64,000 bases of DNA from a virus. Made by a program: the position numbers and the translations under genes. Below the pieces are notes generated by a model, which saw only the letters and a program-made list of their open reading frames with translations, was not told the DNA's origin and did not search any database. Positions 1 through 64,000 of this stretch are shown here, in pieces; positions within the stretch are counted from its first letter, which is position 1, and each line of letters opens with the position of its first letter. The stretch lies in IMG/VR virus record IMGVR_UViG_3300008267_000018, positions 20,613 through 84,612 of that record; one strand, 5' to 3'.

Positions 1-58
1 GCGTGTTGATTTCCAGCTGCAGATTAAAGTCATCTACTGCGTGGTTGTGACAACTCAT
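1..58 (-). CDS. partial hypothetical protein, N-terminus only
   Basis: An ATG at position 58 opens a reading frame that runs off the left edge of the window; 19 codons are visible, beginning MSCHNHAVDDFNLQLEI. It follows the Gp157-like gene by 34 nt in the same direction, so it is probably the next gene of the same early operon. Too little is visible to assign a family. Confidence 0.45.
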   Translation of the reverse strand, partial: MSCHNHAVDDFNLQLEINT

Positions 59-92
59 CTTGATGTGAGCATCTTCCAAATCAGAAGGAGCT

Positions 93-794
93 TCAATCTT
101 TTGGTAGAAGGTCTCCGGGATATTCGGATGCATCCAGCTCCACCCTTGGCTCGGAGTAGATGCGGCTTGTGCGTACCGCGTATTCTTGAGTGACTTTGAC
201 TCCGCTTGGGAGGGACTGACCGGCTTCGTACGCATTGCGGATGGCATCGAGATTTGGGAGTACTTCGTGTTTAGTTTTGGGTTCAGTCCTTTCAGCAAGG
301 ACTTCCCCTGTCATTGAACGTACCACAACATGCTTGGTCGTGGTGGTTTCTTGCTCAATGCAATACAGCTGTCGTTCTTCTGAGTTCCAAAACTCTGGAT
401 CGGACGTGATCTCAACGGTGAGATCCCTCTTCTTGGTTAGCGTAAACTGATAGTTCCTGCCCTGAATCTTATTAGATTCTTGTGGCAGGGAACGCCTGAG
501 CCAACTGATCAAACCCTTGAGGGATCGCAGTTGGGATTCATGATGACGTTTGGCCTGGGCAATGAGTTCCCCTTCTTTCTTGATGCGCTCAAGAGCATCC
601 TCATGGGCCGCCATAGCGTAATAGATACGGTCGACCTTCTCTGAACGGAGAGAGGCACAGGCCTCCAGCTCAGCTTGCGCCAGTTCCTGGGACTCAGGAG
701 TGAGGAGAGGAAGACTACGTTCCAGGGCACCATAGTGCTCGTAGAGTTTGAGAATGTTTAGATCCTTGAGTTTAACCTGTGTGATTTGAGTCAT
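93..794 (-). CDS. Gp157-like helical/beta early phage protein
   Basis: 233 aa. The first ~110 residues are predicted to be a long charged helical region (KRHHESQLRSLKGLISWLRR near residues 83-102). They are followed by NKIQGRNYQFTLTKKRDLTV, the helix-then-beta layout of the siphovirus Gp157 family (PF05565). That family is common beside phage recombination/replication genes and its molecular role is unsettled. The start is ATG at 794. The leader contains CAACTC and no Shine-Dalgarno, as for most minus-strand genes here. The C-terminal 90 residues, with a TTTTKHVVVRSMTGE strand, extend beyond the usual family length. Assignment is by pattern only. Confidence 0.55.
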   Translation of the reverse strand: MTQITQVKLKDLNILKLYEHYGALERSLPLLTPESQELAQAELEACASLRSEKVDRIYYAMAAHEDALERIKKEGELIAQAKRHHESQLRSLKGLISWLRRSLPQESNKIQGRNYQFTLTKKRDLTVEITSDPEFWNSEERQLYCIEQETTTTKHVVVRSMTGEVLAERTEPKTKHEVLPNLDAIRNAYEAGQSLPSGVKVTQEYAVRTSRIYSEPRVELDASEYPGDLLPKD

Positions 795-809
795 GGCTGT
801 TCAATTGAA

Positions 810-995
810 TCAGAGTTGACTGTTTAGTTTTTGCATGCGTTTTGTATAACGCTTTGCTTCACGTTCACGCATGCGTCTGTATTCTCGTGTTGACATTTGA
901 ACTGGCTTGTAATTTCCAGCATCACCACCAATAGCTTTTGTTTGTTGTTCTAAAAAACGATCAAGGCTAACCCGAGGATCAAGATCAAAGGACAT
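810..995 (-). CDS. small hypothetical protein, very basic C-terminus
   Basis: 61 aa; the second half (REYRRMREREAKRYTKRMQK) is strongly basic and probably one helix, suggesting nucleic-acid contact. It lies 3 nt after the 37-aa membrane peptide gene (999-1112) and is probably translated with it. Family not recognised. Confidence 0.6.
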   Translation of the reverse strand: MSFDLDPRVSLDRFLEQQTKAIGGDAGNYKPVQMSTREYRRMREREAKRYTKRMQKLNSQL

Positions 996-998
996 TGC

Positions 999-1112
999 TT
1001 AATTAAAACAAGATTGAACTTTATTTAGTGCATAGGCCAGCAATGCTGCGGCTGCTGTCCAAAGAATATCTTTCATTACCGGAAGTACGGCAGCAAACAA
1101 GGATTCAAACAT
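999..1112 (-). CDS. 37-aa single-span membrane peptide
   Basis: ATG at 1112, TAA at 999-1001. The peptide is hydrophobic with one probable membrane span, roughly residues 5-30 (ILWTAAAALLAYAL), and a short charged tail. The leader carries ACACTCAACTC directly before ATG, the signature of early genes in this window. A covarying hairpin (1143-1160) lies 31 nt upstream, the same spacing as for eight other genes, which supports this start. The size would suit a small membrane toxin or host-modifying peptide, but nothing proves that. Confidence 0.6.
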   Translation of the reverse strand: MFESLFAAVLPVMKDILWTAAAALLAYALNKVQSCFN

Positions 1113-1142
1113 GAGTTGAGTGTATGGTTGGCGGTCAGTTTT

Positions 1143-1160
1143 ACGTCATGACCAGGACGT
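1143..1160 (-). promoter_or_regulatory. recurrent 5'-UTR hairpin, copy 1
   Basis: ACGTC/GACGT 5-bp stem with an 8-nt loop, followed in the mRNA by TAAAACTG. It lies 31 nt before the ATG of the 37-aa membrane peptide and just after the stop of the preceding gene. Confidence 0.6.
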
Positions 1161-1164
1161 TAGA

Positions 1165-1491
1165 TCACTCTGGTTTAGTCAGCAGTTCTTTGATAGCTTG
1201 GATTTCATCCATCAAGTCCTGGCGACTATATAACGTGAGTGAATCATAGGAACGCTCCACGATTTTTTCAGGGGCTTCAGTCTTCTGGATAATGCGAGCC
1301 TCATCATTGACATCGTACGTAACAGTCTCGTACATTCTCCAGATCACATCATGGGGCCAACCATTGAGGTCTACGTTTTCCTCAAGTGATGCACGAATGA
1401 GTGCATGCATTGTCTTGAAAAGAAACGTAGCCTTATCCTCAAAGATCTCAAGGTAACGATCTTCGTCAAGGCCGTAAGTGTCAATCGACAT
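1165..1491 (-). CDS. hypothetical protein, 108 aa, acidic
   Basis: Start chosen at ATG 1491 (MSIDTYGLDEDRYLEIFEDK), which overlaps the upstream stop by 11 nt. A TTG nine bases further upstream is less likely. The protein is mostly helical and acidic, with no recognised domain. It is part of a chain of overlapping small genes 1165-2743 that are probably cotranslated. Confidence 0.6.
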   Translation of the reverse strand: MSIDTYGLDEDRYLEIFEDKATFLFKTMHALIRASLEENVDLNGWPHDVIWRMYETVTYDVNDEARIIQKTEAPEKIVERSYDSLTLYSRQDLMDEIQAIKELLTKPE

Positions 1492-1672
1492 AGCAGTCAA
1501 GTGCGTTGGTTAATGCTTCAATGATAAAGGATTTTTGTCCTTTTTCACCAAGGTTTGTCCAGTATTCAAGATCTGGATCAGCATCATCCCACTCAATGCG
1601 GATGATGCAACCACCATCTTCTTCGTCAATCACAGTCACTTGCAACTTGTTTACCCAATTCGTGTTCAACAT
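1481..1672 (-). CDS. small acidic hypothetical protein, 63 aa
   Basis: Predicted beta-rich first half (KLQVTVIDEEDGGCIIRIEW) then a helix; pI clearly acidic. It overlaps the upstream gene by 47 nt in another frame and the downstream gene by 11 nt, a compact early-gene arrangement. Not recognised. Confidence 0.55.
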   Translation of the reverse strand: MLNTNWVNKLQVTVIDEEDGGCIIRIEWDDADPDLEYWTNLGEKGQKSFIIEALTNALDCYVD

Positions 1673-1811
1673 GAGCTTTTAATACCTCTTCGACATAGTC
1701 TTCTTGGTGCATCCTAAGTTCTGCGCCAAGTTTTACAAGACCCCAGTGGGTATCTTGATCTAGTTCAAGATCGTAACGGATTGTTGTTTTGGTGTGTAAG
1801 TTGTGCTTCAT
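1626..1811 (-). CDS. small hypothetical protein, 61 aa
   Basis: The sequence LELDQDTHWGLVKLGAELR followed by a second helix with EDYVEEVLKAHVEHEL resembles a ribbon-helix-helix type layout (short strand, two helices), but the match is weak. The start ATG at 1811 overlaps the stop of the 311-aa gene by 4 nt (ATGA), showing translational coupling. Could be a small regulator; otherwise unknown. Confidence 0.5.
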   Translation of the reverse strand: MKHNLHTKTTIRYDLELDQDTHWGLVKLGAELRMHQEDYVEEVLKAHVEHELGKQVASDCD

Positions 1812-2743
1812 TTCTTTTTGATTGCGGATTGCAGTTGTGACAATGCAGTACCAGGAAATGGTACATAGCCTGCCTCCATCATATTGAAAAACAAATCCCA
1901 GGCATGCCCTTGGTTGAATACCTCCGTTGGTTTGTACGTACGCCAGTGAGTCAATGGAGCCTGAGCACCAGACTTGGTATGCAGAAGTACAAACTTACCA
2001 TCACTGATGTGATCCTGAGGAGGTGCATACCACCATGCCACACACTTATCAGGTGTACCACTGGGCAATGCATTACGCACCTCAGTCCGCTTGCACAGCA
2101 GCTCACGGTATTTATGGAACCAAGTCAGGTGGATGCACCAGGGCTTGAATCCTTCGATCTCTTGTCGGAACAAATCCAAGTTGTTGAGCTGACGTTGAAA
2201 GGACCCGCATGAACAGAAAGGTTCAGGGACTTTGGACTCAGCTTGGTCCTCCACCAAGTCAGCGTCCATATCAATGGGCCGATTTGGAGCCCGCAACCCG
2301 TCCGGCGCAACCAAATGCCCCAGGTCCGTTTGGTCATTCTGGAGAAGAGCGATGACTTTATTGGGGTCAGATAAATGAATGAACTTGTCTGCCCAGTGTT
2401 GTTGGAGCTTGGCATTGGAAGTCAGGTGTCCGAGTGCGTGTGAGTAGTTCCAGCCCTTAAACATAACGTAAGCATTGTTATGCCATACACTAGGGCCACG
2501 GTAATTAGGACCAAGGTAAGAAAAGAAGTCTTTGAGTCGGTGAGTATACTGCTGGAACGCTGTCTTGATCAACGTCCGTTCATAAGCCTGCTCACTACCA
2601 TCACAACGCACCACAACACAATTGTCATCTCGCAGATAAATGCCAGAGATTTCGGTGTCATCAAAGTCTGCATACGCACGACGAATGTTGGACCGTGAAT
2701 AGATGAGGGCTTGAGCTGAGTTGAGTTCGGTTTGGAGTTGCAT
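1808..2743 (-). CDS. SWIM-type zinc-finger-like hypothetical protein
   Basis: 311 aa. Around residues 180-215 it reads PFCSCGSFQRQLNN...FKPWCIHL. This is CxC followed ~23 residues later by CxH, the ligand pattern of SWIM zinc fingers, which mediate nucleic-acid or protein contacts. The rest is aromatic-rich and not recognised. The leader before ATG 2743 contains CTAACTCAACTCAG and no Shine-Dalgarno. It heads the overlapping gene chain 1165-2743. Confidence 0.55.
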   Translation of the reverse strand: MQLQTELNSAQALIYSRSNIRRAYADFDDTEISGIYLRDDNCVVVRCDGSEQAYERTLIKTAFQQYTHRLKDFFSYLGPNYRGPSVWHNNAYVMFKGWNYSHALGHLTSNAKLQQHWADKFIHLSDPNKVIALLQNDQTDLGHLVAPDGLRAPNRPIDMDADLVEDQAESKVPEPFCSCGSFQRQLNNLDLFRQEIEGFKPWCIHLTWFHKYRELLCKRTEVRNALPSGTPDKCVAWWYAPPQDHISDGKFVLLHTKSGAQAPLTHWRTYKPTEVFNQGHAWDLFFNMMEAGYVPFPGTALSQLQSAIKKK

Positions 2744-2757
2744 GAGTCTGAGTTGAG

Positions 2758-2961
2758 TTAGATGAAGAGATCAGCGTCCTGGTCCCTGTCGTGAAGTGTA
2801 TCACGATACTTGGTCCGCTTGTAGGCCAAGCGCGCCATCCGATACGTTCCGTAAAGAACGCCAGCCCAGCATACAGGACTACCAATGGCCAAGGCAACCA
2901 CTCCTGCTATGGCAGCAGTTGCGGCACCATCTTTGATTGCAGCTTTTTCTTCAGGTTTCAT
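2758..2961 (-). CDS. small membrane protein, 67 aa
   Basis: A helical hydrophobic stretch (residues 11-38, ATAAIAGVVALAIGS then CWAGVLYG) forms one or two short membrane spans. It is followed by a basic then acidic tail. It is the first minus-strand gene left of the divergent region with the plus-strand gene at 3041. Unknown role. Confidence 0.55.
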   Translation of the reverse strand: MKPEEKAAIKDGAATAAIAGVVALAIGSPVCWAGVLYGTYRMARLAYKRTKYRDTLHDRDQDADLFI

Positions 2962-3001
2962 TTGTGATTGTTAATACATTTTGAAGTTTTGATCTAGGGT
3001 T

Positions 3002-3007
3002 TACTAT
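3002..3007 (+). promoter_or_regulatory. candidate -10 box TACTAT
   Basis: TACTAT lies 33 nt before the only plus-strand gene of the early block (3041). No convincing -35 is seen. Confidence 0.35.
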
Positions 3008-3040
3008 AGATGTAACCTATGGATGCCAACTGAATAAGCC

Positions 3041-3292
3041 ATGGAAGAAATCAAATACGTACCATTAACTAAATTTCAAATTGAACCAACGCTTGATGAT
3101 AAGTTTTGGCTAGAAAAAATCAAACGATCAATTGAAGATTGCAATTCAGTAAGTACCTTAAAAGAAATGGCGACCTTGCTTGCGCAGATCGCCACTCAAC
3201 GTCAAGGTGTGATTAGGGGATTAGTACAAGACATGTTTATTTTTAACGGCATTGCAATCAATCAAGATGACATTGCCAACCCTCCGACTTAG
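3041..3292 (+). CDS. isolated plus-strand hypothetical protein, 83 aa
   Basis: This is the only plus-strand gene in the first 23 kb. The protein (start MEEIKYVPLTKFQIEPTLDD) is mostly helical, with a regular LKEMATLLAQIATQRQGVIR segment, and has no recognised domain. It has its own candidate -10 box at 3002. Its last 35 nt are tail-to-tail with the HNH gene on the other strand, so both C-termini are encoded by the same DNA. Expression opposite to the early operon suggests separate timing. Confidence 0.6.
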   Translation: MEEIKYVPLTKFQIEPTLDDKFWLEKIKRSIEDCNSVSTLKEMATLLAQIATQRQGVIRGLVQDMFIFNGIAINQDDIANPPT

Positions 3293-3707
3293 CTTCTGCA
3301 ATTAAACGAAAAACGGTTCTTTTGTTGTAACCAACATGTTTTGCAATCACATGGACAGCAGTACCTTCTTGTTTCATTTTTAAAATTGTTTTTCTTGTTT
3401 CAAAAGTACATTTTTTTGGATGGGTTCCATGGCGCTTTTTATTGTTCATATCATTTAAATTATCTAATTGTGTTCCAAGTTTTAAATGAAGTGGATTGCA
3501 ACACAATCGTACATCGCATACATGCATAACAACTTTCCCTTTAGGAATAGGACCATAAAAATGCGAGTAAGTCCACCTATGGGCTAGTCTACTCACAGGG
3601 TTTGTAGGCATTTGGCCATAGCCTGCACCCATAGTAGAGCCAAGAAAAGGCCAGCATGAAGCTGGCCCGCCCTCAGAATCAATGAGACTGAGAAAATAAT
3701 AACTCAC
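3258..3707 (-). CDS. HNH homing endonuclease with C-terminal HTH
   Basis: 149 aa. Residues ~40-80 (LAHRWTYSHFYGPIPKGKVV, MHVCDVRLCCNPLHL) match the HNH_3 fold: an H before the core, a second H in the VMHVCD segment and N in CCNPLHL. The last ~40 residues (MKQEGTAVHVIAKHVGYNKR) form a helix-turn-helix for DNA binding. GTG start at 3707 overlaps the stop of the DUF5895-like gene. Unlike three other HNH genes here, no duplicated 3' end of the neighbour is visible downstream. Instead it meets the plus-strand gene 3041-3292. Confidence 0.8.
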   Translation of the reverse strand: MSYYFLSLIDSEGGPASCWPFLGSTMGAGYGQMPTNPVSRLAHRWTYSHFYGPIPKGKVVMHVCDVRLCCNPLHLKLGTQLDNLNDMNNKKRHGTHPKKCTFETRKTILKMKQEGTAVHVIAKHVGYNKRTVFRLIAEAKSEGWQCHLD

Positions 3708-4720
3708 AAGCTATTGTCCTCCCCAGTTAAAAGGTCACGAGAAGGTAATGCCTTGACTTCTACTTCATTCAATGTACGAGACACTGGAAGAACCTGCACG
3801 CCTTCTTTCATTCCATATGCTCCATTAAGTTTTTGAGCATCTTGTTTAGCATGGATGTTAATGTAATCACTGAACAGTTCCTGGAACTTCCAAGTAGATT
3901 CACGATCTTCATCAGGAATCGACATGCGATTCAAAGATTCGACCGCCTCTTCTTGGTTGCTGTAACCAGGAATGTCAAAAGATTCAATTGCACAGATCTC
4001 AACGTTGTTGGCTCCGCGCATCTCATTGGCAAGTACTGGAGCAAATACGGTAGTTGCATAGAACTTTTCATTAAAGCTCAGCGGTACTTCAGCATCCAGT
4101 GCTTTGCTCAAGCACTTGGACATTTCCTTTTCGTACAGCTTGACCTTGTCGCTAACGTCAGTACCATTCAATCCCTTTAGTGTAAGCACCATCGGAATCT
4201 TGTGGGCACGCTTGTTGTCCTGCGTAAGGATATACACCAGGTACTTTGTACGTACACTGTACTTACGCTTGTACATCTCACCTTTGCTGTTGGCAAGATC
4301 AGATGCAATCTTGTCAGCCTCAAACAATTCCTTGGTACTGGGATCATCAAACGTACCAATCGTCTGCCTCATCCCCGTGGTTTCCTCAACCATGAGGGGA
4401 GAACGTAGAAGGATTTGAATACGAGGCTCAACAAAATTGAGTCCTTCTTCCACTGAAGTGTTGGGAGCCATGCCGAAAGTTTGCTTGTAGTTCCAGATAA
4501 CTGAACCTTTAGCAAACTGATCTTCAGTGGCACTCCATCCGCAAGTGTCCAGATCTGAGTTCCGCACGAACCAACCTCTAGTCTTGGACTTGTTGAGGGG
4601 CTGGATAGTAACGAGGTTCTGGTACCCCGAAACAAATTCTTTGGATTGAAAAAGTTTGAAAGAATCGAGGCCACGTGTAGCAAGCGCAGAAGTTTTCTTC
4701 GTAGTCATGGAAGCAGTCAT
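3704..4720 (-). CDS. DUF5895-like protein next to SSB/DNA polymerase
   Basis: 338 aa (an alternative ATG at 4708 gives 334). It contains TRGWFVRNSDLDTCGW near residues 47-62 and a long mixed alpha/beta body. The overall look resembles DUF5895 proteins of cyanobacteria and their phages. I name that family with limited confidence. It lies in the replication cluster with SSB and Pol A, so a DNA-metabolism role is plausible but not shown. A recurrent hairpin sits 35 nt upstream of the start. Confidence 0.5.
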   Translation of the reverse strand: MTASMTTKKTSALATRGLDSFKLFQSKEFVSGYQNLVTIQPLNKSKTRGWFVRNSDLDTCGWSATEDQFAKGSVIWNYKQTFGMAPNTSVEEGLNFVEPRIQILLRSPLMVEETTGMRQTIGTFDDPSTKELFEADKIASDLANSKGEMYKRKYSVRTKYLVYILTQDNKRAHKIPMVLTLKGLNGTDVSDKVKLYEKEMSKCLSKALDAEVPLSFNEKFYATTVFAPVLANEMRGANNVEICAIESFDIPGYSNQEEAVESLNRMSIPDEDRESTWKFQELFSDYINIHAKQDAQKLNGAYGMKEGVQVLPVSRTLNEVEVKALPSRDLLTGEDNSL

Positions 4721-4754
4721 GATGTGTTCAGGGTTTGGGCGTGGACGCTTTTAA

Positions 4755-4769
4755 CGCCATCCCGAGGCG
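4755..4769 (-). promoter_or_regulatory. recurrent 5'-UTR hairpin, copy 2
   Basis: CGCC/GGCG stem with a 7-nt loop, followed by TTAAAAGC in the mRNA. The stem sequence differs completely from the other copies while pairing is kept. It lies 35 nt before ATG 4720. Confidence 0.6.
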
Positions 4770-4774
4770 GTGAT

Positions 4775-5014
4775 CTATGCTAGATCCTTGCAGGCATCTG
4801 CGTCATAAAGAGCGCGTGCTTTTGACAAAGCTTCACGTTCATCAATGGTTTCCTGGAACGCAGAGTAGATACTGTCTTCGTGGTAACCACAACCCTTCAT
4901 AAACATTACGAAGTGCTCAAGGATCTCATCAGTAGTAACACCATCGCTTTGGAATACGATGGTGTAATCTTCTTCTTCCAAAGTAAACTTCATCCGTTGA
5001 TCAGCTTTTGACAT
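4775..5014 (-). CDS. hypothetical acidic protein, 79 aa
   Basis: Start taken as ATG 5014 (MSKADQRMKFTLEEEDYTIV), overlapping the upstream stop by 14 nt; the longer frame would extend far into the neighbour. The pattern is one strand pair then helices. No family recognised. Confidence 0.55.
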   Translation of the reverse strand: MSKADQRMKFTLEEEDYTIVFQSDGVTTDEILEHFVMFMKGCGYHEDSIYSAFQETIDEREALSKARALYDADACKDLA

Positions 5015-5225
5015 TGGTTTTCTCATTGTTAGATTCAAGCTGAAGCTTGCGTGCTTCAGTAAAAATTTCTGCAATTAAATAAGAAGACCTGGCGAGTGTT
5101 GCAACTGTTTGCGCAAACTCTTCTCCGCTTTGTTCTTTGTCTTGGAAAAAAGTGTTTATGTTTTCCATGAAAAACTCATAAGCCATTGCATCAAGAAGGC
5201 TTAGGTTGGTAATTTCAAGTGACAT
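5001..5225 (-). CDS. hypothetical protein, 74 aa
   Basis: All-helical small protein (LSLLDAMAYEFFMENINTFF), located between SSB and the 79-aa gene and overlapping the latter by 14 nt. Probably cotranscribed with SSB. Function unknown. Confidence 0.55.
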   Translation of the reverse strand: MSLEITNLSLLDAMAYEFFMENINTFFQDKEQSGEEFAQTVATLARSSYLIAEIFTEARKLQLESNNEKTNVKS

Positions 5226-5230
5226 GGTAA

Positions 5231-6046
5231 TCAGAAAGGAACTTCTTCGAGGTTGGGAGCAGAACCGTATTGACCAGGGAGTTCAGGTAGGCCACCTCCC
5301 GATGCTTGGTTCCAAGGATCAGTTGATTCTTCTAATGTGCGACCACCCCAAAGAGTAGACACATTCTCCGGCGTGCTTACCGTAGTCTGTGATTTGATTT
5401 CCCTTGGCTGATCATTCACATTTCCTTTGGGTGCAAGGGTCATGTTTACCAATTGAATCTTGGTTTGAACACGCTTTTCATTTGTGGTTTGATCGGTCCA
5501 CGCATCAGTAACAAGCCGACCTTTAATGGTAAGACCCACGCCTTTACGCGTAAAGTTCACCAACAGTTCTGCGTTGTTCAACTTATCTTCATGCGAGTTG
5601 ATCGCATAAAAGTTAAAGAGATCAGCTTGGTTACGACCAGTGCTAACCGACAACGTTTGGTTGCAGATCATCAAGCCAGTTGATGTGGTCTTGAATGCAC
5701 GTGCATCTTCACGGTCAATGTCTTTAACACAGCGACCAGCAAGGATCACATCATTGATGATTGGAAACTCATCATTGACCTGGTGGATAATTCCACCATG
5801 AAGTGAATGTGTTTTGGATTCAAGATCATAACGAATCTTGGCGCCATAAATAAACACCAAAGATTTTTCTTTCAGCCTGGAGAAACGCTCAGCAGTTTTG
5901 CCATAGACATTGAGTTGAATTGGAGTTGGTGCTTTGTTTCCTACGGGAGGAAGCAGTACCATGCAACGCATGGCAGTAGAGGATGCGCTGATGTAAACCT
6001 CGCGTGGAGTTTCATTCAGCTGAGCACAAACGCAGACGTGATTCAT
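5231..6046 (-). CDS. ssb: single-stranded DNA-binding protein with two OB-like halves
   Basis: 271 aa. Residues 1-95 and ~100-200 each look like an OB fold of the SSB family (IQLNVYGKTAERF in the first, VILAGRCVKDIDR opening the second). After a Gly/Ser/Pro-rich linker it ends in LEEVPF, matching the acidic hydrophobic SSB tip (consensus DDDIPF) that recruits replication proteins. Bacterial SSB has one OB per chain (~170 aa), so this is a tandem version. Its position next to DNA polymerase and the family-typical tail make the role clear. A recurrent hairpin lies 34 nt before ATG 6046. Confidence 0.82.
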   Translation of the reverse strand: MNHVCVCAQLNETPREVYISASSTAMRCMVLLPPVGNKAPTPIQLNVYGKTAERFSRLKEKSLVFIYGAKIRYDLESKTHSLHGGIIHQVNDEFPIINDVILAGRCVKDIDREDARAFKTTSTGLMICNQTLSVSTGRNQADLFNFYAINSHEDKLNNAELLVNFTRKGVGLTIKGRLVTDAWTDQTTNEKRVQTKIQLVNMTLAPKGNVNDQPREIKSQTTVSTPENVSTLWGGRTLEESTDPWNQASGGGLPELPGQYGSAPNLEEVPF

Positions 6047-6079
6047 TAACTTGAGAAGTTAGGTGTTAAGGCAGTTTAA

Positions 6080-6095
6080 CGTCATACCTGGGACG
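6080..6095 (-). promoter_or_regulatory. recurrent 5'-UTR hairpin, copy 3
   Basis: CGTC/GACG stem, 8-nt loop, then TTAAACTGCC in the mRNA; 34 nt before the ssb start. Confidence 0.6.
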
Positions 6096-6109
6096 AATCA
6101 AACAAATAC

Positions 6110-7975
6110 TCAGTGAGTCTCAGCCCAACTGTACCCAATCCTAGAGTCGCCTTCAATCTTGCAACGAAAATTAAAGAAGTCTCCAGCAGCTGGGAAAGCA
6201 ATCATAGCCTGCTCCCTGATTTGATTTGTGTACACAGGATTACAAACAAGTTGAATCTCATCATGGACCATCAAGACTTGCTCCCAATCCTTGCCGTGCA
6301 CCAAGCCAAGGTTCTGTTCAATGTTGTTGTGAATGGTTACAACAACTTGCTTCATGATGATTGCACCAGCTGATTGCAATAAAACATTCAATCCTTTAAA
6401 CGCAGAACGGCAATGCAACGTACGTTTATCTAATCCATATAAATAGTTGCGTGTTGAAATGTTGTTTTCAATCTCACGCTTTAATCTTTTCAATGCTGGC
6501 ACGCCATCCATGAATGAATTGATTGCAGTACTTCCTAGTTTGCGCAGAACAAATTCATCTTTTTCATTCGGATCAATAATCGTACCAGCCTTGACTGATC
6601 CACATCCATACAACATTCCATACAGCAAACGCTTACTGATGTCCCTGGTCTCTACGCCAAATTGTTTTTGGTTGTAGATATGAATGTCACCAGTTGGATC
6701 TGTTACAAGTTCTGCATACTCACCGTTATCCCAAATTGCTAAGTACCCGGCAAGGCACCTAAGCTCCAAAGCTTTAGCATCGATCCCAATAAGATCCCAA
6801 CCATCAGGAGCATGGAATAGTGAACGGCATTCTTTTCCATAAGGTGAATAACCTGCTGGCACCTGGCCCATGTTTGGTGATCGGTGTGCACAACGACCCG
6901 TAATGCATCCGTTGGTAATCACGTCACCATGCATCCGTCCGTTCTCATTGTTGACAAGCTTGAGCCAAGCATTGTTACCATCAGCAATCTGACCAAGACG
7001 TTTCTTGATCAGCATGTATTCAGCTAATGGCTTCGCTTCTGCATACGGAAGTGCTCCGAGTATATCGTCATCAAGAGTTGGATTGCCTTTCTCAGTAGTT
7101 TTCTCTGGAACCCACCCGTATTTTTGTTGTAAGCGATCAACAATTTGCGCACGAGATCCAGGATTAAATTCTTCGTACGTGACTTTAATAAACGGCTCGC
7201 CCTTGACATACCCACGTTTAGTGTTGTTGACCTTTGGGACAAAGACCGTTTCATGTTTGATGGGCGGGAAGATTTGTTTCAGATGTTTAACAAGTTCCTC
7301 TTCCTTTGCTCGGAGATCATCCACCAAATCAATAGCAGCATCCACATCGAAAGGAATACCCGCTCTAATTTGTCGGTTAATCGCCAAGGCAAAGTCATGC
7401 TCAAGCTTGAGCGCAGCTTGCTGGTAGTTCTGCTTGACGGTATGCTCCCAAAGTTTCTTTGTGACTTGAACGTCCTGGACACAGTAGTCCAACATCTCCT
7501 GGGAATACTCTTTGAAATCTTTGAAGTCAATCTTGTGATCAGCGAGACGCCAACCCCAGGCTTTGAGCGAAGCTGAACCCCGCAAGTTCTTTGGAACCTG
7601 CGGATATTGTTCGATGTCAAGGTCATAGAGAAGTTCTTTGGGCCAGATGAGTCGTGTGCAGATGAGTGTGTCAATGACACGTGCGTTGTGTTTGAATTCG
7701 GGATACAGCTTTTCTAATACTGGTAGGTCATAGAAGATCACGTTGTGGCCAATGAGTACATCAGCGGTTGCCAGATGATCAAGAGCAGCAGCAATACGAT
7801 CAGGCCCATAAGTAAAAGTTTGTTGGGCTGTGATGTCATGAATGACAATGCAATGGGTCAGTGTGACCTTGTCATAAAGATTATTAGTCTCAATGTCAAA
7901 GATCAGCCAACGCTCATTTACGGAATCGGGCTTCATCTTGAATTGAGAGTTCTTCGCGAGAAAGGTCTTCGTCAT
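6110..7975 (-). CDS. polA: T7-type family A DNA polymerase with 3'-5' exonuclease
   Basis: 621 aa. Exonuclease domain, residues ~20-180: Exo I with D27 and E29 (LIFDIET), Exo II around IGHNVIFYD, Exo III Y164-D168. Polymerase domain: motif A with D399 in GIDAKALELR, motif B R444-K448-Y452-Y456 (RDISKRLLYGMLYG), and motif C H571-D572-E573. All catalytic acids are present. The O-helix carries Tyr at 452, as in T7 polymerase, rather than the Phe of E. coli Pol I. Starts at ATG 7975 or 7939; both overlap the upstream gene. This is the replicative polymerase; no primase-helicase is in the window. Confidence 0.97.
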   Translation of the reverse strand: MTKTFLAKNSQFKMKPDSVNERWLIFDIETNNLYDKVTLTHCIVIHDITAQQTFTYGPDRIAAALDHLATADVLIGHNVIFYDLPVLEKLYPEFKHNARVIDTLICTRLIWPKELLYDLDIEQYPQVPKNLRGSASLKAWGWRLADHKIDFKDFKEYSQEMLDYCVQDVQVTKKLWEHTVKQNYQQAALKLEHDFALAINRQIRAGIPFDVDAAIDLVDDLRAKEEELVKHLKQIFPPIKHETVFVPKVNNTKRGYVKGEPFIKVTYEEFNPGSRAQIVDRLQQKYGWVPEKTTEKGNPTLDDDILGALPYAEAKPLAEYMLIKKRLGQIADGNNAWLKLVNNENGRMHGDVITNGCITGRCAHRSPNMGQVPAGYSPYGKECRSLFHAPDGWDLIGIDAKALELRCLAGYLAIWDNGEYAELVTDPTGDIHIYNQKQFGVETRDISKRLLYGMLYGCGSVKAGTIIDPNEKDEFVLRKLGSTAINSFMDGVPALKRLKREIENNISTRNYLYGLDKRTLHCRSAFKGLNVLLQSAGAIIMKQVVVTIHNNIEQNLGLVHGKDWEQVLMVHDEIQLVCNPVYTNQIREQAMIAFPAAGDFFNFRCKIEGDSRIGYSWAETH

Positions 7976-8147
7976 TCTTGTTAATCCACGTCAAGACTTG
8001 CTGTGCACCCGCACGATACGGATGAGAGAAGATCTTGTTAAGAGCTACGTCAGAGTCTAACGGAATTAATTCAAATGAATTGGATTGGTTGCACGCAGTT
8101 ATTGCGTGAGGTAATCCATCTTTCCATGTAGCAATGACGTAGCTCAT
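7914..8147 (-). CDS. hypothetical protein upstream of DNA polymerase, 77 aa
   Basis: Begins MSYVIATWKDGLPHAITACN and has no recognised family. It overlaps the 5' end of the polymerase gene by up to 62 nt in a different frame, so the two are probably translationally coupled. Confidence 0.55.
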   Translation of the reverse strand: MSYVIATWKDGLPHAITACNQSNSFELIPLDSDVALNKIFSHPYRAGAQQVLTWINKNDEDLSREELSIQDEARFRK

Positions 8148-8203
8148 CGGAATAAAACAAGAACGGTCAGATGTTAACCGATCTATTTAATTATGCAAGT
8201 ATC

Positions 8204-8971
8204 TTAAGATTCTTTTTTGAATGTCTTGCCATAGCCAACGAAGCCACCATCCTTCTTGCGTTGTGTAACAGCTTGCATAGCCTCAGATCCAGCACGCTGG
8301 CTACCGTGCACCAAAAGTGCAAATGGTTTGTCACCAAGGCAATGGCTGTCGTCATGATCAATCTCAAGACCCAGCTCTGCCGCTTGCTCTTCCGTATATA
8401 CAACGTAAGCAACCCGCTGGAACACATCGCTGTACTTGGGGATCAAGTAGTCGAGTGTCCCACCGGAAGATGCAGTGAGATAGAAGTTGGATGGGATTTG
8501 ATCACGCAGGTTATACCACATACCAAGAGACTTGGTATAAGCATAGAACGTTTGCTTAGGTCGCTGGGCAGCAGCCATCAGCCAAGCACGCATGTAGTTC
8601 TCAGTCCAGAAGTCACCAGACTCATGGACACGTACCAGTTTTTTTGGTGCTTGTAATGTGAGCGATAGGTCGATCAGGTCACGAAGCAACATAGCCTGGT
8701 TCCCATTGGAGTGGATGACCTCACGAATGAGATCCCAGTTGTGCCATCGTGCCGCACGAACGTTGGGCCGCACCTCTGCCATGGCAGCAAAGCAACGGAA
8801 CTCATCTGCTTCTGTGCCCGTGTACTGGGGCAGATCGGTAATGAGTCCGGTGACACGGTCAGCAAATGTCTTACAGACACCAGCGTGTGGGCATGAGTGA
8901 CCAGCAGGCAGCGAGAAGATCAAACGATTCTTGAGCTTGCCGTTGCCGTTGGAGAATTTAAGGAGTTTCAT
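8204..8971 (-). CDS. GP88-family protein
   Basis: 255 aa from ATG 8971. Early residues LPAGHSCPHAGVCKTFADR carry two cysteines (CPHAGVC), followed by FRCFAAMAEVRPNVRAARWH, then VRVHESGDFW and FYAYTKSLGMW. This is the arrangement of the GP88 family (PF17338) found in mycobacteriophages and cyanophages. The cysteine cluster may bind a metal; the biochemical role is unknown. A longer frame opens at an AUG inside the upstream hairpin (9022) but adds only unconserved residues. A recurrent hairpin lies 46 nt upstream. Confidence 0.7.
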   Translation of the reverse strand: MKLLKFSNGNGKLKNRLIFSLPAGHSCPHAGVCKTFADRVTGLITDLPQYTGTEADEFRCFAAMAEVRPNVRAARWHNWDLIREVIHSNGNQAMLLRDLIDLSLTLQAPKKLVRVHESGDFWTENYMRAWLMAAAQRPKQTFYAYTKSLGMWYNLRDQIPSNFYLTASSGGTLDYLIPKYSDVFQRVAYVVYTEEQAAELGLEIDHDDSHCLGDKPFALLVHGSQRAGSEAMQAVTQRKKDGGFVGYGKTFKKES

Positions 8972-9016
8972 TGGTGTTGAATGTGATTGATTAGTAGAAC
9001 TGATGAATGAGTTTAG

Positions 9017-9031
9017 GGACATCTCAGGTCC
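9017..9031 (-). promoter_or_regulatory. recurrent 5'-UTR hairpin, copy 4
   Basis: GGAC/GTCC stem, 7-nt loop, then CTAAACTC in the mRNA; 46 nt before the GP88-family start. The AUG within the hairpin is in frame with the gene. Confidence 0.6.
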
Positions 9032-9083
9032 GTATCCCGTACAGGAATATTACCAGATCCCCTGCGCCGCAAGGGATTTGGTG

Positions 9084-9106
9084 CTACGATTCGGTCGTAG
9101 TTTTTT
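9084..9106 (+). terminator. plus-oriented intrinsic terminator inside the minus-strand block
   Basis: CTACGA/TCGTAG stem with TTCGG loop followed by six T on the plus strand. On the minus strand it has no T run, so it would stop plus-strand (antisense) transcripts. An ATCCC/GGGAT hairpin lies just before it. Confidence 0.5.
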
Positions 9107-9329
9107 AGGAGTCACTAGGCATTCCGTCGCCGGTGGACGGCGGGCAGGTCAGTACGCGAGAGTGCTCACCATCCACCACCTCAATCACACCAGACATCAA
9201 GTCATCTGGTACAAAGTTCAAGGCATTGCGGATGTAGAGCATTGAGTCCGTGTACTCACGTCCATCCAATCCACCTAAAGCAATAGCTTCCCAGTGTTCA
9301 ATAGCTAGTTCTTTAATTGAGTATTCCAT
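9105..9329 (-). CDS. hypothetical protein, 74 aa
   Basis: Residues 1-30 are helical (SIKELAIEHWEAIALGGLDG); the rest is mixed. The stop codon lies in the T run of the plus-oriented terminator. It is directly adjacent to the 83-aa gene (stop-start within 1 nt). Not recognised. Confidence 0.55.
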   Translation of the reverse strand: MEYSIKELAIEHWEAIALGGLDGREYTDSMLYIRNALNFVPDDLMSGVIEVVDGEHSRVLTCPPSTGDGMPSDS

Positions 9330-9581
9330 TTAAATACAAGAACTCTTTTCATCTTGTTCCAGTTCTTTTATTAAGTCTTCAACGACATGAGAGGGAATGC
9401 AGTGTGGTGTTTCCACCCAGTCCTCACCGTAATAAGTTGTCTCTTCGGAATTCATGAGTTGCTTCAAAGCTGCGGCAACAGCATAGCGATGCCAATACGC
9501 TCTATCTTGTTGATGACTATCCCAAAAAACCTGCATGATTTTTCTTGTCAATTTTTGAATAGCAGTAAATTTTTTGGTCAT
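9330..9581 (-). CDS. hypothetical protein, 83 aa
   Basis: A basic helical N-terminus (TAIQKLTRKIMQVFWDSHQQ) and acidic C-terminus. It overlaps thyX by 4 nt (ATGA) and is therefore probably coupled to it. Unknown function. Confidence 0.55.
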   Translation of the reverse strand: MTKKFTAIQKLTRKIMQVFWDSHQQDRAYWHRYAVAAALKQLMNSEETTYYGEDWVETPHCIPSHVVEDLIKELEQDEKSSCI

Positions 9582-10210
9582 TCGAATACAGCCTCGCCAA
9601 TGATGGGGAATTGTTCACAGAAGATCTCTTTGATCTCCTCTGCAATTTGCCGATGCTCGAGCTGAGTGCTTACATCACAACGCAGTTGTAGGTAATGGAT
9701 CCATGAACGGAGTGATCCATTCATGTACATCTTTGTCTTAGTTGCAATAGGAAGTACAGCACGTGCACATTCCTTGGCAACACCGCTGCTAACCATCTCG
9801 CGATACAGATGTTCTGCATCTTCAAACAAATGGCCAATGCGTCGATAGTATCCAGCAATTACATCAGGAGACAAATCGTCAATACTATTCTGACGATTCT
9901 TGATGTCCTGCCTACGCAGATGTGGGATAACAGATGAGCCCAGTTCACCTACGTCCGCATACCGCTGGCTAAATTCCTGGAAAGAGAATGAACGATGCCT
10001 TAGTATTTGCGCTGAGATACCACGAGTTGTTTCGATTTCAACACAAAGGTTAGCCATCTCGTATGGTGACCAGTGCTTGTGCTTAATCAGATAACGCAAC
10101 AGGCGTGGTGCTGTATCCATGTTGTCTTGATTTTTTGGAGCGCTTACGCGTGCCATCTTGACAATCATTTCTTCTGCGTTGGGCGTAGCCCAAACAAGCT
10201 TGACGTTCAT
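9578..10210 (-). CDS. thyX: flavin-dependent thymidylate synthase ThyX
   Basis: 210 aa from ATG 10210 (MNVKLVWATPNAEEM), the usual ThyX beginning; an upstream in-frame ATG at 10255 would overlap the previous gene. The signature RHRxxS is R71-H72-R73-S76, followed by QRY as usual. It converts dUMP to dTMP with methylene-THF, FAD and NADPH. Family length is ~210-250 aa. With dCTP deaminase (55270-55857) it would steer pyrimidines to dTTP during phage DNA synthesis. Confidence 0.95.
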   Translation of the reverse strand: MNVKLVWATPNAEEMIVKMARVSAPKNQDNMDTAPRLLRYLIKHKHWSPYEMANLCVEIETTRGISAQILRHRSFSFQEFSQRYADVGELGSSVIPHLRRQDIKNRQNSIDDLSPDVIAGYYRRIGHLFEDAEHLYREMVSSGVAKECARAVLPIATKTKMYMNGSLRSWIHYLQLRCDVSTQLEHRQIAEEIKEIFCEQFPIIGEAVFE

Positions 10211-10223
10211 ACCGGAGGCGGGG

Positions 10224-10472
10224 TTAGCGTTCCCAATCATAGTTGTAACGGACATCGTTTTCGCCTTTAACAGCTTGTTCGATTAACCAATTAGACACAT
10301 CATGAATTGTTTCGTTACGAAGCCTGCGATTGCAATCAACTTCAATGAGTTCAGTTGGAATACGCTCGGCAATCATACGCATAAACTTTGCATATTTTTC
10401 TCCTGGATTTGAATGCCAAGATTCATCAAGGTGTTTCATTTGAATCCATAAAGGAAGTGTGTTGTTTGCCAT
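10224..10472 (-). CDS. hypothetical protein, 82 aa
   Basis: Mixed helical protein with EDNxR-free charged C-terminus (GENDVRYNYDWER); ends 13 nt before the thyX start. The leader is purine-poor (AACATAACACC before ATG). Not recognised. Confidence 0.55.
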   Translation of the reverse strand: MANNTLPLWIQMKHLDESWHSNPGEKYAKFMRMIAERIPTELIEVDCNRRLRNETIHDVSNWLIEQAVKGENDVRYNYDWER

Positions 10473-10505
10473 GGTGTTATGTTGATAGCCTTTCTAATTC
10501 TGACA

Positions 10506-10757
10506 TTAGACATTGGGTTCATCTGGTAGTTCGTTGATTAATGCATAGTCACCAATGATTGCAAGCGCTGCTTTGTTGTAAGCACGTGCTGCGTCAATCT
10601 CATTTTCATAATTGCCAAGATAGTAGCGCTTCCCTTTGTAGGTCAACGTTGCTCGGTACATACCCTTGTTGCCTCGGCTTACACCACGGTATTTGCTGTA
10701 AGCAGTAGCAGGTCTTGGCCTGGATGCCTGAGAAAGATAGAAGTCTTTATCAGTCAT
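10506..10757 (-). CDS. AP2 DNA-binding domain protein
   Basis: 83 aa from ATG 10757 (MTDKDFYLSQASRPRPATAY), which has AGGAAA just before it; longer frames would run through the neighbouring gene. Residues ~26-75 form a complete AP2/ERF domain: SKYRGVSRGNKGMYRATLT, then YLGNYENEIDAARAYNKAAL. In phages this domain is typically attached to HNH homing endonucleases. Here it stands alone without any nuclease part, so it may be a remnant or a free DNA-binding protein. Confidence 0.75.
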   Translation of the reverse strand: MTDKDFYLSQASRPRPATAYSKYRGVSRGNKGMYRATLTYKGKRYYLGNYENEIDAARAYNKAALAIIGDYALINELPDEPNV

Positions 10758-10773
10758 TTTCCTGGTGAGATAG

Positions 10774-10950
10774 CTAACCATTGGCTTGCTCCAGTTCGTT
10801 GGCAAGTTTCCACAAGTAATCTTGAGATGCAGAATCATAAAGCTGATCCGCAGCAGCACGAAGGACGGCAGCGATGTCGTTATTCCTGTACCAAGTCTTG
10901 CGGCCAGCAGCATCCAACACCGCTTGAGCGGCAGGGGAAAGGTCAGTCAT
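10774..10950 (-). CDS. 'LSPAA' small repeat-family protein, copy 1
   Basis: 58 aa, beginning MTDLSPAAQAVLDAAG and ending KLANELEQANG, with AAVLRAAADQL in the middle. Three neighbours share this three-part pattern. Its ATG overlaps the previous stop by exactly 8 nt (ATGACTGA). Role unknown. Confidence 0.7.
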   Translation of the reverse strand: MTDLSPAAQAVLDAAGRKTWYRNNDIAAVLRAAADQLYDSASQDYLWKLANELEQANG

Positions 10951-11143
10951 TGATGCCCTCCAGTTCGTCGGCGATGGTGAGGATGTTTTTCTCAGTAATA
11001 CCAAAATACTTAAGTTCTTGTACCACAGCCCGCAGAACGGCGGCAGTACAGCGATAATCTTTGGCCATAGGGCCATCTAACCAGCCACAGTTATTCATGT
11101 AAGCATCCAGCACTGCATCAGCGGCTGGGGAAAGTTCAGTCAT
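10943..11143 (-). CDS. 'LSPAA' small repeat-family protein, copy 2
   Basis: 66 aa, MTELSPAADAVLDAYMNN...AAVLRAVVQELKYFG...TIADELEGIND. Paralogue of the neighbours, with the central part longer than copy 1. Both junctions are 8-nt overlaps, so the set is read by translational coupling. Confidence 0.7.
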   Translation of the reverse strand: MTELSPAADAVLDAYMNNCGWLDGPMAKDYRCTAAVLRAVVQELKYFGITEKNILTIADELEGIND

Positions 11144-11327
11144 TAATGTTCTCCAGTTCGTTGGCAATATCTAAAATGTCTTGCCGAATATCATCTGCTC
11201 CTTTAATACGTGATGCTAATGCATAGAGAGTAGCAATAACAATTTGACGGGAATACGAATCAGGTTCTACTTCCCATTCAGCAACAGCGTCAAAGATTGC
11301 TTGACTAGCAGGGGAAAGGTTAGTCAT
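11136..11327 (-). CDS. 'LSPAA' small repeat-family protein, copy 3
   Basis: 63 aa from ATG 11327 (MTNLSPASQAIFDAVAEWEV), ending DIANELENIND. The most diverged of the four copies in its first half, yet it keeps the same ends and junctions. Function not known. Confidence 0.7.
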   Translation of the reverse strand: MTNLSPASQAIFDAVAEWEVEPDSYSRQIVIATLYALASRIKGADDIRQDILDIANELENIND

Positions 11328-11664
11328 CAAGTTGCTCCAGTGCTAAACGAATGGTGTCCACCTCAGCTTCACTCCAAAAATCTTTTGGATATTTCAGCGT
11401 TTCTAGTGCCTGTTCCTTCAAGCTCGGCGGCTTGGGGCGCATTGCTTCTTTTAAGGATTCACCCATTGGAGTAATCCTTAGATGCGGTTCATTCAAGGTA
11501 TTGTAATCTAGCCACTCTGCATCTTTTGCAAGTTGTTGGTCTGCGCCCCACTGAGCAGCACGTGCAGCAATATGAAGCTCGTAAAGCCAATCACGTTCGT
11601 CATAACACTTTTCAGAAGCCCACTGCTCTATGAGCTCGCGAGGTGGGGTAATAGAGTTAGTCAT
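11320..11664 (-). CDS. 'ITPPPELV' family protein, copy 1
   Basis: 114 aa from ATG 11664: MTNSITPPRELIEQW at the start, AARAAQWGADQQL in the middle and PPSLKEQALETL...LALEQLDD at the end. Copies at 12106-12453 and 16727-17071 share all three blocks. Small proteins of this kind are known from marine Synechococcus and their phages; no function is established. Joined to both neighbours by 8-nt overlaps. Confidence 0.7.
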   Translation of the reverse strand: MTNSITPPRELIEQWASEKCYDERDWLYELHIAARAAQWGADQQLAKDAEWLDYNTLNEPHLRITPMGESLKEAMRPKPPSLKEQALETLKYPKDFWSEAEVDTIRLALEQLDD

Positions 11665-11707
11665 CGTTCGGCCTCCTGAACTCACCTACATACGATTCGT
11701 CAGTCAT
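11657..11707 (-). CDS. 16-codon linker mini-gene
   Basis: ATG 11707 to TAA 11657: MTDESYVGEFRRPNDD. It exactly fills the gap between two modular genes, and each end makes the same 8-nt overlap (ATGACTGA upstream, ATGACTAA downstream) as all other junctions in the array. It contains AGGAGG, a perfect Shine-Dalgarno for the next gene. This regularity is the evidence that it is a real module and not chance. Confidence 0.55.
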   Translation of the reverse strand: MTDESYVGEFRRPNDD

Positions 11708-12113
11708 TGGGCATAGCCTCCAGCTCGGCGGCGATGACGAGAAGTTGGGCGCGGATCTCGTCCATAGCGTCCCAACGCACAAAAGGTGTGCCGATTAGTG
11801 GAGGAGCAGTCTCTGGCACCACTTGATCCGCAGCAGCTTGCAGGGCGGCGGCAGCAATCCAGCGGGATTCGTTTAGGCAGTCATCTGCCCCCCAGGAGCT
11901 GGCACCGTTGGCGGCATCCAGCACAGCTTCAGCGGCGGGGGAGAGGTCAGTCATGGGCAGGCGATCGCTCACCGGGATGGGCTGCGGCCCCTCCGGCTCG
12001 GGCTGGTCCAGGGCGGCGCGGGCGCGTTCCAGCAAGGCGTGATGGACTTCATCCACCGCATAGGTATTGAACGCGGCGTGAAGCTCAGCGCACAGCTCTC
12101 GGTAGTCAGTCAT
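11700..12113 (-). CDS. fusion of a 'MTDYRELCAEL' module with an 'LSPAA' module
   Basis: 137 aa. Residues 1-53 (MTDYRELCAELHAAFNTYAV, then a Pro/Glu linker) are unlike the neighbours. From residue 54 the protein restarts as MTDLSPAAEAVLDAANGASS and ends LLVIAAELEAMPND, a full LSPAA unit. The internal Met suggests that two once-separate genes fused. The DNA is visibly GC-rich and holds the cyanobacterial HIP1 palindrome GCGATCGC at 11961-11968. Confidence 0.7.
   Translation of the reverse strand: MTDYRELCAELHAAFNTYAVDEVHHALLERARAALDQPEPEGPQPIPVSDRLPMTDLSPAAEAVLDAANGASSWGADDCLNESRWIAAAALQAAADQVVPETAPPLIGTPFVRWDAMDEIRAQLLVIAAELEAMPND
11961..11968. other. HIP1 palindrome GCGATCGC
   Basis: HIP1 is highly over-represented in many cyanobacterial genomes. 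I noticed no other exact copy in this window; this one falls in the GC-rich modular island, consistent with acquisition from a host chromosome. Confidence 0.8.
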
Positions 12114-12453
12114 GGAGTTGCTCTAGTGCGCGGCGGATGGTCTGGGCGGCGTTGTTGTTGATGTGCCCACCTTCCCAAGCGTTCTCAAGCATTTCAAGCG
12201 CCTGCTCCTTCAAGCTCGGCGGATTGGGGCGGCGGGCGGCGCGGATGTAGCGAGCAAAGTCATAAGCATCCTCACCAGCGTCAATTTCAACCAGCCTTAG
12301 GCACGCCTCCAGCTCCTGGTCGGCGCCCCATTGGGCGGCGTGGTGGGCAATAAACAACTCGTATGCCCAGTTCTCGTCGTTGCTTTGAACAGGGCTAGCA
12401 GCTGACCACTGCTGCACCAGCTCCGGCGGTGGGGTGATGGGGTGGTTAGTCAT
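12106..12453 (-). CDS. 'ITPPPELV' family protein, copy 2
   Basis: 115 aa, MTNHPITPPPELVQQW at the start, HHAAQWGADQELEACL, RAARRPNPPSLKEQALEML and ALEQLHD at the end. Paralogue of 11320-11664 and 16727-17071. Codons are GC-rich compared with the surrounding genes. It is the first gene of the overlapping module array, 2 nt after the stop of the gene at 12456. Confidence 0.7.
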   Translation of the reverse strand: MTNHPITPPPELVQQWSAASPVQSNDENWAYELFIAHHAAQWGADQELEACLRLVEIDAGEDAYDFARYIRAARRPNPPSLKEQALEMLENAWEGGHINNNAAQTIRRALEQLHD

Positions 12454-12455
12454 TG

Positions 12456-12758
12456 TTATTCTCCAAGTAATGCGCAGGTTTGATCCATGAGTTGAGGGAA
12501 TACTTCAATAGGACAAATGCGACATTGCGCATGTTCCGTTGGTGTCTTGAGATGATCCCATTGAATCATCAATACTTTCATGGTGCGTTTACCAGTTAAG
12601 AACTTGGTGCGCACTTCAACCACAGTGCCGTACCGCTGGCTGCGGTACTGAGCAATGCGTGCTTTAACTTCTTGACGCACAGCAATCAAGCCATGAGTCT
12701 TGGGACGTTCGGCAACTCGGTCACCGACTTTGTAAATGAACTGAGCTTTGGTTGACAT
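12456..12758 (-). CDS. small basic beta-rich protein (KOW/SH3-like?)
   Basis: 100 aa from ATG 12758 (MSTKAQFIYKVGDRVAERPK). It has strands typical of a small SH3-like barrel: KVGDRVAE near the start and YGTVVEVRTK in the middle. Cys82/Cys85 (CRIC) occur near the end. The start overlaps the preceding TAA by one base. Could contact nucleic acid; not recognised further. Confidence 0.5.
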   Translation of the reverse strand: MSTKAQFIYKVGDRVAERPKTHGLIAVRQEVKARIAQYRSQRYGTVVEVRTKFLTGKRTMKVLMIQWDHLKTPTEHAQCRICPIEVFPQLMDQTCALLGE

Positions 12759-13096
12759 TAGATGTGAGTCCAAACTTTGCGATTGACAATACGTGAGACA
12801 TGCCCACGATTGATGCCGTAGATAACAGAGATAGCAAAATTAGTTTTGCCCTCTTGTTTTAACTTGCGAATGTCCAAGATGTTTTGCTCAGTCAATACTG
12901 AGAATCCATTCTTAGATCCTTGCGTATCAGCAAGCTTACCGCCTTTCTTAGGACCACGCCTATAGTTTTCATACCGTTCAATGGTACGAAACTTATGGTC
13001 GCAATCCAAACAACGGATGTAGCGTTTGGTTAATGTTTCGTAATGATCAGTACACGTAACTCGTGTGTTAGTCGATTGACACTGATGGCACTTCAT
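12758..13096 (-). CDS. NrdR-type zinc ribbon fused to a helix-turn-helix
   Basis: 112 aa. Residues 1-42 read MKCHQCQSTNTRVT...IRCLDCDHKFRTIERYE. This is a CxxC...CxxC zinc ribbon closely like the N-terminus of the ribonucleotide reductase repressor NrdR, including the aromatic/basic tail of the ribbon. The ATP-cone that completes NrdR is absent. Residues ~66-112 (LTEQNILDIRKLKQEGKTNF, HVSRIVNRKVW) instead form the HTH seen at the ends of phage HNH nucleases. Likely a small DNA-binding regulator. Confidence 0.6.
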   Translation of the reverse strand: MKCHQCQSTNTRVTCTDHYETLTKRYIRCLDCDHKFRTIERYENYRRGPKKGGKLADTQGSKNGFSVLTEQNILDIRKLKQEGKTNFAISVIYGINRGHVSRIVNRKVWTHI

Positions 13097-13409
13097 TTGT
13101 TTTGTTGGGTTGAAGTTGATCTAGATTAAGAGCATCAAGCATGTCAACCGTTACATGCGGACTAACAAGCTTGAAGCAATCAACAATTAAATCATGTTTA
13201 CGTTCTAATGGTTTGTAATAATCAAACAAAATTTCTTCTGCTCGATCAAAGTTGTCATACTGTCCAGTCAATCGTTCAAGGACATCACTGGTCATGCAGT
13301 CAACAATTGCAGGCACAAGTGTTTCGCATACAGGACCCCATGCCCAGTCTGGGATGTGATCAACAATCTGATCAATGAGATCTAGATCAATAGGAGTTGA
13401 GCTTGTCAT
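13068..13409 (-). CDS. hypothetical protein, 113 aa
   Basis: Start set at ATG 13409 (MTSSTPIDLDLIDQIVDHIP); a longer frame would include the terminator hairpin at 13417-13438. Helical and acidic. Its 3' end overlaps the zinc-ribbon gene by 29 nt in another frame. Not recognised. Confidence 0.55.
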   Translation of the reverse strand: MTSSTPIDLDLIDQIVDHIPDWAWGPVCETLVPAIVDCMTSDVLERLTGQYDNFDRAEEILFDYYKPLERKHDLIVDCFKLVSPHVTVDMLDALNLDQLQPNKTNEVPSVSID

Positions 13410-13410
13410 A

Positions 13411-13440
13411 GAGAAAGACCCCCGCTTGCGCAGGGGTCCG
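13411..13440 (-). terminator. GC-rich hairpin terminator
   Basis: GACCCC/GGGGTC stem followed on the minus strand by TTTCTC, located just after the stop of 13458-13820. A moderately strong intrinsic terminator or attenuator. Confidence 0.5.
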
Positions 13441-13457
13441 AACATTCCGCAAGTAGT

Positions 13458-13820
13458 TTACGCTGGCTGGGCCTGCGTGTCCACCACCTGATCCAACATT
13501 CCATTTTCCTTAAGGCGATCAAGCATGCCGCACATGATGTTGGCATGAGCATGAGTCTGCTCCATGAATGCACGTGCACGCTCTGCTGACATGACATGGA
13601 TGCCACCATCAGGAGCTACGTACTTCCAGCTGCCATCAGGCTGTGGATCCCCCTGGAGCGCAAGCCGTTCAGAGTTGTGGACGTACTTGATCTCTAGGTT
13701 GTGATAGTCATGGAGACCGTCCTGAGCTGTCCAGGTAGCGCCAATGTTGTAGCGCTGGTCAGCATCTGAGTATGCGTGGAACTCAGGGATGATGTGCTTG
13801 AAGCAGGCAAAGATGTTCAT
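13458..13820 (-). CDS. hypothetical protein, 120 aa
   Basis: Start at ATG 13820 (MNIFACFKHIIPEFHAYSDA), preceded by CTACTCAACTCAAACACA and no Shine-Dalgarno. It contains GGIHVMSAERARAFMEQTHA in the second half. It lies directly downstream of the tRNA gene, so it is probably cotranscribed with it. Not recognised. Confidence 0.6.
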   Translation of the reverse strand: MNIFACFKHIIPEFHAYSDADQRYNIGATWTAQDGLHDYHNLEIKYVHNSERLALQGDPQPDGSWKYVAPDGGIHVMSAERARAFMEQTHAHANIMCGMLDRLKENGMLDQVVDTQAQPA

Positions 13821-13843
13821 TGTGTTTGAGTTGAGTAGATAGG

Positions 13844-13919
13844 TGGTACCCGAGGTGAGATTCGAACTCACGCTTGAGGACTTTTAAGGTCCTTGCCTCT
13901 TCCGCTGGGCTACTCGGGC
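13844..13919 (-). tRNA. tRNA with anticodon UAA (reads UUA, Leu), short variable loop
   Basis: A complete cloverleaf of 76 nt with encoded CCA. Acceptor GCCCGAG pairs with CTCGGGT (one G-U). The D arm is GCCC...AGGC with a 13-22 mismatch. The anticodon stem AGGAC/GTCCT carries loop CTTAAAA, so the anticodon is UAA. The variable loop has 5 nt; T stem GTGAG/CTCAC with loop TTCGAAT. Leu tRNAs are normally class II with a long variable arm; this one is class I. Its first ten bases are shared with the 3' end of the CDS at 13910-14176. Confidence 0.85.
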
Positions 13920-14176
13920 TCACTTGGACTTACATCAATAGATGTTGAATGCCAAGTGTGATCTTGTGGCAATACTTCCATACCGTACTGCCAGCTGTCA
14001 TAGTCATCCTCATTACGAGGATCTTGTTCATCAATCAATACATAGTCAGGTGTGCCATGAGTATGTATGTACTCACCAAGGTTGGCAAGTGCCATTGCTA
14101 GCAGCTGTTGTTCTTCAAGAGTAATGTCACGGTGTTCAAACTCTTGATCAGTGTGCTTGCTAAACGGTTCAGTCAT
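13910..14176 (-). CDS. hypothetical acidic protein ending inside the tRNA
   Basis: 88 aa. Helical core EEQQLLAMALANLGEYIH, otherwise acidic. The last codons (CCC GAG TAG) are the 5' strand of the tRNA acceptor stem, so processing of the tRNA would cut the mRNA just before the stop codon. Unknown function. Confidence 0.6.
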   Translation of the reverse strand: MTEPFSKHTDQEFEHRDITLEEQQLLAMALANLGEYIHTHGTPDYVLIDEQDPRNEDDYDSWQYGMEVLPQDHTWHSTSIDVSPSEPE

Positions 14177-14227
14177 GGATGAATGCCAGCCCTAGTATCG
14201 AGGCTAAGGCTGGCAAGCCTGTGCGGG

Positions 14228-15973
14228 CTACGCAGACTTTAGCTCATCATTGCGGGAATGCAACGCCTTGCCAAAGGCTTTTGTGTATGCATCCTTCTGC
14301 TCGTCTGTCAACCGTTGGTTTGACATGCCAACGATCTGACTGACGGTCATCATGCCCATGTCAACTTTAAGTTGAACAGTGAACTGAGGTTTGCCATCCA
14401 CCATACAGAGCACAATAAAATGCTTCTTCTTGCGTACACCATCAGCATAGTCTTTGGCATTGCCGACGCAATTGCGTACGGCTTGGCCCCATGCTGACAG
14501 TTGGTGTGTGTCATGAGGCTGGAAAAATGACCAACGCTCATCATTCACTTGTACCTTGACAGGTACAGGGAATAGATCTTGAGGTAAGCCAACGTTGGGA
14601 TGCTTGATCTTCCATGCTTCTGCTTGCACATGGTCATGGAACTCAGTGAGACGCCAACGCTTTGGTGCTGTAATAACAATGTTGTTACACAGTACATCAT
14701 CTAGCATAGACAGAGTATCATTCCAGTCACTGAAGTAGAACGTAACAACGCCTGTCTCAACAGGTGTGTAGTAGCTAAAACGATGCTGTTCACTTGCTGA
14801 AGTAAACTGCAAAGCATAGTGCTGCTTAAGCATGTTAAAGAAACTAGCTGGTTGCATATTGGTACGCAACCAAGTAACAGTTCTTTCAGGAAGGTAGCGA
14901 TCAAGTCGCACACCCAATAGTTCTGTCACATGTGTTTGATAGTAATCAATAGGGCAGTCCGGCCAGATTCTGTTGATATAGTCAATAGATTGAACCAGTT
15001 TCTCGATACGCTTCCAAGGCTGTGTTAGCTTACAAAACAGATTATTGTCTGGATCATTGAACATTGCAATAGCTTCATCACATTGTGATTGAATCCATTT
15101 ACGGAAGAATGGTTTACCAACAATGTGAATGATGCGACTAATAACACTGAAGTGTTGGCCATGAACTGAGTTGTTGCTTGGATATGTATCAGCCAATGTA
15201 TAAACAAGATCAGCAGATGGCACTAGATCAAGCATTGTTTGAACAGGATTATCAAACTGTTGCCAATACTTTGTGTAGCCTTTCAACTGAAGAATGTTGG
15301 TCCAGTTGTTAGTAGTGATACGATCAAAGAATCCACGTGAGTCATGCCATTTAGGAATGGTTGCAGATAACGTAGCTTCGAATGCATTAATGGTTTCTCT
15401 AATCCATTGGCCTTTGCCATATGAAATATAAAAACCGTTCCACCACTTTGTTGTTTGTCCGTTAACAATATCTTCCTTGGTTACGTTCTGACGTACGACA
15501 CAGAATTCACTGCGTCCGTACTTAACGTATTCAACGGTACGCTTACTGTTGTTATCAATAAGAGTATGAGGGATGGATTTAAGTACAGAATCTAGATTCT
15601 TGTATGCATATGCATAGCCATACACATAGTCATCTTCTTGTCCTTTAGGTGGCAGCCATGCTGCATACCACACCTTCTCGTAGTGATAGATGATGGTATG
15701 CGTAATGGTGCGTGCCGTAGGTGTAGCAACATCTACCACCTTGGTAAACCGATGATGACGTTGCTCTACGCCTCTGGAGTTGATGCTAGTTACTGCATCT
15801 TCTAAAGCTTCTGGTCTAATGACATCAGCAGGGATCAGATCAAACACAGCACCAAGTGGAAACTTGGGCTTAGCCTTGACAGCTTTAGGATTCTGCTCCC
15901 GTGCCAGTTGCTTAAGCTTGGGATCGTAGGCCAGTAGTTCTGTTTGGAGATTGGAAGGAAGACGGAATTCCAT
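14228..15973 (-). CDS. PcfJ-like protein
   Basis: 581 aa from ATG 15973 (MEFRLPSNLQTELLAYDPKL). The last ~120 residues match the PcfJ-like family of plasmids and phages: GQAVRNCVGNAKDYADGVRK, then IVLCMVDGKPQFTVQLK, then VSQIVGMSNQRLT. The N-terminal 430 residues are aromatic-rich and unassigned. PcfJ proteins occur beside mobile DNA functions, but their activity is unknown. A recurrent hairpin lies 39 nt upstream; its AUG is in frame and would add 15 residues. Confidence 0.6.
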   Translation of the reverse strand: MEFRLPSNLQTELLAYDPKLKQLAREQNPKAVKAKPKFPLGAVFDLIPADVIRPEALEDAVTSINSRGVEQRHHRFTKVVDVATPTARTITHTIIYHYEKVWYAAWLPPKGQEDDYVYGYAYAYKNLDSVLKSIPHTLIDNNSKRTVEYVKYGRSEFCVVRQNVTKEDIVNGQTTKWWNGFYISYGKGQWIRETINAFEATLSATIPKWHDSRGFFDRITTNNWTNILQLKGYTKYWQQFDNPVQTMLDLVPSADLVYTLADTYPSNNSVHGQHFSVISRIIHIVGKPFFRKWIQSQCDEAIAMFNDPDNNLFCKLTQPWKRIEKLVQSIDYINRIWPDCPIDYYQTHVTELLGVRLDRYLPERTVTWLRTNMQPASFFNMLKQHYALQFTSASEQHRFSYYTPVETGVVTFYFSDWNDTLSMLDDVLCNNIVITAPKRWRLTEFHDHVQAEAWKIKHPNVGLPQDLFPVPVKVQVNDERWSFFQPHDTHQLSAWGQAVRNCVGNAKDYADGVRKKKHFIVLCMVDGKPQFTVQLKVDMGMMTVSQIVGMSNQRLTDEQKDAYTKAFGKALHSRNDELKSA

Positions 15974-16011
15974 GGTGAGTTCGTAGTAAGTTCGTAGTAG
16001 TGGACAGTTTA

Positions 16012-16029
16012 ACGTCATGTCCAGGACGT
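16012..16029 (-). promoter_or_regulatory. recurrent 5'-UTR hairpin, copy 5
   Basis: ACGTC/GACGT stem, 8-nt loop, then TTAAACTGTCC; 39 nt before the PcfJ-like start. Confidence 0.6.
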
Positions 16030-16033
16030 AGGG

Positions 16034-16282
16034 TTAGTCGTTATCTATTGGAAGGAGTTCCCAGTCAGGGTCGAGCTTAGCAAGATAATCGCAGAAGCCA
16101 TCTTCGTCAAGAGGGATTTGTTCTCCCTCATCCAGTTCAAAGCTAGTTCTGCATAGTGCAGGAGCGTACTCCTCAGGGTCAAGGTAAGTTGACCGATAGA
16201 TGAGACGCATCTCGTCCACAATTGCTGTAACTGTGACTTCATATCCATTGATGGTTGTGTCTTCAATAGCAAGGACTTGCAT
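16034..16282 (-). CDS. hypothetical acidic protein, 82 aa
   Basis: A beta-rich beginning (MQVLAIEDTTINGYEVTVTA) and acidic C-terminus ending LPIDND. It follows the 66-aa gene by 3 nt and is probably coupled to it. Not recognised. Confidence 0.55.
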   Translation of the reverse strand: MQVLAIEDTTINGYEVTVTAIVDEMRLIYRSTYLDPEEYAPALCRTSFELDEGEQIPLDEDGFCDYLAKLDPDWELLPIDND

Positions 16283-16285
16283 GAG

Positions 16286-16486
16286 TTACACCTGTGTGAG
16301 TTGTTTGGCCTGGGCAAACTGACCTTCAGGCCCATACTTCTGGACAAGGTCAGGGAATGCATCAAGCAAACGCTGCCGATTCTTTGGATCAGCAAAGCGT
16401 AGTGCTTGTGCAATTGAGGATACAAATGATCCGCCATAGCTGTCCATGCGGGCAATCATGGCGTGTAGCTCAGTGCTGTTCATGAG
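16286..16486 (-). CDS. hypothetical protein, 66 aa
   Basis: Start at ATG 16486 (MNSTELHAMIARMDSYGGSF). It is preceded by CCAACTCAACC and, 30 nt upstream, the hairpin whose AUG (16522) is also in frame. Helical; the segment LRFADPKNRQRLLDAFPDLV is the most distinctive part. Family unknown. Confidence 0.55.
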   Translation of the reverse strand, partial: LMNSTELHAMIARMDSYGGSFVSSIAQALRFADPKNRQRLLDAFPDLVQKYGPEGQFAQAKQLTQV

Positions 16487-16515
16487 TTTAGGTTGAGTTG
16501 GAATGGATGAGTTTA

Positions 16516-16532
16516 AGGACATCCCAGGTCCT
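16516..16532 (-). promoter_or_regulatory. recurrent 5'-UTR hairpin, copy 6
   Basis: AGGAC/GTCCT stem, 7-nt loop, then TTAAACTC; 30 nt before ATG 16486. Confidence 0.6.
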
Positions 16533-16536
16533 TGGA

Positions 16537-16734
16537 TCAGAACAACTTGATGTTGCGTTTACTCAAGCCTGTGCCAGGCAATGAGATAGATCCACGTACA
16601 CCAGATTCTCTGGCGTTAAGTGTTACCTGGAATGGTCCAAGTTGAATCGACTTAGTAAACGATTTGATTCCATGTTCAGTGACATTGAATCCAGCAATTG
16701 TCTTGTCAAAGTTAATGGGTGACTTGTCAGTCAT
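16537..16734 (-). CDS. DUF4236-like protein
   Basis: 65 aa from ATG 16734. The C-terminal half (SIQLGPFQVTLNARESGVRG, then SISLPGTGLS) matches the beta-strand pattern of DUF4236: a LG-x-x-V-N segment, then SGVxGSxSxPGTG. Function of that family is unknown. Joined to the ITPPPELV copy 3 gene by the same 8-nt overlap as the 11-12 kb array. Confidence 0.6.
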   Translation of the reverse strand: MTDKSPINFDKTIAGFNVTEHGIKSFTKSIQLGPFQVTLNARESGVRGSISLPGTGLSKRNIKLF

Positions 16735-17071
16735 CGAGTTGCTCCAGTGCTTTACGAATGATGTCGTAAGTGACATCATCAATCTTGTCTCTGTTGTATA
16801 CATCGCCAAGTTCAATTAACGCTTGCTCCTTTAAGCTTGGCGGCCTGGGGCGGCGGGCGGCGCGGAGTGATGGGATGAGAGCGCAGTGAGTTACTAGGTT
16901 TTGGCAGCGCAGCCACTCACAACACGCCTCTAGCTCCTGATCGGCGCCCCAGCGGGCGGCTTGGGTGGCGATGAAATCTACAAGTCCATCATGTTTGACC
17001 TTGGCATCAATCCAAGAATCGTGCCACTGCTCCACCAGTTCCGGCGGTGGGGTAATTGGATGGTCAGTCAT
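16727..17071 (-). CDS. 'ITPPPELV' family protein, copy 3
   Basis: 114 aa: MTDHPITPPPELVEQW, AARWGADQELEACCEWL, RAARRPRPPSLKEQALIEL and KALEQLDD. Paralogue of copies 1 and 2. The central part is GC-rich relative to its neighbours. 8-nt overlaps at both ends show that it was inserted as the same kind of module about 4.3 kb from the main array. Confidence 0.7.
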   Translation of the reverse strand: MTDHPITPPPELVEQWHDSWIDAKVKHDGLVDFIATQAARWGADQELEACCEWLRCQNLVTHCALIPSLRAARRPRPPSLKEQALIELGDVYNRDKIDDVTYDIIRKALEQLDD

Positions 17072-17363
17072 CGTAGGAATCCTCGTGACAAAGAATGAAT
17101 TTTAATTCGAAATACTCCGAATCGCTATTGTCTTTGGAATGGTACTTGGCTTCGAATCCACCAGATCCAACACATGTTTCCTTGATGGATTCATTTAATA
17201 AATGACGTGCCCTTGCTTTAAGTCTTTGCAATGTTGGCAATGAGTATCCATTGCCTGCCGTTGTTTGCCATTGCCAGTCAAGTGCTGTCATGGCAATCAA
17301 TACTTTTTCAAAGTTGAATTTGTCAATGATCTCATCGATCATTTCCTTCTGATCAGGAGTCAT
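17064..17363 (-). CDS. hypothetical protein, 99 aa
   Basis: Helical first half (QKEMIDEIIDKFNFEKVLIA, LQRLKARARHLLNESI), then beta segments (EYFELKFILCHEDS). It overlaps the upstream gene by 4 nt and the downstream gene by 8 nt. Not recognised. Confidence 0.55.
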   Translation of the reverse strand: MTPDQKEMIDEIIDKFNFEKVLIAMTALDWQWQTTAGNGYSLPTLQRLKARARHLLNESIKETCVGSGGFEAKYHSKDNSDSEYFELKFILCHEDSYDD

Positions 17364-17563
17364 TTGAGGTTGTCAGGTAGTAGTGCTTGGGTGTCTTCAT
17401 CATCCATGTTTGTCATGATGAACTTTTGTCCATCGGGGGCAACAAAGCCCCCGATAAAACCAATGCCATGTTTATCTGCTGATTCTTTCATCTTGGCTAC
17501 AAGCTGCATAGCTTGGAGTCGTTGAAGATCAATAGAGTCTGGGATGCGCAGGCTGTCAGACAT
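17360..17563 (-). CDS. hypothetical protein, 67 aa
   Basis: Begins MSDSLRIPDSIDLQRLQAMQ, with GIGFIGGFVAPDGQKFIM in the middle. The leader shows CACACTCAACTCACCTCACG and a long hairpin (17591-17630). Not recognised. Confidence 0.55.
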   Translation of the reverse strand: MSDSLRIPDSIDLQRLQAMQLVAKMKESADKHGIGFIGGFVAPDGQKFIMTNMDDEDTQALLPDNLK

Positions 17564-17590
17564 TTGATTAGTACGTGAGGTGAGTTGAGT

Positions 17591-17630
17591 GTGGTCACGG
17601 CAAGTCTACCAGGGTAGTCAAGCCATGACC
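17591..17630 (-). promoter_or_regulatory. long 5'-UTR inverted repeat
   Basis: GGTCAcGGC/GCCaTGACC arms enclose a smaller inverted repeat (CTACC/GGTAG). It lies between the stop of 17669-18136 and the start at 17563, so it may be a 3' stem for one gene or a leader structure for the next. Confidence 0.45.
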
Positions 17631-17668
17631 AATGGTCTTAATGTTTCCTTAACCTTGCGGTAGGGCTG

Positions 17669-18136
17669 TTAGCTATGAAGTTCTTGGTGCTGACGCCATG
17701 CAGCTGTGTGCATTTCATCAGCAGTCAGTGGTGACTCACTGCCATAGCCAAGCTCTTCATCTGATGGTTCATAGTCAAGTTCATTGTCAAGCATGGGGAT
17801 AATCTCATCATCCAGCATGGCAAGCATGGAGGGTGTGAGATGTTGATCCATTTCGTGACGTTTGCTCTCACGTTGAGAGATAGCTTTCAGTTCTTCGAGA
17901 ATGTTGGCAAGCTTGTGGTACTCGTTAAGGTTGGTCTTGTGAGTAGTCATGGGTTGATTATTGGAAGATTGAGTAGTGATCTGGAACTTAATCAGTTCAG
18001 TTAGTCCAACAAGCCTGGTGATTACCAGGTCTTTGTTGTCATGAACTGTTGCATCATCTTTGAGTACTTCAGTTAATGCAAACAATGCATCATGGATGAA
18101 AGTGATGTCTACTTCTGTGAAGGAGTACTGTTTAGT
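17669..18136 (-). CDS. hypothetical protein, probably two small genes fused in frame
   Basis: 155 aa from ATG 18136 (MTKQYSFTEVDITFIHDALF). At codon 63 a second start, ATG ACT, occurs at 17950 and is preceded by the same CAACCC as the first ATG. The second part (MTTHKTNLNEYHKLANILEE) looks like an independent gene. Loss of a stop codon between two adjacent genes would explain this. Both parts are helical; neither is recognised. Confidence 0.5.
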   Translation of the reverse strand, partial: TKQYSFTEVDITFIHDALFALTEVLKDDATVHDNKDLVITRLVGLTELIKFQITTQSSNNQPMTTHKTNLNEYHKLANILEELKAISQRESKRHEMDQHLTPSMLAMLDDEIIPMLDNELDYEPSDEELGYGSESPLTADEMHTAAWRQHQELHS

Positions 18137-18228
18137 CATGGGTTGGTAAGTGAATGAATGGTGTGTAGTACAGAGGCATCTCTTATAGATTAAGGTGCAC
18201 CTCTGGTACTTCTGTCGGGGGGTCTGGG

Positions 18229-18259
18229 GGGTAGGCCAGTAGTTATCTGGCAATACCCT
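18229..18259. repeat. 31-bp perfect direct repeat, copy A
   Basis: Identical to 18500-18530 (starts GGGTAGGCCAGTAGTTATCT). The two copies flank the 68-aa gene at 18268-18474. Confidence 0.85.
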
Positions 18260-18267
18260 TGATGAGT

Positions 18268-18474
18268 TTAAAAACAGTTGTGAGGCGTACCTAGTTCTTT
18301 GATCAATCGCTCAAAGGAACAATTGACTCTTGTGCCGTTAACGACTGCATAGATGTTATCGCTGCCATAAGTTGTACGCAGTTCAGTTATCTTATCTTCT
18401 GGTATAGCTAGAAGATGAGGTCTGCCATCTGAAGTAACTTGAGTGGTTTTGAAAACAAAAATTCTTTGTGGCAT
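18268..18474 (-). CDS. hypothetical protein flanked by direct repeats, 68 aa
   Basis: Beginning MPQRIFVFKTTQVTSDGRPH, it is predicted to be a small alpha/beta protein with no recognised family. The gene lies between two perfect 31-bp direct repeats, so homologous recombination could delete it cleanly; it may itself be a recent cassette. Confidence 0.55.
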   Translation of the reverse strand: MPQRIFVFKTTQVTSDGRPHLLAIPEDKITELRTTYGSDNIYAVVNGTRVNCSFERLIKELGTPHNCF

Positions 18475-18499
18475 TGTGTTAATTACGTTGAGCTTAAAT

Positions 18500-18530
18500 G
18501 GGTAGGCCAGTAGTTATCTGGCAATACCCT
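18500..18530. repeat. 31-bp perfect direct repeat, copy B
   Basis: Partner of 18229-18259. A degenerate third relative with the same GGGGTCTGGGGG prefix and CTTATCT end lies near 20396-20430. Confidence 0.85.
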
Positions 18531-18540
18531 GGTACTTACT

Positions 18541-18588
18541 GTTCGCTATTCGCAAATAGCGAATGTCAGCATAACGTTAGTGTTATGT
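18541..18588. repeat. two adjacent inverted repeats
   Basis: TTCGCTATT/AATAGCGAA (9 bp) and CATAAC/GTTATG (6 bp) lie just downstream of the HNH/AP2 gene and upstream of the 68-aa gene. Likely an mRNA 3' stem or terminator-like structure without T run. Confidence 0.5.
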
Positions 18589-18596
18589 GCCGTAGG

Positions 18597-18629
18597 TTAG
18601 ATCAAGCCGAGAATCCTAAGCCAGGAGTT
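18597..18629 (-). pseudogene. orphan duplicate 3' end of the 19161-19520 gene
   Basis: Reads NSWLRILGLI-stop in frame, against DSWLSILGLI-stop at the true end of the 119-aa gene: 8 of 10 residues identical, but only 22 of 33 bases, with mostly synonymous changes. It lies directly beyond the HNH/AP2 gene and overlaps its last codons. Confidence 0.75.
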
Positions 18630-19158
18630 TACAACTGATTTCAGGCAATACATTTAATACTGAAAAATCTTTGTAAACATCTTTAACAAAGCAATTGTAT
18701 TCATAGGCTAAACGAGCAGGGCATATGTGATGAGCAAGATGTTTAGACTTACCGTTTAGAGTAACGGTAGACCTAAATAAACCTCTTGTCTTGTGCCATG
18801 AAACCCCCTTGTAACCCGTAGTGTTACTAGATCTAAGTTTCATGTTTGCTGCGTTTTGAGATCTACTTGATAAACGTAGATTTTCAATACAGTTATTAGA
18901 ACTATCTTGATCTATATGATCAACTTCATATTGACCAGGATCTGTACCTGTGGCCAGATAATAAACAATCCTGGCGCACTTATAGTTCTTTCCATTGATT
19001 TGAATTATAGATCGCTTGGATTTAAAATCATAGGCACCTGCCTGTTCACCAGGTTTGCATCGATTATTAAAGCTGTATTTAACAGCAAGACCAGTAGGAA
19101 AACTGGGGCAAAGTTCATAACGCTTTGCCACCAAATCGTAGTCAGGCATGTTGTGCAT
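18616..19158 (-). CDS. HNH homing endonuclease with AP2 domain
   Basis: 180 aa from ATG 19158 (ATG 19149 also possible; a start at 19188 would overlap the neighbour). HNH_3 core around residues 55-105: CARIVYYLATGTDPGQYEVD, then HIDQDSSNNCIENLRLSS, with the usual H-N-N pattern. AP2 domain ~115-160: TGYKGVSWHKTRGLFRSTVT. Homing endonucleases of this type cut an uninvaded allele and are copied in by repair. It sits at the 3' end of 19161-19520 and is followed by a duplicate of that gene's end (18597-18629). Confidence 0.85.
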   Translation of the reverse strand: MHNMPDYDLVAKRYELCPSFPTGLAVKYSFNNRCKPGEQAGAYDFKSKRSIIQINGKNYKCARIVYYLATGTDPGQYEVDHIDQDSSNNCIENLRLSSRSQNAANMKLRSSNTTGYKGVSWHKTRGLFRSTVTLNGKSKHLAHHICPARLAYEYNCFVKDVYKDFSVLNVLPEISCKLLA

Positions 19159-19160
19159 AA

Positions 19161-19520
19161 TTAAATCAATCCAAGAATTGATAACCAAGAATCTACGTGG
19201 TCTGGTTCGACTTCGTCACTGCAGGGAGTGAGGCAGGTGCTGTCGAACGTGTACTCCTCGATCTCTTCGTTGGTTGGGATGTCGTACCATCCTTCGAGAT
19301 CTTCCTTGTCCTGGGCTGAGTAGTTACCACCGGCTGGGATCCAGTAGCACCTGAGGATTCCACGCTTGGTTCTGTAGACATTACCAGTGCAGGCGATGGC
19401 GCCTTTGGGTGCGTCCTGAAAGTCTGTCTCTGCTTGGAACTGCTGGTTACCTTCGTCTTCGTCGAAGGCTTCGTAGCCGAGTGCGTCTGCGATGAGCAGT
19501 TGTTCAGGTTGAAGAGACAT
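19161..19520 (-). CDS. hypothetical acidic protein, target of HNH insertion
   Basis: 119 aa, MSLQPEQLLIADALGYEAFD at the start and HVDSWLSILGLI at the end. It contains GNVYRTKRGILRCYWIPAGG in the middle and is strongly acidic. Its last 11 codons are duplicated beyond the HNH gene, so its current 3' end probably came in with the endonuclease. The upstream 328 nt also carry the out-of-frame tail of the membrane protein 19193-19672. Confidence 0.6.
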   Translation of the reverse strand: MSLQPEQLLIADALGYEAFDEDEGNQQFQAETDFQDAPKGAIACTGNVYRTKRGILRCYWIPAGGNYSAQDKEDLEGWYDIPTNEEIEEYTFDSTCLTPCSDEVEPDHVDSWLSILGLI

Positions 19521-19672
19521 GAGATGAGATCTCCGATGAGTGTGATTGAGATTGAGATGAGTGTGATCAGGACAATGGCGATGTCGTCAACAATGTCGAC
19601 CTGCTGTTGATTAGCAGTTGATGTCGGCACAGTTGACGAGTTGTCCTTAGTACGTTGAGTTGATTTGGTCAT
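19193..19672 (-). CDS. membrane-anchored Ser/Thr-rich protein, overlapping frame
   Basis: 159 aa. Residues ~28-55 (DIAIVLITLISISITLIGDL) are a membrane span. The following ~105 residues are Ser/Thr/Pro/Lys-rich and are encoded out of frame over most of the 19161-19520 gene. The start (19672) is 2 nt after the stop of the 47-aa gene, so the N-terminus is credible. The low-complexity tail may simply be read-through of an overlapped frame. Whether the tail is selected is open. Confidence 0.4.
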   Translation of the reverse strand: MTKSTQRTKDNSSTVPTSTANQQQVDIVDDIAIVLITLISISITLIGDLISCLFNLNNCSSQTHSATKPSTKTKVTSSSKQRQTFRTHPKAPSPALVMSTEPSVESSGATGSQPVVTTQPRTRKISKDGTTSQPTKRSRSTRSTAPASLPAVTKSNQTT

Positions 19673-19674
19673 GG

Positions 19675-19818
19675 TTAATCACCGTGGTAAGTGGATGGGT
19701 AGTCAGTGGTATCCCAATCAGATTGATTGGATTCACGCATGGCTTGCTCCTGCTCATAGGCAATGTCTGCCATAGCATCAAGCAAGTCTGCGTTGTAGTT
19801 CTGATCAAGTTGAGTCAT
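19675..19818 (-). CDS. small acidic protein, 47 aa
   Basis: ATG 19818 to TAA 19675; starts MTQLDQNYNADLLDAMADIA and ends DYPSTYHGD. The leader has CATCTCAACTCAGACC before ATG and a recurrent hairpin 35 nt upstream, the same context as other early genes. Unknown role. Confidence 0.6.
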   Translation of the reverse strand: MTQLDQNYNADLLDAMADIAYEQEQAMRESNQSDWDTTDYPSTYHGD

Positions 19819-19852
19819 GGTCTGAGTTGAGATGGAACGGTGAGCAGTTTAA

Positions 19853-19868
19853 GGACATGCTCAGGTCC
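19853..19868 (-). promoter_or_regulatory. recurrent 5'-UTR hairpin, copy 7
   Basis: GGAC/GTCC stem, 8-nt loop CTGAGCAT, then TTAAACTGCTC; 35 nt before ATG 19818. Here the AUG in the hairpin is out of frame with the gene and opens a short reading frame across its start. Confidence 0.6.
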
Positions 19869-19886
19869 ATACGTAGTACTGATGTA

Positions 19887-20261
19887 CTACCTCATGAGTC
19901 TGTTCTTGAAGTTGGGGATATATACATTGTCTTGGCACGGTTCCTTATAGGACCTGTACGTGACAATTGCATAGATGGCCGCTGGTGTCATGTCGTATGC
20001 CCTGGCAATAAACCCAATTGATTCATTGTATTTAGCACGGGCACGAATGTCATTGACCTGGGCATCACTAAGGAAGCCACGGTAGCGTCCACGTTTGATT
20101 GGGTCTTCCTTGAGGGGAGGACGTTGCCTCACTCTACGGATGACCTTAGTCATTGATATGGGACTGCAGTTGACAATGCTAGCGATCAGATCGTAGCGAT
20201 AACCTTTGCAACGCAGATCCCAAATCTGGTCTTCTTTCAGGATAGAAATGCGTGATTTCAT
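19887..20261 (-). CDS. double helix-turn-helix DNA-binding protein
   Basis: 124 aa. Two similar HTH units: residues ~8-45 (LKEDQIWDLRCKGYRYDLIA) and ~64-102 (LSDAQVNDIRARAKYNESIG, then DMTPAAIYAIVTYRSYK). These resemble the HTH that follows HNH domains in phage homing nucleases, but no nuclease part exists. Likely a transcription regulator or a decayed homing gene. The leader contains CCAACAACTCAACTCAAATC. Confidence 0.6.
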   Translation of the reverse strand: MKSRISILKEDQIWDLRCKGYRYDLIASIVNCSPISMTKVIRRVRQRPPLKEDPIKRGRYRGFLSDAQVNDIRARAKYNESIGFIARAYDMTPAAIYAIVTYRSYKEPCQDNVYIPNFKNRLMR

Positions 20262-20295
20262 TGGATTTGAGTTGAGTTGTTGGTGAGTAGTTTAA

Positions 20296-20311
20296 GGACA
20301 TGCTCAGGTCC
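20296..20311 (-). promoter_or_regulatory. recurrent 5'-UTR hairpin, copy 8
   Basis: GGAC/GTCC stem and loop identical to copy 7; 35 nt before the double-HTH start at 20261. Confidence 0.6.
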
Positions 20312-20422
20312 ATCTAATACTTGGAATCTTAATAACCGTTGTTTATCAAAGATCTTAATAACTAAACAGCCATTACTTTGGTGCTGGCTGTTCGGGTGGG
20401 GGTCTGGGGGTAAACCTAGTGC

Positions 20423-20764
20423 TTATCTTATGTATAGGTATGAACCTGCATAATCACAGTTGTGTAGGCAGGTTTCAAATGATTGATCATCCAGTAGTTG
20501 GTACCGTGCATGTTCCGCTGGTGCTTTCCATGATGCAGGCTTATAGATAGTCCCTGTCTGTCTTGCGACAAATGCATGGACTGATCTGCCTTCATACCTG
20601 GTACCAGGACTAGAGACATGGATGATCTTGTAGTACTTAACCCCTCGCTTAACTTCGAAAGCTACGGGGCTACTGTGCTGTTTGTAGAACTTATCTTGGA
20701 GAGTCTCGCAGAGTTGTTGGATGCGATCCTCGATAAGCTTGGTGTTAGCGCTTAGTGTTGTCAT
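20423..20764 (-). CDS. conserved phage hypothetical protein
   Basis: 113 aa from ATG 20764. It contains FEVKRGVKYYKIIHVSSPGT, GRSVHAFVARQTGTIYKPAS and a YLY end. This VKxGxKYxKI...SVHAFV...G-x-x-YKPASWKAPA pattern recurs in unrelated tailed phages as an uncharacterised small protein. The start is supported by a CAACCCAACTCCTACTCAAC leader. It overlaps the membrane protein gene by 20 nt. Confidence 0.65.
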   Translation of the reverse strand: MTTLSANTKLIEDRIQQLCETLQDKFYKQHSSPVAFEVKRGVKYYKIIHVSSPGTRYEGRSVHAFVARQTGTIYKPASWKAPAEHARYQLLDDQSFETCLHNCDYAGSYLYIR

Positions 20765-20942
20765 GTTGTTGAGTAGGAGTTGGGTTGGTGATATCAATGC
20801 CGACTACAGCAGTTGCTGTGAAGCCAGCAATGATAAGTGATAGGGCTGCCACACAGATCTTACTAAGGCGAGTCTCATGAGACGCATAGTAAGAATCAAG
20901 GTGGACAAATTGCCCTGGTGCTAGACGAACGATGTGCTTCAT
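20745..20942 (-). CDS. small single-span membrane protein, 65 aa
   Basis: Hydrophilic N-terminus, then a span at residues ~28-50 (KICVAALSLIIAGFTATAVV) and a polar tail. The leader is purine-poor (CAGTCAACTGAAAACCA). Unknown role. Confidence 0.55.
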   Translation of the reverse strand: MKHIVRLAPGQFVHLDSYYASHETRLSKICVAALSLIIAGFTATAVVGIDITNPTPTQQHDNTKR

Positions 20943-20948
20943 TGGTTT

Positions 20949-21209
20949 TCAGTTGACTGCAAGGATGTACTTAACGCATACGTAGCTTGGCACTACGTAG
21001 TAGCTAGGAATCTCGTTGAGATAGTACCATTCACCCTTGTAGTCAAGAGATATGCAAGAGTTTTCGGTAACAAGCTGTAGTGCTTTGGCGCCTGTGGTGC
21101 ACCAAACCATGTATACATTCTTGTCAAACAGCAGATAGTAATCATGCTCTTTGATGTCAAACTCTTTGAGTGCAGATTGAATTTGAATGTGGTCAAGTGT
21201 GATTGGCAT
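20949..21209 (-). CDS. hypothetical protein, 86 aa
   Basis: Alternating strand/helix pattern: HDYYLLFDKNVYMVWCTTGA, then ISLDYKGEWYYLNEIP. Preceded by CACACTCAACCCAG and by a 31-nt repeat (21249-21279) shared with the leader at 21833. Not recognised. Confidence 0.55.
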   Translation of the reverse strand: MPITLDHIQIQSALKEFDIKEHDYYLLFDKNVYMVWCTTGAKALQLVTENSCISLDYKGEWYYLNEIPSYYVVPSYVCVKYILAVN

Positions 21210-21248
21210 AGAGATTCAACTGGGTTGAGTGTGTGCAGACGCTGAGGT

Positions 21249-21279
21249 CTGCAGTAAAGGCCCGAAGGCCCTTAGTGCA
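21249..21279. repeat. intergenic repeat pair, copy A
   Basis: CTGCAGTAAAGGCCCG...CCCTTAGTGCA, two mismatches to 21833-21863. It lies between the stop of 21284-21481 and the start at 21209, with an adjacent GCAGAC/GTCTGC inverted repeat. Confidence 0.7.
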
Positions 21280-21283
21280 AACG

Positions 21284-21481
21284 TCAAAGGTAACGCTTAT
21301 CCAGGCAATAGTATGCATCGCCTATAAAGCTACGCATGTATACCAGTTGATGCCCTGCTTTCGCTGGGCAATGTTTGACGTAATAATTGTTGAGTAACTT
21401 CTGTGCTCCTACGGATAAGAGCATACCTGCTCCTACGCCCATAACCATGGCCAGCACAGGTGTTGCGAGTGAGTCTTTCAT
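21284..21481 (-). CDS. small membrane protein, 65 aa
   Basis: An N-terminal span (PVLAMVMGVGAGMLLSVGAQ) resembling a signal anchor, then a polar domain with two cysteines (HCPAKAGHQL, YYCLDKRYL) that could form a disulphide outside the cytoplasm. The leader has CAGCTCAACTGAC. Confidence 0.55.
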   Translation of the reverse strand: MKDSLATPVLAMVMGVGAGMLLSVGAQKLLNNYYVKHCPAKAGHQLVYMRSFIGDAYYCLDKRYL

Positions 21482-21520
21482 GTCAGTTGAGCTGAGGTTG
21501 ATTGAGTGTGTTGAGAAGGA

Positions 21521-21793
21521 TCACATGCGTTGAAGCTTGCGCTCTAGTTCCATGTCAATGGAGTAATGATAGTAGTCTTCCATCTCCATGAGCATCTCCT
21601 TCATACTTGTTGGTACGCCACCGCCAAGTGTACGTACGTCACGGTCTAGCCACTCTTGCCATTCGGCATCGGTGTCTGGGTCAAATGTATTCCACAGCTT
21701 CTCAAAGTGAAGCTGGGTTGATTCGCCGCCATACCATGTGACGCGGTACTGTTGTTCGGCGGATGGTTTGTAGACCAGCTCAGGTGTTGTCAT
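21521..21793 (-). CDS. hypothetical protein, 90 aa
   Basis: QYRVTWYGGESTQLHFEKLW and a helical C-terminus (SMKEMLMEMEDYYHYSIDME). The leader is CGCTACTTCAACTCAACA directly before ATG. Not recognised. Confidence 0.55.
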   Translation of the reverse strand: MTTPELVYKPSAEQQYRVTWYGGESTQLHFEKLWNTFDPDTDAEWQEWLDRDVRTLGGGVPTSMKEMLMEMEDYYHYSIDMELERKLQRM

Positions 21794-21832
21794 TGTTGAG
21801 TTGAAGTAGCGTTGATGACAGGATGTTGAGTC

Positions 21833-21863
21833 CTGCAGTAAAGGCCCGTAGACCCTTAGTGCA
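21833..21863. repeat. intergenic repeat pair, copy B
   Basis: Partner of 21249-21279, in the equivalent place between the stop of 21868-22041 and the start at 21793. Confidence 0.7.
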
Positions 21864-21867
21864 GAAG

Positions 21868-22041
21868 TCAGAGTTCAGGTTTAGGAGTAATGACGAATGC
21901 CACATCGTTAGGCATCAGTAGTGCTGCTGCCCTGATGCGGTATTCATTCAGCTTGGTGCTGACATACTCCTTAGATTTGTCACTCTCCAGCATTGCTGCT
22001 GTCGAGATGAGTGCATTGGCTAGTCCTTTGCGGATACCCAT
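21868..22041 (-). CDS. small hypothetical protein, 57 aa
   Basis: Start at ATG 22041 (MGIRKGLANALISTAAMLES), favoured by the leader CTACACAACACAAC; an upstream ATG at 22074 lies in the 5' region. All helical. Not recognised. Confidence 0.5.
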   Translation of the reverse strand: MGIRKGLANALISTAAMLESDKSKEYVSTKLNEYRIRAAALLMPNDVAFVITPKPEL

Positions 22042-22116
22042 GTTGTGTTGTGTAGATGCCACTGAGTGTGGCAATTCCTGACCAGGGGATTTGATCCCCC
22101 GGCATCACGCTTGTGA

Positions 22117-22308
22117 TCAGGCAAGCCAATTCTGGTAGATCCAGATACGGCACTCATCGTAATCAAGGTTGACGTTGGGGTCTTTGCACATGGCAGAAGC
22201 CTGAGCCTCTACCCATGTGCAAACGTGGCAATCAACCATGACAGGCAGCTCGATGCCACATACTGTTGCAACGTAATCGCCCTGTTGATTAAGTGAGATA
22301 CAGTTCAT
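22117..22308 (-). CDS. hypothetical protein, 63 aa
   Basis: It has three cysteines (VCGIELPVMVDCHVCTWVEA) that could bind metal or form disulphides, and ends CRIWIYQNWLA. The leader CATCAACTCACCTCAACATC and a recurrent hairpin 41 nt upstream place it with the early genes. Confidence 0.55.
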   Translation of the reverse strand: MNCISLNQQGDYVATVCGIELPVMVDCHVCTWVEAQASAMCKDPNVNLDYDECRIWIYQNWLA

Positions 22309-22348
22309 GATGTTGAGGTGAGTTGATGTGGGTTTGATGCTACGTTTA

Positions 22349-22364
22349 ACGTCCAGCTTGACGT
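22349..22364 (-). promoter_or_regulatory. recurrent 5'-UTR hairpin, copy 9
   Basis: ACGTC/GACGT stem with a 6-nt loop, then TTAAACGT; 41 nt before ATG 22308. The only copy without AUG in the loop. Confidence 0.55.
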
Positions 22365-22521
22365 GTAATCCCGAGCTATTACATCGGAATTAACTAGTAT
22401 TATCAGGTAGCTATAGGATCACTGTCCTATTTGAACGCTGTGATAGCAAGGGGTTTGACCCTAAATAGCGCCCGAAATGTGTTGATTTGGTAACAAATAA
22501 CAGGTATTGAGGGCTATATGA

Positions 22522-22542
22522 ACCCCTGGTTGCCCAGGGGAA
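22522..22542 (-). terminator. hairpin after the 22562-22870 gene
   Basis: CCCCTGG/CCAGGGG stem 20 nt beyond the stop codon. It is followed on the minus strand by TTCATAT and so is a weak terminator. The remaining 22365-22521 stretch shows nothing clear. Confidence 0.45.
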
Positions 22543-22561
22543 TAGGTAACCGTCTACGAAG

Positions 22562-22870
22562 TCAGGCCTTCACCTTCGCGCGGAACACATACTTGTCCGC
22601 CTGCTTGGTGCAGTAGACAATATACGTGCGTGCTTCGTGATAACCTTCGCCGCAATAGGCTCCGTCTCGTTCTGCTTCCCAACATGCCTCGGCTTCTTCA
22701 AACCTCAGCCATGTTGATAGCGATACAATAACGTCTTGCGGCTTCACTCCATACCTACGGAGTTGCTGCTCTGTCATTGTTACACTCTTGCCATACCACA
22801 GGTGGCTGGCTACCATCTGGCAACGGTCGTCAAACTCGACAACCTTCTGCTCTTCCTTCGTCAGTTGCAT
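22562..22870 (-). CDS. hypothetical protein, 102 aa
   Basis: Starts MQLTKEEQKVVEFDDRCQMV; the second half has RFEEAEACWEAERDGAYCGE. Alpha/beta, with three cysteines. Leader CCAATCGCATCTAATCTA. Not recognised. Confidence 0.55.
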   Translation of the reverse strand: MQLTKEEQKVVEFDDRCQMVASHLWYGKSVTMTEQQLRRYGVKPQDVIVSLSTWLRFEEAEACWEAERDGAYCGEGYHEARTYIVYCTKQADKYVFRAKVKA

Positions 22871-23124
22871 TAGATTAGATGCGATTGGACTCTGCGTTGT
22901 ACGGATGCGCAGCCCCCGCTATTCCCCTCCTACATACCTAAACTTCTCAAGGGTATGCACCCTTTCTTTTTTTCTTTCCGGTATTTGTTTCGGAGGGGTT
23001 GTTGGAGAAGGCTCAGGAAAATCATTTACCTTTTTGGCCCTATAAGGGGCCATTTCGAAGTAAAAAAATTAAGTAATATTCAATCTTTGTGATGTTTTTA
23101 CCTAGTTAGCCCAAGTTTTTACAC
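22871..23124. other. non-coding stretch between early genes
   Basis: About 250 bp without a credible gene. It contains pyrimidine-rich runs (CCCTTTCTTTTTTTCTTTCC) and one hairpin, GGCCC/GGGCC at 23036-23052. It may hold the promoter for 22562-22870. Confidence 0.5.
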
Positions 23125-23150
23125 AAAAAAGCCGAGGTGTTATCCTCGGC
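23125..23150 (-). terminator. intrinsic terminator for 23176-23382
   Basis: GCCGAGG/CCTCGGC 7-bp stem, 6-nt loop, followed on the minus strand by six T. It lies 26 nt beyond the stop of the 68-aa gene. Confidence 0.85.
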
Positions 23151-23175
23151 GTATCAACTTATGTTTTCGTTATCT

Positions 23176-23382
23176 TTAGAAAGTATCCCTTGCGGCTTCT
23201 GCAGCACTTACAGCTTTAGCATATTGCTGCCAATCGGGCTTTTGACGGGCTAATTCACCCCTGGAACCCTGAATAAACGTACGTACTTCAATTGGATTAG
23301 CTCCTTCGCCAGCCATCTCTTCCGCTTTGGCCTTAATTGCCTTTAAAGCAACAATTCGTTGAGCCCTATCGTTTGCGTCCAT
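23176..23382 (-). CDS. hypothetical helical protein, 68 aa
   Basis: Rich in Ala/Lys/Glu (RIVALKAIKAKAEEMAGEGA). It is the last minus-strand gene before the strand switch and has its own strong terminator, so it is a single-gene transcript fired divergently from the late 993-aa gene. Not recognised. Confidence 0.6.
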   Translation of the reverse strand: MDANDRAQRIVALKAIKAKAEEMAGEGANPIEVRTFIQGSRGELARQKPDWQQYAKAVSAAEAARDTF

Positions 23383-23511
23383 TGTAAAAAATTAGTTTTT
23401 ACCCCAATTGGGCGTTAAACTTTTTTGATTCCCTTAGTCTATAACATCTACTTTCTGCATAACACCACGTAAAATACAAATATCAAGAATTTAGTAAGCA
23501 AATAGTTTCTA
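23383..23511. promoter_or_regulatory. divergent early/late control region
   Basis: 129 bp, AT-rich, between the minus-strand 68-aa gene and the first plus-strand virion gene. It must contain divergent promoters; candidate elements are TCTATAACA and TAAAATACAAAT on the plus strand. No single box can be fixed. Confidence 0.5.
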
Positions 23512-26493
23512 ATGGCGTTAGCACCGGCCGATTTTTACGCATACAGCCGTGCCACTGGGACTCCATACCCAGAAGATCCGCAGGAAAGGGCTGAAATGGC
23601 CCCTGCTGTAGCCGAATTCCGCCGTAATCAACTCAAAGCACCTCAACAGGAGTCAAATCTACTTGCCACCATTGGTGCCGCAGCCCTGGGCCTTGGTGCA
23701 TTAGCTGGTGGTGCGTATGGTGCCAGGCGTTTGTTCAAAGCTCCCCAAGGAGTGCGGGAAGCGGGGCGCAAAATCACTGATCTTCCCAGTGCCGAAGCTG
23801 TTTTACAGAGGGCTGCTGAGCCCTACAAACTCGCAGATACCACCCCACCTCCCTCTAAAACTGCAATTCCCCAAGCTACGGTTGATTTAACAACTATCCA
23901 GGAAACTCAAAAGCCTGCTGTTGTCAAACAACAGGTAGAAGCAAACGACACTGGAGCAGATCAACTGACTGGCCGTGTTGATCAACAGATGCAACGTGAT
24001 ACAGACTTTGTCAAATTTAGTCGTCAAGCAGATGTTGTTGCGGAACGCAATGCACGCTTGCGTACGGCTGCAGATCAAATCTGGGGATTTGAAGAAGAGC
24101 TTGAAGAAGCTGGTAAACGCTACCAAGCCTATCGCGCTGGTCAATCACAGTTCCGTCCGTCCGTTGCAGACTTAACTGGGTCGTTGAACATAAAGGGTAA
24201 GGATGTTGTATTTAGCAATCAACTTGAAAGAACACAGGCTGCCCTTGGCTTGACACCTAAAGCTGCTAATGCTCAGATCAGGGATCGCATTATGGCCATA
24301 GCATCTGCTTCTGAGGAAGAAGCTGCACGTTTAATGGATCCAAACGTACCAGTTTCTGAATTGCGTACATTAATGGGTACGACCAAACGACTCAACCCAA
24401 CAATGGAGGTACGCGGCCAGGGACAGATGGGTCCTACAGACTATGAAAACTTCCAAACCAAACGTCTTGCTGAACTTGCAGGCGAAGAAGTTGCCCAGAA
24501 ATTCCTGGAGGAACGTCTAGGTACTGGTGCGACATTGACCGGCATGCGTGAAGTGAATAATCCGGAATATACGGACATCATGTTTAATGAGTTTATTCCT
24601 CATTGGGATGAGCTTGCTGAACAAGGCGCTTTAAAGCCACGCAATACCACTGTCACTGCAGAAGACGTTGAGCGTTATGGGTTGCCTCCAGAACGGATGC
24701 ATTCCAATATGTCTTTCTTTGAACGCAAAAATCTGGAACAACAAATTGATCCTGATTATGACAAAGGCGGCACTGGGCTTTATCTAAGTGAGTTTGCAGA
24801 TGCCATTGGCTTATCCAAAATTCCCCAAACAATTATCGAGGGGCAACTTGGTAAACCTTTAACCGAAACACTTGGATCAAAAGAACAATCCAACAAAGGC
24901 ACTACTTTTATCCCTGGTCGAGTACAAGAAGCCGAGGGGAACGTAGAGGGCTCCTTGCGCCAATTACGTGAAATTGACGAAGCAATTCCTGTGCGTGCAA
25001 CCAGGGCAGGCGAAGAAAGTACCGGTGTATTTGCCACCAGTGATCCCGAGCGTCCTTTCCGTCTTGTTGGCGAAGGTCGCCGGGAACGCAACAAAATTAC
25101 CAGCGAAGATATTAATGCACAATCAACTCGCTTACGTGGTGGTTATGAAATGCCGGAAGCTACGCCCTTCTTCCAGACAGGCGGTAACGTCGAAGTAAAA
25201 CTTGACGACAAGGGTTTCATGACTCCTGTTGTAGTCAATGAAAGGGGCGGCAGAACTTTAATTACAAACTTAAATCAAGCAACAAACACACTCGGTGTCG
25301 CAGGTACGCACAAACCAGGCGAAGAAATTCTGCGCATTCAACCTTACATGATGCAGCGCACTGTAGAAGAAGGTGGGCAGCAATTGACTATCAAACAGCC
25401 CCTTTATGGAACTCTTCAGCAACGTACCGCTACAGGCCTAAAACCTGCCGCTGTAAGCAAAGCTGAAGTCCAAGGGATTGCCTCTGGCGCAGCTGAAAAA
25501 TGGAATGGATCCGTCAATAACCGTGTTGATTGGCTTGCGCAAAATGAACCAGGGTATCTAGAGGAGAAAGGGTACGTCTTAGCTCAACAGCAAATCCCTG
25601 GAACCCAACGCGTTAAAAATGTTGTTGTAGCGTCCCCCTTGAAGGCAGATCCAAATCTTGGCGAACCTTATCACTACACAGGTTTTATTGCAGAACAGGT
25701 GCATACCAACCTAAAACAAAAAGGACTTGACTTACCGGTATTGCAAGATCCTTCTGCTAAACATCAATTTATTACTGACGTTACAAATGTAACGACAGAG
25801 CGTGCGGTGTATGGCAAAAACAAAGCCAAAGAGTCTATCTTGATTCCTGGTCGCGTTGCTCAAAAAGGATTAAGTGGTATTGATCCAATGCAATTTGAAG
25901 ATGCAGGAGAGAGTGCAGGGGGTGTTGCTTTCTACACTCCTCGCGTTGATACCATCTCACAAAGAAAAACAGGTGATCAACCAGAGGCTCGAATTCTTCC
26001 TGCCGCTCTTGAATCTGGTGTTGGCCGAACTCAAGAAGAAGTACAAAACACGTTGATGATGCAAGCGGCTAATCGCAAAGAAATGCTGGAAGCAGCGCGT
26101 CTTACTCCTGGCGGCCGAATTAACCGTGAAGCCCTGGGCAGCGAGAGCGACATTCTCAATAAGTATGGCGTTTCTTCAGCTAAGTTAATGCAAGAAGCAA
26201 ATGCTCAAATGTCTCGTTCTCAGCAGTTTGTTAATCAATTACCTCAAGCGCAACGCGCTTTGGCTGAGCAACAACAAAATGCCGTTGCAGCGCAAGAAAC
26301 CGCAGATGCAGTAGCCCGGCATATTGGTAACTATATTTCTGCGGCTACTCAACGGATTGACGACCCCCTCTCCTGGAAAGGCGATGTTAAACTCAAAGGA
26401 GTAGGGCAAAACGCATTACGTCCTTATACCAAACCTTCAGAGGGAATGGTTCAGGCTTTAATTAATATGTCTCGTAGTCGAGGTCAATTATGA
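23512..26493 (+). CDS. large virion-type protein with glycine-zipper segment
   Basis: 993 aa. A Gly/Ala hydrophobic segment at residues ~49-72 (ATIGAAALGLGALAGGAYGA) could insert in membranes as a glycine zipper. The rest is a long charged, mostly helical region with Gln/Glu-rich stretches. No enzyme motif is seen. It opens the late region upstream of terminase. Length, composition and location suggest an internal virion or ejection protein, inferred only from context. Confidence 0.6.
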   Translation: MALAPADFYAYSRATGTPYPEDPQERAEMAPAVAEFRRNQLKAPQQESNLLATIGAAALGLGALAGGAYGARRLFKAPQGVREAGRKITDLPSAEAVLQRAAEPYKLADTTPPPSKTAIPQATVDLTTIQETQKPAVVKQQVEANDTGADQLTGRVDQQMQRDTDFVKFSRQADVVAERNARLRTAADQIWGFEEELEEAGKRYQAYRAGQSQFRPSVADLTGSLNIKGKDVVFSNQLERTQAALGLTPKAANAQIRDRIMAIASASEEEAARLMDPNVPVSELRTLMGTTKRLNPTMEVRGQGQMGPTDYENFQTKRLAELAGEEVAQKFLEERLGTGATLTGMREVNNPEYTDIMFNEFIPHWDELAEQGALKPRNTTVTAEDVERYGLPPERMHSNMSFFERKNLEQQIDPDYDKGGTGLYLSEFADAIGLSKIPQTIIEGQLGKPLTETLGSKEQSNKGTTFIPGRVQEAEGNVEGSLRQLREIDEAIPVRATRAGEESTGVFATSDPERPFRLVGEGRRERNKITSEDINAQSTRLRGGYEMPEATPFFQTGGNVEVKLDDKGFMTPVVVNERGGRTLITNLNQATNTLGVAGTHKPGEEILRIQPYMMQRTVEEGGQQLTIKQPLYGTLQQRTATGLKPAAVSKAEVQGIASGAAEKWNGSVNNRVDWLAQNEPGYLEEKGYVLAQQQIPGTQRVKNVVVASPLKADPNLGEPYHYTGFIAEQVHTNLKQKGLDLPVLQDPSAKHQFITDVTNVTTERAVYGKNKAKESILIPGRVAQKGLSGIDPMQFEDAGESAGGVAFYTPRVDTISQRKTGDQPEARILPAALESGVGRTQEEVQNTLMMQAANRKEMLEAARLTPGGRINREALGSESDILNKYGVSSAKLMQEANAQMSRSQQFVNQLPQAQRALAEQQQNAVAAQETADAVARHIGNYISAATQRIDDPLSWKGDVKLKGVGQNALRPYTKPSEGMVQALINMSRSRGQL

Positions 26494-26714
26494 CAAAAGA
26501 AAAAAAGAAAGATAAAAAGTGGATTCAAGGCGCTGATATCAAGGAAGGCGCCTTTACTGCCAAAGCTAAACGTAAAGGTATTACCTCTGCTCAGCTCCAA
26601 GAGAACGTATTATCTGATCCAGACAAGTACGATGACAAAACCGTCAAGCAAGCGCGGTTGCGTCAAACCTTGGTAGGATTACATAAGAAGAAAAAAGAAA
26701 AAACCGAAGATTGA
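26490..26714 (+). CDS. small very basic protein, 74 aa
   Basis: Lys-rich (MTKEKKKDKKWIQGADIKEG), helical; overlaps the 993-aa gene by 4 nt (ATGA) and the next gene by one base (TGATG). Likely DNA- or capsid-associated; function unknown. Confidence 0.6.
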   Translation: MTKEKKKDKKWIQGADIKEGAFTAKAKRKGITSAQLQENVLSDPDKYDDKTVKQARLRQTLVGLHKKKKEKTED

Positions 26715-27259
26715 TGGCTAGAGATTCACGCCTGGAACTAGATCGTTATATTGATTACGCTAAGGATCCGTTTACAAAAAAACGGCAGCTTAACTTTGAC
26801 GAGCTATTTCAATCCCCATCAAGCGAAGGCCAATATCCCTGGAACCCCTCTCGCTTTACACAAAGCGATTTACTGCGCAAAATGATGACGCGCAAACTTC
26901 AACTCAACCCTGGGCTGAACTTTGTTGGTAGTAGCGCAGAAGAGTACGAAGTCTTTGCCAATATCGGCAGGTTTAAACGTGTTGATGACTATGATTTCCA
27001 AAACGGCAGGGCATTAACACCTCAGCGTCCAGAAGACCAACCCGGCTTTAACGACCTTTGGATGAGCGTTTATCAACTCAGCCCTACCATTCCTGGAGAG
27101 AAGAAAGCAAAAAATCCAATGCCACGTGCTTCTAACCCAGATCCCAAAGGGCTGCTAATGCAAGCAGCAGAAAGCCGCGTAGATAATGAAGTCAGTGGAA
27201 ATACTTCTGTTGCAGAATTACTAAGTAAATCCAAAACACCCGGTGAAGAAAAAGCCTAG
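26714..27259 (+). CDS. hypothetical virion-cluster protein, 181 aa
   Basis: Start ATG 26714 (MARDSRLELDRYIDYAKDPF). It is mostly hydrophilic with a Pro-rich centre and no domain recognised. Its neighbours on both sides are translationally coupled or close-spaced virion-type genes. Confidence 0.55.
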   Translation: MARDSRLELDRYIDYAKDPFTKKRQLNFDELFQSPSSEGQYPWNPSRFTQSDLLRKMMTRKLQLNPGLNFVGSSAEEYEVFANIGRFKRVDDYDFQNGRALTPQRPEDQPGFNDLWMSVYQLSPTIPGEKKAKNPMPRASNPDPKGLLMQAAESRVDNEVSGNTSVAELLSKSKTPGEEKA

Positions 27260-27271
27260 AAATAGGTTGAG

Positions 27272-27277
27272 TACAAT
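27272..27277 (+). promoter_or_regulatory. candidate late -10 box TACAAT
   Basis: TACAATAAAG, 24 nt before the GTG start at 27301. Confidence 0.4.
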
Positions 27278-27300
27278 AAAGAAAAGAATTTAACAATACA

Positions 27301-27885
27301 GTGAGATTAGCCGGCGTTGCTAAAGGATTAACCAGGGCAGATCTCAAGTCTGTTGCTGGTAGCGTTGGTACCGGCAGTGCACTTGCTGGTGGTTTTGGTT
27401 TAATGGCAGGTGGGCCGGCCTTAGGTGCCGCATCTGCTGTAGCTGATTTTGCCTTAGCGTATCCCTTAACTCTGGCAGCAAGGGCTGCAAGGCCTGGTAA
27501 AACCCGCACCGTAATTAACGAAGCCGGAAAGCAAGTTACCGAACATGTACCTTCAAGGTTGGAGGGAGCGGCCAACTTAATTGGCTCTGTTGTTTCTCCG
27601 TTAGTTGCCGACGTAGCCATGGGTGGTGGTATGGCACGGCAAGTAGAACCTACGGCCACGTCACAAGATCAAACGATCATGCATCAAATGATGCAACGTG
27701 CCGCCGTAAATGATATGCAACTTCCGCAAGAAGTGGCGCCTTACACTCAGTTTCAAACCGCCGGCTTACCTAATCGCAATCAATTTCTCAATGACTACAT
27801 CTACCCACCCGTAGCGGGTACAGAAGTTGAGCTTCCTGATGTTGTGAAACGTGCATTACAACGCACTGGATTGGAGCTGGGCTAA
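27301..27885 (+). CDS. glycine-zipper virion-type membrane protein
   Basis: 194 aa, GTG start. Residues ~15-60 alternate Gly/Ala with hydrophobics (GSALAGGFGLMAGGPALGAA, then FALAYPLTLAARA). A second hydrophobic stretch at ~93-115 includes LIGSVVSPLVADVAMGGG. Likely embeds in a membrane during DNA delivery or assembly (inference). Stop and next start overlap as TAATG. Confidence 0.55.
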   Translation: MRLAGVAKGLTRADLKSVAGSVGTGSALAGGFGLMAGGPALGAASAVADFALAYPLTLAARAARPGKTRTVINEAGKQVTEHVPSRLEGAANLIGSVVSPLVADVAMGGGMARQVEPTATSQDQTIMHQMMQRAAVNDMQLPQEVAPYTQFQTAGLPNRNQFLNDYIYPPVAGTEVELPDVVKRALQRTGLELG

Positions 27886-28820
27886 TGGGCGCACTACAAG
27901 GCCTCCGCAATATTGGCAGTGATATTTCAACAGGTATTAAAACTGTTGAGCAACTGCAGAGGAAATTTGACAAAGATACATTGTCCGCAGTGCCAGGCGT
28001 TAATCGTCTAGCGAGCGCCCCTTCTTTTAATCAGGCACTTGCCGCAGAAGGTATTACTGCACGTCAAACGCCTGTCCAATTTGCTGGTGCTTATGCAGCA
28101 CGTGTTGCCACTGATCTAACCAATGACGGCACACGGATGCTGTTTTGGCGGTACAACCATCCCAATGCAATTGCCGATGCCATTGGTGGTGCAGCCATTG
28201 GTAAGAAAGCTGCACAAGAGATGGGTCCTCTTAAGACAGGTCTTATCAACCTCGCCGCCCTTGGCCCAGGTATTGCAGTTGCTGGCGCATATGATCTGAC
28301 CAATGTTGGTGAGATGTTTAGGCCAAAGGGTTTTGCTCAGACCTATTCACCAGAAGGTACGGATGATCGTCGTCAAACTGAACAACCTTTACAAGAGGGA
28401 TTTGAGCGCTTGTTCCTGGGACGTACTGGGCAACCACTTAAGTACGAGACTGCAAAACAAGAGATTCCAGACTTGACACCTGAACGTTATGGTAACTTCA
28501 TGCGTTCTTATTACCAAGATCGTGGTTTCCTTGGCATTGCCAAAGCAACTACCGAGAACTTGCAGGGTGATCCAGAACTTCGTATTCTGAACTATCCCAT
28601 TACAATTCCTTCCGCTCTTGGTGTTCTTGGTGGTGCTGGCGCCGCAGGCGTAGCTGCACGTTCTACACAAGGTCCTGGGCGCTTCCGTAAGTCAGCTGTT
28701 GCAGGTCTTGCCGGTTCTCTTGGTGGTATTCTTACCGGCAATGTTGTCAACGAAGTCATTGCCGCTGGTAATCGCCCAAGGCTGCCTACAACTACTGAAT
28801 ACGAAAGTATGCAGTACTGA
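27885..28820 (+). CDS. glycine-zipper virion-type protein, 311 aa
   Basis: Gly/Ala-rich segments at ~95-150 (AIADAIGGAAIGKKAAQEMG, then LAALGPGIAVAGAYDL). There is a strong one near the C-terminus (ALGVLGGAGAAGVAARS, then AVAGLAGSLGGILTGN). The segment between is soluble-looking. Same class as its neighbours; candidate ejection or internal virion protein. Confidence 0.55.
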   Translation: MGALQGLRNIGSDISTGIKTVEQLQRKFDKDTLSAVPGVNRLASAPSFNQALAAEGITARQTPVQFAGAYAARVATDLTNDGTRMLFWRYNHPNAIADAIGGAAIGKKAAQEMGPLKTGLINLAALGPGIAVAGAYDLTNVGEMFRPKGFAQTYSPEGTDDRRQTEQPLQEGFERLFLGRTGQPLKYETAKQEIPDLTPERYGNFMRSYYQDRGFLGIAKATTENLQGDPELRILNYPITIPSALGVLGGAGAAGVAARSTQGPGRFRKSAVAGLAGSLGGILTGNVVNEVIAAGNRPRLPTTTEYESMQY

Positions 28821-28826
28821 TAGAAT
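28821..28826 (+). promoter_or_regulatory. candidate late -10 box TAGAAT
   Basis: 27 nt before ATG 28853; a second AT-rich box (TATAAG) follows at 28833. Confidence 0.35.
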
Positions 28827-28852
28827 CTATTTTATAAGAAACATTTTTAATA

Positions 28853-29704
28853 ATGGCCGTATATTCAGACCCCTGGTCGTCGCCTGTACAGGCTCCTTAT
28901 AGTACGTTAAATTACAATATTGGGACTACGCCTACCCCTCAATCTTTTGCGGCACAGGCGCGTGAACAAATTAAAGAAAAAATGCAGAGCGGCAGGCAAG
29001 CTGTTCAAGGAGCTGTTCAACAAGGTGGTGAACTTCTTCAAGGGCTGGCTAATCGTCCCGGCCTTGGGCGTGCAGCATTCCTTGGTGGAATGGTTCCAGG
29101 TGCAATGACCGCTGCATCGGAAGCTGCTTCAGGGCGTGCGCTAGGTGCAGGCGTAGCTCTTGGTGCAGGAGCACTTACTGCAGGATTAGGCACCGCTCTA
29201 TTGAAAGCTCCTAACCCACTTGCAAAACTTGCCGGTGGTGCATTGATGCTTGGCGGCACGGTCATTCCTGGCATGGCTGCTACTGGTGCAGAAGCTGTTC
29301 GCCAAGAAGTAACTGGTCGTCCAACAGAAGGTAAAGAAGGTGACTTCCAAACTGAAGTTGCCCGCCGTCGTCAACTTGCAGGTGTAGACCTTGAGTTAGG
29401 TCGCAACGAATTAGGAATGCGCACTGATAACATCGTTGACCTTACTCAACGTTTAAATGCTGTAGATATTGAACAACAAAAAGCTCAATATCCCATTCTT
29501 GCCAAGATGAAGAACGATGAGCTAACTCGTTCTCAAGCAATGCTCAACTCCCAGAACAATGCTTACATGCAGCAGATGGTTCTTGGGACGGCCAGCAACC
29601 TTGTCCTGGATGCTCAGCGGGAGCGTGGCGCACTTGCACGTCAATACATCGCTTCTAGCCCCTACAACGTCGTACTAGCGGCTCCTAACGTTTCGATTGG
29701 TTGA
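28853..29704 (+). CDS. glycine-zipper virion-type protein, 283 aa
   Basis: The longest Gly/Ala membrane-like stretch of the window: residues ~65-155, with ALGAGVALGAGALTAGLG and LAGGALMLGGTVIPGMAA. It is flanked by a charged N-terminus and a helical Gln/Glu-rich C-terminus (MKNDELTRSQAMLNSQNN). Resembles membrane-inserting ejection proteins in composition only. Confidence 0.55.
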   Translation: MAVYSDPWSSPVQAPYSTLNYNIGTTPTPQSFAAQAREQIKEKMQSGRQAVQGAVQQGGELLQGLANRPGLGRAAFLGGMVPGAMTAASEAASGRALGAGVALGAGALTAGLGTALLKAPNPLAKLAGGALMLGGTVIPGMAATGAEAVRQEVTGRPTEGKEGDFQTEVARRRQLAGVDLELGRNELGMRTDNIVDLTQRLNAVDIEQQKAQYPILAKMKNDELTRSQAMLNSQNNAYMQQMVLGTASNLVLDAQRERGALARQYIASSPYNVVLAAPNVSIG

Positions 29705-29706
29705 TC

Positions 29707-30171
29707 ATGGCATACTCCTTTGATCCCAAAGCACCTTTCTTAGGTGGTATTGCAGGACTTAATTCCCCTGGCTCTAGTGGCACACCTGATTCTGCTTTTG
29801 GTGGAATGTTAAATGTAGCTCCGTTAACTCCTGGTTTTACTGGTGCTCAAGCGGGAGCTAGCTTACCAGAAGGCGTGGATCCTAATCTGGGTTTCTTGAT
29901 GAATTGGCAACAACAACAACAAGAACAAACAAGGAGAGAAAGTAAGCAAGATTTGGCAGAGATAATGGCACAACGAGAAAAAGAATTTGAAAAAGCAGCA
30001 ACATACAAAACGCTTTCTCAAATTCCAAATACAATTGCGTCCATTGGTCAAGGTCTTGCTGCAACTTTGTATAACCCAGCAAGTGTTGAGATTGCGTCCA
30101 GAACTCCTGGATTACTAGCTGGCGTTTATGGACAAGCCATTGGTAGTGCCCGTCAAAAATATATCAGCTAG
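29707..30171 (+). CDS. hypothetical virion-cluster protein, 154 aa
   Basis: Start ATG 29707 (MAYSFDPKAPFLGGIAGLNS), two bases after the preceding stop. Gly/Pro-rich N-terminus, then a Gln/Glu-rich coiled-coil (NWQQQQQEQTRRESKQDLAE). Not recognised. Confidence 0.55.
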   Translation: MAYSFDPKAPFLGGIAGLNSPGSSGTPDSAFGGMLNVAPLTPGFTGAQAGASLPEGVDPNLGFLMNWQQQQQEQTRRESKQDLAEIMAQREKEFEKAATYKTLSQIPNTIASIGQGLAATLYNPASVEIASRTPGLLAGVYGQAIGSARQKYIS

Positions 30172-30172
30172 G

Positions 30173-30178
30173 TATAAT
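30173..30178 (+). promoter_or_regulatory. candidate late -10 box TATAAT
   Basis: Perfect TATAAT, followed by AAAGC; upstream of the gene at 30274. Confidence 0.4.
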
Positions 30179-30273
30179 AAAGCTAATGACGTATTCATTG
30201 CCGCCAACATTAACACAAAGGCCGTTTGATACCGCGTCTTCTTTTTCTACCAATCACCAAGCCAGCAGGTGCC

Positions 30274-30654
30274 ATGGATCCCGGAACAGCTACTTTAATT
30301 GGAGGTGGTATCTCCGCTCTTGGCAGCGGGGCAAGTGCTATTGGCGGTAAAAATGCAGGGAACCAAGCACGGGCTGCTGCTCGTGAGCAAGCTGCAGCAG
30401 TACAAGCCGCAGGACGTGAAGTTCCTCTTGTAAATTTTGGTCTTGATGTAGCCGGTAAAAAATTCGATACTTTATTTGGTGGTCCAGCGGACCGTTTTAA
30501 TCTTGCTCAAGATACTGCACTGCAAGGAGCCTTAGCAACTGATCCAGGCTCTTATGGCTCCATCGAAGCACGTAGACAACAACTGCTTCGAAATCAAGAG
30601 TTATTTGGTGCACGCACCCCTGGTTATGGAGCCGCCTTTAGCAGGTTTGTGTAA
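30274..30654 (+). CDS. Gly/Ala-rich virion-type protein, 126 aa
   Basis: Start at ATG 30274 (MDPGTATLIGGGISALGSGA); the longer TTG frame adds an unlikely N-terminus. The first 30 residues form a glycine zipper (GGGISALGSGASAIGGKNAG), followed by an Ala-rich helix (QARAAAREQAAAVQAAGREV). Same type as neighbours. Confidence 0.55.
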   Translation: MDPGTATLIGGGISALGSGASAIGGKNAGNQARAAAREQAAAVQAAGREVPLVNFGLDVAGKKFDTLFGGPADRFNLAQDTALQGALATDPGSYGSIEARRQQLLRNQELFGARTPGYGAAFSRFV

Positions 30655-30656
30655 AC

Positions 30657-30662
30657 TAAAAT
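30657..30662 (+). promoter_or_regulatory. candidate late -10 box TAAAAT
   Basis: CTAAAATAAG, 21 nt before ATG 30684. Confidence 0.4.
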
Positions 30663-30683
30663 AAGTTCAACGCAGTAAGTAAA

Positions 30684-31349
30684 ATGCCAAAAAATAAAGA
30701 AAATAGCGATATCTATAGCGGCATTTTTGGCGCAGATAAATCTTCTATGCCAAGTCCGACTGGCGAACAATTTGAGAATTTAACAAATGCATTAAGAGCA
30801 TCTTCAGCTGGCTTAGGCGGCGGTGGGAGTGGTTCAATGCTCGGCGTGCGGGAGGCCCAAAAAAGTCTTGGTGATCTCTCAAGGGTTTATCGTAAGTTTG
30901 GTAAAAACATAGGAGATTTTGAATCATATTTAAGTAGTGCAGTTCAGCGGGGAACACTAGCTCCTGAATTAGCCGAACAATCTTATTTAAACGCTGCAAT
31001 GTTTTCTAATGCCAAGAAACCATTAGAAGGAGCAGAAAGGCTTGGGACAATGGAGCAAGGTTTTGTTGATCCCAAAAAATATGAAAGGTATCAACCTTTT
31101 ATGCAGCTAAATGCTCAACAACTTTTGGGGCGTAATTTGAGTGCCAACGAAATGAATGCATATACAGAAGCTTTCCGTGGAATGGGAATCTACAAACCTG
31201 CAGATGTTTCTGCTGCTTTTGGTAATATGCTTATGACTACTCCGGAAGCCAGGAGTCGTGAAGTCGTAGTAGATAAAGACTTGTTTAAAGACAAAACAAA
31301 AACTACAGACGAGCTTCTTGCCATGAAACAATCGTTCTTAAATTCTTAA
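30684..31349 (+). CDS. hypothetical virion-cluster protein, 221 aa
   Basis: Helical, with a short Gly-rich loop (SAGLGGGGSGSMLGV) near residue 45. Nothing enzymatic. AT-rich codons compared with the capsid gene. Unknown structural role inferred from location. Confidence 0.55.
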   Translation: MPKNKENSDIYSGIFGADKSSMPSPTGEQFENLTNALRASSAGLGGGGSGSMLGVREAQKSLGDLSRVYRKFGKNIGDFESYLSSAVQRGTLAPELAEQSYLNAAMFSNAKKPLEGAERLGTMEQGFVDPKKYERYQPFMQLNAQQLLGRNLSANEMNAYTEAFRGMGIYKPADVSAAFGNMLMTTPEARSREVVVDKDLFKDKTKTTDELLAMKQSFLNS

Positions 31350-31351
31350 TT

Positions 31352-31357
31352 TATAAT
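31352..31357 (+). promoter_or_regulatory. candidate late -10 box TATAAT
   Basis: TTATAATATAA, 16 nt before ATG 31374. Confidence 0.4.
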
Positions 31358-31373
31358 ATAAAAAAAGATAGTC

Positions 31374-32084
31374 ATGCCGCAATCTAGACAGGAAAAAGAA
31401 AGGGCTCAAAAACTTCTCGAAAGTTTTGGTGCCAATATCAGTAAAAACGAATTAAAACGATTTGAAGATAAAGGATTTTCTGTCAATAAAGCTCAGAATT
31501 ATGCCCAAAATCAAGGAGGTGTGCGTCTCGGTGATAATGCGCGTGACTATGTTAAGGCCGGGGGAGCGTCTAGTGCACAAACAACAGTGACACCTGACCC
31601 TGATCTTGATCCAATTGTAACTAACGATTTTGTTGATTTTCAGGGACGCACAATGTCCCGCGATCAATTTAATGTTGAATCTGAAGCATATATTAGAAAT
31701 TTGCAAGGCGGTATTGATAAAGAGCTGGAAATTTTACGAGGTTCAAGTAATGAAAATATTGCAGGGATTCAAGCTGGGGCTCAAACATTTGGTTACGCTG
31801 CAGATGAACGGGCACGCAAATATGTAGCAGATCGTGCAGGAATAACTGCAGAAAACGTTGAAAATATCCGCGCTAAAAACAATCTTGATCTTCAATCAAT
31901 TGTTAATGCCGGTTTAAAAGATGTTGCAAATATTCAAGGAGAAACTTCACGAGATGTAGAAAAAACTCGTGGTGAGTTTGGCTTGAAACAGGAAGAAACT
32001 CGTCAAGCGGGTGGGCGCGATATTGCACGTATTGCAGGAAGGGCTGGTATCTACCAAGGTTTAATGGGAGCTTTTAATTTCTAA
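31374..32084 (+). CDS. coiled-coil virion-cluster protein, 236 aa
   Basis: Hydrophilic N-terminus, then from ~115 a long charged helix with degenerate repeats of an 11-12 residue pattern (NENIAGIQAGAQTFGYAADE, TAENVENIRAKNNLDLQSIV). This looks like a rod or coiled-coil. Unknown function. Confidence 0.55.
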   Translation: MPQSRQEKERAQKLLESFGANISKNELKRFEDKGFSVNKAQNYAQNQGGVRLGDNARDYVKAGGASSAQTTVTPDPDLDPIVTNDFVDFQGRTMSRDQFNVESEAYIRNLQGGIDKELEILRGSSNENIAGIQAGAQTFGYAADERARKYVADRAGITAENVENIRAKNNLDLQSIVNAGLKDVANIQGETSRDVEKTRGEFGLKQEETRQAGGRDIARIAGRAGIYQGLMGAFNF

Positions 32085-32111
32085 TTGTTATAATTAAAAA
32101 ATAGCTTTTGC

Positions 32112-32117
32112 TATACT
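32112..32117 (+). promoter_or_regulatory. candidate late -10 box TATACT
   Basis: TTTGCTATACTTT, an extended -10 (TGxTATACT), 22 nt before ATG 32140; a TATAAT also occurs at 32089. Confidence 0.45.
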
Positions 32118-32139
32118 TTAAGAAACACTGTAGGTAAAC

Positions 32140-32394
32140 ATGGCCTATTCCGATACTATTGCTGGTATCAATGCCGCCCTTGCACGCGGCGAAATTGATG
32201 CCGCAACTGCAACCGCTCTCAAGAAGCAAGCTGCCGAAGGTGAGTATGGTACTAAATCTTTTGACATCGGTGAATTCGAAGGCCTCCTGGGCCGCCTGGA
32301 AGGTTCCAAGATGCGTCAGAAGCGCCAAGAGAGTGTTGAGGGCCGCCGTGGCACCATGACACAAGGTCTTGCTAGCATGATGAGCAACTTCTGA
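32140..32394 (+). CDS. small helical protein, 84 aa
   Basis: MAYSDTIAGINAALARGEID, then an Ala-rich helix and a basic segment (LEGSKMRQKRQESVEGRRGT). Probably virion-associated. It shares its MAYS- start with the 29707 protein but no further similarity. Confidence 0.55.
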   Translation: MAYSDTIAGINAALARGEIDAATATALKKQAAEGEYGTKSFDIGEFEGLLGRLEGSKMRQKRQESVEGRRGTMTQGLASMMSNF

Positions 32395-32396
32395 TA

Positions 32397-32567
32397 ATGC
32401 AAACTTCTGCCGATCCCAAGGCTCAGCCTACCGAGGGTGCAGATTTAAATCTGTACAAAAAGGCGGCAGAAGTTGCTTATCAATTTGCCAAGAAACGTTC
32501 TGAAAAAGAACCTGAAACAACCGAAGATACTTTCGGCGCAAACGATACAAAAGAACCAAGGCAGTAG
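32397..32567 (+). CDS. small hydrophilic protein, 56 aa
   Basis: ATG 32397 (three bases after the preceding stop) to TAG 32565-32567. MQTSADPKAQPTEGADLNLY then a charged KKAAEVAYQFAKKRSEKE helix. Tight packing between two other late genes supports it. Unknown role. Confidence 0.6.
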   Translation: MQTSADPKAQPTEGADLNLYKKAAEVAYQFAKKRSEKEPETTEDTFGANDTKEPRQ

Positions 32568-32572
32568 CTTAA

Positions 32573-32854
32573 ATGAACAGTTTTATTAACACTGGTTCGG
32601 ATTACGCCGATGATCCGTATTCTCTTCTATTTGATGAAGAGAAAGCCAAGAAAGCTGCTGCTGCTGCTAAGATCTTCCAAGATGTCTCCGTTGGTTCTTC
32701 CAAGGAGAAAATGAAGGAACAAGGAGCACAAGAACGTGAAACCATCACGCGAGGAGCAACAGAGCAGCGTCAGTCCGCTGAACAAGCCCAGGAGTTCGGC
32801 GAGAGGGACGAAGCACGCGATTACTCCCAGGCCCAGCGAGCTTATCGATATTGA
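32573..32854 (+). CDS. hypothetical protein, 93 aa, overlapped by the next gene
   Basis: MNSFINTGSDYADDPYSLLF, then Ala/Glu/Gln-rich helices. Its last 40 codons are read in a second frame if the next gene starts at 32736. The stop TGA overlaps ATT at 32850, a possible unusual start for that gene. Confidence 0.55.
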   Translation: MNSFINTGSDYADDPYSLLFDEEKAKKAAAAAKIFQDVSVGSSKEKMKEQGAQERETITRGATEQRQSAEQAQEFGERDEARDYSQAQRAYRY

Positions 32855-33341
32855 GGTTTTTAAAACCTGGATCGATAATCTGGACAGTGCATCCGAAGAG
32901 GCTTACCTTTCTTTCTGCAAGGATAACAATTCTGTTATTGAATGCTTCCTCTATGCCAGATTCCTTGGCTATGAAGGGAGCATTGTTGCGTGTGACCTAT
33001 GGGTAAACAGCGAGTTTGAAAAGCCTGATCATAGAAAAGTTCTTCTCAATGAAATTGAGGAGATGCAGGAAGATATTCGAAAGTTACGACAAGCTGTTGA
33101 GGATGATATCGTCAAGCGAGATGCGGGTGTCGCCAGGATCGCCAGCATGCAAAAAGAGCTTCGTGGAACTATTGCTCAATTAGATCTCTTCACCTCTTCT
33201 AGGGATCGCAAGGGCTTACTGATGGCTGGCGCTGATCGCGCTATTCGTGAGTTAGTATTTATCTTCAAAGATGATCCTATTGAAATCCCCTTGCACGAAG
33301 CATCGATGAGCGTATGGGCTCGCATGCAACTCGAAGAGTAG
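32736..33341 (+). CDS. candidate terminase small subunit
   Basis: 201 aa if ATG 32736 is used; 163 aa if translation starts at ATT 32850 next to the upstream stop. The region IEVFKTWIDNLDSASEEAYL, followed by FLYARFLGYEGSIVACDLWV, looks like an N-terminal helical DNA-binding unit. A long coiled-coil follows (NEIEEMQEDIRKLRQAVEDD), then a C-terminal beta/helix part: the usual TerS layout. It lies two genes before TerL. The call rests on layout and position, not on sequence match. Confidence 0.4.
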   Translation: MKPSREEQQSSVSPLNKPRSSARGTKHAITPRPSELIDIEVFKTWIDNLDSASEEAYLSFCKDNNSVIECFLYARFLGYEGSIVACDLWVNSEFEKPDHRKVLLNEIEEMQEDIRKLRQAVEDDIVKRDAGVARIASMQKELRGTIAQLDLFTSSRDRKGLLMAGADRAIRELVFIFKDDPIEIPLHEASMSVWARMQLEE

Positions 33342-33347
33342 TACTCT

Positions 33348-33353
33348 TAAAAT
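33348..33353 (+). promoter_or_regulatory. candidate late -10 box TAAAAT
   Basis: CTTAAAATAAAC, 18 nt before ATG 33372. Confidence 0.4.
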
Positions 33354-33371
33354 AAACAAAAGACCAAAACA

Positions 33372-33671
33372 ATGTCTGCTTCTACAGATATCCCTGATCT
33401 TGCTGGGCGTATGCCAAGCATCGTTCGCAACCTTCAACGGGAACGCATGGGTCTTGGCCCTACCCAGAACGTTGCTGGCGCTAGTGATATCGCTAGTACA
33501 GCTAAAGCAATGTTTGGTACTACCCCACCAGATACCGAGGTAAATGGCAAACAAAATGCCCCCGCAGCTCCTGGCACACTTCAAGAAGACCGAAGCGAAG
33601 AAGGAGGACGGCTCGCAGATGAACGACAAGGAAAAACACAAGGCCGCCTTGGAAAAAGCACGCAAGTTTAA
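33372..33671 (+). CDS. hypothetical protein, 99 aa, with overlapped tail
   Basis: MSASTDIPDLAGRMPSIVRN; helical first half. The last 42 residues are encoded in DNA that also encodes the N-terminus of the 49-aa basic protein in another frame. Unknown function. Confidence 0.5.
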   Translation: MSASTDIPDLAGRMPSIVRNLQRERMGLGPTQNVAGASDIASTAKAMFGTTPPDTEVNGKQNAPAAPGTLQEDRSEEGGRLADERQGKTQGRLGKSTQV

Positions 33672-33693
33672 AGAGTCACGTTCTAAGAAATAA
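33544..33693 (+). CDS. small basic protein, 49 aa, out-of-frame overlap
   Basis: ATG 33544 to TAA 33691-33693: MANKMPPQLLAHFKKTEAKK ... KFKESRSKK. It is Lys-rich and helical, with the well-formed composition of small cyanophage proteins. It shares 128 nt with the preceding gene in another frame. Only 29 nt separate it from TerL. Confidence 0.55.
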   Translation: MANKMPPQLLAHFKKTEAKKEDGSQMNDKEKHKAALEKARKFKESRSKK

Positions 33694-33695
33694 GT

Positions 33696-33701
33696 TAGTA
33701 T
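33696..33701 (+). promoter_or_regulatory. candidate late -10 box TAGTAT
   Basis: GTTAGTATTAAC, 21 nt before the TerL GTG; the same GTTAGTATTAA string precedes the portal gene. Confidence 0.45.
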
Positions 33702-33722
33702 TAACTTAATTGCAAACATAGA

Positions 33723-35249
33723 GTGCCTTCTTATCTTCACCTTGCTTACAGGCGCAACGCACGTGCTGCCTCCAAGAACTACAAAGTAAGGGAAAATAAG
33801 AACGAGGATTCACTCCAACGTGCAAGGGATGACTTCGGTTATTTCTGTGAGTATGTAGCCGATAAACCTCCAGCGGAACACCACAAAGAGTGGCACCGTA
33901 AGTTCGTAACAGATCAAGATAGTTCCTGTCTAATTAAAATTGCTGGGCCTAACGTTGACCTACTTGCTCCTCGTGGTTCAGCGAAAAGCACTGTACTTGG
34001 CTTGTTAACTGCCTGGGCAATTGGCATCCATACGACAGCTAAGTTACCTCTGCAGATTCTTTACCTTTCTTATACCGTTGATATTGCACGCTCTAAGTCT
34101 GCAACAATCAAACGAATCATTGAAAGCAAACGATATCAAGAAGTCTTTCCAACAGTACGTCTTCTTAAGAACGTAACCAGTAATGAGTATTGGTCTATTG
34201 ACCATAAGTTTGCCGGCATCGACGTAACCGGTGACGAACAATTTACGCTTTGTGCGGCAGGCTTAAAAGGTTCAGTGACCTCCAAGCGTTCGCACTTGGT
34301 AATGATTGATGACGCCATCAAATCAGCCGCTGATATTGCAAACCCTGACATCAGAAAAATGATGCAGGACAACTGGAACGCGGTGATCGCACCAACGATG
34401 TTTGAAGGAGCACGTGCCATCTGCCTTGGTACCCGCTTCAGGCATGATGACATTCACTCCACTACGTTCAACGAACAAAACAATTGGCAGCAGATTATTC
34501 TGTCAGCAATTTACAATGACCCTAAGACCGGTGAAGAGATGTCTTACTGGCCAGAGATGTGGTCATTGGACTATTTAAAAGAAAAGAAACGACAAGCGCC
34601 TATTGCTTTTTCGTTCCAGTACATGAATCAAATTATCAGGCAAAACGAACTTTCGTTGGCACCTGAATTGATTGTCAAAGCTGAAATCTCCACAGAGTTC
34701 GATGCCCTTGGTATTGGCGTTGACTTGTCTGCTGGCATCAAGGAAAAGAACGATTACACAGTCATGGTCCTTGGTGGTCGCATTGGCGACCGCATTCATA
34801 TTATCGATTACCGACGTATTCGAGTAATGGGTAATTTGGAAAAACTAGATGCAATGAAGGAGCTTCTCAATGATTGGTCTATTCTTGGTCGTGATGACAG
34901 TGGCAATTATTTCCCTACTTATTCAACTTGCGATATATGGTCCGAAGCTGTTCAATACCAAGCATCGCTAGAAGCAGACTTTAAGCGTGTTTGTTTAAGT
35001 AACGAAGGATTGTATAACTTGATCTGGCACCCCGTCAAAGGATTCCGCGCAGATAAGCTGGCGCGTTTCCGTGGAATTATCGGCATGTTTGAAGATCGTA
35101 AGATTATTTTCAATCGCTACCGTAACTTCACTGCGATGTTTGAAGAACTAACCAACTTTGGTGTCAGTAGTCACGATGACTGTGTTGATGCACTTGTCTG
35201 GTTGGTAACAGGCCTGGCAAGGAAGGGACAATTGCAGCTTGATTACTGA
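33723..35249 (+). CDS. terL: terminase large subunit
   Basis: 508 aa, GTG start. The ATPase Walker A is A82-PRGSAKST-90 and Walker B is LVMIDDA with D196-D197. The C-terminal RNase H-like nuclease has D334 (GIGVDLSAG) and D485/D486/D489 (SHDDCVDALVW). This is the motor that pumps DNA into the prohead through the portal and cuts it. Length and motifs are full, so it should be active. It fits terminases of the TIGR01630 type (C-terminal nuclease close to the end). Confidence 0.95.
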   Translation: MPSYLHLAYRRNARAASKNYKVRENKNEDSLQRARDDFGYFCEYVADKPPAEHHKEWHRKFVTDQDSSCLIKIAGPNVDLLAPRGSAKSTVLGLLTAWAIGIHTTAKLPLQILYLSYTVDIARSKSATIKRIIESKRYQEVFPTVRLLKNVTSNEYWSIDHKFAGIDVTGDEQFTLCAAGLKGSVTSKRSHLVMIDDAIKSAADIANPDIRKMMQDNWNAVIAPTMFEGARAICLGTRFRHDDIHSTTFNEQNNWQQIILSAIYNDPKTGEEMSYWPEMWSLDYLKEKKRQAPIAFSFQYMNQIIRQNELSLAPELIVKAEISTEFDALGIGVDLSAGIKEKNDYTVMVLGGRIGDRIHIIDYRRIRVMGNLEKLDAMKELLNDWSILGRDDSGNYFPTYSTCDIWSEAVQYQASLEADFKRVCLSNEGLYNLIWHPVKGFRADKLARFRGIIGMFEDRKIIFNRYRNFTAMFEELTNFGVSSHDDCVDALVWLVTGLARKGQLQLDY

Positions 35250-35253
35250 TCCT

Positions 35254-35259
35254 AAAATA
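35254..35259 (+). promoter_or_regulatory. candidate late -10 box TAAAAT
   Basis: CCTAAAATAAATAAAT, 28 nt before GTG 35288. Confidence 0.4.
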
Positions 35260-35287
35260 AATAAATAAAATAATTTTTTTTATTTCA

Positions 35288-35581
35288 GTGGGACCAGAAT
35301 ATCTTGCACTTGGTTTAACCACAGTTATTTCTGCTGTCACAGGCGGTAGCTGGGCAGTAAATAAATTATTAGATAGACAGCAAGAGCGATTAAAAAGCGC
35401 TTATGATTATATCAATTCTCAAAAACGAAGGATTGATATTTTGGAAGATCAAATCAATCGCATGCCACTGGAGTATGTATTGAAGGTTGACTTCCTCAGG
35501 GAAATAAAAGAAATGCATGATAACTTTAAGCAGATCAACAATAAGCTTGATAAGCTAATGGAAAAGCTTTTGGAAAAATGA
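35288..35581 (+). CDS. N-terminally anchored coiled-coil protein, 97 aa
   Basis: GTG start. Residues 5-24 (YLALGLTTVISAVTGGSWAV) are a membrane anchor, followed by a coiled-coil to the end (RIDILEDQINRM, then FKQINNKLDKLMEKLLEK). This N-in, C-out layout occurs in inner-membrane spanin-like or holin-accessory proteins, but the location beside terL does not settle its role. Overlaps the next gene by 4 nt. Confidence 0.55.
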   Translation: MGPEYLALGLTTVISAVTGGSWAVNKLLDRQQERLKSAYDYINSQKRRIDILEDQINRMPLEYVLKVDFLREIKEMHDNFKQINNKLDKLMEKLLEK

Positions 35582-35760
35582 GTTACATCTTGGAGATCCA
35601 GGAGGACGAAAACGGAGATCAATACATTACGCTACCCGATGAGGTGGTTGACGAGCTTGGCTGGCAAGAGGGGGATATTCTTAACTGGGACGTAAAAGGT
35701 AATGGTATTATTCTTAACAAAGTCAATGATTGCTCTGGTTACGAAGTAATAGAAGAGTAA
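35578..35760 (+). CDS. AbrB/MazE/SpoVT-type small DNA-binding protein
   Basis: 60 aa. The sequence ITLPDEVVDELGWQEGDILN matches the swapped-hairpin AbrB fold: a strand, then LP-x-E/A-hh-x-x-LGW-x-x-GD. Proteins of this kind bind DNA as dimers and act as regulators or antitoxins. No toxin gene lies next to it. Coupled to the upstream gene by ATGA overlap. Confidence 0.75.
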   Translation: MSYILEIQEDENGDQYITLPDEVVDELGWQEGDILNWDVKGNGIILNKVNDCSGYEVIEE

Positions 35761-35763
35761 AAT
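35758..35763 (+). promoter_or_regulatory. candidate late -10 box TAAAAT
   Basis: GTAAAATAGAA, 20 nt before ATG 35784. Confidence 0.35.
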
Positions 35764-35783
35764 AGAAACAAAGAGAGGCTTAG

Positions 35784-36245
35784 ATGTATTACGCAGGTGA
35801 AAGCAATGTCCCTGGTGCGCCAGGTAACTTAATGGCTCGCGGAATTCCTGTTGGTCAGGACCCACGCCTTCCCATGTCCCAAGCAGATTTTCAGCATCAC
35901 ATGGGACTGGAAAAATTAAACCGTATTCTGGGTCCCATTGAGGAACAACGCGGGCTTCAGCGTTTTCAGGAAGTCATGCGTCAAAACATGCAAGGAGCAT
36001 CTATACCTGGAACGGGGGGAACTCCAATGGGTAACGCTGGCCTTTTCATGGGCGCTCAGCTTGGGCAAGCGATACCACAAGGACCCAATACTCCATTACC
36101 TGCTCCAGGCTGGAACCCTGGAATGATTAAGCCCCCTGGCGACCCTTCTTTCCGACCCAGTCCTCAGTGGGAAAAACCAGGTCCTACTCCCGGCTCAACA
36201 ATGCCTTGGCAAGCCGCTGGATTCCAGAACAAAACAATTTCTTGA
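35784..36245 (+). CDS. Pro/Gly-rich hypothetical protein, 153 aa
   Basis: Low-complexity Pro/Gly/Met C-terminal half (GPNTPLPAPGWNPGMIKPPG); short helical middle (HHMGLEKLNRILGPIEEQRG). It lies between TerL and portal genes and so is possibly a head protein. Not recognised. Confidence 0.5.
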   Translation: MYYAGESNVPGAPGNLMARGIPVGQDPRLPMSQADFQHHMGLEKLNRILGPIEEQRGLQRFQEVMRQNMQGASIPGTGGTPMGNAGLFMGAQLGQAIPQGPNTPLPAPGWNPGMIKPPGDPSFRPSPQWEKPGPTPGSTMPWQAAGFQNKTIS

Positions 36246-36253
36246 TTTATTGT

Positions 36254-36259
36254 TAGTAT
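36254..36259 (+). promoter_or_regulatory. candidate late -10 box TAGTAT
   Basis: GTTAGTATTAAT, 21 nt before the portal GTG; AGAGGAGCAA Shine-Dalgarno follows. Confidence 0.45.
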
Positions 36260-36280
36260 TAATCAAACAGAGGAGCAATA

Positions 36281-38599
36281 GTGGCTGACGCTGTAAGTCG
36301 ACTTAAGGAAATGGTTAATTCCTATCTTGAGAAAGATGGGAGTGTTGGCGTCGACACGGGCATCATTGCTTCTCACATTGCTCAGATGAAACTTTTTGGC
36401 ATTCGCCAAGGAGTTGAATTCTTCCCGTCTCAAGACAACTTTGGTGCACAGCGCAAAGACTTTCTCGACCGTGTACTGAAGTACAACAAGATGGATATCC
36501 GCCTGGATTCCATTTGGGAATACTTCTTGTGTGACGGGAAGGGTCTTTTTTATATCCGTCCTACTAAGGTAAGCTATCGCCTTTACTACTTCCGTGCTCA
36601 CGAATACCGTTCTTATTACAACGTAGACGGTGAGCTGGATGAGGTGGTGATCATCTACAGTTACAAAGTCCGCAAGGGCTTTGGTTTAAACGACAATATC
36701 AACATCAAGAGCATCACTGGTGGTGCAGTAACAGGCGACCAAGGTGCCAAGCGTTACATTAGGCTTTCTATTAAAGCTGATGAAATTGAAGAAACTCACT
36801 CCGAAGGTGAAATGTCATTTGACATGCCTTCCTATGCAGTGCCAGGGAAAACTAAAACGTTTAAAAATACGTTAGGCTTTATCCCTTGCGTTGAAATCTT
36901 CAACAACCCCAAAGGCTTCTCTACCGAAGGGGTCGGAGATTTTGATTCGATGGCCAACCATATCGTCATTCATGATGAAATGGTTCGCACGATGCGCAAG
37001 AACGTGCAGTTCTTTGGTAACCCAACACTTCTCTCATCACGTCCCAAAACGGACCTGATGGAAGCTGGGGGTGACACCACTATTCAGCGCCCCTCCATTG
37101 CTGCAAACTCTGGTTTCAATAGTCCCAGTGCATTAAGCCGGTCGACGTTTAAGTCTGATCCCATCAGTCGTGGAGTTGACGGTACTATCCGCGTGCCACG
37201 CGTCATTGCTAACCTGGAACCAAACGACCGTGTTGGCTACATTGTTCCAGATGCCATCACTGGTGACCAAAACGCATTTGCACGGCAGTACCGAGAAGAG
37301 ATTCGCACCGCACTTGGTGGCGTTGATGAACTTTCAATTTCTGCTGGCGTAACAGCAACGGAATACAAGTCGCTGTTTGGACGTGTTTCCGCAACTTCCA
37401 AGAAAAAAGCAAATGCCATCTATACGCATGGCATCTGCCGTTGCCTTGAATTGATTGTTTACCAAGAAGAGCAACTATTCAAGAACACCCTGGCACAAGC
37501 AGCCGGACTTGAGAAACCTGTTGCACCTTCTAAGGGCTCATCCGAAGAAGAAGTTGCCGCATATGAAGAGGCGCTTAAGCAACATAACGATAAAGTTAAA
37601 CAGTTAATGATGGCTTGTGTTCAGGCCCAGCAGATTCCACCTGGAGTCATGGGCTTGATTCCTGACGGGGATGTCACAATGCTTTGGCGTTGGCTAGGTC
37701 CTGTGTACGAAGACTCGACACAAGATATCCTCAACAACTCCATTGTGGTGCGTAACCTGCAAGAATTAGGTGTTGATAGCATTGAAGCACTGAAATACCT
37801 CTTCCCGTCTAAGACGGATGAGGAACGGGCCGAGATGTTATCTGGGTTCCCGTTCAGGATGGTTAACGAATTGCAGAGTGCTTACTCTCAGTTTGCCAAG
37901 CTAGTGGGGGGAATGATGCAGACGCCCCACCCGCAATCACCGGATCTTCCGATGGCTGCGGATCCAAGATTGGATTTAACCCCGTATCTGTATCGAACGC
38001 TAGAAGCTTTACAAAAGGAGATGAGTTATGCAGGACGCTACCGTCCAATCGATCCCACAGATGAGCCCCGCACAGCCGTCAGTAGCCCCGAGCAGCTACG
38101 TGACAGCAGCAGCTCCGGCACCCAGCAGCTACCAAGCGGCTCCGGTGGCGTACCAAGTGGGGACCGCTTACCCCCAAGCGATTCCTCAAGCGAATATCAG
38201 CTACCAATCCGCCCCTACTCAGTACGCCCCCCAATCCCAACCGGCGGAAGCTCCTCAGGGGAATCCATGGGAATCGGCGTTCAACAAGGTGGTGAACCTG
38301 CTGAGCGCACCAGTTCAATCCCCGTTCCAGGGTCAACAATCAGCTCCGACGACCTATACCCCGGCCAATTACGGACAGCCCAGCAGCCCAGCTACCTGGA
38401 ACTCGGCAGCCCCGACCTCATTAACCAACCCGGCCTCATTGCCCAGCTCTTCCCAAACTTCCTCGAGTCCCTCCTTGGCGGACGTAGCGGATTACCTGGG
38501 TCTGAGCCAGGAAAGCCGAGTGGTGATCGACGCGTACGGGGTGGAAGCTCCGGCTCTGCTAAACCAGTACGCCCTTCAACTCGAAGGAATGCTCGATAG
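36281..38599 (+). CDS. portal protein with out-of-frame-overlapped C-terminal tail
   Basis: 772 aa, GTG start with GAGGAG. Residues ~1-580 show a portal layout: LGFIPCVEIFNNPKGF, then FDSMANHIVIHDEMVRTMRK and VQFFGNPTLLSSRP in the wing/stem region. It forms the dodecameric ring at the packaging vertex. From ~residue 583 the sequence turns into Ser/Gly/Pro/Arg-rich low complexity (SSSSGTQQLPSGSGGVPSGD). This tail is exactly the stretch overlapped by the 38028-38990 gene in another frame. Typical podoviral portals are 500-600 aa, so the tail is an extra. Confidence 0.8.
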   Translation: MADAVSRLKEMVNSYLEKDGSVGVDTGIIASHIAQMKLFGIRQGVEFFPSQDNFGAQRKDFLDRVLKYNKMDIRLDSIWEYFLCDGKGLFYIRPTKVSYRLYYFRAHEYRSYYNVDGELDEVVIIYSYKVRKGFGLNDNINIKSITGGAVTGDQGAKRYIRLSIKADEIEETHSEGEMSFDMPSYAVPGKTKTFKNTLGFIPCVEIFNNPKGFSTEGVGDFDSMANHIVIHDEMVRTMRKNVQFFGNPTLLSSRPKTDLMEAGGDTTIQRPSIAANSGFNSPSALSRSTFKSDPISRGVDGTIRVPRVIANLEPNDRVGYIVPDAITGDQNAFARQYREEIRTALGGVDELSISAGVTATEYKSLFGRVSATSKKKANAIYTHGICRCLELIVYQEEQLFKNTLAQAAGLEKPVAPSKGSSEEEVAAYEEALKQHNDKVKQLMMACVQAQQIPPGVMGLIPDGDVTMLWRWLGPVYEDSTQDILNNSIVVRNLQELGVDSIEALKYLFPSKTDEERAEMLSGFPFRMVNELQSAYSQFAKLVGGMMQTPHPQSPDLPMAADPRLDLTPYLYRTLEALQKEMSYAGRYRPIDPTDEPRTAVSSPEQLRDSSSSGTQQLPSGSGGVPSGDRLPPSDSSSEYQLPIRPYSVRPPIPTGGSSSGESMGIGVQQGGEPAERTSSIPVPGSTISSDDLYPGQLRTAQQPSYLELGSPDLINQPGLIAQLFPNFLESLLGGRSGLPGSEPGKPSGDRRVRGGSSGSAKPVRPSTRRNAR

Positions 38600-38990
38600 T
38601 GCCGTAGCCTGGGGCCAACGTGCACAAAATCTGATTGGTGGTTATGCCGATTTTGCGGTTGCTGAGCATACCGAGAATCTGGCTTATAACGAAATCCTGA
38701 CCAACCCTGATGTTCTTAGCGATTACACGCTGAAGTTCTTTGGTCCTGAAGGTCCGTACCCCGTGTACGAAAATGAAGCTCAACTGGAAACCCGTGGTTA
38801 TCCCACCGCTCCGGTTCAAGCTAACTACGGTGAGTTCCCTGCTCCTCCTGCTGCTTCTGCTCCTCAGCAACCTGAAAACTTCTGGGGCAGCTTTAAGCAA
38901 CAAATGGAAACTAGCCCTGAAAACGCTTGGCGTCTTCTGAACTATGCCCAGCCCAACGTGGTTGCAAACAAACTGTTTGTGATGGAGTGA
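38028..38990 (+). CDS. scaffold-like capsid assembly protein, overlaps portal gene
   Basis: 320 aa, ATG 38028 with a strong AAAGGAG 8 nt upstream, inside the portal gene. Residues 1-150 are Pro/Gln/Ala/Ser-rich (MSPAQPSVAPSSYVTAAAPA). From ~151 it becomes ordered: LADVADYLGLSQESRVVIDA, then helical LLNQYALQLEGMLDSAVAWG. Disordered then helical, lying between portal and capsid genes, it fits a scaffolding protein, inferred from position. 572 nt are shared with the portal frame. Confidence 0.6.
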   Translation: MQDATVQSIPQMSPAQPSVAPSSYVTAAAPAPSSYQAAPVAYQVGTAYPQAIPQANISYQSAPTQYAPQSQPAEAPQGNPWESAFNKVVNLLSAPVQSPFQGQQSAPTTYTPANYGQPSSPATWNSAAPTSLTNPASLPSSSQTSSSPSLADVADYLGLSQESRVVIDAYGVEAPALLNQYALQLEGMLDSAVAWGQRAQNLIGGYADFAVAEHTENLAYNEILTNPDVLSDYTLKFFGPEGPYPVYENEAQLETRGYPTAPVQANYGEFPAPPAASAPQQPENFWGSFKQQMETSPENAWRLLNYAQPNVVANKLFVME

Positions 38991-38994
38991 GGCA

Positions 38995-39621
38995 ATGAAT
39001 ATTGCCGGTAAGTTCTCTCCGATGTTATCCAGGGCTAAGCAAGAGCTTACTACTGGCGCATTGAGTCCGGCAAAAACTGCTGCCATGGCACCATTGGCCT
39101 ACGGGCTGATTGGTGCTGGCGGTTCAGTTGCCGGTAATTTATCTGACGAAGAAAACGAAGGTGCAGGTCGCATTCTTACCGAAGCTGCATTAGCAGGCTT
39201 GGGTGGCGCAGCTGCAGGTCGAGCCATTGGTCAGATTGGCAAAGAAAACATTGCTCTTCAAAGAGGCATTGGTAATCTAGAGCGCGAAGCAACGCCTTAT
39301 ATTTCACGTGCGTTATATGCTGCAGAAGCAGGTGCGCGTGACACGGCAAAAGCTGCAAATCAAAAAGCTATTCCCATGCTGGAGCGTCTTGGTAAACAGC
39401 AGCAACTCCTTAACTTGAGTCGCGCTGAACAAGGTGCCACAATGGCAGCTGCTCCTATCGCGGCTGGTATTGGTGGCTTGGTTGGCGGTGGCGTTTCTAA
39501 CGTTGCCGGCTTAATGCTCCCTGGGTTCCAACAGCAACAACAGTACGTGGATCCTGAGCAATACGGCTCAAGTAACACGATGGGTGCACGTGCATCCACG
39601 ACCACAGCCCAGTACATGTAA
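38995..39621 (+). CDS. Gly/Ala-rich glycine-zipper protein, 208 aa
   Basis: Two Gly/Ala hydrophobic segments: residues ~28-50 (AAMAPLAYGLIGAGGSVAGN) and ~140-170 (AAAPIAAGIGGLVGGGVSN). The centre is a charged helix. It belongs to the same composition class as the 27-30 kb proteins yet lies next to the capsid gene. Role unknown. Confidence 0.55.
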   Translation: MNIAGKFSPMLSRAKQELTTGALSPAKTAAMAPLAYGLIGAGGSVAGNLSDEENEGAGRILTEAALAGLGGAAAGRAIGQIGKENIALQRGIGNLEREATPYISRALYAAEAGARDTAKAANQKAIPMLERLGKQQQLLNLSRAEQGATMAAAPIAAGIGGLVGGGVSNVAGLMLPGFQQQQQYVDPEQYGSSNTMGARASTTTAQYM

Positions 39622-39722
39622 TTAACTAAATTACGGGCTGCTAAAATTTGTGTTAGATAAGACATATAAATGTCTGAATCTTTCACCCGATAAATTCCTG
39701 CGACACTGGAGGATAAAGTAAA

Positions 39723-40892
39723 GTGTTCATTGATAACGACTTTCCAAAGATTTTGGGCGCCGAACTCTATCGGCCCCATCCTGCTTACATTGCCGAAATG
39801 GCAGTGGAGCCTGTGGTTGTCCACGACTTCACTCGTCAGCCCGGTCAAACTGTTCAGTTAGACCGCTACAAGTTCTGGGGTACCCCTGGTACTAAGGATA
39901 GCCGTGAGCGTATTGCCGACCAAACCATCGGTACCGCTAACAGCCGTAACATCACCAAGGAAAAAGTCCTGGTGGTGCTTAAGGAATACACCGGTCCTGC
40001 GGACCCCGGCGATCCGACCCAGCCTTCGACCTTCAAGATTGCTCGTGAGACCCTGATCACTGCTCAGCGCCTTCTGCTGGATAGTGGCAACCTCAACATG
40101 TTCCACCAGTCCATCGGTAGCCTGACGCTGCTTGATGACTATCGTCGTTGGCGCGACCGCGTCTTCATTGACGAACTTGCCAAAGCTGAAGCCAATGGTG
40201 CCGCTTCCTCTACCCAGGGTGGTTACTACTTCCCCGGCGGCAAAGTTAAGGACGCCTCTGGTCGTGTATCCTACACCCAAGCTCAGTACGAAGCCCAAGT
40301 GCAGCAGTTCCAGGTGCGTACCGACCTGCTGACCGTTGTTAAGGATCTGCGTAAGCGCAACGTGCCGACCTTCGCTGATGGTCTGTATCGTTGTATTTGC
40401 GATCCCACTTTCATGATGCACCTGCGTCGTGACCCCGACTTCCGTGAGATCGCTCGTTACTCTGGTAACCCCGGCCAAGGCATGTACATGGGCAACCCCA
40501 TGCTGCCTAACAACGCCAGCTTCTTCCAGGGTCCCCAAGCTGGTCAAGGTTACTTCCTGGCTGGCGAACCTGTCATGCCGACCGGCGTGCAGTTTGAAGG
40601 CGTCAAGTTCTTCGAGTCGACCAACTTCCCGACCAAGAGCATCACTGCCGACCTCAATATCGGTGGTAGCTCTAACTACACTTCTTACGAAGTTGCTCAG
40701 GGTTACTTCTTCGGTCCTCAAGCTATTGGCGTTGGCATCGGCGGCCCTAATGCCCAGGTGCTTATCAACAATAACGACGACTTCAGCCGTTTTATCATCT
40801 TAATTTGGCAGCTGTATGCTGGCTTCGAGATTCTGAACAAGGACTTCGTGACCACCGCCTTCAGCTTCCTGCAAGACGACGGCACCATCTGA
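39723..40892 (+). CDS. major capsid protein (probable)
   Basis: 389 aa, GTG start with CTGGAGGATAAAG. Alpha/beta sequence with VHDFTRQPGQTVQLDRYKFW near the N-terminus and a long helix-containing domain. Its location after the scaffold gene, its size, and codons strikingly richer in G/C at third positions than flanking genes (high expression) support a major capsid protein. The HK97 fold cannot be verified by eye. Upstream 39642-39670 holds TAAAAT and TATAAAT boxes. Confidence 0.75.
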   Translation: MFIDNDFPKILGAELYRPHPAYIAEMAVEPVVVHDFTRQPGQTVQLDRYKFWGTPGTKDSRERIADQTIGTANSRNITKEKVLVVLKEYTGPADPGDPTQPSTFKIARETLITAQRLLLDSGNLNMFHQSIGSLTLLDDYRRWRDRVFIDELAKAEANGAASSTQGGYYFPGGKVKDASGRVSYTQAQYEAQVQQFQVRTDLLTVVKDLRKRNVPTFADGLYRCICDPTFMMHLRRDPDFREIARYSGNPGQGMYMGNPMLPNNASFFQGPQAGQGYFLAGEPVMPTGVQFEGVKFFESTNFPTKSITADLNIGGSSNYTSYEVAQGYFFGPQAIGVGIGGPNAQVLINNNDDFSRFIILIWQLYAGFEILNKDFVTTAFSFLQDDGTI

Positions 40893-40923
40893 TAACAATA
40901 AATAAATTATCTAGGAGAAATAA

Positions 40924-41721
40924 ATGACCTATTTGTCTTCCAAAAAAATCTACCCAGGCAACTGGGCAGAGCCTCTGAACGGTTGGTATAAGAATATCGA
41001 CAACAGCCAGGATGGAACCAATGATGGTTCCAAGGGCGGCCCCACTTCGGTGCTGGCTACCCCTGGCTATCGTTATTTCCAACAGCGTGGTTACGTGGCT
41101 GTTACCGCCACCTCTGGCACTCCTGTTGCTACGGGTAACGTGATCATTCCTTCGCCTTACCGCCAGGATGACACCCGTACCGACATCACCGGCATGGTGA
41201 TCTCTGGTACCACCGCCCAGCCTGCTTTTGTGTATCGCACTGCCGTCTCCGTTGCCTCTGGCTGGGGCGATGGCCGCGTGGCTTCCGGTGTGTATGCCGC
41301 CACCGGTAACGTGATCTCCTTCGGTCGTGACTCCAGTGGCCCCACCGCCGCTTCTGGCGTTGGTGAAGGTGTGATCCAAGCCAACCTGACTTCCAGCACC
41401 TCTGGTGACGCAGCTACCAAGATTTACTTCGCTGGTGGCAGCCAAGCTTTTGGTACCGCTCCGTTCATCACTGCTACTGGCGGTGCTGGCGTTTCCGGCG
41501 GTGTGTGCTACTACGCTGCTACCACTGGCACCACTCTGAAAGTGTTTGCTAAAGGTGCTGCTAACGACACCTCTACTTCTGGTGGTTTCTACATCTCGAC
41601 CGCTGATGCTGCTGCTGGCCGCACCGGTTACCTGGTTGTGGAAGTTTGCTACATCCAGCCCGATGATGCCCCCGGTTACGAGGACATCGATGGTTACCTG
41701 ACTGGCCGCACTGTTAGCTGA
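40924..41721 (+). CDS. probable head decoration or capsid-associated protein
   Basis: 265 aa with TAGGAGAAATAA before ATG. It is beta-rich, dominated by Gly/Ala/Thr/Ser (YVAVTATSGTPVATGNVIIP). It shares the high-GC3 codon use of the capsid gene, so it is probably made in similar amounts. A hairpin terminator follows directly. Likely decorates the capsid; not recognised. Confidence 0.6.
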   Translation: MTYLSSKKIYPGNWAEPLNGWYKNIDNSQDGTNDGSKGGPTSVLATPGYRYFQQRGYVAVTATSGTPVATGNVIIPSPYRQDDTRTDITGMVISGTTAQPAFVYRTAVSVASGWGDGRVASGVYAATGNVISFGRDSSGPTAASGVGEGVIQANLTSSTSGDAATKIYFAGGSQAFGTAPFITATGGAGVSGGVCYYAATTGTTLKVFAKGAANDTSTSGGFYISTADAAAGRTGYLVVEVCYIQPDDAPGYEDIDGYLTGRTVS

Positions 41722-41733
41722 TTAGGTTAATAT

Positions 41734-41759
41734 AAGACCAGAGAGAAAATCTGGTCTTT
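41734..41759 (+). terminator. terminator after the capsid pair
   Basis: AAGACCAGA/TCTGGTCTT 9-bp stem, 7-nt loop, short T run; the next gene's ATG (41760) begins at once after it. Confidence 0.65.
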
Positions 41760-42173
41760 ATGATTCTTCATCAGCATAAAAAAACAGGCGCTCGCGTCAA
41801 GATCGTAAGCGAATGGGATAATGGCGATTGGTTCATGGTCGAAGATCAGGACGGTCGCCTTTACACTGCTTACAAAACTGAACTTATCCCTGATGAGCAA
41901 GCTACCAAAAAGGTGACTGCTCTTCAAGTAAAAGATAAGGCGGCACAGGAAGAGCCACGTACTTTTCCTCCGGACACTCGCTTGAACATCAACTCAGCCA
42001 CCGCCCAAATGATCGCAGATCATATCAAGGGCATTGGACTGAAGACTGCCCGAGAGATCAAAGATCTACAGATGTCCTTATCGGGTGAGAGATTTAACAG
42101 CCTTGAGCAGTTGAAACAAATCAAAAGAGTTGACTGGAGTGCGGTCTTGGCAGCCGATTTAATAAGGGTCTGA
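41760..42173 (+). CDS. helix-hairpin-helix protein, target of HNH insertion
   Basis: 137 aa. Residues 1-45 form a small beta domain (ARVKIVSEWDNGDWFMVEDQ). Residues ~72-130 match a ComEA-like HhH unit: LNINSATAQMIADHIKGIGL, then TAREIKDLQ and FNSLEQLKQIKRVDW, which binds DNA backbone. Possibly a head-completion or connector protein. It ends AVLAADLIRV-stop; the same ten residues recur as AVLAADLVRV-stop at 42692-42724 beyond the HNH gene. Confidence 0.7.
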   Translation: MILHQHKKTGARVKIVSEWDNGDWFMVEDQDGRLYTAYKTELIPDEQATKKVTALQVKDKAAQEEPRTFPPDTRLNINSATAQMIADHIKGIGLKTAREIKDLQMSLSGERFNSLEQLKQIKRVDWSAVLAADLIRV

Positions 42174-42187
42174 TTTAAACGCATAAC

Positions 42188-42646
42188 TCAACCAAGAGGG
42201 GTAACACCCCTCTTTTTCATTATGGCGTTGAATTTTTCTTTATTTCTTGTTTTTATGTGATGGCATGTGCCACAGAGAACCTGGCATTTTTTTATTTCTT
42301 TTTCAAGTCTTTTTTTGCTAAACGTACCCCCTCGTCCAATGTTAAATTTTTTATCGTAAAGATGATCAAAATCTAGTCCCTCAGGGTGTTCGTTATACCC
42401 ACAGCATGCGCAACCTTCTGTTATTTTTAAATTGTTCATCCAGTTTCTGTTTTCAGAAGACAAACGTTGAGATCTTTTTTTGTCATAGGCTTTTTTCTTT
42501 TCTTGTTGGTCGGGACTCATCCATACCTCTAAAAAAGTTCCGTCTTGTTTAATTTTTTTAAAGTTGTAACCAATAAAAATAAAGCCGTCTTCCCTGCAGT
42601 CGCCGTGTTTAAAAAATGCCCCAGTTTTTGGATTAATTCTTTTCAT
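42188..42646 (-). CDS. HNH homing endonuclease, antisense to late genes
   Basis: 152 aa. Core at ~75-140: two CxxC pairs (GCACCGYNEHPEGLDFDHLY ... VLCGTCHHIKT) that hold a structural zinc around the HNH site (D-H in FDHLY, H-H in CHH). It is AT-rich compared with neighbours and lies on the opposite strand inside the late operon. Its last codons form one arm of a plus-strand terminator. Inserted behind 41760-42173, with a duplicate of that gene's 3' end on its far side. Confidence 0.85.
   Translation of the reverse strand: MKRINPKTGAFFKHGDCREDGFIFIGYNFKKIKQDGTFLEVWMSPDQQEKKKAYDKKRSQRLSSENRNWMNNLKITEGCACCGYNEHPEGLDFDHLYDKKFNIGRGGTFSKKRLEKEIKKCQVLCGTCHHIKTRNKEKFNAIMKKRGVTPLG
42195..42217 (+). 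terminator. intrinsic terminator behind the HhH gene
   Basis: AGAGGGGT/ACCCCTCT 8-bp stem, 3-nt loop, five T. It overlaps the 3' end of the antisense HNH gene and was probably brought with it. Confidence 0.8.
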
Positions 42647-42691
42647 TTTTAAGATAGCAAAATAAAACTATAACACCTGAAACGTTTTATT

Positions 42692-42724
42692 GCCGTACTT
42701 GCTGCCGACTTAGTCCGCGTTTAA
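42692..42724 (+). pseudogene. orphan duplicate 3' end of the HhH gene
   Basis: AVLAADLVRV-stop, against AVLAADLIRV-stop at 42141-42173: 9 of 10 residues identical but only 21 of 33 bases, most differences at third codon positions or in synonymous Leu/Arg codons. It is followed by the original terminator, so it looks like the end of the gene before HNH insertion. Confidence 0.8.
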
Positions 42725-42739
42725 CTTGTCTCCTACTGG

Positions 42740-42763
42740 CCCCTGGGAAACCAGGGGTTTTTT
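42740..42763 (+). terminator. intrinsic terminator
   Basis: CCCCTGG/CCAGGGG stem with GAAA loop and six T. Originally the terminator of the HhH gene. Confidence 0.85.
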
Positions 42764-42790
42764 AGTCTTAAAATTAAAAATAAAAGAATA

Positions 42791-43465
42791 ATGGCAGGAA
42801 TTGCATTCTTAGGAAATATTGGCAGTACCGGAACCTCCACTGGTCCGCATGGTCACGTCTATGTAAAGGACCTTGGCACTGGAAAACATATTGATCCGAG
42901 CACTATTCGTAGTGCTTTAACTGGGTTGCGTATTGGCGAGCAAAAAATTCCTGCAATTATCAAAAACAAAGAAGGTCAATTAGTTTTAAACCCGGCTTCC
43001 AACGTAGCCGTCACATCTAAATTTGGTCCTCGCACTGCGCCAACTGCTGGAGCATCTTCTTTCCACCAAGGTGAAGATTGGGCTCTTCCTCAGGGAACTC
43101 CTGTTTATATGGAAGGTGCGGGTAAGTTTACCCCCCTTGCCAATCAAGGTGGTTACGGAAACCTGGCAACATTTAAAACAGGAGATAACAAATACGAAGT
43201 AGGTATCGGACACATGGCAAGCCTTGGCAAGGCTGCAGAATTCGCAAGCAATCAAACGCCAACTGCTAACGCACAAAACACTGGATCCAATATGGATTCT
43301 TTTGTGCAAGCCATGATGTACGGAGCATCCCTGGCACAACCCAAGCAAAAGACTTTGCAGCAGTCTATGTTTGAACAGATGGCAGCTTCTGCTATGGCGC
43401 CCAGGCGCAGTTTGGCACAAGAAATGCTAGAGCAATACATCAGCTCAAATCCTTACCAAGGTTAA
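42791..43465 (+). CDS. circularly permuted M23-type peptidase
   Basis: 224 aa. Normal M23 (LytM) peptidases have the order FGxR - HxxxD - YGN - HL - GSTGxSTGPHxH - DP. Here the end block comes first: GNIGSTGTSTGPHGHVYV with H20 and H22, then IDPSTI. Only afterwards come VTSKFGPR (74-81), H92/D96 (HQGEDW), GYGN (121-124) and H141. All zinc and catalytic residues are present in permuted order. The tail is Gln/Met-rich. It probably cuts peptidoglycan cross-links at infection or lysis. Confidence 0.75.
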   Translation: MAGIAFLGNIGSTGTSTGPHGHVYVKDLGTGKHIDPSTIRSALTGLRIGEQKIPAIIKNKEGQLVLNPASNVAVTSKFGPRTAPTAGASSFHQGEDWALPQGTPVYMEGAGKFTPLANQGGYGNLATFKTGDNKYEVGIGHMASLGKAAEFASNQTPTANAQNTGSNMDSFVQAMMYGASLAQPKQKTLQQSMFEQMAASAMAPRRSLAQEMLEQYISSNPYQG

Positions 43466-43487
43466 GTTTCAAGGGATTCTTTGCATT

Positions 43488-43493
43488 TATAAT
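43488..43493 (+). promoter_or_regulatory. candidate late -10 box TATAAT
   Basis: TTTATAATTG, 21 nt before the TTG start at 43515. Confidence 0.4.
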
Positions 43494-43514
43494 TGAAAGA
43501 TACGCAAGTTAGAA

Positions 43515-43976
43515 GTGCAATTATCTGACTTTGACAAAAGTAGGGTCAGGTATCACCTGGGCTATTTCACGGTTTCTGTTCCGGCGGGCGATTACGCACG
43601 TCTGGAAGAAGCCCTGAATACCATCCCAGATTCGTACTTCTACGATAAAATTGCTATTCAAATTGGTCGTTGTGATACTGCCGAGAAAAAGACTGAGGTA
43701 GCCACTTCACCTTCTACTCGACTCGAAAGTATTGCTGGTGACGTTGATCGTACTATTCGGTCAAGTAATGCCAAGGAAGCATTAAAAGTTTGGGACGAGA
43801 TCTATCTCTACGAAACAAACCGTTTGGCTGGCATTCTTTACGTACCTAACTACAAGGATCCGTTCCAGGCTCGTTATCGTTACGAACGCTCTGGTGCTGA
43901 GTTTATCCAGGCATTACCTGGACCCGCCGATGTCTCGGTTGGCACTCGCATATATCTTCACGAGCTATGGCGATGA
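43515..43976 (+). CDS. hypothetical virion protein, target of HNH insertion
   Basis: 153 aa, TTG start. Alpha/beta: LGYFTVSVPAGDYARLEEAL, then a helix and a tyrosine-rich C-terminus (YKDPFQARYRYERSGAEFIQ). It ends VGTRIYLHELWR-stop; VGSRIYLHEVWR-stop recurs at 44554-44592 beyond the HNH gene. Possibly a head-tail connector by location; family not recognised. Confidence 0.6.
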   Translation: MQLSDFDKSRVRYHLGYFTVSVPAGDYARLEEALNTIPDSYFYDKIAIQIGRCDTAEKKTEVATSPSTRLESIAGDVDRTIRSSNAKEALKVWDEIYLYETNRLAGILYVPNYKDPFQARYRYERSGAEFIQALPGPADVSVGTRIYLHELWR

Positions 43977-44016
43977 TTTAATCCGTGTATGCTAGGATAT
44001 TGATACACGGATTAAA
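43977..44016 (+). promoter_or_regulatory. 14-bp perfect inverted repeat enclosing a -10 box
   Basis: Arms TTTAATCCGTGTAT (43977-43990) and its complement (44003-44016) surround GCTAGGATATTG, which contains TAGGAT (43993-43998). It begins right after a stop codon and ends four bases before the HNH ATG. Confidence 0.75.
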
Positions 44017-44019
44017 CAG

Positions 44020-44535
44020 ATGGTGGCCCCTTGTCCCTTGCCGGCGATTGAAGAGTTAAAAGAATATTATGAATATATACCAGAAACAGGTGAGTTGTTT
44101 TTAATTAAATCACGTTGCAAGGCTGATAAGCAAAAAATCGGTAAACCAATCGGTTCTCTTGGCGGTCCGGTAAGACGCAAAACGTGGACGATAAAACATA
44201 AAGGGAAAAGCTATTACATTAGTCGAGTTGCCTGGGTATTGATGACCGGTATAGATCCAGGTCTTTTGCTGGTTGAGCATAAAAACAGAAATGCCCAAGA
44301 CAATCGCTGGGAAAATTTAAGGTTGGCTAGTGAGGCGGAAAACAACTACAACAAAATTTTTGTTGGGTATAGCCAAAGGAAAGATAACGAGCTGTACCGT
44401 GTTCGTGTTACTTTGGAAGGTAAACGTATCACCGTAGGCAACTTTAAGACCGAGGAAGAAGCAAAGAAGGCTGCCCTAGATGCGCAAAGACTTTTCTATA
44501 AAGAATTTGCGTGTCTTGATTTAGAATCAAATTAA
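44020..44535 (+). CDS. HNH homing endonuclease with AP2-like C-terminus
   Basis: 171 aa. HNH_3 core ~50-110: YYISRVAWVLMTGIDPGLLL, then VEHKNRNAQDNRWENLRLAS, keeping H and two N. AP2-like DNA-binding part ~120-165: NELYRVRVTLEGKRITVGNF, then EEEAKKAALDAQRLF. Inserted behind 43515-43976 and followed by a duplicate of that gene's 3' end. Its start is controlled by a large inverted repeat. Confidence 0.85.
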   Translation: MVAPCPLPAIEELKEYYEYIPETGELFLIKSRCKADKQKIGKPIGSLGGPVRRKTWTIKHKGKSYYISRVAWVLMTGIDPGLLLVEHKNRNAQDNRWENLRLASEAENNYNKIFVGYSQRKDNELYRVRVTLEGKRITVGNFKTEEEAKKAALDAQRLFYKEFACLDLESN

Positions 44536-44553
44536 TAAATAAAGTAGCCCGCT

Positions 44554-44592
44554 GTCGGTTCACGCATCTATCTACATGAGGTTTGGAGGTAA
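44554..44592 (+). pseudogene. orphan duplicate 3' end of the 43515 gene
   Basis: VGSRIYLHEVWR-stop against VGTRIYLHELWR-stop at 43938-43976: 10 of 12 residues identical, 27 of 39 bases. Its last codons TGG AGG TAA contain the Shine-Dalgarno of the next gene (ATG 44595), which explains why this fragment is kept. Confidence 0.8.
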
Positions 44593-44594
44593 TT

Positions 44595-45659
44595 ATGCCT
44601 AGTTTTGCAGGCGGAAAAGAACTAGCTGGTTTAAAGGGACTGCTTGGTCGCGCTGGGTATGGCGCAGGAGTTTTTACGGCCCCTTCTTGGATGCCGGCAA
44701 TTTTTAACCAAGGTCAGTCATCTTCTGCGACTAGTGCTGCAGTAAATAGAGCTGCACAAACAATGCCCGGTTTGAAACCGAATCCACAAACTGATATCGG
44801 TAGGCGATTGGGTAATGAACTGCTTTATGCAGGCGGCCAGATCATGCAAGGACGCCGTCCTTATACTGCTCCTGCACAGCAAGCACAGCAGACTGGCATG
44901 TATGGACGGTATGCAAGACCCTCTGCACAAAGTTCTACACCTGGAGTAAGTGCAGGTCCAAGTTCTTCTCCTGCTGCTGAGCGTGCCTACCAACAAGAAG
45001 TATCACGCGTTGCTCAGCTCACGGCACAAGACCCTGAGCTTCAGCGTTATGAACGCGCTCGCGCTGGTGCAAAGACCCAAGAAGATATGAATGCTGCCCG
45101 TGATATTGGTATGCAAATCTGGGCACAAAGGCATGGTGGTCTTGCCGCCAACGTGAAGCCTGGTCAGTCGGGTTACGACGCAATTCAAGGCACCATTAAC
45201 GCAGGTGCCATGGGCCAACCGACTGAGATGGGTGCATTTGCTGGTGCTCAGCCTTCTAGTTTGCTTTTCAACCCCTCTAATCCGCTTGCAACTGCACCTC
45301 CGACTGGTCCAGTTGATTACACAACGGTGGCGCCTTCCGCATTTACAGGAGCGACTGGTCTTGGTACTGAGTCCAGCTATTTTGGTGGTGCAGCCAACCA
45401 ACAACAAGCTAAGATGTTTACCCGGTTCCAAGATGCAGCCCCTGGTGGAACGCCCCTGCAGACCGGCATGAACGCCCTGCTTGCCCCTGGTAGCATCCCT
45501 GCTCCCATGGCCTCCTACCAGGGCGCCCAGGGCCTTTCTCCTGTTGGCACCAGCTTGACTCCTGACGCAAATGCGTATGCTTCAAGCCTGGCATCAGACA
45601 AGGCCCAGGCACAAGCCGAAGAATTCAAGAAGAAACTGTTAAGCGCACAAGCTAAATAA
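44595..45659 (+). CDS. hypothetical virion protein, 354 aa
   Basis: Start ATG 44595 (MPSFAGGKELAGLKGLLGRA), 3 bases after TGGAGGTAA. Low-complexity Ala/Gln/Pro/Ser-rich throughout (SPAAERAYQQEVSRVAQLTA is the most ordered part). Probably a structural or internal virion protein; not recognised. Confidence 0.55.
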   Translation: MPSFAGGKELAGLKGLLGRAGYGAGVFTAPSWMPAIFNQGQSSSATSAAVNRAAQTMPGLKPNPQTDIGRRLGNELLYAGGQIMQGRRPYTAPAQQAQQTGMYGRYARPSAQSSTPGVSAGPSSSPAAERAYQQEVSRVAQLTAQDPELQRYERARAGAKTQEDMNAARDIGMQIWAQRHGGLAANVKPGQSGYDAIQGTINAGAMGQPTEMGAFAGAQPSSLLFNPSNPLATAPPTGPVDYTTVAPSAFTGATGLGTESSYFGGAANQQQAKMFTRFQDAAPGGTPLQTGMNALLAPGSIPAPMASYQGAQGLSPVGTSLTPDANAYASSLASDKAQAQAEEFKKKLLSAQAK

Positions 45660-45744
45660 CCATCTGGCATTGCACAGCATGTAAGCCCAGCCAACTGGAC
45701 GCAGATCTTTGATCTATGGGGGCCAGTGTAGTTGCTTTAAACCA

Positions 45745-45861
45745 ATGATTCTCTGTCCTAAGTTTGTTAAACGTACTTTGACCTATTTAGCTACGGCCCT
45801 TGCGCTGCAAACTGTATTTATTCCTGGTCTCAAAGCAAGTTCAAATTGGGTAGGAGAATAA
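45745..45861 (+). CDS. 38-aa peptide with signal/membrane segment
   Basis: ATG 45745 to TAA 45859-45861: basic start MILCPKFVKR, hydrophobic TLTYLATALALQTVFIPGL, short polar end. Looks like a signal peptide or single-span peptide. It ends 10 nt before the lytic transglycosylase gene and its end carries GTAGGAGAATAAG, the Shine-Dalgarno of that gene. A lysis-helper role is possible but unproven. The 45660-45744 stretch shows nothing clear. Confidence 0.45.
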   Translation: MILCPKFVKRTLTYLATALALQTVFIPGLKASSNWVGE

Positions 45862-45871
45862 GGTAAATACC

Positions 45872-46567
45872 ATGAGTACTGGACGCATTGGAACACTAAA
45901 ACCAGAAGACCGCGCTGCTGTATTTCAATCAGCACAACGTCTTGGCTTGAACCCTTATGAGTTTGGTGCGCTTATTCACCAAGAGTCTGGATTCAGGCCT
46001 AATGTTTACGGTGGTGCCGGTGGAAACTATTACGGCTTAATCCAATTTGGCGGTCCAGAACGTGCAAAATACCTAGACAAAAATAAACTAGGTAACTACA
46101 CAATCGCAGAACAGCTGCCCGCCGTAGAAAAATTCCTTACTGACCGTGGATATAAGCCTGGTCAGATGGGAATTGATCGTGCATATGCAACGATTTTGGG
46201 TGGGAATCCAAACGTAAATCTTAATGCCAAGGATTCGTTTGGTACTTCTGTTGCCAGTTCCTTGCCAAAATTTAAACAAGGTGGTTCTCTTTACAAGGCT
46301 GCTCAAGCAACCTTGGGAGATCCATTGACTCAGCAACCTTCTACTCCTGCCCCCACTGCAGCTGCCCCTGCTAAAAGTTCTATTGATCCCCAGGCTTTAC
46401 TTGGTATGTTCATGGGACAAATGCTGGCAGGCGGTAATCAAAACATGAATCAAAAGTTGCTGTCGCTAATGTCTCCACCTCAAAGTCAAATGAACAAAAA
46501 TCTATTTGATGCTGAGTACTACACTCCGGTAAGTCGGTTCCTGACAGAATTAACTGGCCGACAGTAA
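45872..46567 (+). CDS. lytic transglycosylase-like virion protein
   Basis: 231 aa. Residues ~10-120 form an SLT-type lysozyme fold: FGALIHQESGFRPNVYGG with catalytic Glu38, then GGNYYGLIQFGG, the usual E-S-GF...YGLxQ pattern. Cuts glycan strands locally, as virion entry enzymes do. The C-terminal 100 residues are Pro/Ala/Gln-rich and Met-rich, without fold. Shine-Dalgarno TAGGAG upstream. Confidence 0.75.
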   Translation: MSTGRIGTLKPEDRAAVFQSAQRLGLNPYEFGALIHQESGFRPNVYGGAGGNYYGLIQFGGPERAKYLDKNKLGNYTIAEQLPAVEKFLTDRGYKPGQMGIDRAYATILGGNPNVNLNAKDSFGTSVASSLPKFKQGGSLYKAAQATLGDPLTQQPSTPAPTAAAPAKSSIDPQALLGMFMGQMLAGGNQNMNQKLLSLMSPPQSQMNKNLFDAEYYTPVSRFLTELTGRQ

Positions 46568-46573
46568 TATTGC

Positions 46574-46579
46574 TAAAAT
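46574..46579 (+). promoter_or_regulatory. candidate late -10 box TAAAAT
   Basis: GCTAAAATAAGTG, 26 nt before the TTG start 46606 (which has CTAGGAGAAAAC). Confidence 0.45.
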
Positions 46580-46605
46580 AAGTGTAATAGCCTAGGAGAA
46601 AACAA

Positions 46606-47382
46606 TTGGCCTCTACTAGTACAAACAAGCAACCCTTGTTGGTTGACCGTCCTTTATTTGATTCTGTACGCGTAACTACGCAGACAGTTGGCAGTCAGGC
46701 CGGTAATACTATTTTTGTTCAAGGAGGCCAATCTCCTTCGATCCTGGTCGACATGGATGCGACCTTTGGCGAAGACAATAACAATGGTGGTGTTATTGAT
46801 TCTGTTACGATTGTCAGAAACGATAAATATCGTGACCCTGATTACACAATTAGCAGTGGTACGTCTGGCACTGTGATTGCACTAACCAGTGGTCAACAAG
46901 TCTTTATTCAAAACACGGGTGTTCTTGGTACGGCTGCCATGAGTGGCTTTGGTTACTATACGTACACCGGTGCCGCCACTTTGACTGGTGTCAACACTAG
47001 CTTAATTTTTTCTGGTGGTACAGCTAGTGGTTTTAGCTATAACGGTGCTGCATATAATCAACCTGCCGTAACTTTTGTTTTCTACCATACGCGTAATACT
47101 ACTACTCCTATTCCGGCTTCGGGTGACTACCGTGTACTGTTCACCAAGACAGTCCCTGCTAGCAGCGGGCAGGTTGATTGCTCTGATGTGATGCCTGTTC
47201 TTGCCGCACCTGTTGTACAAGCTGGTAACACAACTGGCCTCGGCCCCACAGCACCTCTTCGCAACAAAGGAGTTTACCTGGAGCGTGGTGACCGTATTTA
47301 CGTCGGTGTGTTTGCTGAAGGACCTAACGTATCCGGCTACACTCCCGGTGCTCACATTTACGCACAAGGCGGTTTCTTCTAA
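46606..47382 (+). CDS. beta-rich virion protein, 258 aa
   Basis: TTG start. Composed of Gly/Thr/Ser-rich strands (GNTIFVQGGQSPSILVDMDA; SGTSGTVIALTSGQQVFI), typical of a tail or decoration jelly-roll-like protein. No family recognised. Separated from the next gene by 2 nt. Confidence 0.6.
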   Translation: MASTSTNKQPLLVDRPLFDSVRVTTQTVGSQAGNTIFVQGGQSPSILVDMDATFGEDNNNGGVIDSVTIVRNDKYRDPDYTISSGTSGTVIALTSGQQVFIQNTGVLGTAAMSGFGYYTYTGAATLTGVNTSLIFSGGTASGFSYNGAAYNQPAVTFVFYHTRNTTTPIPASGDYRVLFTKTVPASSGQVDCSDVMPVLAAPVVQAGNTTGLGPTAPLRNKGVYLERGDRIYVGVFAEGPNVSGYTPGAHIYAQGGFF

Positions 47383-47384
47383 GA

Positions 47385-48914
47385 ATGGCTAAAAAGAGTG
47401 GAAGCTCTTTTGGTAACTTCAGCCAGGGGCCTATCTTTTTACCTTCAGGGGTAAAAGCAATTAAAACAGAGTTCTCTAAAGGCTCGGTCCCTGACTCAAT
47501 CTATGCTGCCAACAGAGAATCTGCCTGGTCCAGGTGGCGCCGTGGTTACGAGTTAGCCACGGCAGTTTTTTATGACAATGATTACACATATCCTTTTCAA
47601 TATCAAATTCCAGTTCCATCGGGTACTCCAAGCTCTGTAACAAATCCGGCACCCATAGTCTCAGGTACTTTTGTTGGATTTCCAACAAAGAACAAAGAGC
47701 TTGGCATGCATTGGGCCGGCTGGCGCTATGCAGGCTCAATGCGTAGTGATAAACTTTCTGATCCAAGTAGTGGCCAAAAATTATTTATTGAATCAATTAC
47801 AGAAGATGCAAATAATTGGTACGTAAAACTTGCTGGCAATTGGAGCCCTTCCAACCCACTGCCTCCTCCTTTTTATGTGGCAGTTCCAGGCGTACCTGGT
47901 GGATTGACTCCTTTGAATAGTGAGGTATTAGAAGATCGTGTTATTGATGTTGGTGGTGAAATCATTGACAAAGAAACAATTAACCCCAATACGCAAAAAC
48001 GTTACGGCTACTCACAAGCTGTGTTAATCAATACCAATCCCTTCACTGGTATTTTGACGTTAAGAAAAACGGGCTCAGTTCAAATTACTCCTGACCAAGA
48101 GTATTTAACGCCTTCACCCGTTTCATTTACAGTAGGCAGGTACTTGATAACAGGTGCTAGGTTTTGTTGCTCGTGCCAAGACTTTACCAGACGTGATTAC
48201 TCGTTTATGCGTGATTTAACCAAAGGTAACAAACGCATTTACCCTCGTTCAAATGTTGCATCTATTAAGCCTGGTCGATATGAAGTAATGACCCTTAGTG
48301 GAGTTGTCGATAACAGTGCTATGACAACAGCTAAGTTAAACAGGCAGTTAACCGTGTATGCACCATCCGGATACTCCTTACCTTTTAATGTGGCAACTAC
48401 CTCTTTGACACCTGATCCAATCCGTGACAATCCAGGTGTCTACCGTGAATTCGGTGCAACCTATTTAAGAAGTACGGCAGATCCAGCTATCCCTGGCTCA
48501 AAAGCAGAAGGGATGCCTAGCTACAATGATTATAGTGCTGAACAAGGACAGATTACTTCGTTAACTGATAACTGGACACCATTGCTAGATGAGTTGCGTT
48601 ATTGCAAACATATTTATGCACTTCGATTTAAAGATAAAACTTTTCCGCCAGAACCATCTGATTTTCCTGTTCAACAAGGAAGCATGGTCAATTGGGAGCA
48701 GCATCTTATAGATCAAACAGCAAGTGATCAGAAATCTGCTTTGTCTTTTGTTATGACAACAAAAGCGTTAGGAAATATGGACGTACCTCCTTATAATTGT
48801 CAATCACCAATGATGATGCCAATGATGCAAAAACTTTTTAACATACCAACAAATTTTGTTGTTATGCAAGGTTTTACAATGTTTGATAAAAATGGTGAAC
48901 CATACAAACCATAA
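47385..48914 (+). CDS. large tail/virion structural protein, 509 aa
   Basis: Mixed beta protein with many aromatic and Pro residues; YLITGARFCCSCQDFTRRDY near residue 265 is a distinctive cysteine cluster. It ends before a bidirectional terminator. Position after the beta-rich protein suggests a tail component. No known family seen. Confidence 0.6.
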   Translation: MAKKSGSSFGNFSQGPIFLPSGVKAIKTEFSKGSVPDSIYAANRESAWSRWRRGYELATAVFYDNDYTYPFQYQIPVPSGTPSSVTNPAPIVSGTFVGFPTKNKELGMHWAGWRYAGSMRSDKLSDPSSGQKLFIESITEDANNWYVKLAGNWSPSNPLPPPFYVAVPGVPGGLTPLNSEVLEDRVIDVGGEIIDKETINPNTQKRYGYSQAVLINTNPFTGILTLRKTGSVQITPDQEYLTPSPVSFTVGRYLITGARFCCSCQDFTRRDYSFMRDLTKGNKRIYPRSNVASIKPGRYEVMTLSGVVDNSAMTTAKLNRQLTVYAPSGYSLPFNVATTSLTPDPIRDNPGVYREFGATYLRSTADPAIPGSKAEGMPSYNDYSAEQGQITSLTDNWTPLLDELRYCKHIYALRFKDKTFPPEPSDFPVQQGSMVNWEQHLIDQTASDQKSALSFVMTTKALGNMDVPPYNCQSPMMMPMMQKLFNIPTNFVVMQGFTMFDKNGEPYKP

Positions 48915-48938
48915 AAAAGCCCCACCGAAGCGGGGTTT
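48913..48938. terminator. bidirectional terminator with UUCG loop
   Basis: On the minus strand CCCCGC-TTCG-GTGGGGC followed by six T (strong, for 48950-49168). On the plus strand CCCC/GGGG followed by TTTAT (for 47385-48914). Confidence 0.85.
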
Positions 48939-48949
48939 ATGTTATTTGA

Positions 48950-49168
48950 TCAAGCTTTAACCGGAAGCTTATCTTGTTTGTTGAGGTGCTTGCGTACTGC
49001 CTCTACGTTCCAGCGATAGCTATCCCGCGAGCGTGTCTCAGGAAAGGCTGCAAAGTGCGGTCCAAGCTTCAGGGTACCATTATCGCGGTACCTGAAGAGA
49101 GTCTTCTTGTCAAGGCCTAGAAGTTCTTCTACGCGTTGAGCAGAAACCCATCCCTGGTGAGTTGCCAT
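48950..49168 (-). CDS. MerR/excisionase-like HTH regulator
   Basis: 72 aa. WVSAQRVEELLGLDKKTLFR, then YRDNGTLKLGPH, is the helix-turn-helix with wing of excisionase/MerR-type proteins. It is the only minus-strand regulator inside the structural region, with its own terminator and two inverted repeats upstream. It could control lateral transcription or adjacent late genes. Confidence 0.7.
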   Translation of the reverse strand: MATHQGWVSAQRVEELLGLDKKTLFRYRDNGTLKLGPHFAAFPETRSRDSYRWNVEAVRKHLNKQDKLPVKA

Positions 49169-49170
49169 GG

Positions 49171-49193
49171 TGCAAGCAAAACATTTACTTGCA
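49171..49193 (-). promoter_or_regulatory. operator-like palindrome upstream of the HTH gene
   Basis: TGCAAG/CTTGCA arms around an 11-bp AT-rich spacer, 3 bp from the ATG (49168); suitable for binding by the HTH protein itself. Confidence 0.5.
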
Positions 49194-49199
49194 TACCTT

Positions 49200-49229
49200 A
49201 ACTGGTGTCAAGCCCATGTCAACCAGTTT
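49200..49229. promoter_or_regulatory. second inverted repeat upstream of the HTH gene
   Basis: AACTGGT/ACCAGTT arms separated by 13-15 bases, between the divergent HTH gene and the HNH gene at 49304; the following AT-rich run probably includes promoters. Confidence 0.45.
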
Positions 49230-49276
49230 AATAAAAATTTTATCTTTTTATTTTTGGCTTAACAGATAGGTGAAAT

Positions 49277-49282
49277 TAAAAT
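49277..49282 (+). promoter_or_regulatory. candidate late -10 box TAAAAT
   Basis: ATTAAAATAAGA, 21 nt before ATG 49304. Confidence 0.4.
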
Positions 49283-49303
49283 AAGATAACGGCAATCAAA
49301 TAC

Positions 49304-49672
49304 ATGTTTTGCAACGAGCACGAGCCCCTTGCTTTGCTAGTTGAATTAACACCAAAACTTGCTAAAAAACGTTTTCGAGATGAAATTTATAAATCCTGGA
49401 GCCACTGCTGTGGTTACTGTGGAGATCCGGCAACAAGCTTAGATCATATAGTACCCAGATTTAAATCAGGATCTTCTAATCGTCACAATCTCTTACCTGC
49501 TTGCAGGCGGTGCAATACTAACAAGGCCAGTGAAAAAATGCAAGAATGGTATTTAAAGCAGTCTTTTTTTGATGCCTTAAAACTTGAAAAAATTACAAAC
49601 TGGATGCAACAAGATACACTAGAATTACTACCCTGGAAGCCCAGGCTTGACGATAAAAATTTTGCTGCGTAA
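49304..49672 (+). CDS. HNH endonuclease (McrA-like core)
   Basis: 122 aa. Core CCGYCGDPATSLDHIVPR, then GSSNRHNLLPACRRCNTNKA: two CxxC pairs with D-H, N and N in the usual HNH order, so likely active. Unlike the 42, 44 and 18 kb HNH genes, no duplicate gene end is visible nearby. It may be a homing gene or a packaging-associated nuclease. Confidence 0.8.
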   Translation: MFCNEHEPLALLVELTPKLAKKRFRDEIYKSWSHCCGYCGDPATSLDHIVPRFKSGSSNRHNLLPACRRCNTNKASEKMQEWYLKQSFFDALKLEKITNWMQQDTLELLPWKPRLDDKNFAA

Positions 49673-49675
49673 CTA

Positions 49676-52645
49676 ATGGCATCTTACAACACAAGCACAA
49701 AAACCTGGACGCCTTTTTCTTACCCTACAAACCAAAAAACGGATTACACTGCCGAAGCTTTTGCATCTCAGTACCCAGGTAAAACAGCAGCTGATTTTGC
49801 GTCTACCTATCCGGCAAACAGGCCAACCGACTTAGCAACCACGCAAAAATTCTTTGTCAAGTTCAAAGACAATGGTAAGGTAGATGAAATAAAAATCCAA
49901 AACACGAGTCCTGGTAATAACTGGGAAAGATATGATCTAAAGGCGGGTAAAGAAATAGGTGATTATAATTTTCAGTTTCCAAATGGTGATAATGACAATC
50001 GCAAGCAAGCATTAAGAGACGCAAGAAATCAATTAGATACTAATAAAGCTACAAACAACAGCAATGCTTCGGAAAATACTCAAGATATTACAAGGCGCAC
50101 AACTGCAGCAGCTACGCACAATGAGACGCAAGTTGCAAATCGCAGCAATGCAGCGGCACAGTTAAATTCTCAAAATCAATTAACAAAAAATAAAAATACA
50201 GCTATTAATAGTTTTAGTTCTTCGCTTATCTCATTAGCGTCTACCACTCAAGGTGGAGACTACTTAAACAAACTAAGAGCTTTGGACGATAGCATTTTGC
50301 AAAGCGCCGGCTTGACTAACGCAGAAATTTCAACCGTATTTAATTCGGCAAAAAACGCCTTTGATACTTTTTATTTGAAAGAAAAAGTGACTCCCTGGGA
50401 CGCGGCTTCTCAAGGTGTTCAACCTCCTACTGGTGGGTTTAATGCGTCTTATTATCAACAAAATTATCCAGACGCATTAAAAGAATGGAATGCTGCGCAA
50501 GAAACAAATGTTAACGGACGTATTTTTAAAAATTTAGATATCACTGCTCGTTACAGTCAAAATACTTATCTTTTGCAGCATTACACCAACGTAGGCAGGC
50601 ACGCTGGCTATAGAGGAAATGCAGCCCTGGAAGCTGAGCAATCAACCAATTATTTAGAAACACTTACGGACTATGAAAAACAAGTCTATAGAGACAAGGT
50701 TTTAGGCATTACAAAGATTGGTGGCAAAGATGTCATTCAACTTGCTACTCCTGAATACGACTCCGAGGGAAAGCTAATTAACCAGGCAGAGGTAAATACT
50801 TTATTAGAGCAAAATATTGCCAATGTACTAACTTCCGAGTCTAGTCGTCAAGAAAAACAATTGCAATTGCTTGCGCAGGATGTTTTGCAGCAGTCTATTG
50901 GTGAATTAAAAAAAGCAAAAGAAAAAGAATCAAATTTAATGCTCGTAAAGAATCTTCCTGCGTACAGCGAGATAATGAATATTAACACTACATTGGCAAA
51001 CTCAATTCTAGGGGACTCTTCTTTTGGTGGTATGTTAGGTTTTGTAGATCCAAAGAATACTTTTAAAACAAATCTTCAGAAAGATATTGAGGGACTTACA
51101 GGCGTTTCGTCTAACGCAACTGTTTATAACTGGCAAAAATGGTTTGACGAAACCCTGCTTAAGCGTTATGAAACCTTTCAAATGCAGCTCAATGCGCGAT
51201 CCCCTGAAGAGATTGCACGTTATCAAGAGCAAGCAAAAAATGACAAATTAACTTATGACGAAGCGCTAAAGACTAATCCAAATGCAGAAAAGCCTTTATT
51301 TTTAAAAAAAGCAGAAGAGTACAAAGTAGACATCAATAATGCAAATCAATTCAAAGAGCTGTTGTTAAAAGTTGATCAAGATTCTCAGAAAGAGTTTTTG
51401 ACTAGTTTTATTAATGGTTACATTAAGCCTCGCTTTGATCAATCAAAGTCTATGGATGAATTTGTCAGTTACTTAGATGTTAAAGAAGAAGAGCAAAATA
51501 TCTTTCAGTCTCAATCTGTTATTAATAAATTAAAGCAAGTTGCAGAACTGCGAAGCAATGCAATGCTTAGTTTTTACAAAACAGCTGAAGCCGCAAGGAG
51601 AAGTTTTGATTCTGATTTTTATCTGGATCCAATTACTAAAGCAACCAAAGATTTAACCACGGATCAACGCCTTGCTTATGCAAATCAAAAGACAATTGTT
51701 AATGCAGATTTTGAAGCAGCCAAGAATGGCGCAAGTTCCAACGGAGTAGATTGGGCAACCGAAGCTTACCGTTACGGTTATGAAGGTACTTACAAGACTG
51801 ATCCCAAAGTTTTTGCGAGGCTTCATTATCAAGTACTTGGTTCAACTGGACAGCTTAAAGACGCACAAGGAAACCCAATTGTCCTGGATCCAGCTGAAAA
51901 CATCTTGGGGTATAACGAATTGCAAAAAAAAATTACAGAAACAACAGAAGAGCTTGTCCTTAGGAAAGACTTGTATGGTGATACTGCTTTTATGAAGTTT
52001 GTAACACCAGAAGAATTTGCGGATTCTATTTTGTCTTCTGTTAGCCCAGAAAAAAACAAAGAAGAATGGGAAAAAATACTTAAACAGATTGGGCTCGAAG
52101 GGAGTGATGCTACGGTTGAAAATGTAAAGCAATATTTAATTGATTCGTTTAGGACTGAAGAAGCTAAAAATATCAGGGAAAGTATTAAATATTTAAACGA
52201 ACAAAAAGAAAACTTGAATCAAGAGAAACTTGGTGTTAGTTACATTGAAAGAGAGAAAGACAAAAAAGATATCAGTCCAGAGGCCGAGACTCAACTGTAT
52301 CAAATTTTTAAATCCGCTGGCTTTGAGGGAAGTGAAGACGATTTTTATACAAACTTTATGCCGGACGTTGATAGGGAAGAGCAGCGAACTCTAAGCAAGG
52401 CTTTGTCCAAAGAAGGACTAACCACCGAAGCCCTGGATCTTTCTGATCCCTTCAGTGCATTTTCCAACATCTCAAATTTCTTTGACCAAGCAGAACCGAC
52501 CACGACAACAGCAAAAACAAACGAGCCTGCAAAATCTTCTTATTTTAATATATTTGGAGGAGACGAAGAAGAGCTACCGACCAAGTCAAAGACAGCTCAA
52601 TCTATTCTCGGTGAATTTACATCCATGTTTAAAGGTTTTAGCTAA
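49676..52645 (+). CDS. large helical virion protein, 989 aa
   Basis: Begins with short repeats (AFASQYPGKTAADFASTYPA). The body is long, charged and helical (QKEFLTSFINGYIKPRFDQS), Asn/Lys/Glu-rich, without hydrophobic spans or enzyme motifs. Length and composition suit an internal virion, tape-measure-like or tail tubular protein; none can be chosen. It shares its stop with the next start (TAATG). Confidence 0.6.
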   Translation: MASYNTSTKTWTPFSYPTNQKTDYTAEAFASQYPGKTAADFASTYPANRPTDLATTQKFFVKFKDNGKVDEIKIQNTSPGNNWERYDLKAGKEIGDYNFQFPNGDNDNRKQALRDARNQLDTNKATNNSNASENTQDITRRTTAAATHNETQVANRSNAAAQLNSQNQLTKNKNTAINSFSSSLISLASTTQGGDYLNKLRALDDSILQSAGLTNAEISTVFNSAKNAFDTFYLKEKVTPWDAASQGVQPPTGGFNASYYQQNYPDALKEWNAAQETNVNGRIFKNLDITARYSQNTYLLQHYTNVGRHAGYRGNAALEAEQSTNYLETLTDYEKQVYRDKVLGITKIGGKDVIQLATPEYDSEGKLINQAEVNTLLEQNIANVLTSESSRQEKQLQLLAQDVLQQSIGELKKAKEKESNLMLVKNLPAYSEIMNINTTLANSILGDSSFGGMLGFVDPKNTFKTNLQKDIEGLTGVSSNATVYNWQKWFDETLLKRYETFQMQLNARSPEEIARYQEQAKNDKLTYDEALKTNPNAEKPLFLKKAEEYKVDINNANQFKELLLKVDQDSQKEFLTSFINGYIKPRFDQSKSMDEFVSYLDVKEEEQNIFQSQSVINKLKQVAELRSNAMLSFYKTAEAARRSFDSDFYLDPITKATKDLTTDQRLAYANQKTIVNADFEAAKNGASSNGVDWATEAYRYGYEGTYKTDPKVFARLHYQVLGSTGQLKDAQGNPIVLDPAENILGYNELQKKITETTEELVLRKDLYGDTAFMKFVTPEEFADSILSSVSPEKNKEEWEKILKQIGLEGSDATVENVKQYLIDSFRTEEAKNIRESIKYLNEQKENLNQEKLGVSYIEREKDKKDISPEAETQLYQIFKSAGFEGSEDDFYTNFMPDVDREEQRTLSKALSKEGLTTEALDLSDPFSAFSNISNFFDQAEPTTTTAKTNEPAKSSYFNIFGGDEEELPTKSKTAQSILGEFTSMFKGFS

Positions 52646-52944
52646 TGTCTGATAAAGCACGCAAAGCAGCTTCTGCAGCCAAGCTTCACAAAGATTCAAT
52701 GGAATGTAACAAACCAAGGAAGACGCCAGGACATCCAACCAAGAGCCATGTTGTGAAAGCCTGCGAGGGAGGGGAGGAAAAAATTGTGCGTTTTGGCCAG
52801 CAAGGCGTAGAGGGTGCCGGTAAAAACCCAAAAACAGAAAAGGACAAGGCACGTAGAAACTCTTATTATGCTCGACATAACGCACAAGACTCAAGCCCTG
52901 ACAAGATGTCCGCACGTTACTGGAGCCATAAAGTGAAGTGGTAG
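52645..52944 (+). CDS. DUF5872-like conserved cyanophage protein
   Basis: 99 aa, basic. The core CNKPRKTPGHPTKSHVVKAC, followed by EGGEEKIVRFGQQGV and ending MSARYWSHKVKW, is a pattern seen across cyanophages and other tailed phages (I believe DUF5872). Function unknown. Two cysteines frame the core. Confidence 0.65.
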   Translation: MSDKARKAASAAKLHKDSMECNKPRKTPGHPTKSHVVKACEGGEEKIVRFGQQGVEGAGKNPKTEKDKARRNSYYARHNAQDSSPDKMSARYWSHKVKW

Positions 52945-52993
52945 ACAGTTTGCAAGAATTCGGCTAAATTAACCACGCCCCATCCAGCTCACG

Positions 52994-53119
52994 ATGGCAA
53001 AACCCAAGTCAACCTCATTAGTTAAAATTGAATCCCGCCCAAAGCTGACGAGGCAAGGTGATGGCAAGCATTCCAAAGCTAACCATGGTCGCAAGTTAAG
53101 CAGGGGGCAGGGCAAGTAA
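52994..53119 (+). CDS. small very basic protein, 41 aa
   Basis: ATG 52994 to TAA 53117-53119: MAKPKSTSLVKIESRPKLTR ... HGRKLSRGQGK. Lys/Arg/Ser-rich, disordered, likely DNA-binding or virion-internal. A similar tiny protein is common in marine cyanophages to my knowledge. Confidence 0.55.
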   Translation: MAKPKSTSLVKIESRPKLTRQGDGKHSKANHGRKLSRGQGK

Positions 53120-53133
53120 TCTAAATTATTGTG

Positions 53134-53139
53134 TATGAT
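53134..53139 (+). promoter_or_regulatory. candidate late -10 box TATGAT
   Basis: Predicted start point falls about 53145-53147, inside the 5' arm of the hairpin that covers the lysozyme ribosome-binding site. Confidence 0.45.
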
Positions 53140-53140
53140 T

Positions 53141-53162
53141 GGGAGTAACAGTAGTTGCTCCC
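53141..53162 (+). promoter_or_regulatory. hairpin sequestering the endolysin Shine-Dalgarno
   Basis: GGGAGTAAC/GTTGCTCCC, 9 pairs including one G-U, with a 4-nt AGTA loop, ending exactly at the ATG (53163). The GGGAG in the first arm would be the Shine-Dalgarno. T4 lysozyme gene e is controlled by a comparable hairpin. Confidence 0.7.
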
Positions 53163-53822
53163 ATGTCAGATTTCAGTGAAGCAGTACGCCTCATTTGTAA
53201 ACATGAGGGGTTTAATGAAAAGGCCTACGCAGATCCCGTAACTGAAGCTGAGCCTTACACCATCGGTTTTGGTACACAGTTTTACCCAGATGGAGAGCCG
53301 GTAAAACGTGGACAGCGCTGCACAAAACACAAAGCCATGGAGTATCTTTACCATGAGCTTGCAGTTCTTGATCAAAATTTAGAAAAGTTAAATCTTGGCT
53401 TAGATACTCACATGCGACAAGCGTTGCTGTCGTTTATCCATTCGGTTGGTTGGGAGTCTTTCCTCTACAGTGCGATCCCAGATCTTGTTGAAATTGAAGA
53501 CTGGCCTGGAACTGTAAAAGAAATGAATCAGTGGATTTATGACTATTACCACAATGTTGTCGGAGGCATGGTAGAACGCCGTCGTGAAGAAGTTGAATTG
53601 TTTCTTAAAGATGTAAAGACTGTTCCACGCGAAACGACTGACCTTTTGCTGGCCGCTTTTCGTTCCTATACAGCTGCTCCTCATGAAGTAAAAGCAATAA
53701 GGAAGCTAGAAGAAAACACAAGCCCTTATGACCTGGCTCAGTTTGCTAATAATTTCAAACTTAGTCAAAACCCCTGGAGTGACGCCACCCACGAAGAGAT
53801 AGACGCTATCTTTAATGTGTAG
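53163..53822 (+). CDS. T4-type lysozyme endolysin (GH24)
   Basis: 219 aa from ATG 53163 (MSDFSEAVRLICKHEGFNEK). Catalytic E15 (HEGF), D24 (YADP) and T33 (YTIGFGT) follow the E-8-D-n-T pattern, with a slightly longer last spacing than T4. The fold continues through ALLSFIHSVGWESFL. C-terminal ~70 residues are extra. It hydrolyses peptidoglycan for host lysis; no holin is identified beside it. Confidence 0.85.
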   Translation: MSDFSEAVRLICKHEGFNEKAYADPVTEAEPYTIGFGTQFYPDGEPVKRGQRCTKHKAMEYLYHELAVLDQNLEKLNLGLDTHMRQALLSFIHSVGWESFLYSAIPDLVEIEDWPGTVKEMNQWIYDYYHNVVGGMVERRREEVELFLKDVKTVPRETTDLLLAAFRSYTAAPHEVKAIRKLEENTSPYDLAQFANNFKLSQNPWSDATHEEIDAIFNV

Positions 53823-53825
53823 ACT

Positions 53826-53831
53826 TAGAAT
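53826..53831 (+). promoter_or_regulatory. candidate -10 box TAGAAT
   Basis: CTTAGAATACTT, 15 nt before the nblA start. Confidence 0.4.
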
Positions 53832-53846
53832 ACTTTTATTGACCCA

Positions 53847-54155
53847 ATGAAGGAATCAATGGAACGTTCGGTAGAACCACAGCATTTTGAACTTCCATTG
53901 GAACTTCAATTTGCCATGCGTAAGGCCGAATTGCAGGCCGAAGAGATGACCTGGGATGAGTTGTATTCAGCTCTTTTAAACCTCTACCATCAACGACTGA
54001 TGGAATGGCAAGCAGTCAAGGAAATCTTGGCGGATGAAAATATCGATATTGACTTTGGCCATCCAACGGATATTGAGCTAGCACAACTCGCCGCCGCCTG
54101 CATTGCAGACGACGACGAAGATGATGATGAAGACGATTACCTTCAGCCTTTCTGA
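53847..54155 (+). CDS. nblA: NblA-like phycobilisome degradation adaptor
   Basis: 102 aa. Residues ~16-61 (LPLELQFAMRKAELQAEEMT, then LYSALLNLYHQRLMEWQAVK) follow the NblA pattern L-E-x-QF-x-x-R-x-x-E-x-Q...E-x-M...L-x-x-LY-x-Q. Cyanobacterial NblA (~60 aa) links phycobiliproteins to the Clp protease. NblA genes are known in some cyanophages, where they recycle light-harvesting protein into amino acids. This copy has a longer C-terminus ending in an acidic run (ADDDEDDDEDDY). Tail-to-tail overlap with the DUF3310 gene. Confidence 0.7.
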   Translation: MKESMERSVEPQHFELPLELQFAMRKAELQAEEMTWDELYSALLNLYHQRLMEWQAVKEILADENIDIDFGHPTDIELAQLAAACIADDDEDDDEDDYLQPF

Positions 54156-54748
54156 GCTGATTCGTCAAGTTCGATAAGGCGGTTTAGATACCACTGAGCT
54201 TTTTTCAGTGACTCTACACCGCCTTTTTGGCGTTCACGCCACTGGTACTTTACGCAATTCCCCTTAAGGTAACCACGGTATTCTTCTGGAGTGAGCTGAG
54301 CCTCAATTGCTTCGATGCACTCGATTGCACCAGAAGCGTAATGAGGGGGATGATTTACCAAGTCAATGGGTGCGTCCATATCCACAGCGATAATAGTGTT
54401 TTCACCAGGGAAGTTTGAGTTCCTGTCTTTAGTCAGGAACTCAGCACTAGCAAAAGCTTCGACGCCTTTTGCCCATGGCACAGGACAAACCCCATCCTTG
54501 CAACCCGTATCCTCTTCTACTGGAGCGAAGAAATCTTTCCAGTCCTTCAGCGCATCAGTCCCTTGCGGCGCAGGGATAGATTTTTTTCCTTGTCCGGTAC
54601 TGCTTCCAATTCCAATACCAGTGCCTTGGGTTTTGGAGATGAGCTTGGGTACTGGGAGAGAGCTTCCTCCATTGAGGGAATCAGTCCCGTCGTTCCGGGC
54701 CGTCCACCCTCGATTGCCAGATTTGTCCTCGGCCTGTCGTCCTGACAT
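54143..54748 (-). CDS. DUF3310 (SaV-like) protein with long N-terminus
   Basis: 201 aa. Residues ~130-195 (VNHPPHYASGAIECIEAIEA, NCVKYQWRERQKGGVESLKK, YLNRLIEL) match DUF3310, common in phage early regions, possibly nucleotide-related. The first ~100 residues are Gly/Ser-rich and overlap the upstream gene by 202 nt in another frame. They include GCKDGVCPVPWAKG. The true start could be internal; the next ATG is at ~residue 124. Confidence 0.7.
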   Translation of the reverse strand: MSGRQAEDKSGNRGWTARNDGTDSLNGGSSLPVPKLISKTQGTGIGIGSSTGQGKKSIPAPQGTDALKDWKDFFAPVEEDTGCKDGVCPVPWAKGVEAFASAEFLTKDRNSNFPGENTIIAVDMDAPIDLVNHPPHYASGAIECIEAIEAQLTPEEYRGYLKGNCVKYQWRERQKGGVESLKKAQWYLNRLIELDESAQKG

Positions 54749-54903
54749 GCAACTAATCCTCGGTTGTACTGATCATATAATGGCACATCATTTTCATCAT
54801 TGGCGAGAGGCGCACCAAACGTTTCAAGAGATAAACAGCGACACATCACTTCGTCGTAAACGTTTTGATCCCAGAACGGATCGGAGTCCATGTATTGATG
54901 CAT
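54547..54903 (-). CDS. hypothetical protein, 118 aa
   Basis: Start taken at ATG 54903 (MHQYMDSDPFWDQNVYDEVM), because a longer frame to 55023 would run over the divergent promoter and plus-strand gene. The first half is acidic, the second half low-complexity and overlapped by the DUF3310 frame. Not recognised. Confidence 0.45.
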   Translation of the reverse strand: MHQYMDSDPFWDQNVYDEVMCRCLSLETFGAPLANDENDVPLYDQYNRGLVACQDDRPRTNLAIEGGRPGTTGLIPSMEEALSQYPSSSPKPKALVLELEAVPDKEKNLSLRRKGLMR

Positions 54904-54930
54904 GATATAAAACCTTTGTGTTGGCTCTAG

Positions 54931-54936
54931 TACAAT
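54931..54936 (+). promoter_or_regulatory. candidate -10 box TACAAT in a divergent spacer
   Basis: 31 nt before ATG 54968; the same spacer must also start the minus-strand block 54143-54903. Confidence 0.4.
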
Positions 54937-54967
54937 ATTATCACGGACATTGTGGGTTAAATATTCA

Positions 54968-55273
54968 ATGCAGCGACGTGGGGTAACTACAGGTAGCTCT
55001 GGTGCTGAGCTTAGTGATCTCAATCCTGAGCACAGTTACGACATCGATATTCGGCGCCTGGATCCAGAAGAGCGTCAAGTGGCTGAACGTTCAAATGCAG
55101 CACAACCTGGGATTGCAAAATATTTTCGTGCCGCTAAAGCTGCCGGTAAGTTTCAACAGTCAAGTCAAATAAATGAACCCACCTCAGCCTATCAAGGAGA
55201 CAGGATTGGCCGAGGTGGGAGTACTAATTATGCCGATAAACCTACCGAGCAATTCGGCAAGTACTTTGGTTAA
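54968..55273 (+). CDS. hypothetical protein, 101 aa
   Basis: Start ATG 54968 (MQRRGVTTGSSGAELSDLNP). Contains a charged helix (IRRLDPEERQVAERSNAAQP) and a Gly-rich end. Tail-to-tail 4-nt overlap with dcd. Not recognised. Confidence 0.5.
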   Translation: MQRRGVTTGSSGAELSDLNPEHSYDIDIRRLDPEERQVAERSNAAQPGIAKYFRAAKAAGKFQQSSQINEPTSAYQGDRIGRGGSTNYADKPTEQFGKYFG

Positions 55274-55857
55274 ACCTGGCTATACACAACTTCGTAGGGC
55301 TGGTTTTGGTACTTACCCTTGCGATCTTGATAGCTTGTTCTGCAAGGTTCCCCACGATAAAACAGAAGTTGCGTAATACCTTCGTTAGCATAAATACGAT
55401 TAAACAAGCCAGTGCAGTTACTAATTTCAAGAGTGAGGTGGCCCTCCCAAGCTGCTTCTGCAGGCGTAATATTTACCAATATACCTGATCGGGCATACGT
55501 AGATTTGCCGACTGCCACAACAGTTACATCACGGGGAAGTTTAATGTGTTCCATGGCAACGCCCAGGCAGTAACCGTAGGGAGGCAAAAGAAAGTACTCG
55601 CCTTTCTCATCTTCTAGTAACTCGGCTGGTTTCAGAATATTTTCATCAAATGCTTTGGGATCGCAGTCGCCTGCCTGGATCTTACCAAAGATCAAACACT
55701 GCTTGGGAGAAAGGCGAATATCGTACCCATAAGAACTGAGACCATAGCTTAAAAGCTTGCGGCCATCTTCTTTACTGACCAGGCGATCAACAAAGGGTGA
55801 AATCATCTGATGCTTTTCAGCAAGCTCTTTGATTTCCCAGTCAGCAAGGACGCTCAT
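55270..55857 (-). CDS. dcd: dCTP deaminase
   Basis: 195 aa from ATG 55857 (MSVLADWEIKELAEKHQMIS). Signature pieces: SYGLSSYGYDIRLSPKQCLI near the N-terminus, VVAVGKSTYARSGILVNITP in the middle and AWEGHLTLEISNCTG with the catalytic Glu. It deaminates dCTP to dUTP, which after dUTPase feeds ThyX. Length matches Dcd/DUT family. Acts in phage nucleotide supply together with thyX at 10 kb. Confidence 0.93.
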   Translation of the reverse strand: MSVLADWEIKELAEKHQMISPFVDRLVSKEDGRKLLSYGLSSYGYDIRLSPKQCLIFGKIQAGDCDPKAFDENILKPAELLEDEKGEYFLLPPYGYCLGVAMEHIKLPRDVTVVAVGKSTYARSGILVNITPAEAAWEGHLTLEISNCTGLFNRIYANEGITQLLFYRGEPCRTSYQDRKGKYQNQPYEVVYSQV

Positions 55858-55890
55858 AATGGTCAGCAATCGTCTTTCAGTATATCGAAC

Positions 55891-56478
55891 CTAGGCAAGT
55901 ACTCGGCCTTTTTCGCTGTAAATGTCAATAAATTTTTGAGTGGCCGCAGCGGAATTATTCATTGGTTGCAGATACACCAGAAAGGAAGTGCACGTTTTAT
56001 GAACTGTCACACCAGTGCTTGAATTACGAAACAGTCTTGGTGGTGTTTTTAAAATGCACATAGGAAAATCAAAGATCCGCTGGTCGTAACGAATCATTTC
56101 TAAGCAATTTGTAAAGTACAGCCCCTGTTCAATATTTCCGTTTAGCCAGTTACCGTACAGCTTTTTGAACCAGAGGGCATGAGAGGAGATCAAGGTAGGA
56201 GACGTAGCTCTTGTTTTTTTCCACCTGTCATTTTTTTTATCCCAGAAGTAGGTGCCGCTTGGTGGAAACAAATAAACTTTGCCAAACCAGTCTTGGCAAT
56301 TGATCGCGTCATCCTGTGGTGTGTAATACTTGTCGGCATTGACATACTCATTTGCCACCTTGGAACTGGCAACATCTAAATCAATGTTCCCAAGTAGTGC
56401 ATGGGCAGCTTGCACCAAGTCTTTGTTGGTGATAAGCTCAATGTCTTCAACGCTTTTTCTAATGTCTGGAATTGACAT
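55891..56478 (-). CDS. phage N6-adenine methylase-like protein with altered catalytic motif
   Basis: 195 aa. NKDLVQAAHALLGNIDLDVA, then NADKYYTPQDDAINCQDWFG, corresponds to the phage Dam-like family (PF05869) with its T-P/DLD..A...YYT-x-x-DA...W-x-G frame. In that family NPPY follows W-x-G-x-V; here the motif reads LFPPSG, so the Asn/Tyr of (D/N)PPY are missing. It is probably inactive or uses another chemistry. Confidence 0.6.
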   Translation of the reverse strand: MSIPDIRKSVEDIELITNKDLVQAAHALLGNIDLDVASSKVANEYVNADKYYTPQDDAINCQDWFGKVYLFPPSGTYFWDKKNDRWKKTRATSPTLISSHALWFKKLYGNWLNGNIEQGLYFTNCLEMIRYDQRIFDFPMCILKTPPRLFRNSSTGVTVHKTCTSFLVYLQPMNNSAAATQKFIDIYSEKGRVLA

Positions 56479-56864
56479 CAGTCCTCTGCAACTTTGTTGT
56501 AATCCACTTCAAAATACCGAATGCCATCATGGTCATTGATGACGTAACCAGCTTTTTCTGTTGGATCAATCTTTTGTGCAGCTTCAAGAATGCGTCGGAA
56601 GCTCTCGGCTAAATCACCATTATTGCCTCGTTCGCACTCTTCTTGTGCGCTATGGATTTCTTTGAGTGTCCAAAAGAACATAGAACGTTCTTCGTTGTCA
56701 GGTTGAAAGACCATCACACCTGGGCCTTCGTGATCCCAGAATTGAGAATATTGTTGGCCCATATCACCAAGGATTAAACGCACTGTTGCATTTAGCATGC
56801 GTGCCTTGGTTTGATCCATGTCAGGACCAATGGTTGCCGCAATTAGTTTTTCACGCCTGCCCAT
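56478..56864 (-). CDS. hypothetical protein, 128 aa
   Basis: GPDMDQTKARMLNATVRLIL, then QQYSQFWDHEGPGVMVFQPD; alpha/beta with a helical acidic C-terminus. One-base overlap with the methylase-like gene, 14-nt overlap with the upstream gene. Not recognised. Confidence 0.55.
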   Translation of the reverse strand: MGRREKLIAATIGPDMDQTKARMLNATVRLILGDMGQQYSQFWDHEGPGVMVFQPDNEERSMFFWTLKEIHSAQEECERGNNGDLAESFRRILEAAQKIDPTEKAGYVINDHDGIRYFEVDYNKVAED

Positions 56865-57321
56865 GATTTAACAAATGCTGTCGGTTTAAGGAATCAAGAA
56901 GCTTTGGTAGTGGCTGGTAGATGACAACAAGCTTGCCAAGGTTGCCACGTTTTTTAACAAGCTTACCCCTTTCGTCTCTTAGTTTATCAAATTCACCCGA
57001 CCGAATTAGGTATTCGGCTACGCAACGTAAACGACGCTTAAGGGGTAATTCAGCTAACGGAAATTTACCACAGATTGTGTCCGGTTTCATGTCTTTGAAT
57101 GCCAATCGCAAGCGATTTGCTAATGTCATATTGGAATTGGCGTCTTCCTCTTCATAGTTCCTGATGATTTCCAGGTAACGCCTGAGGCATTTATCATCAA
57201 ACGACCCATTGGGCGGCAAGAAGTCACTGACTTGTAGTGCGACAGAGGAAGGAAGCAACTCCTCATGGTTTTTGATAGTGACAACATCAATATCAACTCC
57301 TTCTAGACGATGTGTTCTCAA
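56851..57321 (-). CDS. hypothetical protein, 156 aa
   Basis: Helical, basic C-terminus with a Lys/Gly run (DERGKLVKKRGNLGKLVVIY). Begins MRTHRLEGVDIDVVTIKNHE. ATGA overlap with the HTH gene upstream. Not recognised. Confidence 0.55.
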   Translation of the reverse strand: MRTHRLEGVDIDVVTIKNHEELLPSSVALQVSDFLPPNGSFDDKCLRRYLEIIRNYEEEDANSNMTLANRLRLAFKDMKPDTICGKFPLAELPLKRRLRCVAEYLIRSGEFDKLRDERGKLVKKRGNLGKLVVIYQPLPKLLDSLNRQHLLNHGQA

Positions 57322-57728
57322 GGTAACGGCCCCCGGTCAACAAGGGTATACATATCAGTTCTCCTAAAATCAAGCTGAGTAATTTCTTTATTTTTAGCAA
57401 AAGAAGCCACAAGTTGATTCCAGGGAATTCGGATGACCGCTTTTTTTGCTGGATCCGGAGTTACGTTGACATAATGAATACCTTCCGTCCAACCTTTATC
57501 AGGGTTTTTCTTGCCTGAAGAAATCCAATTCCTGATTGTTTGGTCAGAAATTCCAAGGCGTTGAGCGCATTCTTCTGTCGATATATACTCATCGGTGAAT
57601 GCTTCTGGATTAACAATGTCAGTTTCTCCGTTGGCGTAACGAGCATGCCACATGGAGGCAAGAATATTCCGTATGCCTTTTAGTTCTTTCGCAATATCTT
57701 CCAAGCCTTTTCTAAGTCCATGATTCAT
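57318..57728 (-). CDS. excisionase-like HTH protein
   Basis: 136 aa. N-terminal helix; residues ~50-110 read EYISTEECAQRLGISDQTIR, NWISSGKKNPDKGWTEGIHY and IPWNQLVASF, a MerR-type HTH with wing, as in excisionases and helix-turn-helix_17 proteins. It heads the minus-strand block 54143-57728, so it may regulate it. Confidence 0.65.
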   Translation of the reverse strand: MNHGLRKGLEDIAKELKGIRNILASMWHARYANGETDIVNPEAFTDEYISTEECAQRLGISDQTIRNWISSGKKNPDKGWTEGIHYVNVTPDPAKKAVIRIPWNQLVASFAKNKEITQLDFRRTDMYTLVDRGPLP

Positions 57729-57783
57729 TGGCGTACCTCTTTTGTTTATATGCTAAGGTGTGGGGAAGCGTTCTGCATAGTAA

Positions 57784-58137
57784 ATGGAAGATCAAATTCC
57801 TTCTAGCATTCCTCCCCAAAACCAAGCTCAACTCAATGAGCTACCGCCTGACTTCCTGGAACAACTAAAGGCACGTGCCAGGGAAGAGGCCGTACGTCAA
57901 ACAGTCTTGAAGCAACAAATGGCGCAGGTTGAATCACAGGTATCTAGACAGTCAGTCCCTGCTCCCCCCGTTGAAGTTGCGACTCCTCAGCCGAGCGTTG
58001 TTTACATTCGGCGTAATTTAACCGTTGCCGAATTGATTGTTGTGTTTGCTATTGCCTGTGGACTTGTAACAGGCATTCAAGCAATTTGGAATACTGGCTC
58101 CAGGTTTTTACCAAGCATTGAAATCCGCGTAAAATAA
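57784..58137 (+). CDS. tail-anchored membrane protein, 117 aa
   Basis: Pro/Gln/Glu-rich N-terminal 75 residues with a coiled-coil (FLEQLKARAREEAVRQTVLK), then a span at ~83-103 (AELIVVFAIACGLVTGIQAI). A holin is possible but a single late span near the C-terminus is equally found in other phage proteins. Confidence 0.5.
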   Translation: MEDQIPSSIPPQNQAQLNELPPDFLEQLKARAREEAVRQTVLKQQMAQVESQVSRQSVPAPPVEVATPQPSVVYIRRNLTVAELIVVFAIACGLVTGIQAIWNTGSRFLPSIEIRVK

Positions 58138-58154
58138 ATTAAACACAGGTCAAC

Positions 58155-58160
58155 TATAAT
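58155..58160 (+). promoter_or_regulatory. candidate late -10 box TATAAT
   Basis: CAACTATAATTT, 29 nt before the tail-fibre GTG. Confidence 0.45.
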
Positions 58161-58189
58161 TTATTTTATAGGATTTTGTGGCTTGGTAG

Positions 58190-60781
58190 GTGGCTAATAG
58201 GCGCGTAACAGAACTGCCAGCTATTTCGTTTGTTGAGATCAGCGACAACGATCTCTTGATGGTCGTTGATGTTGCCGAAGTTGACCCCGGTCTAAAAAAT
58301 AAGAAGTTTACATTTGCCAACACCAAAGACTACCTCAATCAGTACTACCTGCAATTGGCTGGTGGCACTATTGCAGGTTCTTTGGTTGTTAGCAACAGTT
58401 TAACTGTTAGTGGTGTTTTTAATCCGCAAAATATTCAAGTCAGCGGCGTAGGTACTTTTGCAAATATTGTTGTTACAGGTAATGCAGAAGTACAGACTAC
58501 GTTAAGCGGAAATACTATTACAGGCACTTCGCTGCTTGGCGTTAATGTTAATGCCGTTAACTTTTATGGTATTACAGGATCTATTGGTGAACTTAGTGTT
58601 GGAACAGGTAATTTTGTTCGTATTAGCGGCGTAACAATAACTGGTTCTACTGGTCGATTTCAAACTCTAACCGGTCAGTCTATAAGTGGTGCAACCGGTA
58701 TTTTTTCCAGTATTACGGGCACTAACATTACTGGGGTAAATGGTGTATTTACCACTCAGCTTTCAGGTGCAGTTGTCACTGGAGATACCATAAGAGCATC
58801 TAGTATCACAGGTGTTTTAGGTGTATTCACTTCAAGTGTTTCTGGTGCGACTGTAACGGGAAATACAGTTCTTGGTAGTAATATCACGGGTGTATCCGGT
58901 GTCTTTACAACTCAAATTTCTGGTGGAGTTGTTACCGGAAACACCGGCTTGTTTGCAAATCTTACTGGTATTTCTGGAACATTTACCAGTCGTGTTTCTG
59001 GTACTACGGTTACAGGAGCTAGTGGTTCATTTGGACGTGTCAATGGAGTTACGGGTGTTTTTACATCTGTTTTATCTGGCGATACAATTACCGGAAATTC
59101 AGGTTTCTTTGGATCAATTACAGGAGTAACTGGAGATTTTGATTTTGGTGCATTTTACACACTTGCTGCTCTTACAGGATATGTTTTTAATTTAGAAAGC
59201 GATTCCGGTAATTTTCTTTATGTTGTTTCGGGTGCTACCATCACCGGTCAGACCGGTTTATTTACAACAGTAACTGCCGCAACTGGTATCTTTACGGATA
59301 CTCTTGCAATTCCAACAATCACAACGACCGGTGATATTGACGCCAGTGGTAGTTTAACTATCTTTGGAAGTGGTGTTTTTGGTTCCGGTTTAACTGTTAG
59401 TGGAATAATCTCTGGCCAAACAGTCACTGGCTCTACGGGTAATTTTAATGTTATCAACGCTAATCAAATCTATGGTGCAACGTTTATTTCTGGTACAACC
59501 GTAACAGGAGCATCGGGTTCTTTTTCTAGAGTAACAGCCATTAGTGGCGTTTTTACTAACAACTTAAGTGGCACAACAATTACCGGCAATACTATAGACG
59601 CAACGACCGGTAATTTTGTTACTGGTATTTTTAATGTTATTTCTGGTGCAAACATAACTGGTAACATTGGACGCTTTACAACAGTTACTGGTATATCTGG
59701 AGTCTTTACTTCTCAGCTTTCAGGAACTCTTATTACTGGTGTCACTGGATCTTTTGCAAACGTTAATGCAGTAAGTGGCACATTTACAGATCGCGTCTCT
59801 GGCGCTATCATCACGGGAGACGCAGGTCGTTTTAGTAATATCACTGGCGTCTCTGGCGTCTTTACCTCTAGCATTTCAGGCGCAACCGTCACTGGCGCGG
59901 CAGGTAATTTTGGCACTGTCACAGGTGTTTCTGGCGTCTTTACGGCCCAGGTTTCGGGTGCAACGGTTACCGGAAATGTAGGTATTTTCACCCGAATCAC
60001 GGGTATTAGTGGTGCCTTTACAGCTCAGCTTTCTGGACAGAACGTCTTTGGTGAAAACGCTACCTTTAACTACATTACCGGTAGCACCAGGGTTGAAGGC
60101 GGAACCGTATCTGGTGTTACGGTAACTGGTAATACAGGTCTCTTTGGTAACCTGACAGCTGCTACTGGCAACTTCACATCTAGAGTCTCCGGTGCTTACA
60201 TAACAGGTGCAACGATTGAAGCAGTAACTGTTAATGCAATTACAGGTAACTTTACGGTCGCAAACTTTACGCAAACAACAACGGGCAATATTCAGGCCAG
60301 TGGTAGTGGCATTTTTGGCAGTGGTGTTTTTACAAGTGGAATTGTTTCAGGTGGTATTTATTACGCTAGTGGCGGTGTTGTTGTTATCTCTGGCCCAGGT
60401 GACGTTCGCCCATATGGTTTATACAGTTTTCCAAATAGTCTGGGTATTTCTGGCTACATCCTTTCTACAAATGCAAATGGAACCACCAGCTGGCTTCCTG
60501 CGCCAGGCAAAGAAGAGAATGTTGTTGTTGTATCAGGAAACGTAACAACTAGCGGGAATACGTACTACGTCTTGATTAGCGGTGCATCCTTAACGCTGCC
60601 TGGAACTCCCGTTAGCGGTAATTATGTGGGCATTATCAACAGGAGCAGCACAACAACTGGATTAATTTTAAGGAACGGAAGTAATATAATGGGTGTAGCA
60701 GATGATTTACAGATCGACGATTTAAACGCTCGTTTTAGGTTGATCTACGCAGATTCTTCACAAGGTTGGGTGATTGACTAA
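58190..60781 (+). CDS. repeat-rich tail fibre protein 1
   Basis: 863 aa, GTG start. Residues 1-55 (RRVTELPAISFVEISDNDLL) form the attachment-type N-terminus found in cyanophage fibres. Residues ~65-720 consist of a 26-residue repeat (pattern TGVSGVFTSQVSGATVTGNT and variants), predicted to form a beta-helix or beta-prism trimer. The C-terminal ~110 residues (GYILSTNANGTTSWLPAPGK) are a knob-like end. Recognises or reaches the host surface. Confidence 0.75.
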   Translation: MANRRVTELPAISFVEISDNDLLMVVDVAEVDPGLKNKKFTFANTKDYLNQYYLQLAGGTIAGSLVVSNSLTVSGVFNPQNIQVSGVGTFANIVVTGNAEVQTTLSGNTITGTSLLGVNVNAVNFYGITGSIGELSVGTGNFVRISGVTITGSTGRFQTLTGQSISGATGIFSSITGTNITGVNGVFTTQLSGAVVTGDTIRASSITGVLGVFTSSVSGATVTGNTVLGSNITGVSGVFTTQISGGVVTGNTGLFANLTGISGTFTSRVSGTTVTGASGSFGRVNGVTGVFTSVLSGDTITGNSGFFGSITGVTGDFDFGAFYTLAALTGYVFNLESDSGNFLYVVSGATITGQTGLFTTVTAATGIFTDTLAIPTITTTGDIDASGSLTIFGSGVFGSGLTVSGIISGQTVTGSTGNFNVINANQIYGATFISGTTVTGASGSFSRVTAISGVFTNNLSGTTITGNTIDATTGNFVTGIFNVISGANITGNIGRFTTVTGISGVFTSQLSGTLITGVTGSFANVNAVSGTFTDRVSGAIITGDAGRFSNITGVSGVFTSSISGATVTGAAGNFGTVTGVSGVFTAQVSGATVTGNVGIFTRITGISGAFTAQLSGQNVFGENATFNYITGSTRVEGGTVSGVTVTGNTGLFGNLTAATGNFTSRVSGAYITGATIEAVTVNAITGNFTVANFTQTTTGNIQASGSGIFGSGVFTSGIVSGGIYYASGGVVVISGPGDVRPYGLYSFPNSLGISGYILSTNANGTTSWLPAPGKEENVVVVSGNVTTSGNTYYVLISGASLTLPGTPVSGNYVGIINRSSTTTGLILRNGSNIMGVADDLQIDDLNARFRLIYADSSQGWVID

Positions 60782-62769
60782 TGGCCATTAAATATAGCTC
60801 TTACGATTCCAGTAGCGGTAATATTTTTTCACTGGTTACAATCACTGGCCAGAGCGGTGTCTTCACGTCTCAGGTTTCTGGCGCTACCATCACAGGTAAT
60901 GCGGGTCAATTTACCACTATCACTGGTGGTACTGCACAATTCACCAACATCACGGGTGTTTCTGGTACGTTTACAAGCCGGATCTCTGGCGCCACGGTAA
61001 CTGGCACGTCTGGTCAATTCACGACTCTTACTGCAACTACTGGCGTTTTTACAACTAGTATTTCTGGAGCCACTATTTCTGGCGACCTTGGCTTGTTTGG
61101 TACCATTAGTGGCAGCCAAGGCTTTTTTAGCTCTAGTCTTTCTGTTCCCAGTGGCACTGCTAGTAGCCCATCTATTAGTTTTAACGAGGACTCAAACACC
61201 GGCATCTATTCACCAGGCGCAGACCAAGTAGCCATCAGCACTAATGGCACTGGGCGTCTCTCCGTAGATGCAAACGGCAATGTCGCCGTCGACACTAATA
61301 CGCTCTATGTTGATGCCGTCAATAACAGAGTAGCGATTGGCACTACGAGCCCTGGGGGGACGCTTGACATTAAAGCTGCAGCATCAACTGCACCGCTTAT
61401 TGTCCAAGGACCCTCCAGCGAGTTTGCCCGAATCGACTCCAGCGGCAGGCTCTTAGTTGGTACGTCTAGTGCGTCTGGGGCGGCAATTCTCCAGGTGCAA
61501 ACACCAACTACATTATCTACAACGTCAGACGATGGCGTTGTTTTTAGCAATGCCTCCACAAAAACTTACCCAACCACATCCAACTTTACGGTAACTGCAG
61601 GGTTTGATCAAAATATAGAGCTTGGCACTGCTCAAACAGTAGATACAGTGACGCCCGGTGGATTTAACTTTGTTTTTGGGCAACGACACACATTTACCAA
61701 ATCTGCCGGCAATACTCAAGACATTGTGAGGCTTTTGTTTTCCGGTTTTAGCCAGACTTTTAACTGGGCAGATGCTAATACATGCCAACAATATATAGGA
61801 TTTTCAGATACTTTTAACTATCAAGGTATTGATGCCAATAGCCGCACGTCTGGCGCCCTGTTTGCCACTACCTTGAACCTTCTCCCTCCGAATGGTGGTA
61901 CGCAAACTATTGCGAACACACAGGGAACAGGCGCCACAGCACTGAGCACGACCGCTTCATCTGCCACCATTAACATAGCTACTGGTTTAGGTGTCACACC
62001 TAACCTTAACTTTCGGGCGAACACGTCTGGAACACTCACAGCAAACATAACAAGCTACACTTTCCTTGGTACTAACACTAGTTGGGGTGCAGTCGCCTCA
62101 GGTACTGCTACTATTAATGCAACCATCACAAACCTTTATGGTTTGCGCCTCATTGCTCCATCTTCTTCTACTGGTTTAACAGTTACAAACAACTGGGGTA
62201 TCCGCCAAGAGTGGAGTAGCGCCAAAAACTGGTTTGCTGGTGCATCCAACCAGTTCCCTAATATCACCACAACAGCTTCGGGTGCCAACGCTTTCCTAGA
62301 CAGTGCTGATTCCAACAGGCTGTACAGGTCTACTTCTTCCATTGTCTACAAGAGAGATGTCGAGAACCTAGACCACGCACTTGCAGATAACATTCACCAG
62401 TTCCGCCCTGTCTGGTACAGGTCAAACTGTGCAGCCGACTGTCAGGACTGGTCGTGGTTTGGTTTAATTGCAGAAGAAGTTGCCGCAATCGAGCCACGCC
62501 TTGTCCATTACGGCTACCAGGAAGACGCCTATGAACTGGTCGATGTTACCGAGACAGTTGAGCTGCAACCTGACGACCCTCGCCGTGAGTCGGGAGAAGA
62601 AACAGAGGAAGTCACCAAGCAAGAGCGCCGTCTTAAAGATGACGCCCAGCAAGTTCCAAACGGTGTGGCTTACGACCGCCTGACAGTCCTTCTGCTTGAT
62701 GTTGTGCAGCGCCAGGAGGATCGGATTAAGGATCTTGAAGCTAGGTTATCTGCTCTTGAGACTGCGTAG
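60781..62769 (+). CDS. tail fibre/spike protein 2 with S74 chaperone
   Basis: 662 aa. Residues 1-115 carry the same 26-residue repeats as fibre 1. The middle is beta-rich (ISFNEDSNTGIYSPGADQVA). The C-terminal ~120 residues (SSIVYKRDVENLDHALADNI, FGLIAEEVAAIEPRL, then AYDRLTVLLLDVVQRQEDRI) are an intramolecular chaperone of endosialidase type, peptidase S74, which trimerises and then cleaves itself off. Starts on the TAATG overlap with fibre 1. Confidence 0.85.
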   Translation: MAIKYSSYDSSSGNIFSLVTITGQSGVFTSQVSGATITGNAGQFTTITGGTAQFTNITGVSGTFTSRISGATVTGTSGQFTTLTATTGVFTTSISGATISGDLGLFGTISGSQGFFSSSLSVPSGTASSPSISFNEDSNTGIYSPGADQVAISTNGTGRLSVDANGNVAVDTNTLYVDAVNNRVAIGTTSPGGTLDIKAAASTAPLIVQGPSSEFARIDSSGRLLVGTSSASGAAILQVQTPTTLSTTSDDGVVFSNASTKTYPTTSNFTVTAGFDQNIELGTAQTVDTVTPGGFNFVFGQRHTFTKSAGNTQDIVRLLFSGFSQTFNWADANTCQQYIGFSDTFNYQGIDANSRTSGALFATTLNLLPPNGGTQTIANTQGTGATALSTTASSATINIATGLGVTPNLNFRANTSGTLTANITSYTFLGTNTSWGAVASGTATINATITNLYGLRLIAPSSSTGLTVTNNWGIRQEWSSAKNWFAGASNQFPNITTTASGANAFLDSADSNRLYRSTSSIVYKRDVENLDHALADNIHQFRPVWYRSNCAADCQDWSWFGLIAEEVAAIEPRLVHYGYQEDAYELVDVTETVELQPDDPRRESGEETEEVTKQERRLKDDAQQVPNGVAYDRLTVLLLDVVQRQEDRIKDLEARLSALETA

Positions 62770-62783
62770 TCCCCTTCTCCTCT

Positions 62784-62846
62784 ATGCCTGAATCTTCGAT
62801 CACGCCACCGTCGGAACTTGTTGAGAAATGGCTGGCATACCTGTAA
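62784..62846 (+). pseudogene. 20-codon fragment resembling ITPPPELV proteins
   Basis: ATG 62784 to TAA 62844-62846: MPESSITPPSELVEKWLAYL. It matches the N-terminus of the family at 11, 12 and 16.7 kb (ITPPPELVxxW) but stops at once. On the plus strand, directly beyond the tail fibre. Could be a fragment or a true mini-gene. Confidence 0.5.
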
Positions 62847-62938
62847 CACAAGCCGCGCAGTGGGCAGGCAATACAAGCGAAGTGATCTGGAAACACTATG
62901 CCGGAAGTACAAAAGATTATGAAATGCCAGTTTTATAA
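62828..62938 (+). pseudogene. tyrosine-recombinase C-terminal fragment
   Basis: ATG 62828 to TAA 62936-62938, 36 codons: MAGIPVTQAAQWAGNTSEVI ... KHYAGSTKDYEMPVL. It resembles the last segment of phage/cyanobacterial integrases, G-(I/V)-x-(L/V)...W-(A/L)-G-(N/H)-x-x-x-V-x-x-(H/R)Y, where Tyr of HYAG is the nucleophile. A stop directly upstream shows that it is separated from any catalytic domain. Confidence 0.5.
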
Positions 62939-62965
62939 TTAGATTTTTGTTTATGTAAATAAGGC

Positions 62966-62971
62966 TAGAAT
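62966..62971 (+). promoter_or_regulatory. candidate late -10 box TAGAAT
   Basis: GGCTAGAATAAG, 17 nt before ATG 62989. Confidence 0.4.
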
Positions 62972-62988
62972 AAGAAAAAACATCTGTC

Positions 62989-63312
62989 ATGGCTAACACT
63001 ATTTGGGACATTGCTCAGCTTGAGCGTCATCTGCCTGATGGGGAAACCTGTCCTGACGGTGCTATTTACACCGTGCATTGGACAGCTTCCCTAGAGGAAA
63101 ATGGTGAGGCTGCCGGTGCGTATGGCAGTGTTGGCCTTGGTGATCCAGACCCAGATAATTTCACTCCCTTTAGTGAGCTGACAAAAGAAGAAGTCATTAA
63201 CTGGACACTTTCGGCTATTGGTATTGATCAAGTTGTTTCTATTGAAGAAGCACTTCACAATCAAATCCAGCAAAAACTAAATCCAACATCCGCAGCCGGT
63301 GTCCCTTGGTGA
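62989..63312 (+). CDS. small tail-associated protein (DUF7936-like)
   Basis: 107 aa: MANTIWDIAQLERHLPDGET, then YTVHWTASLEENGEAAGAYG, LTKEEVINWTLSAIG and an end LNPTSAAGVPW. This beginning and the N-P-x-x-x-x-G-(L/V)-PW end are typical of a small protein next to cyanophage tail fibres. Beta-sandwich first, helical second. Probably structural or fibre-assembly; exact role not known. Confidence 0.65.
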   Translation: MANTIWDIAQLERHLPDGETCPDGAIYTVHWTASLEENGEAAGAYGSVGLGDPDPDNFTPFSELTKEEVINWTLSAIGIDQVVSIEEALHNQIQQKLNPTSAAGVPW

Positions 63313-63318
63313 TAGTAT
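63313..63318 (+). promoter_or_regulatory. candidate late -10 box TAGTAT
   Basis: GATAGTATTTG, 21 nt before ATG 63340. Confidence 0.4.
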
Positions 63319-63339
63319 TTGTAAAGTCACCTGTTTAAA

Positions 63340-63516
63340 ATGACCTGCAAAAAGTCTGAACTTATCTCTGCCATCAATTCATTTGGTTCTGCACGTGCTA
63401 CCGGCGATGGTAATCTCATTGCTTTTGCTGGTAATTTGATTGGCCAACTTATTGAAACCCTTGAGTTTGGCTCAGAAGAACCTGTTGAAACGGCAGAGAC
63501 TGAAGTCGTTGAGTGA
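63340..63516 (+). CDS. small helical protein, 58 aa
   Basis: ATG 63340 to TGA 63514-63516: MTCKKSELISAINSFGSARA, then FAGNLIGQLIETLEFGS and an acidic end. Independent -10 box upstream. Not recognised. Confidence 0.55.
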   Translation: MTCKKSELISAINSFGSARATGDGNLIAFAGNLIGQLIETLEFGSEEPVETAETEVVE

Positions 63517-63558
63517 TTTGGTACACCTGATCTAGAGTTAATAAAAAGCTCTAGGTCG

Positions 63559-64000
63559 ATGTCCATTAAACTTGTCGAGGCGGCACGTTACTTCAAAGAG
63601 CAGCCGCACCAAATTGAAGCCTGGAATTGGCTCCAGACTCAGATTCCGTCTGAGACTCTGGAGTCTTTTGCTGTTAAATATCGCACTGCACCAACCCCAG
63701 CAGAAGCTTATCCCAACACCTGGGAAGGCGTCATGAAAGCAGGGAAAGATGCCGGAGCAAAATACCCGGAATGCGTTGCTGCTCAATGGGCACTTGAATC
63801 AAATTGGGGTAAAGACACTTCTGGTACCCATAATTACTACGGACTCAAGGGGTCTGGTACGACGGTCAATACTCAGGAATTTATTAACGGTCAATGGGTG
63901 ACAATCAAAGCTGGTTTTATTGATTTTCCAGATCTTTACACCTGCACCTGCTACTTAGTTGATCGTTGGTACAAAGACTACGGCACATATAAAGGTGTCA
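63559..64000 (+). CDS. GH73 glucosaminidase-like protein, 3'-truncated by window
   Basis: 147 codons visible. From residue ~45: TPAEAYPNTWEGVMKAGKDA, VAAQWALESNWGKDTSGTHN, then YYGLKGSG. This is the AxQxALESxWGxS...NxFGIKG pattern of GH73 endo-N-acetylglucosaminidases, with catalytic Glu in ALESNWG. It would cut peptidoglycan glycans, as a tail-borne or lysis enzyme. The C-terminus lies outside the window. Confidence 0.75.
   Translation, partial: MSIKLVEAARYFKEQPHQIEAWNWLQTQIPSETLESFAVKYRTAPTPAEAYPNTWEGVMKAGKDAGAKYPECVAAQWALESNWGKDTSGTHNYYGLKGSGTTVNTQEFINGQWVTIKAGFIDFPDLYTCTCYLVDRWYKDYGTYKGV

What the first reader, a model, noticed from the sequence alone, without database searches (positions are those of the whole stretch)
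1143..22364. Nine copies of a covarying hairpin at fixed distance from early gene starts
Hairpins at 1143, 4755, 6080, 9017, 16012, 16516, 19853, 20296 and 22349 lie 31, 35, 34, 46, 39, 30, 35, 35 and 41 nt before a start codon. Stems differ (ACGTC/GACGT, AGGAC/GTCCT, CGCC/GGCG) while pairing is kept. In the mRNA each is followed by (T/C)TAAAC or a close variant. Eight contain AUG at the loop/3'-stem edge (AUGUCCUUAAAC, AUGACGUUAAAC), in frame with the gene in some cases and out of frame in others. This looks like a phage-specific 5'-UTR element that marks transcript starts, stabilises 5' ends or gates translation.
Basis: seen in the sequence. Interest (0 to 1): 0.8.

Follow-up and report, generated by a model that had tools for sequence, protein, structure and literature searches.

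The report
Coremin-like RNA pseudoknot between phage genes
The nine hairpins are halves of a 28-nucleotide RNA pseudoknot that sits between phage genes a few bases after a stop codon, recurs in unrelated phages and bacteria, and resembles a plant-virus RNA knot that stops RNA-eating enzymes, so it probably shields phage messages from decay.

Summary
The hairpins are real, all on the minus strand, but they are only half of the structure. The hairpin loop pairs with the six bases after UUAAAC, giving a compact H-type pseudoknot of about 28 nt: S1 4-5 bp, L1 = C, S2 5-6 bp, L3 = NWAAAC. Both stems covary in 95 related IMG/VR loci and in Synechococcus phage S-EIV1 (356 sense-strand hits, 0 antisense). 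It is not phage-group specific: the same pseudoknot occurs in phages of Staphylococcus, Lactobacillus, Enterococcus, Geobacillus, Arthrobacter, Mycobacterium, Paracoccus, Nostoc and others, and in some bacterial genomes. Rfam did not recognise it in the window or in 36 sampled loci. It does not mark transcript starts. It is intercistronic: S1 begins 5 nt after the upstream stop codon in 124 of 264 cases (12 expected), with the next AUG about 20 nt downstream, or a tRNA 2-6 nt downstream. The hairpin AUG is not a start codon. S1, L1 and L3 match the plant-virus coremin exoribonuclease-resistant RNA (CGUC-C..GACG-UUAAACU). Best explanation: a coremin-like barrier to 5'->3' decay, probably by host RNase J, at cistron borders. 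Structure and placement are shown; nuclease resistance is inferred. Coremin's loop consensus and second hairpin are not met.

The parts
1132..1160 (-). Pseudoknot 1: ACGTC C TGGTCA T GACGT AAAAC TGACC(G); 5 nt after a TGA stop (ORF 1500-1165); next gene MFESLF.. starts 1112
   Evidence: orthologue in S-EIV1 at 25920
4744..4769 (-). Divergent copy 2: CGCC TCGGGAT GGCG TTAAAA; second stem weak (about GGA/UCC); about 5 nt after a TAG stop (ORF 5074-4775); next gene DUF5895 starts 4720
   Evidence: S-EIV1 orthologue at 29170 has a full pseudoknot
6068..6095 (-). Pseudoknot 3: CGTC C(C) AGGTA T GACG TTAAAC TGCCT; 14 nt after the DNA polymerase ORF (7975-6110); next gene SSB starts 6046
   Evidence: SSB by Pfam PF00436
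9006..9031 (-). Pseudoknot 4 (7-nt loop): GGAC C TGAG AT GTCC CTAAA CTCA; next gene GP88-like starts 8971
   Evidence: Pfam PF17338
16001..16029 (-). Pseudoknot 5, best example: S1 ACGTC(16029-16025)/GACGT(16016-16012); L1 C16024; S2 TGGACA(16023-16018)/TGTCCA(16006-16001); L3 TAAAC; 5 nt after a TAA stop (ORF 16282-16034); next gene PcfJ-like starts 15973
16506..16532 (-). Pseudoknot 6 (7-nt loop): AGGAC CTGGGAT GTCCT TAAAC TCATCC; 5 nt after a TGA stop (ORF 16815-16537); next gene 65 aa starts 16483
19841..19868 (-). Pseudoknot 7: GGAC C TGAGCA T GTCC TTAAAC TGCTCA; 18 nt after a TAG stop (ORF 20261-19887); next gene 47 aa starts 19818
20284..20311 (-). Pseudoknot 8: GGAC C TGAGCA T GTCC TTAAAC TACTCA (one C-A mismatch in S2); next gene 124 aa starts 20261
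22338..22364 (-). Divergent copy 9 (6-nt loop): ACGTC AAGCTG GACGT TAAACG TAGC; S2 weak (GCTG/TAGC); next gene 63 aa starts 22308

Best explanation
Each hairpin is stem 1 of a compact H-type pseudoknot of about 28 nt in a polycistronic phage mRNA. It lies between two genes: typically 5 nt after the stop codon of one and about 20 nt before the AUG of the next, so that, by known ribosome footprints, neither a terminating nor an initiating ribosome should need to unfold it. I propose that it works like the plant-virus coremin RNA: a mechanical block to a 5'->3' exoribonuclease. After an endonuclease cuts the long transcript, RNase J would eat the upstream part and stop at the base of S1. This would leave a stable downstream mRNA, or tRNA precursor, whose 5' end is the pseudoknot. 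Shown here: the pseudoknot, its covariation, its placement and its wide distribution. Inferred: nuclease resistance, RNase J as the target, and benefit to the downstream cistron.
For: Pseudoknot: hairpins chosen without any demand on S2 have 5/5 S2 pairs in 151 of 191 (permutation mean 59.6, max 77), 0 of 10 on the reverse strand. Hairpins chosen by S2 without any demand on S1 have S1 4/4 in 77 of 87. On 100 distinct sequences 94% of cells pair against 81.1% shuffled, and covariation is 0.449 against 0.200, 0/500 shuffles reaching it. Placement: 124 of 264 have a stop codon ending exactly 5 nt before S1 (12 expected), with a median of 85 open codons upstream, and a sharp lower edge. Unrelated phages and bacteria show 33 at 5, 18 at 6 and 11 at 7 nt. 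Distance to AUG has mode 20, rarely below 18. In other phages it precedes scaffold/capsid genes or lies 2-6 nt from tRNAs. Coremin is (C)GUC-loop-GAC(G)-UUAAACUAC, stalls Xrn1 one nt before the hairpin, and occurs in intergenic regions, 3' UTRs and around stop codons (PMC10520033). A flaviviral exoribonuclease-resistant RNA halts bacterial RNase J1 (PMC5760640). One 30-nt query has no match in 5,426 E. coli genomes. RNase J family TIGR00649 scores over the cut-off in four of the five bacterial genomes tested; the fifth is Acinetobacter, where the pseudoknot match was weak.
Against: No degradation or RNA-end data were available. The coremin loop consensus (YG..) is not met, and cyanophage copies have no second hairpin, both needed for Xrn1 resistance in the published constructs. 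The taxonomic link to RNase J rests on small numbers: 7 of 345 Lactobacillales genomes, 1 of 321 Gammaproteobacteria (the weak centre genome itself) and 1 of 296 Actinobacteriota. One Vibrio phage group has a well-paired match, on the strand opposite its neighbouring genes. In the bacterial tiny-ORF family the pseudoknot overlaps the end of an ORF and is often followed by a terminator, which does not fit 'protect the next gene'.
Confidence: 0.55

Rival explanations
1. Translation insulator: a mechanically stiff knot just after the stop codon keeps post-termination ribosomes from wandering on, and keeps initiation on the next gene independent.
For: Exact spacing to stop codon and start codon; coremin also blocks scanning ribosomes in vitro; cyanophage genes with the element have no Shine-Dalgarno match and a nearly G-free leader.
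Against: The same pseudoknot lies 2-6 nt from tRNA genes, where no ribosome works. In Gram-positive phages the next start codon is about 60 nt away with its own Shine-Dalgarno.
Confidence: 0.17
2. Protein-bound operator: a phage or host protein (for instance SSB, as with T4 gp32) binds the knot and represses translation of many early genes.
For: T4 gene 32 has a pseudoknot of about 28 nt followed by an unstructured UUAAA-containing stretch bound by its SSB (PMC535899); here 50 related phages have the element before their SSB gene.
Against: It precedes many unrelated genes in S-EIV1-like phages and scaffold genes or tRNAs in unrelated phages, so no single phage protein can be the common partner. 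Stop-codon spacing is not expected for an operator.
Confidence: 0.12
3. Barrier for 3'->5' exonucleases, or an endonuclease processing site, that defines the 3' end of the upstream cistron.
For: The fixed distance is to the upstream stop codon; one copy lies about 2 nt after a tRNA 3' end.
Against: The recurring partner in Gram-positive phages is the downstream scaffold gene, with varying upstream genes; the coremin resemblance points to 5'->3' enzymes.
Confidence: 0.1
4. Recoding signal: stop codon followed by a 5-nt spacer and an H-type knot, promoting readthrough or frameshifting.
For: The geometry matches viral recoding sites (established knowledge); L1 C and A-rich L3 are typical.
Against: All three stop codons are used (TAA 50, TGA 37, TAG 18), the frame after the stop is open for a median of 20 codons, as expected by chance, and the element also lies next to tRNAs.
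Confidence: 0.03

Closest known systems
Coremin / xrRNA_C of benyviruses, cucumoviruses and other RNA viruses
   Same: First stem CGUC/GACG, loop beginning with C, spacer UUAAACU, small size, location in intergenic regions, 3' UTRs and around stop codons (PMC10520033).
   Different: Here the loop is 8 nt and forms a covarying second stem of 5-6 bp with the bases after the spacer; no YG at the loop start; no obligatory second hairpin; hosts are bacteria. The coremin papers read here mention no phage or bacterium and describe no such stem.
T4 gene 32 mRNA pseudoknot (gp32 operator)
   Same: About 28-nt H-type pseudoknot in phage mRNA, followed by an unstructured leader; one copy here lies before an SSB gene (PMC535899).
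   Different: Many copies per genome before unrelated genes and tRNAs; tied to the upstream stop codon; widespread in unrelated phages.
Flaviviral xrRNA
   Same: Proposed function: a mechanical block of 5'->3' exonucleases, shown to include RNase J1 (PMC5760640).
   Different: Three-way-junction ring fold, larger and unrelated in sequence.
Luteovirus-type recoding pseudoknots (e.g. BWYV)
   Same: Compact H-type with C in L1, one-base junction, A-rich L3, 5-6 nt after a codon of interest (own knowledge).
   Different: No conserved slippery site seen, no selection for an open frame downstream.

Membership tests
Coremin xrRNA (xrRNA_C) | First hairpin stem CGUC/GACG (variants allowed) | tested here: met
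   CGUC/GACG in most copies, with compensated variants GGAC/GUCC, UGUC/GACA, AGUC/GACU, CGAC/GUCG; S1 CGTC was partly imposed by the search pattern
Coremin xrRNA (xrRNA_C) | Spacer GUUAAACUAC after the hairpin | tested here: met
   NWAAACU nearly invariant; the last AC varies because it belongs to stem 2; AAAC was imposed by the pattern
Coremin xrRNA (xrRNA_C) | Loop consensus YGAD or YGNNAD | tested here: not met
   Loop is C-Y-R-R-N-Y-A-N; second base is U or C
Coremin xrRNA (xrRNA_C) | Second hairpin directly after the spacer | tested here: not met
   Cyanophage leaders after the knot are nearly free of G, so no stable hairpin is expected there; some Gram-positive copies do have a hairpin CGTGG..CCACG further on
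Coremin xrRNA (xrRNA_C) | Stalls a 5'->3' exoribonuclease | not testable with these tools
   Needs purified RNase J or Xrn1 and synthetic RNA
T4 gene 32 operator | H-type pseudoknot upstream of the SSB start | tested here: met
   Window 6068-6095 before SSB; 50 related loci
T4 gene 32 operator | Specific to the SSB message (autoregulation) | tested here: not met
   Precedes more than 15 other gene families, scaffold genes and tRNAs
Rfam families (any) | Match at gathering score | tested here: not met
   No family at any copy in the window or in 36 loci from other phages and bacteria

The most novel reading that the evidence does not exclude
A single small RNA fold that stops 5'->3' RNA decay is shared, by descent or convergence, between plant and fungal RNA viruses (against Xrn1) and DNA phages and some bacteria (against RNase J), and phages use it as a punctuation mark between cistrons.
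Probability: 0.5. Interest if true: 0.95.

Novelty: new variant of a known kind. Interest (0 to 1): 0.85.

Why it matters
Exoribonuclease-resistant RNAs are known from eukaryotic RNA viruses; the papers read here report none from DNA phages. If these 28 nt block RNase J, phages have a portable way to set the stability of each cistron in a long transcript, and a short mRNA stabiliser for bacteria becomes available. The covarying second stem also suggests a testable fold for coremin, which had no solved structure as of the 2023 paper: its G-A-D loop bases may pair with the U-A-C of its spacer in the same register.

Tried and rejected
Simple hairpin (rejected: S2 covaries). Promoter or transcript-start mark (rejected for copies with a stop codon 5 nt upstream; no conserved box beyond the stop codon). 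Upstream start codon or leader peptide (rejected: AUG not conserved, frame random). Stop-codon readthrough (rejected). Known Rfam family (none). Phage-specific element (rejected). SSB-only operator (rejected). BLAST hits in Erwinia phages are 17-nt matches only, and those in Mycobacterium abscessus prophages lie inside a minor tail protein gene; I did not count either. Bacteroidales copies have only four contiguous S2 pairs in a shifted register, so I do not count them as clearly the same element.
Full report
WHERE IT IS. The window is part of an 84.6 kb IMG/VR virus record related to the freshwater Synechococcus phage S-EIV1 (portal-region protein 76% identical). All nine hairpins are on the minus strand, in the block of leftward genes that carries DNA polymerase, SSB, GP88, ThyX, PcfJ-like and DUF5895 genes.

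THE HAIRPIN IS HALF A PSEUDOKNOT. Reading on past the hairpin, the loop is complementary to the bases that follow UUAAAC: GGAC C TGAGCA T GTCC TTAAAC TGCTCA at 19868, and ACGTC C TGGACA T GACGT TAAAC TGTCCA at 16029. The second stem changes from copy to copy and keeps pairing (TGAGCA/TGCTCA, TGGACA/TGTCCA, GGTCA/TGACC, AGGTA/TGCCT). S-EIV1 has the same element at orthologous places with other stems (CGTC C CAAGCA T GACG TTAAAC TGCTT before its SSB gene). A pair model built from relatives scores seven window copies and seven S-EIV1 copies above 25; shuffled sequence gives 0.05 hits per strand above 14. The copies at 4755 and 22349 are divergent and their second stem is weak.

COVARIATION. Two searches gave 95 related loci. 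Hairpins selected with no demand on the second stem: 191 on the sense strand and 10 on the other; 151 of 191 have all five inner S2 pairs (permutation mean 59.6, maximum 77), 0 of 10 on the other strand. Selected by S2 with no demand on S1: 87 sense, 1 antisense; S1 is fully paired in 77 of 87. Pair counting on 100 distinct sequences: 94% of cells paired against 81.1% in shuffles, covariation 0.449 against 0.200, none of 500 shuffles as high; versions slid by 1-3 columns pair at most 48%; seven of ten pairs change on both sides. The search for both stems finds 356 sense and 0 antisense hits. Invariant or nearly so: C in L1, A-U as the last S2 pair, AAAC in L3.

PLACEMENT. A stop codon ends exactly 5 nt before the S1 core in 124 of 264 S-EIV1-like copies, where 12 are expected; these stops end real genes (median 85 open codons, 81% with 40 or more, against 10% for random stops). 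Stops nearer than 5 nt do not end long frames. In the window this holds at 1159, 16028 and 16531, and at 4770 within a base. The next AUG lies most often 19-22 nt after the second stem, rarely nearer than 18. From established ribosome geometry (inference), 5 nt after a stop codon in the A site is the entrance of the mRNA channel, and about 20 nt before AUG is the 5' edge of an initiating ribosome. So the knot occupies the smallest gap in which it can stay folded while both neighbours are translated. Genes with the knot in S-EIV1 have no Shine-Dalgarno match and 3% G in the last 20 nt before the AUG, against 15-22% for other genes.

NOT ONE PHAGE GROUP. The pair model, which includes S2, accepts all 119 viral and 94 of 116 genomic loci (the genomic figure includes weaker Bacteroidales-type matches). 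In the genomic set 42 of 118 have all five S2 pairs (permutation mean 12.8, max 20; 0 with the hexamer 100 nt further on). Among 166 copies in loci without S-EIV1-like genes detected (159 with enough upstream sequence), spacing to the stop codon again peaks at 5-7 nt. BLAST with 30-nt queries finds it, mostly between annotated genes, in phages of Staphylococcus, Lactobacillus, Geobacillus (D6E), Arthrobacter, Mycobacterium, Nostoc, Paracoccus, Moorella, Bacillus, Rhizobium and Lentibacter. In Firmicutes phages the next gene is again and again the scaffold protein. In Molivia, NMeng1, S-CRM01, L186, L193, L237 and L302 it lies within 2-6 nt of a tRNA. Rfam has no matching family in the window or in 36 sampled loci.

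WHAT IT MOST LIKELY DOES. An always-folded knot between cistrons and next to tRNAs, in many hosts, points to RNA stability or processing rather than to a regulator of one gene. The closest described RNA is coremin of BNYVV and other RNA viruses: (C)GUC-CGAA-GAC(G)-UUAAACUAC, which halts the 5'->3' exonuclease Xrn1 one nucleotide before the hairpin, allows larger loops including an octaloop, occurs in intergenic regions, 3' UTRs and around stop codons, and also stalls scanning ribosomes; the paper mentions no phage or bacterium (PMC10520033). S1, the C that opens the loop, the spacer and the U that follows it coincide. In the same register coremin's G-A-D loop and U-A-C could form a very short S2; this is my inference. 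Flaviviral resistant RNAs block purified bacterial RNase J1 (PMC5760640), so a coremin-like fold blocking RNase J is plausible. One query found nothing in 5,426 E. coli genomes, and the element was rarer in Gammaproteobacteria (1 of 321, the weakly matching centre genome) than in Lactobacillales (7 of 345, centre included). RNase J is found in four of the five bacterial genomes tested; the fifth is that same Acinetobacter. These numbers are small, and Actinobacteriota had only 1 of 296. I put this explanation at 0.55 and do not call the element a coremin, because the loop consensus and second hairpin are not met.

LIMITS. No expression data; the cross-bacterial survey is biased towards S1 = CGTC by its pattern; published coremin results come from eukaryotic enzymes; the literature search covered only open-licence papers, so an earlier description of this phage element elsewhere cannot be excluded.

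Noticed in passing
L224, L233, L238, L239, L247, L258, L283, L312, L319, L332 and similar (bacterial MAGs of many phyla): A Shine-Dalgarno-led ORF of 16-27 codons (MKRFMVPRVAHCSEGC...) runs into the same pseudoknot at a near-constant distance (start 55 nt before S1 in most), its stop lying from 4 nt before to 20 nt after the S1 start, often followed by a terminator. Unknown tiny gene or source of a stable small RNA.
   Followed up: partly
L336:about 3700-4100 on the - strand (Candidatus Phytoplasma vitis): At least eight tandem pseudoknot-like copies, several with their own stems.
   Followed up: no
L329:4947-5002: Two pseudoknots directly in tandem, reminiscent of duplicated viral exonuclease-resistant RNAs.
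   Followed up: no
L265, L288, L250, L326 (Erysipelotrichaceae and Bacilli MAGs): Knot 16-18 nt before a gene of about 75 aa (MKYYTLTAV...); in L265 the flanks ATTACCT/AGGTAAT could sequester the Shine-Dalgarno: possible switch.
   Followed up: no
L352-L355, L357, L358, L337-L339, L230, L122: Several Gram-positive copies have, after the knot, a further hairpin like CGTGG..CCACG; in the phage scaffold leaders a U-run often follows the knot too.
   Followed up: no
Bacteroidales loci L222, L245, L267, L294, L297, L305, L310: Related sequence CGTCCCATCCATGACGTAAAACCGGAT with a four-pair second stem in a shifted register, in some loci close behind a TTTG promoter-like box.
   Followed up: no
window 13844-13919 (-): Phage tRNA-Leu (UAA).
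   Followed up: no

What the first reader, a model, noticed from the sequence alone, without database searches (positions are those of the whole stretch)
18597..19520. Third HNH insertion with duplicated 3' end, in the early region (case 3)
19161-19520 ends DSWLSILGLI-stop and the HNH/AP2 gene that follows is bordered by NSWLRILGLI-stop at 18597-18629 (8/10 residues, 22/33 bases). The HNH stop codon lies inside the orphan. Three cases, in two operons and with both HNH orientations, make chance very unlikely. They suggest a general insertion route: homing into conserved gene ends with 3'-end replacement.
Basis: partly seen in the sequence, partly recalled or inferred. Interest (0 to 1): 0.85.

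Follow-up and report, generated by a model that had tools for sequence, protein, structure and literature searches.

The report
HNH gene carrying replacement gene end
In this freshwater-cyanophage-like virus an HNH endonuclease gene sits inside the last codons of another gene, supplies a differently spelled copy of those codons so that the gene still works, and leaves the original end stranded behind it: a natural look-alike of engineered 'home-and-rescue' gene drives, known from fungal mitochondria but not found described for phages in the literature searched.

Summary
Confirmed, and stronger than reported. The gene at 19161-19520 (-) ends DSWLSILGLI; the HNH gene 18616-19158 follows; its stop lies inside an orphan NSWLRILGLI-stop (18597-18629; 8/10 residues, 22/33 bases). 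HNH-less relatives decide which copy is native: the orphan and its downstream flank match them (L092: 33/36 and 56/60), while the gene's present end does not (24/36), although the gene body is 90% identical. So the insert brought a recoded 3' end and displaced the native one. The same holds at two other window sites (42138-42724 with an antisense, unrelated HNH; 43932-44592), at a fourth site in related phages (L139), and at a head/packaging gene in an unrelated phage (L304/L307). At the 43.9-kb site 12 of 12 readable occupied loci carry the orphan; of about 90 unoccupied loci only one does, and it keeps an HNH remnant. The replacement end co-varies with the HNH, not with the gene body (partial r 0.65, p 0.003). 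Such duplicates are strongly enriched behind HNH genes over other ORFs (odds ratio 46), but most HNH genes lack them (3 of 54 clusters in an unbiased sample; 0 of 17 named phages). Cleavage and homing are inferred, not shown. Fungal mitochondria have the same arrangement.

The parts
19197..19520 (-). body of the host gene (unknown function; conserved, S-EIV1 homologue 63% identical)
   Evidence: 88-90% nt identical to HNH-less relatives L092/L097
19161..19196 (-). replacement (recoded) 3' end: V D S W L S I L G L I stop
   Evidence: 24/36 nt to native end of L092 while body is 281/312; same recoded end in HNH-bearing relatives L093-L095
18616..19158 (-). HNH (I-HmuI-like DH...N...N) plus degenerate AP2 endonuclease gene, 180 aa, phrog_99; its stop lies inside the orphan
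   Evidence: PF13392 47 bits, AP2 weak; phrog_99 3e-44; alignment A1
18597..18629 (-). orphan: displaced native 3' end (NSWLRILGLI-stop)
   Evidence: 33/36 nt to native L092 end
18537..18596 (-). native sequence downstream of the displaced end
   Evidence: 56/60 nt to L092, 55/60 to L098
41760..42137 (+). case B host gene body (helix-hairpin-helix protein)
   Evidence: S-EIV1 homologue without insert
42138..42173 (+). case B replacement 3' end
   Evidence: abrupt boundary after GTTGACTGG against L213/L028; 58-61% nt to native
42194..42214 (+). case B cassette's own terminator-like hairpin
42188..42646 (-). case B HNH endonuclease, unrelated family (phrog_3106), antisense to host gene
   Evidence: 7e-24
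42692..42724 (+). case B orphan native 3' end, followed by the native terminator 42738-42759
   Evidence: 94-97% nt to native, downstream 60 bp 95-100%; terminator
43515..43931 (+). case A host gene body (phrog_29158, unknown function)
43932..43976 (+). case A replacement 3' end (VSVGTRIYLHELWR-stop)
   Evidence: 67-74% nt to native against 93-94% for the body
43977..44018 (+). case A linker with hairpin directly before the HNH ATG
   Evidence: stem found in most hA-type occupied loci
44020..44535 (+). case A HNH/AP2 endonuclease (phrog_99)
44551..44592 (+). case A orphan native 3' end; contains the TGGAGG ribosome-binding site of the next gene
   Evidence: 85-87% nt to native ends; boundary at codon GCN in the occupied loci

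Best explanation
A homing-endonuclease cassette of the form [recoded last 11-14 codons + stop (+ linker or terminator) + HNH gene] has been inserted inside the 3' coding end of a conserved phage gene. Proposed working: the HNH enzyme cuts the native gene a few codons before its stop in a co-infecting cassette-free phage; repair copies the cassette from the donor. The copied end restores the protein, while its different codons (and the split of the target by the insert) keep the new allele from being cut again and keep the two copies too unlike to recombine. The native end stays behind as an untranslated remnant, kept where it carries the next gene's ribosome-binding site (case A) or the operon terminator (case B) and otherwise lost in time. 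Shown: structure, native versus imported end, precise boundaries, co-inheritance of the imported end with the HNH, decayed copies. Inferred: cleavage specificity, copying by break repair, immunity of the recoded end.
For: (1) S-EIV1 and most relatives have single, uninterrupted ends at all three sites. (2) Orphan = native, joined end = foreign: C 92% v 67%; B 94-97% v 58-61% (94% v 70% with a 99% identical body in L025/L085); A 85-100% v 46-77% for most loci; D 92% v 63%; E 73-78% v 45-55% against L308. (3) Precise junctions: case B bodies identical up to GTTGATTGG, orphan native from there on; in case A orphans start at the same native codon. (4) Occupied loci: A 12/12 readable with orphan, B 5/5; unoccupied: 1 of about 90 (an HNH remnant) and 0 of about 109. 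(5) The joined end tracks the HNH (partial r 0.65, p 0.003); the orphan does not (r 0.11, p 0.24). (6) In an unrelated phage, L304 and L307 are identical until 170 nt before the stop, then about 70% through gene end plus HNH, then unrelated: gene end and HNH exchange as one block. (7) Peptide kept while synonymous codons are saturated (84/112 same-residue codons differ, 73.7 expected from random codon choice). (8) Two unrelated HNH families in both orientations. (9) Decay series: L131 (HNH mostly deleted, both ends kept), L012 (recoded end, no HNH). (10) Enrichment behind HNH genes: odds ratio 46, p 1.6e-18, loci not fully independent.
Against: No cleavage or homing data. Codon changes are not clearly in excess of random, so selection for recoding as such is not shown. 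Two HNH genes at the case C site (L093, L106) and most phage HNH genes elsewhere have no orphan. One case A locus (L125) has a diverged orphan of unclear origin. The trait is a minority among HNH genes. E and F (L179/L180) rest on few relatives; F has no HNH-less relative and its two copies are DNA-similar.
Confidence: 0.87

Rival explanations
1. Target-site or tandem duplication: insertion duplicated the local end and the copies then drifted apart.
For: Two direct copies flank the insert, as with transposon target duplications; in L179/L180 the copies are still DNA-similar.
Against: Both copies would start as native. Instead the copy under selection is the foreign one and the unused copy is native; the change is abrupt at one point in bodies that are 99% identical.
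Confidence: 0.04
2. Ordinary free-standing homing gene with passive co-conversion: the foreign end is only flanking donor DNA copied along, from a diverged homologue, with one-sided illegitimate joining at the native remnant; no rescue or immunity role.
For: Explains a foreign end, saturated codons, the longer (about 57 codon) exchanged end in L304/L307 and the first origin of a cassette.
Against: The junction lies before the stop codon, so without the carried end the gene would lose 10-14 conserved residues; the same end stays tied to the HNH at one exact junction across many phages. It may be the origin of the cassette rather than an alternative to it.
Confidence: 0.25
3. Intron- or intein-like element: the orphan is the real last exon, joined by splicing.
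For: HNH genes often sit in group I introns; gene end found on both sides.
Against: The host frame has its own stop before the HNH at every site; no intron family in the window by Rfam (only a tRNA); case B HNH is antisense with a terminator between.
Confidence: 0.02
4. Shared C-terminal motif or chance similarity of reading frames.
For: Short match (11 codons in case C).
Against: Top of all stop-codon pairs in the genome; 33/36 nt identity of the orphan, and 56/60 beyond it, to native gene ends.
Confidence: 0.01

Closest known systems
Fungal mitochondrial mobile ORFs with C-terminal duplication (Allomyces macrogynus atp6; Glomus atp6, atp9, cox2, nad3; Beaudet et al. 2013, PMC3630166)
   Same: Endonuclease gene inserted near a gene's 3' end, bringing a foreign C-terminal end in frame, native end left downstream; native end 91-98% and inserted end 64-81% nt identical to the relative, with near-identical protein.
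   Different: LAGLIDADG/GIY-YIG enzymes in mitochondria; here HNH enzymes of two families in dsDNA phages, very short ends (11-14 codons), several sites per genome, many occupied/empty pairs, one antisense insert with its own terminator.
Free-standing phage homing endonucleases (T4 seg/mob genes, F-CphI; PMC3984707, PMC6083498, PMC10448857)
   Same: Optional HNH-type genes between conserved genes; inferred break-repair spread; phrog_99 and AP2-type HNH families.
   Different: Described cases sit between intact genes and rely on flanking sequence differences or an intron for self-protection; the passages read describe no insertion inside a coding end with a carried replacement end.
Engineered home-and-rescue gene drive (HomeR, PMC7968924)
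   Same: Nuclease inserted in the 3' coding end of a needed gene together with a recoded end and an exogenous 3' region.
   Different: Synthetic Cas9 system in flies; analogy of logic, not homology.

Membership tests
Phage HNH homing endonucleases (HNH_3/AP2, phrog_99) | HNH_3 domain with DH...N...N motif, AP2 DNA-binding domain | tested here: met
   HNH_3 47 bits (cut-off 24.8); DH, N, QN present; AP2 18 bits, below its cut-off 33.3 in hC and hA, above it in L139 and L176
Phage HNH homing endonucleases (HNH_3/AP2, phrog_99) | optional insertion: same site with and without the gene | tested here: met
Phage HNH homing endonucleases (HNH_3/AP2, phrog_99) | cleaves cassette-free allele and is copied into it | not testable with these tools
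   needs biochemistry and mixed infection
Endonuclease cassette with replaced gene 3' end (fungal mitochondrial mORF type) | native end downstream matches relatives, in-frame end does not | tested here: met
Endonuclease cassette with replaced gene 3' end (fungal mitochondrial mORF type) | hybrid transcript ends in the inserted end | not testable with these tools
   no RNA data; the in-frame stop shows coding only
Endonuclease cassette with replaced gene 3' end (fungal mitochondrial mORF type) | LAGLIDADG or GIY-YIG endonuclease in a mitochondrial genome | tested here: not met
   HNH families in phages; same working plan, not the same family
Group I intron with homing gene | catalytic intron RNA around the gene | tested here: not met
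   Rfam scan finds only a tRNA in the window; host stop precedes the insert

The most novel reading that the evidence does not exclude
Phages hold a distinct class of homing elements, in at least two unrelated HNH families and several phage groups, that target coding ends of conserved genes and carry a recoded rescue end selected both for gene function and for resistance to the element's own nuclease. Hosts may retain recoded or chimeric ends (such as DVSVGT...EVWR alleles) as resistant scars, so gene ends diversify through a nuclease arms race.
Probability: 0.4. Interest if true: 0.85.

Novelty: new variant of a known kind. Interest (0 to 1): 0.77.

Why it matters
It shows how a homing gene can occupy the coding part of a needed gene without an intron or intein: it replaces the end it breaks. 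That plan was known from fungal mitochondria and was reinvented for synthetic gene drives; here it recurs in phages, at several sites per genome and in two unrelated nuclease families, with many empty and occupied natural alleles, junctions at base resolution and decaying copies. It predicts each nuclease's target to within a few bases, so homing, self-immunity and resistance become directly testable, and it explains abrupt divergence of gene ends in otherwise near-identical phages.

Tried and rejected
L153 scored as a duplicate but is a tandem array of HNH paralogues, rejected. The non-HNH duplicates are tandem paralogues (ALEQLND family, L100 and window 10.9-12.1 kb) or plain DNA repeats. 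17 named phages with phrog_99-like HNH genes: no duplicates. HNH at 3258-3707: a few relatives carry an HNH there, no orphan. Case C relatives L093 and L106: HNH without orphan. Genome-collection scans for the HNH proteins of L180 and L139 found nothing. Excess recoding beyond random codon choice: z about 2 on non-independent loci, not claimed. Solved-structure search: no useful relative. Paper searches found the mitochondrial precedent but no phage report in the open-access library; subscription papers, Paquin and Lang 1994 among them, could not be read.

Full report
WHAT IS THERE. The window is bases 20613-84612 of an 84,612-base virus contig. Its nearest named relative is the freshwater cyanophage S-EIV1 (KJ410740; terminase 83% identical). 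On the minus strand a 119-codon gene (19520-19161) of unknown function ends HVDSWLSILGLI-TAA. Two bases on, an HNH gene starts (ATG 19158) and stops at 18616, inside a stretch that in another frame reads NSWLRILGLI-TAA and ends at 18597. The 8/10 residues and 22/33 bases are right. Over all same-strand stop-codon pairs 90-2500 bases apart in the whole contig, the three HNH cases are at the top together with one family of tandem paralogous small genes.

WHICH COPY IS NATIVE. S-EIV1 has all three host genes with no insert. For the gene in question, HNH-less relatives end ...GACTCCTGGCTTAGGATTCTCGGCTTGATCTAACCTACG..., which is the orphan together with its downstream flank. Against L092 the gene body is 281/312, the joined end 24/36, the orphan 33/36 and the next 60 bases 56/60. 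So the end now attached to the gene is foreign and the orphan is the displaced native end. Relatives L093-L095, which carry a 39% identical HNH at the same site, have the same foreign codons GTAGATTCTTGGTTATCAATTCTTG.

THE OTHER SITES. Case B (host 41760-42173, HNH antisense at 42188-42646, orphan ending 42724): in L025 against L085 the body is 99% identical up to GTTGATTGG, then nearly every codon changes, while the orphan continues the native sequence and its downstream 60 bases exactly. The cassette brings its own terminator-like hairpin (42194-42214); the native one stands behind the orphan (42738-42759). Case A (host 43515-43976, HNH 44020-44535, orphan ending 44592): 13 distinct occupied loci; in all 12 whose contig reaches far enough an orphan follows; the orphans start at the same native codon (GCN before GTN GGN) and nearly all keep the GGAGG ribosome-binding site of the next gene. 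Among about 90 unoccupied case A loci only L131 has an orphan, and it keeps a fragment of the HNH; among about 109 case B loci none has. Case D: L139 carries an HNH in the gene homologous to window 1808-2743; none of the other 67 distinct relatives shows an orphan; orphan-native 47/51, joined-native 32/51 against L347. Case E: in an unrelated phage (L304, L307) the host is a head/packaging-like gene (PHROG match E 9e-4); the orphan resembles the HNH-less relative L308 (37/51 and 40/51) more than the joined end does (28/51 and 23/51). L304 and L307 are identical until about 170 bases before the stop, then about 70% through the gene end and the HNH gene, then unrelated: gene end and nuclease are exchanged as one block. 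Case F (L179/L180) has the duplicate but no HNH-less relative.

CO-INHERITANCE AND RECODING. Among the case A occupied loci the joined end follows HNH similarity when body similarity is held constant (partial r 0.65, permutation p 0.003); the orphan does not (0.11, p 0.24). Where joined end and orphan encode the same residue, 84 of 112 degenerate codons differ; random choice by the phage's codon usage gives 73.7. Synonymous sites are thus saturated while the peptide is kept: purifying selection on the protein. A specific drive to recode is not proven.

CONTROL AND GENERALITY. In all loci held, duplicated gene ends lie across 19 of 198 HNH ORF-orientations and 7 of 3050 others, most of these in one paralog array (odds ratio 46, p 1.6e-18, loci not fully independent). 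This set includes loci fetched because of the three cases. In the part not chosen for the trait, 3 of 54 HNH clusters show it. Non-HNH pairs are mostly high-identity repeats or tandem paralogues; HNH pairs are mostly 51-69% identical in DNA. In 17 named phages with related HNH genes none shows it. The route is therefore real and recurrent but not the usual one.

HOW IT WORKS (inferred). The nuclease cuts the native gene a few codons before the stop in a cassette-free phage. Repair from the donor inserts the cassette. The carried end restores the protein; its different codons, and the split of the target by the insert, should prevent self-cutting, and the low similarity of the two copies hinders loss by recombination. 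Case A and C nucleases are phrog_99 HNH enzymes, case B an unrelated phrog_3106 HNH, so the arrangement arose at least twice or was acquired repeatedly. A likely first origin is one-sided copying from a diverged phage in which the nuclease gene stood behind the homologous gene, with the broken native end joined behind it. L131 and L012 look like stages of decay, and 19 of 89 unoccupied case A ends have the imported-type start DVSVGT, mostly followed by a native finish, which could be scars of lost cassettes; this is unproven.

WHAT IS KNOWN. The same arrangement is described in fungal mitochondria (PMC3630166, citing Allomyces atp6), and the same logic was engineered in HomeR drives (PMC7968924). 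Reviews and surveys of phage homing genes that could be searched (PMC3984707, PMC10448857, PMC6083498) describe intron, collaborative and intronless homing; the passages found do not describe this. The library holds only open-access papers, so a phage report elsewhere cannot be excluded.

Noticed in passing
window 43977-44018: Conserved hairpin between the replaced gene end and the HNH start codon, its 3' arm ending just before the ATG, found in most case A cassettes of the hA type; may control HNH translation.
   Followed up: partly
L131 (host gene match), L012:5001-5459: Decay stages: L131 keeps the recoded end, a deleted HNH and the orphan; L012 keeps the recoded end with neither HNH nor orphan, the next gene starting inside it.
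   Followed up: yes
case A unoccupied loci such as L026, L048, L057: 19 of 89 HNH-less alleles end in DVSVGT... (imported type), mostly followed by native ...HEVWR codons: possible recombination scars or resistant alleles.
   Followed up: partly
L304 and L307, last 170 nt of the host gene through the HNH: Two phages identical upstream differ at about 70% through gene end plus HNH and are unrelated beyond: a clear exchange block with the nuclease at its edge.
   Followed up: yes
window 10774-12453 and 16727-17071; L100 7291-8795: Tandem family of small paralogous genes ending ALEQLxD (PPELVEQW... proteins), strongly repeated.
   Followed up: no
window about 19849-19872 and 20287-20310: Direct repeat GTTTAAGGACATGCTCAGGTCCAT on both sides of the small gene 19887-20261.
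   Followed up: no
window about 18230-18260 and 18499-18530: Repeated hairpin GGGTAGGCCAGTAGTTATCTGGCAATACCC before two small early genes; related sequence also follows the host gene in HNH-less relatives.
   Followed up: no
window 3258-3707: HNH plus helix-turn-helix gene overlapping the stop of gene 3704-4720; a few relatives carry an HNH there too; no orphan end, so an ordinary insertion behind a gene.
   Followed up: yes
window 49304-49672: HNH gene kept at the same place in S-EIV1 (62% identical), so a long-resident gene, unlike the optional ones.
   Followed up: partly
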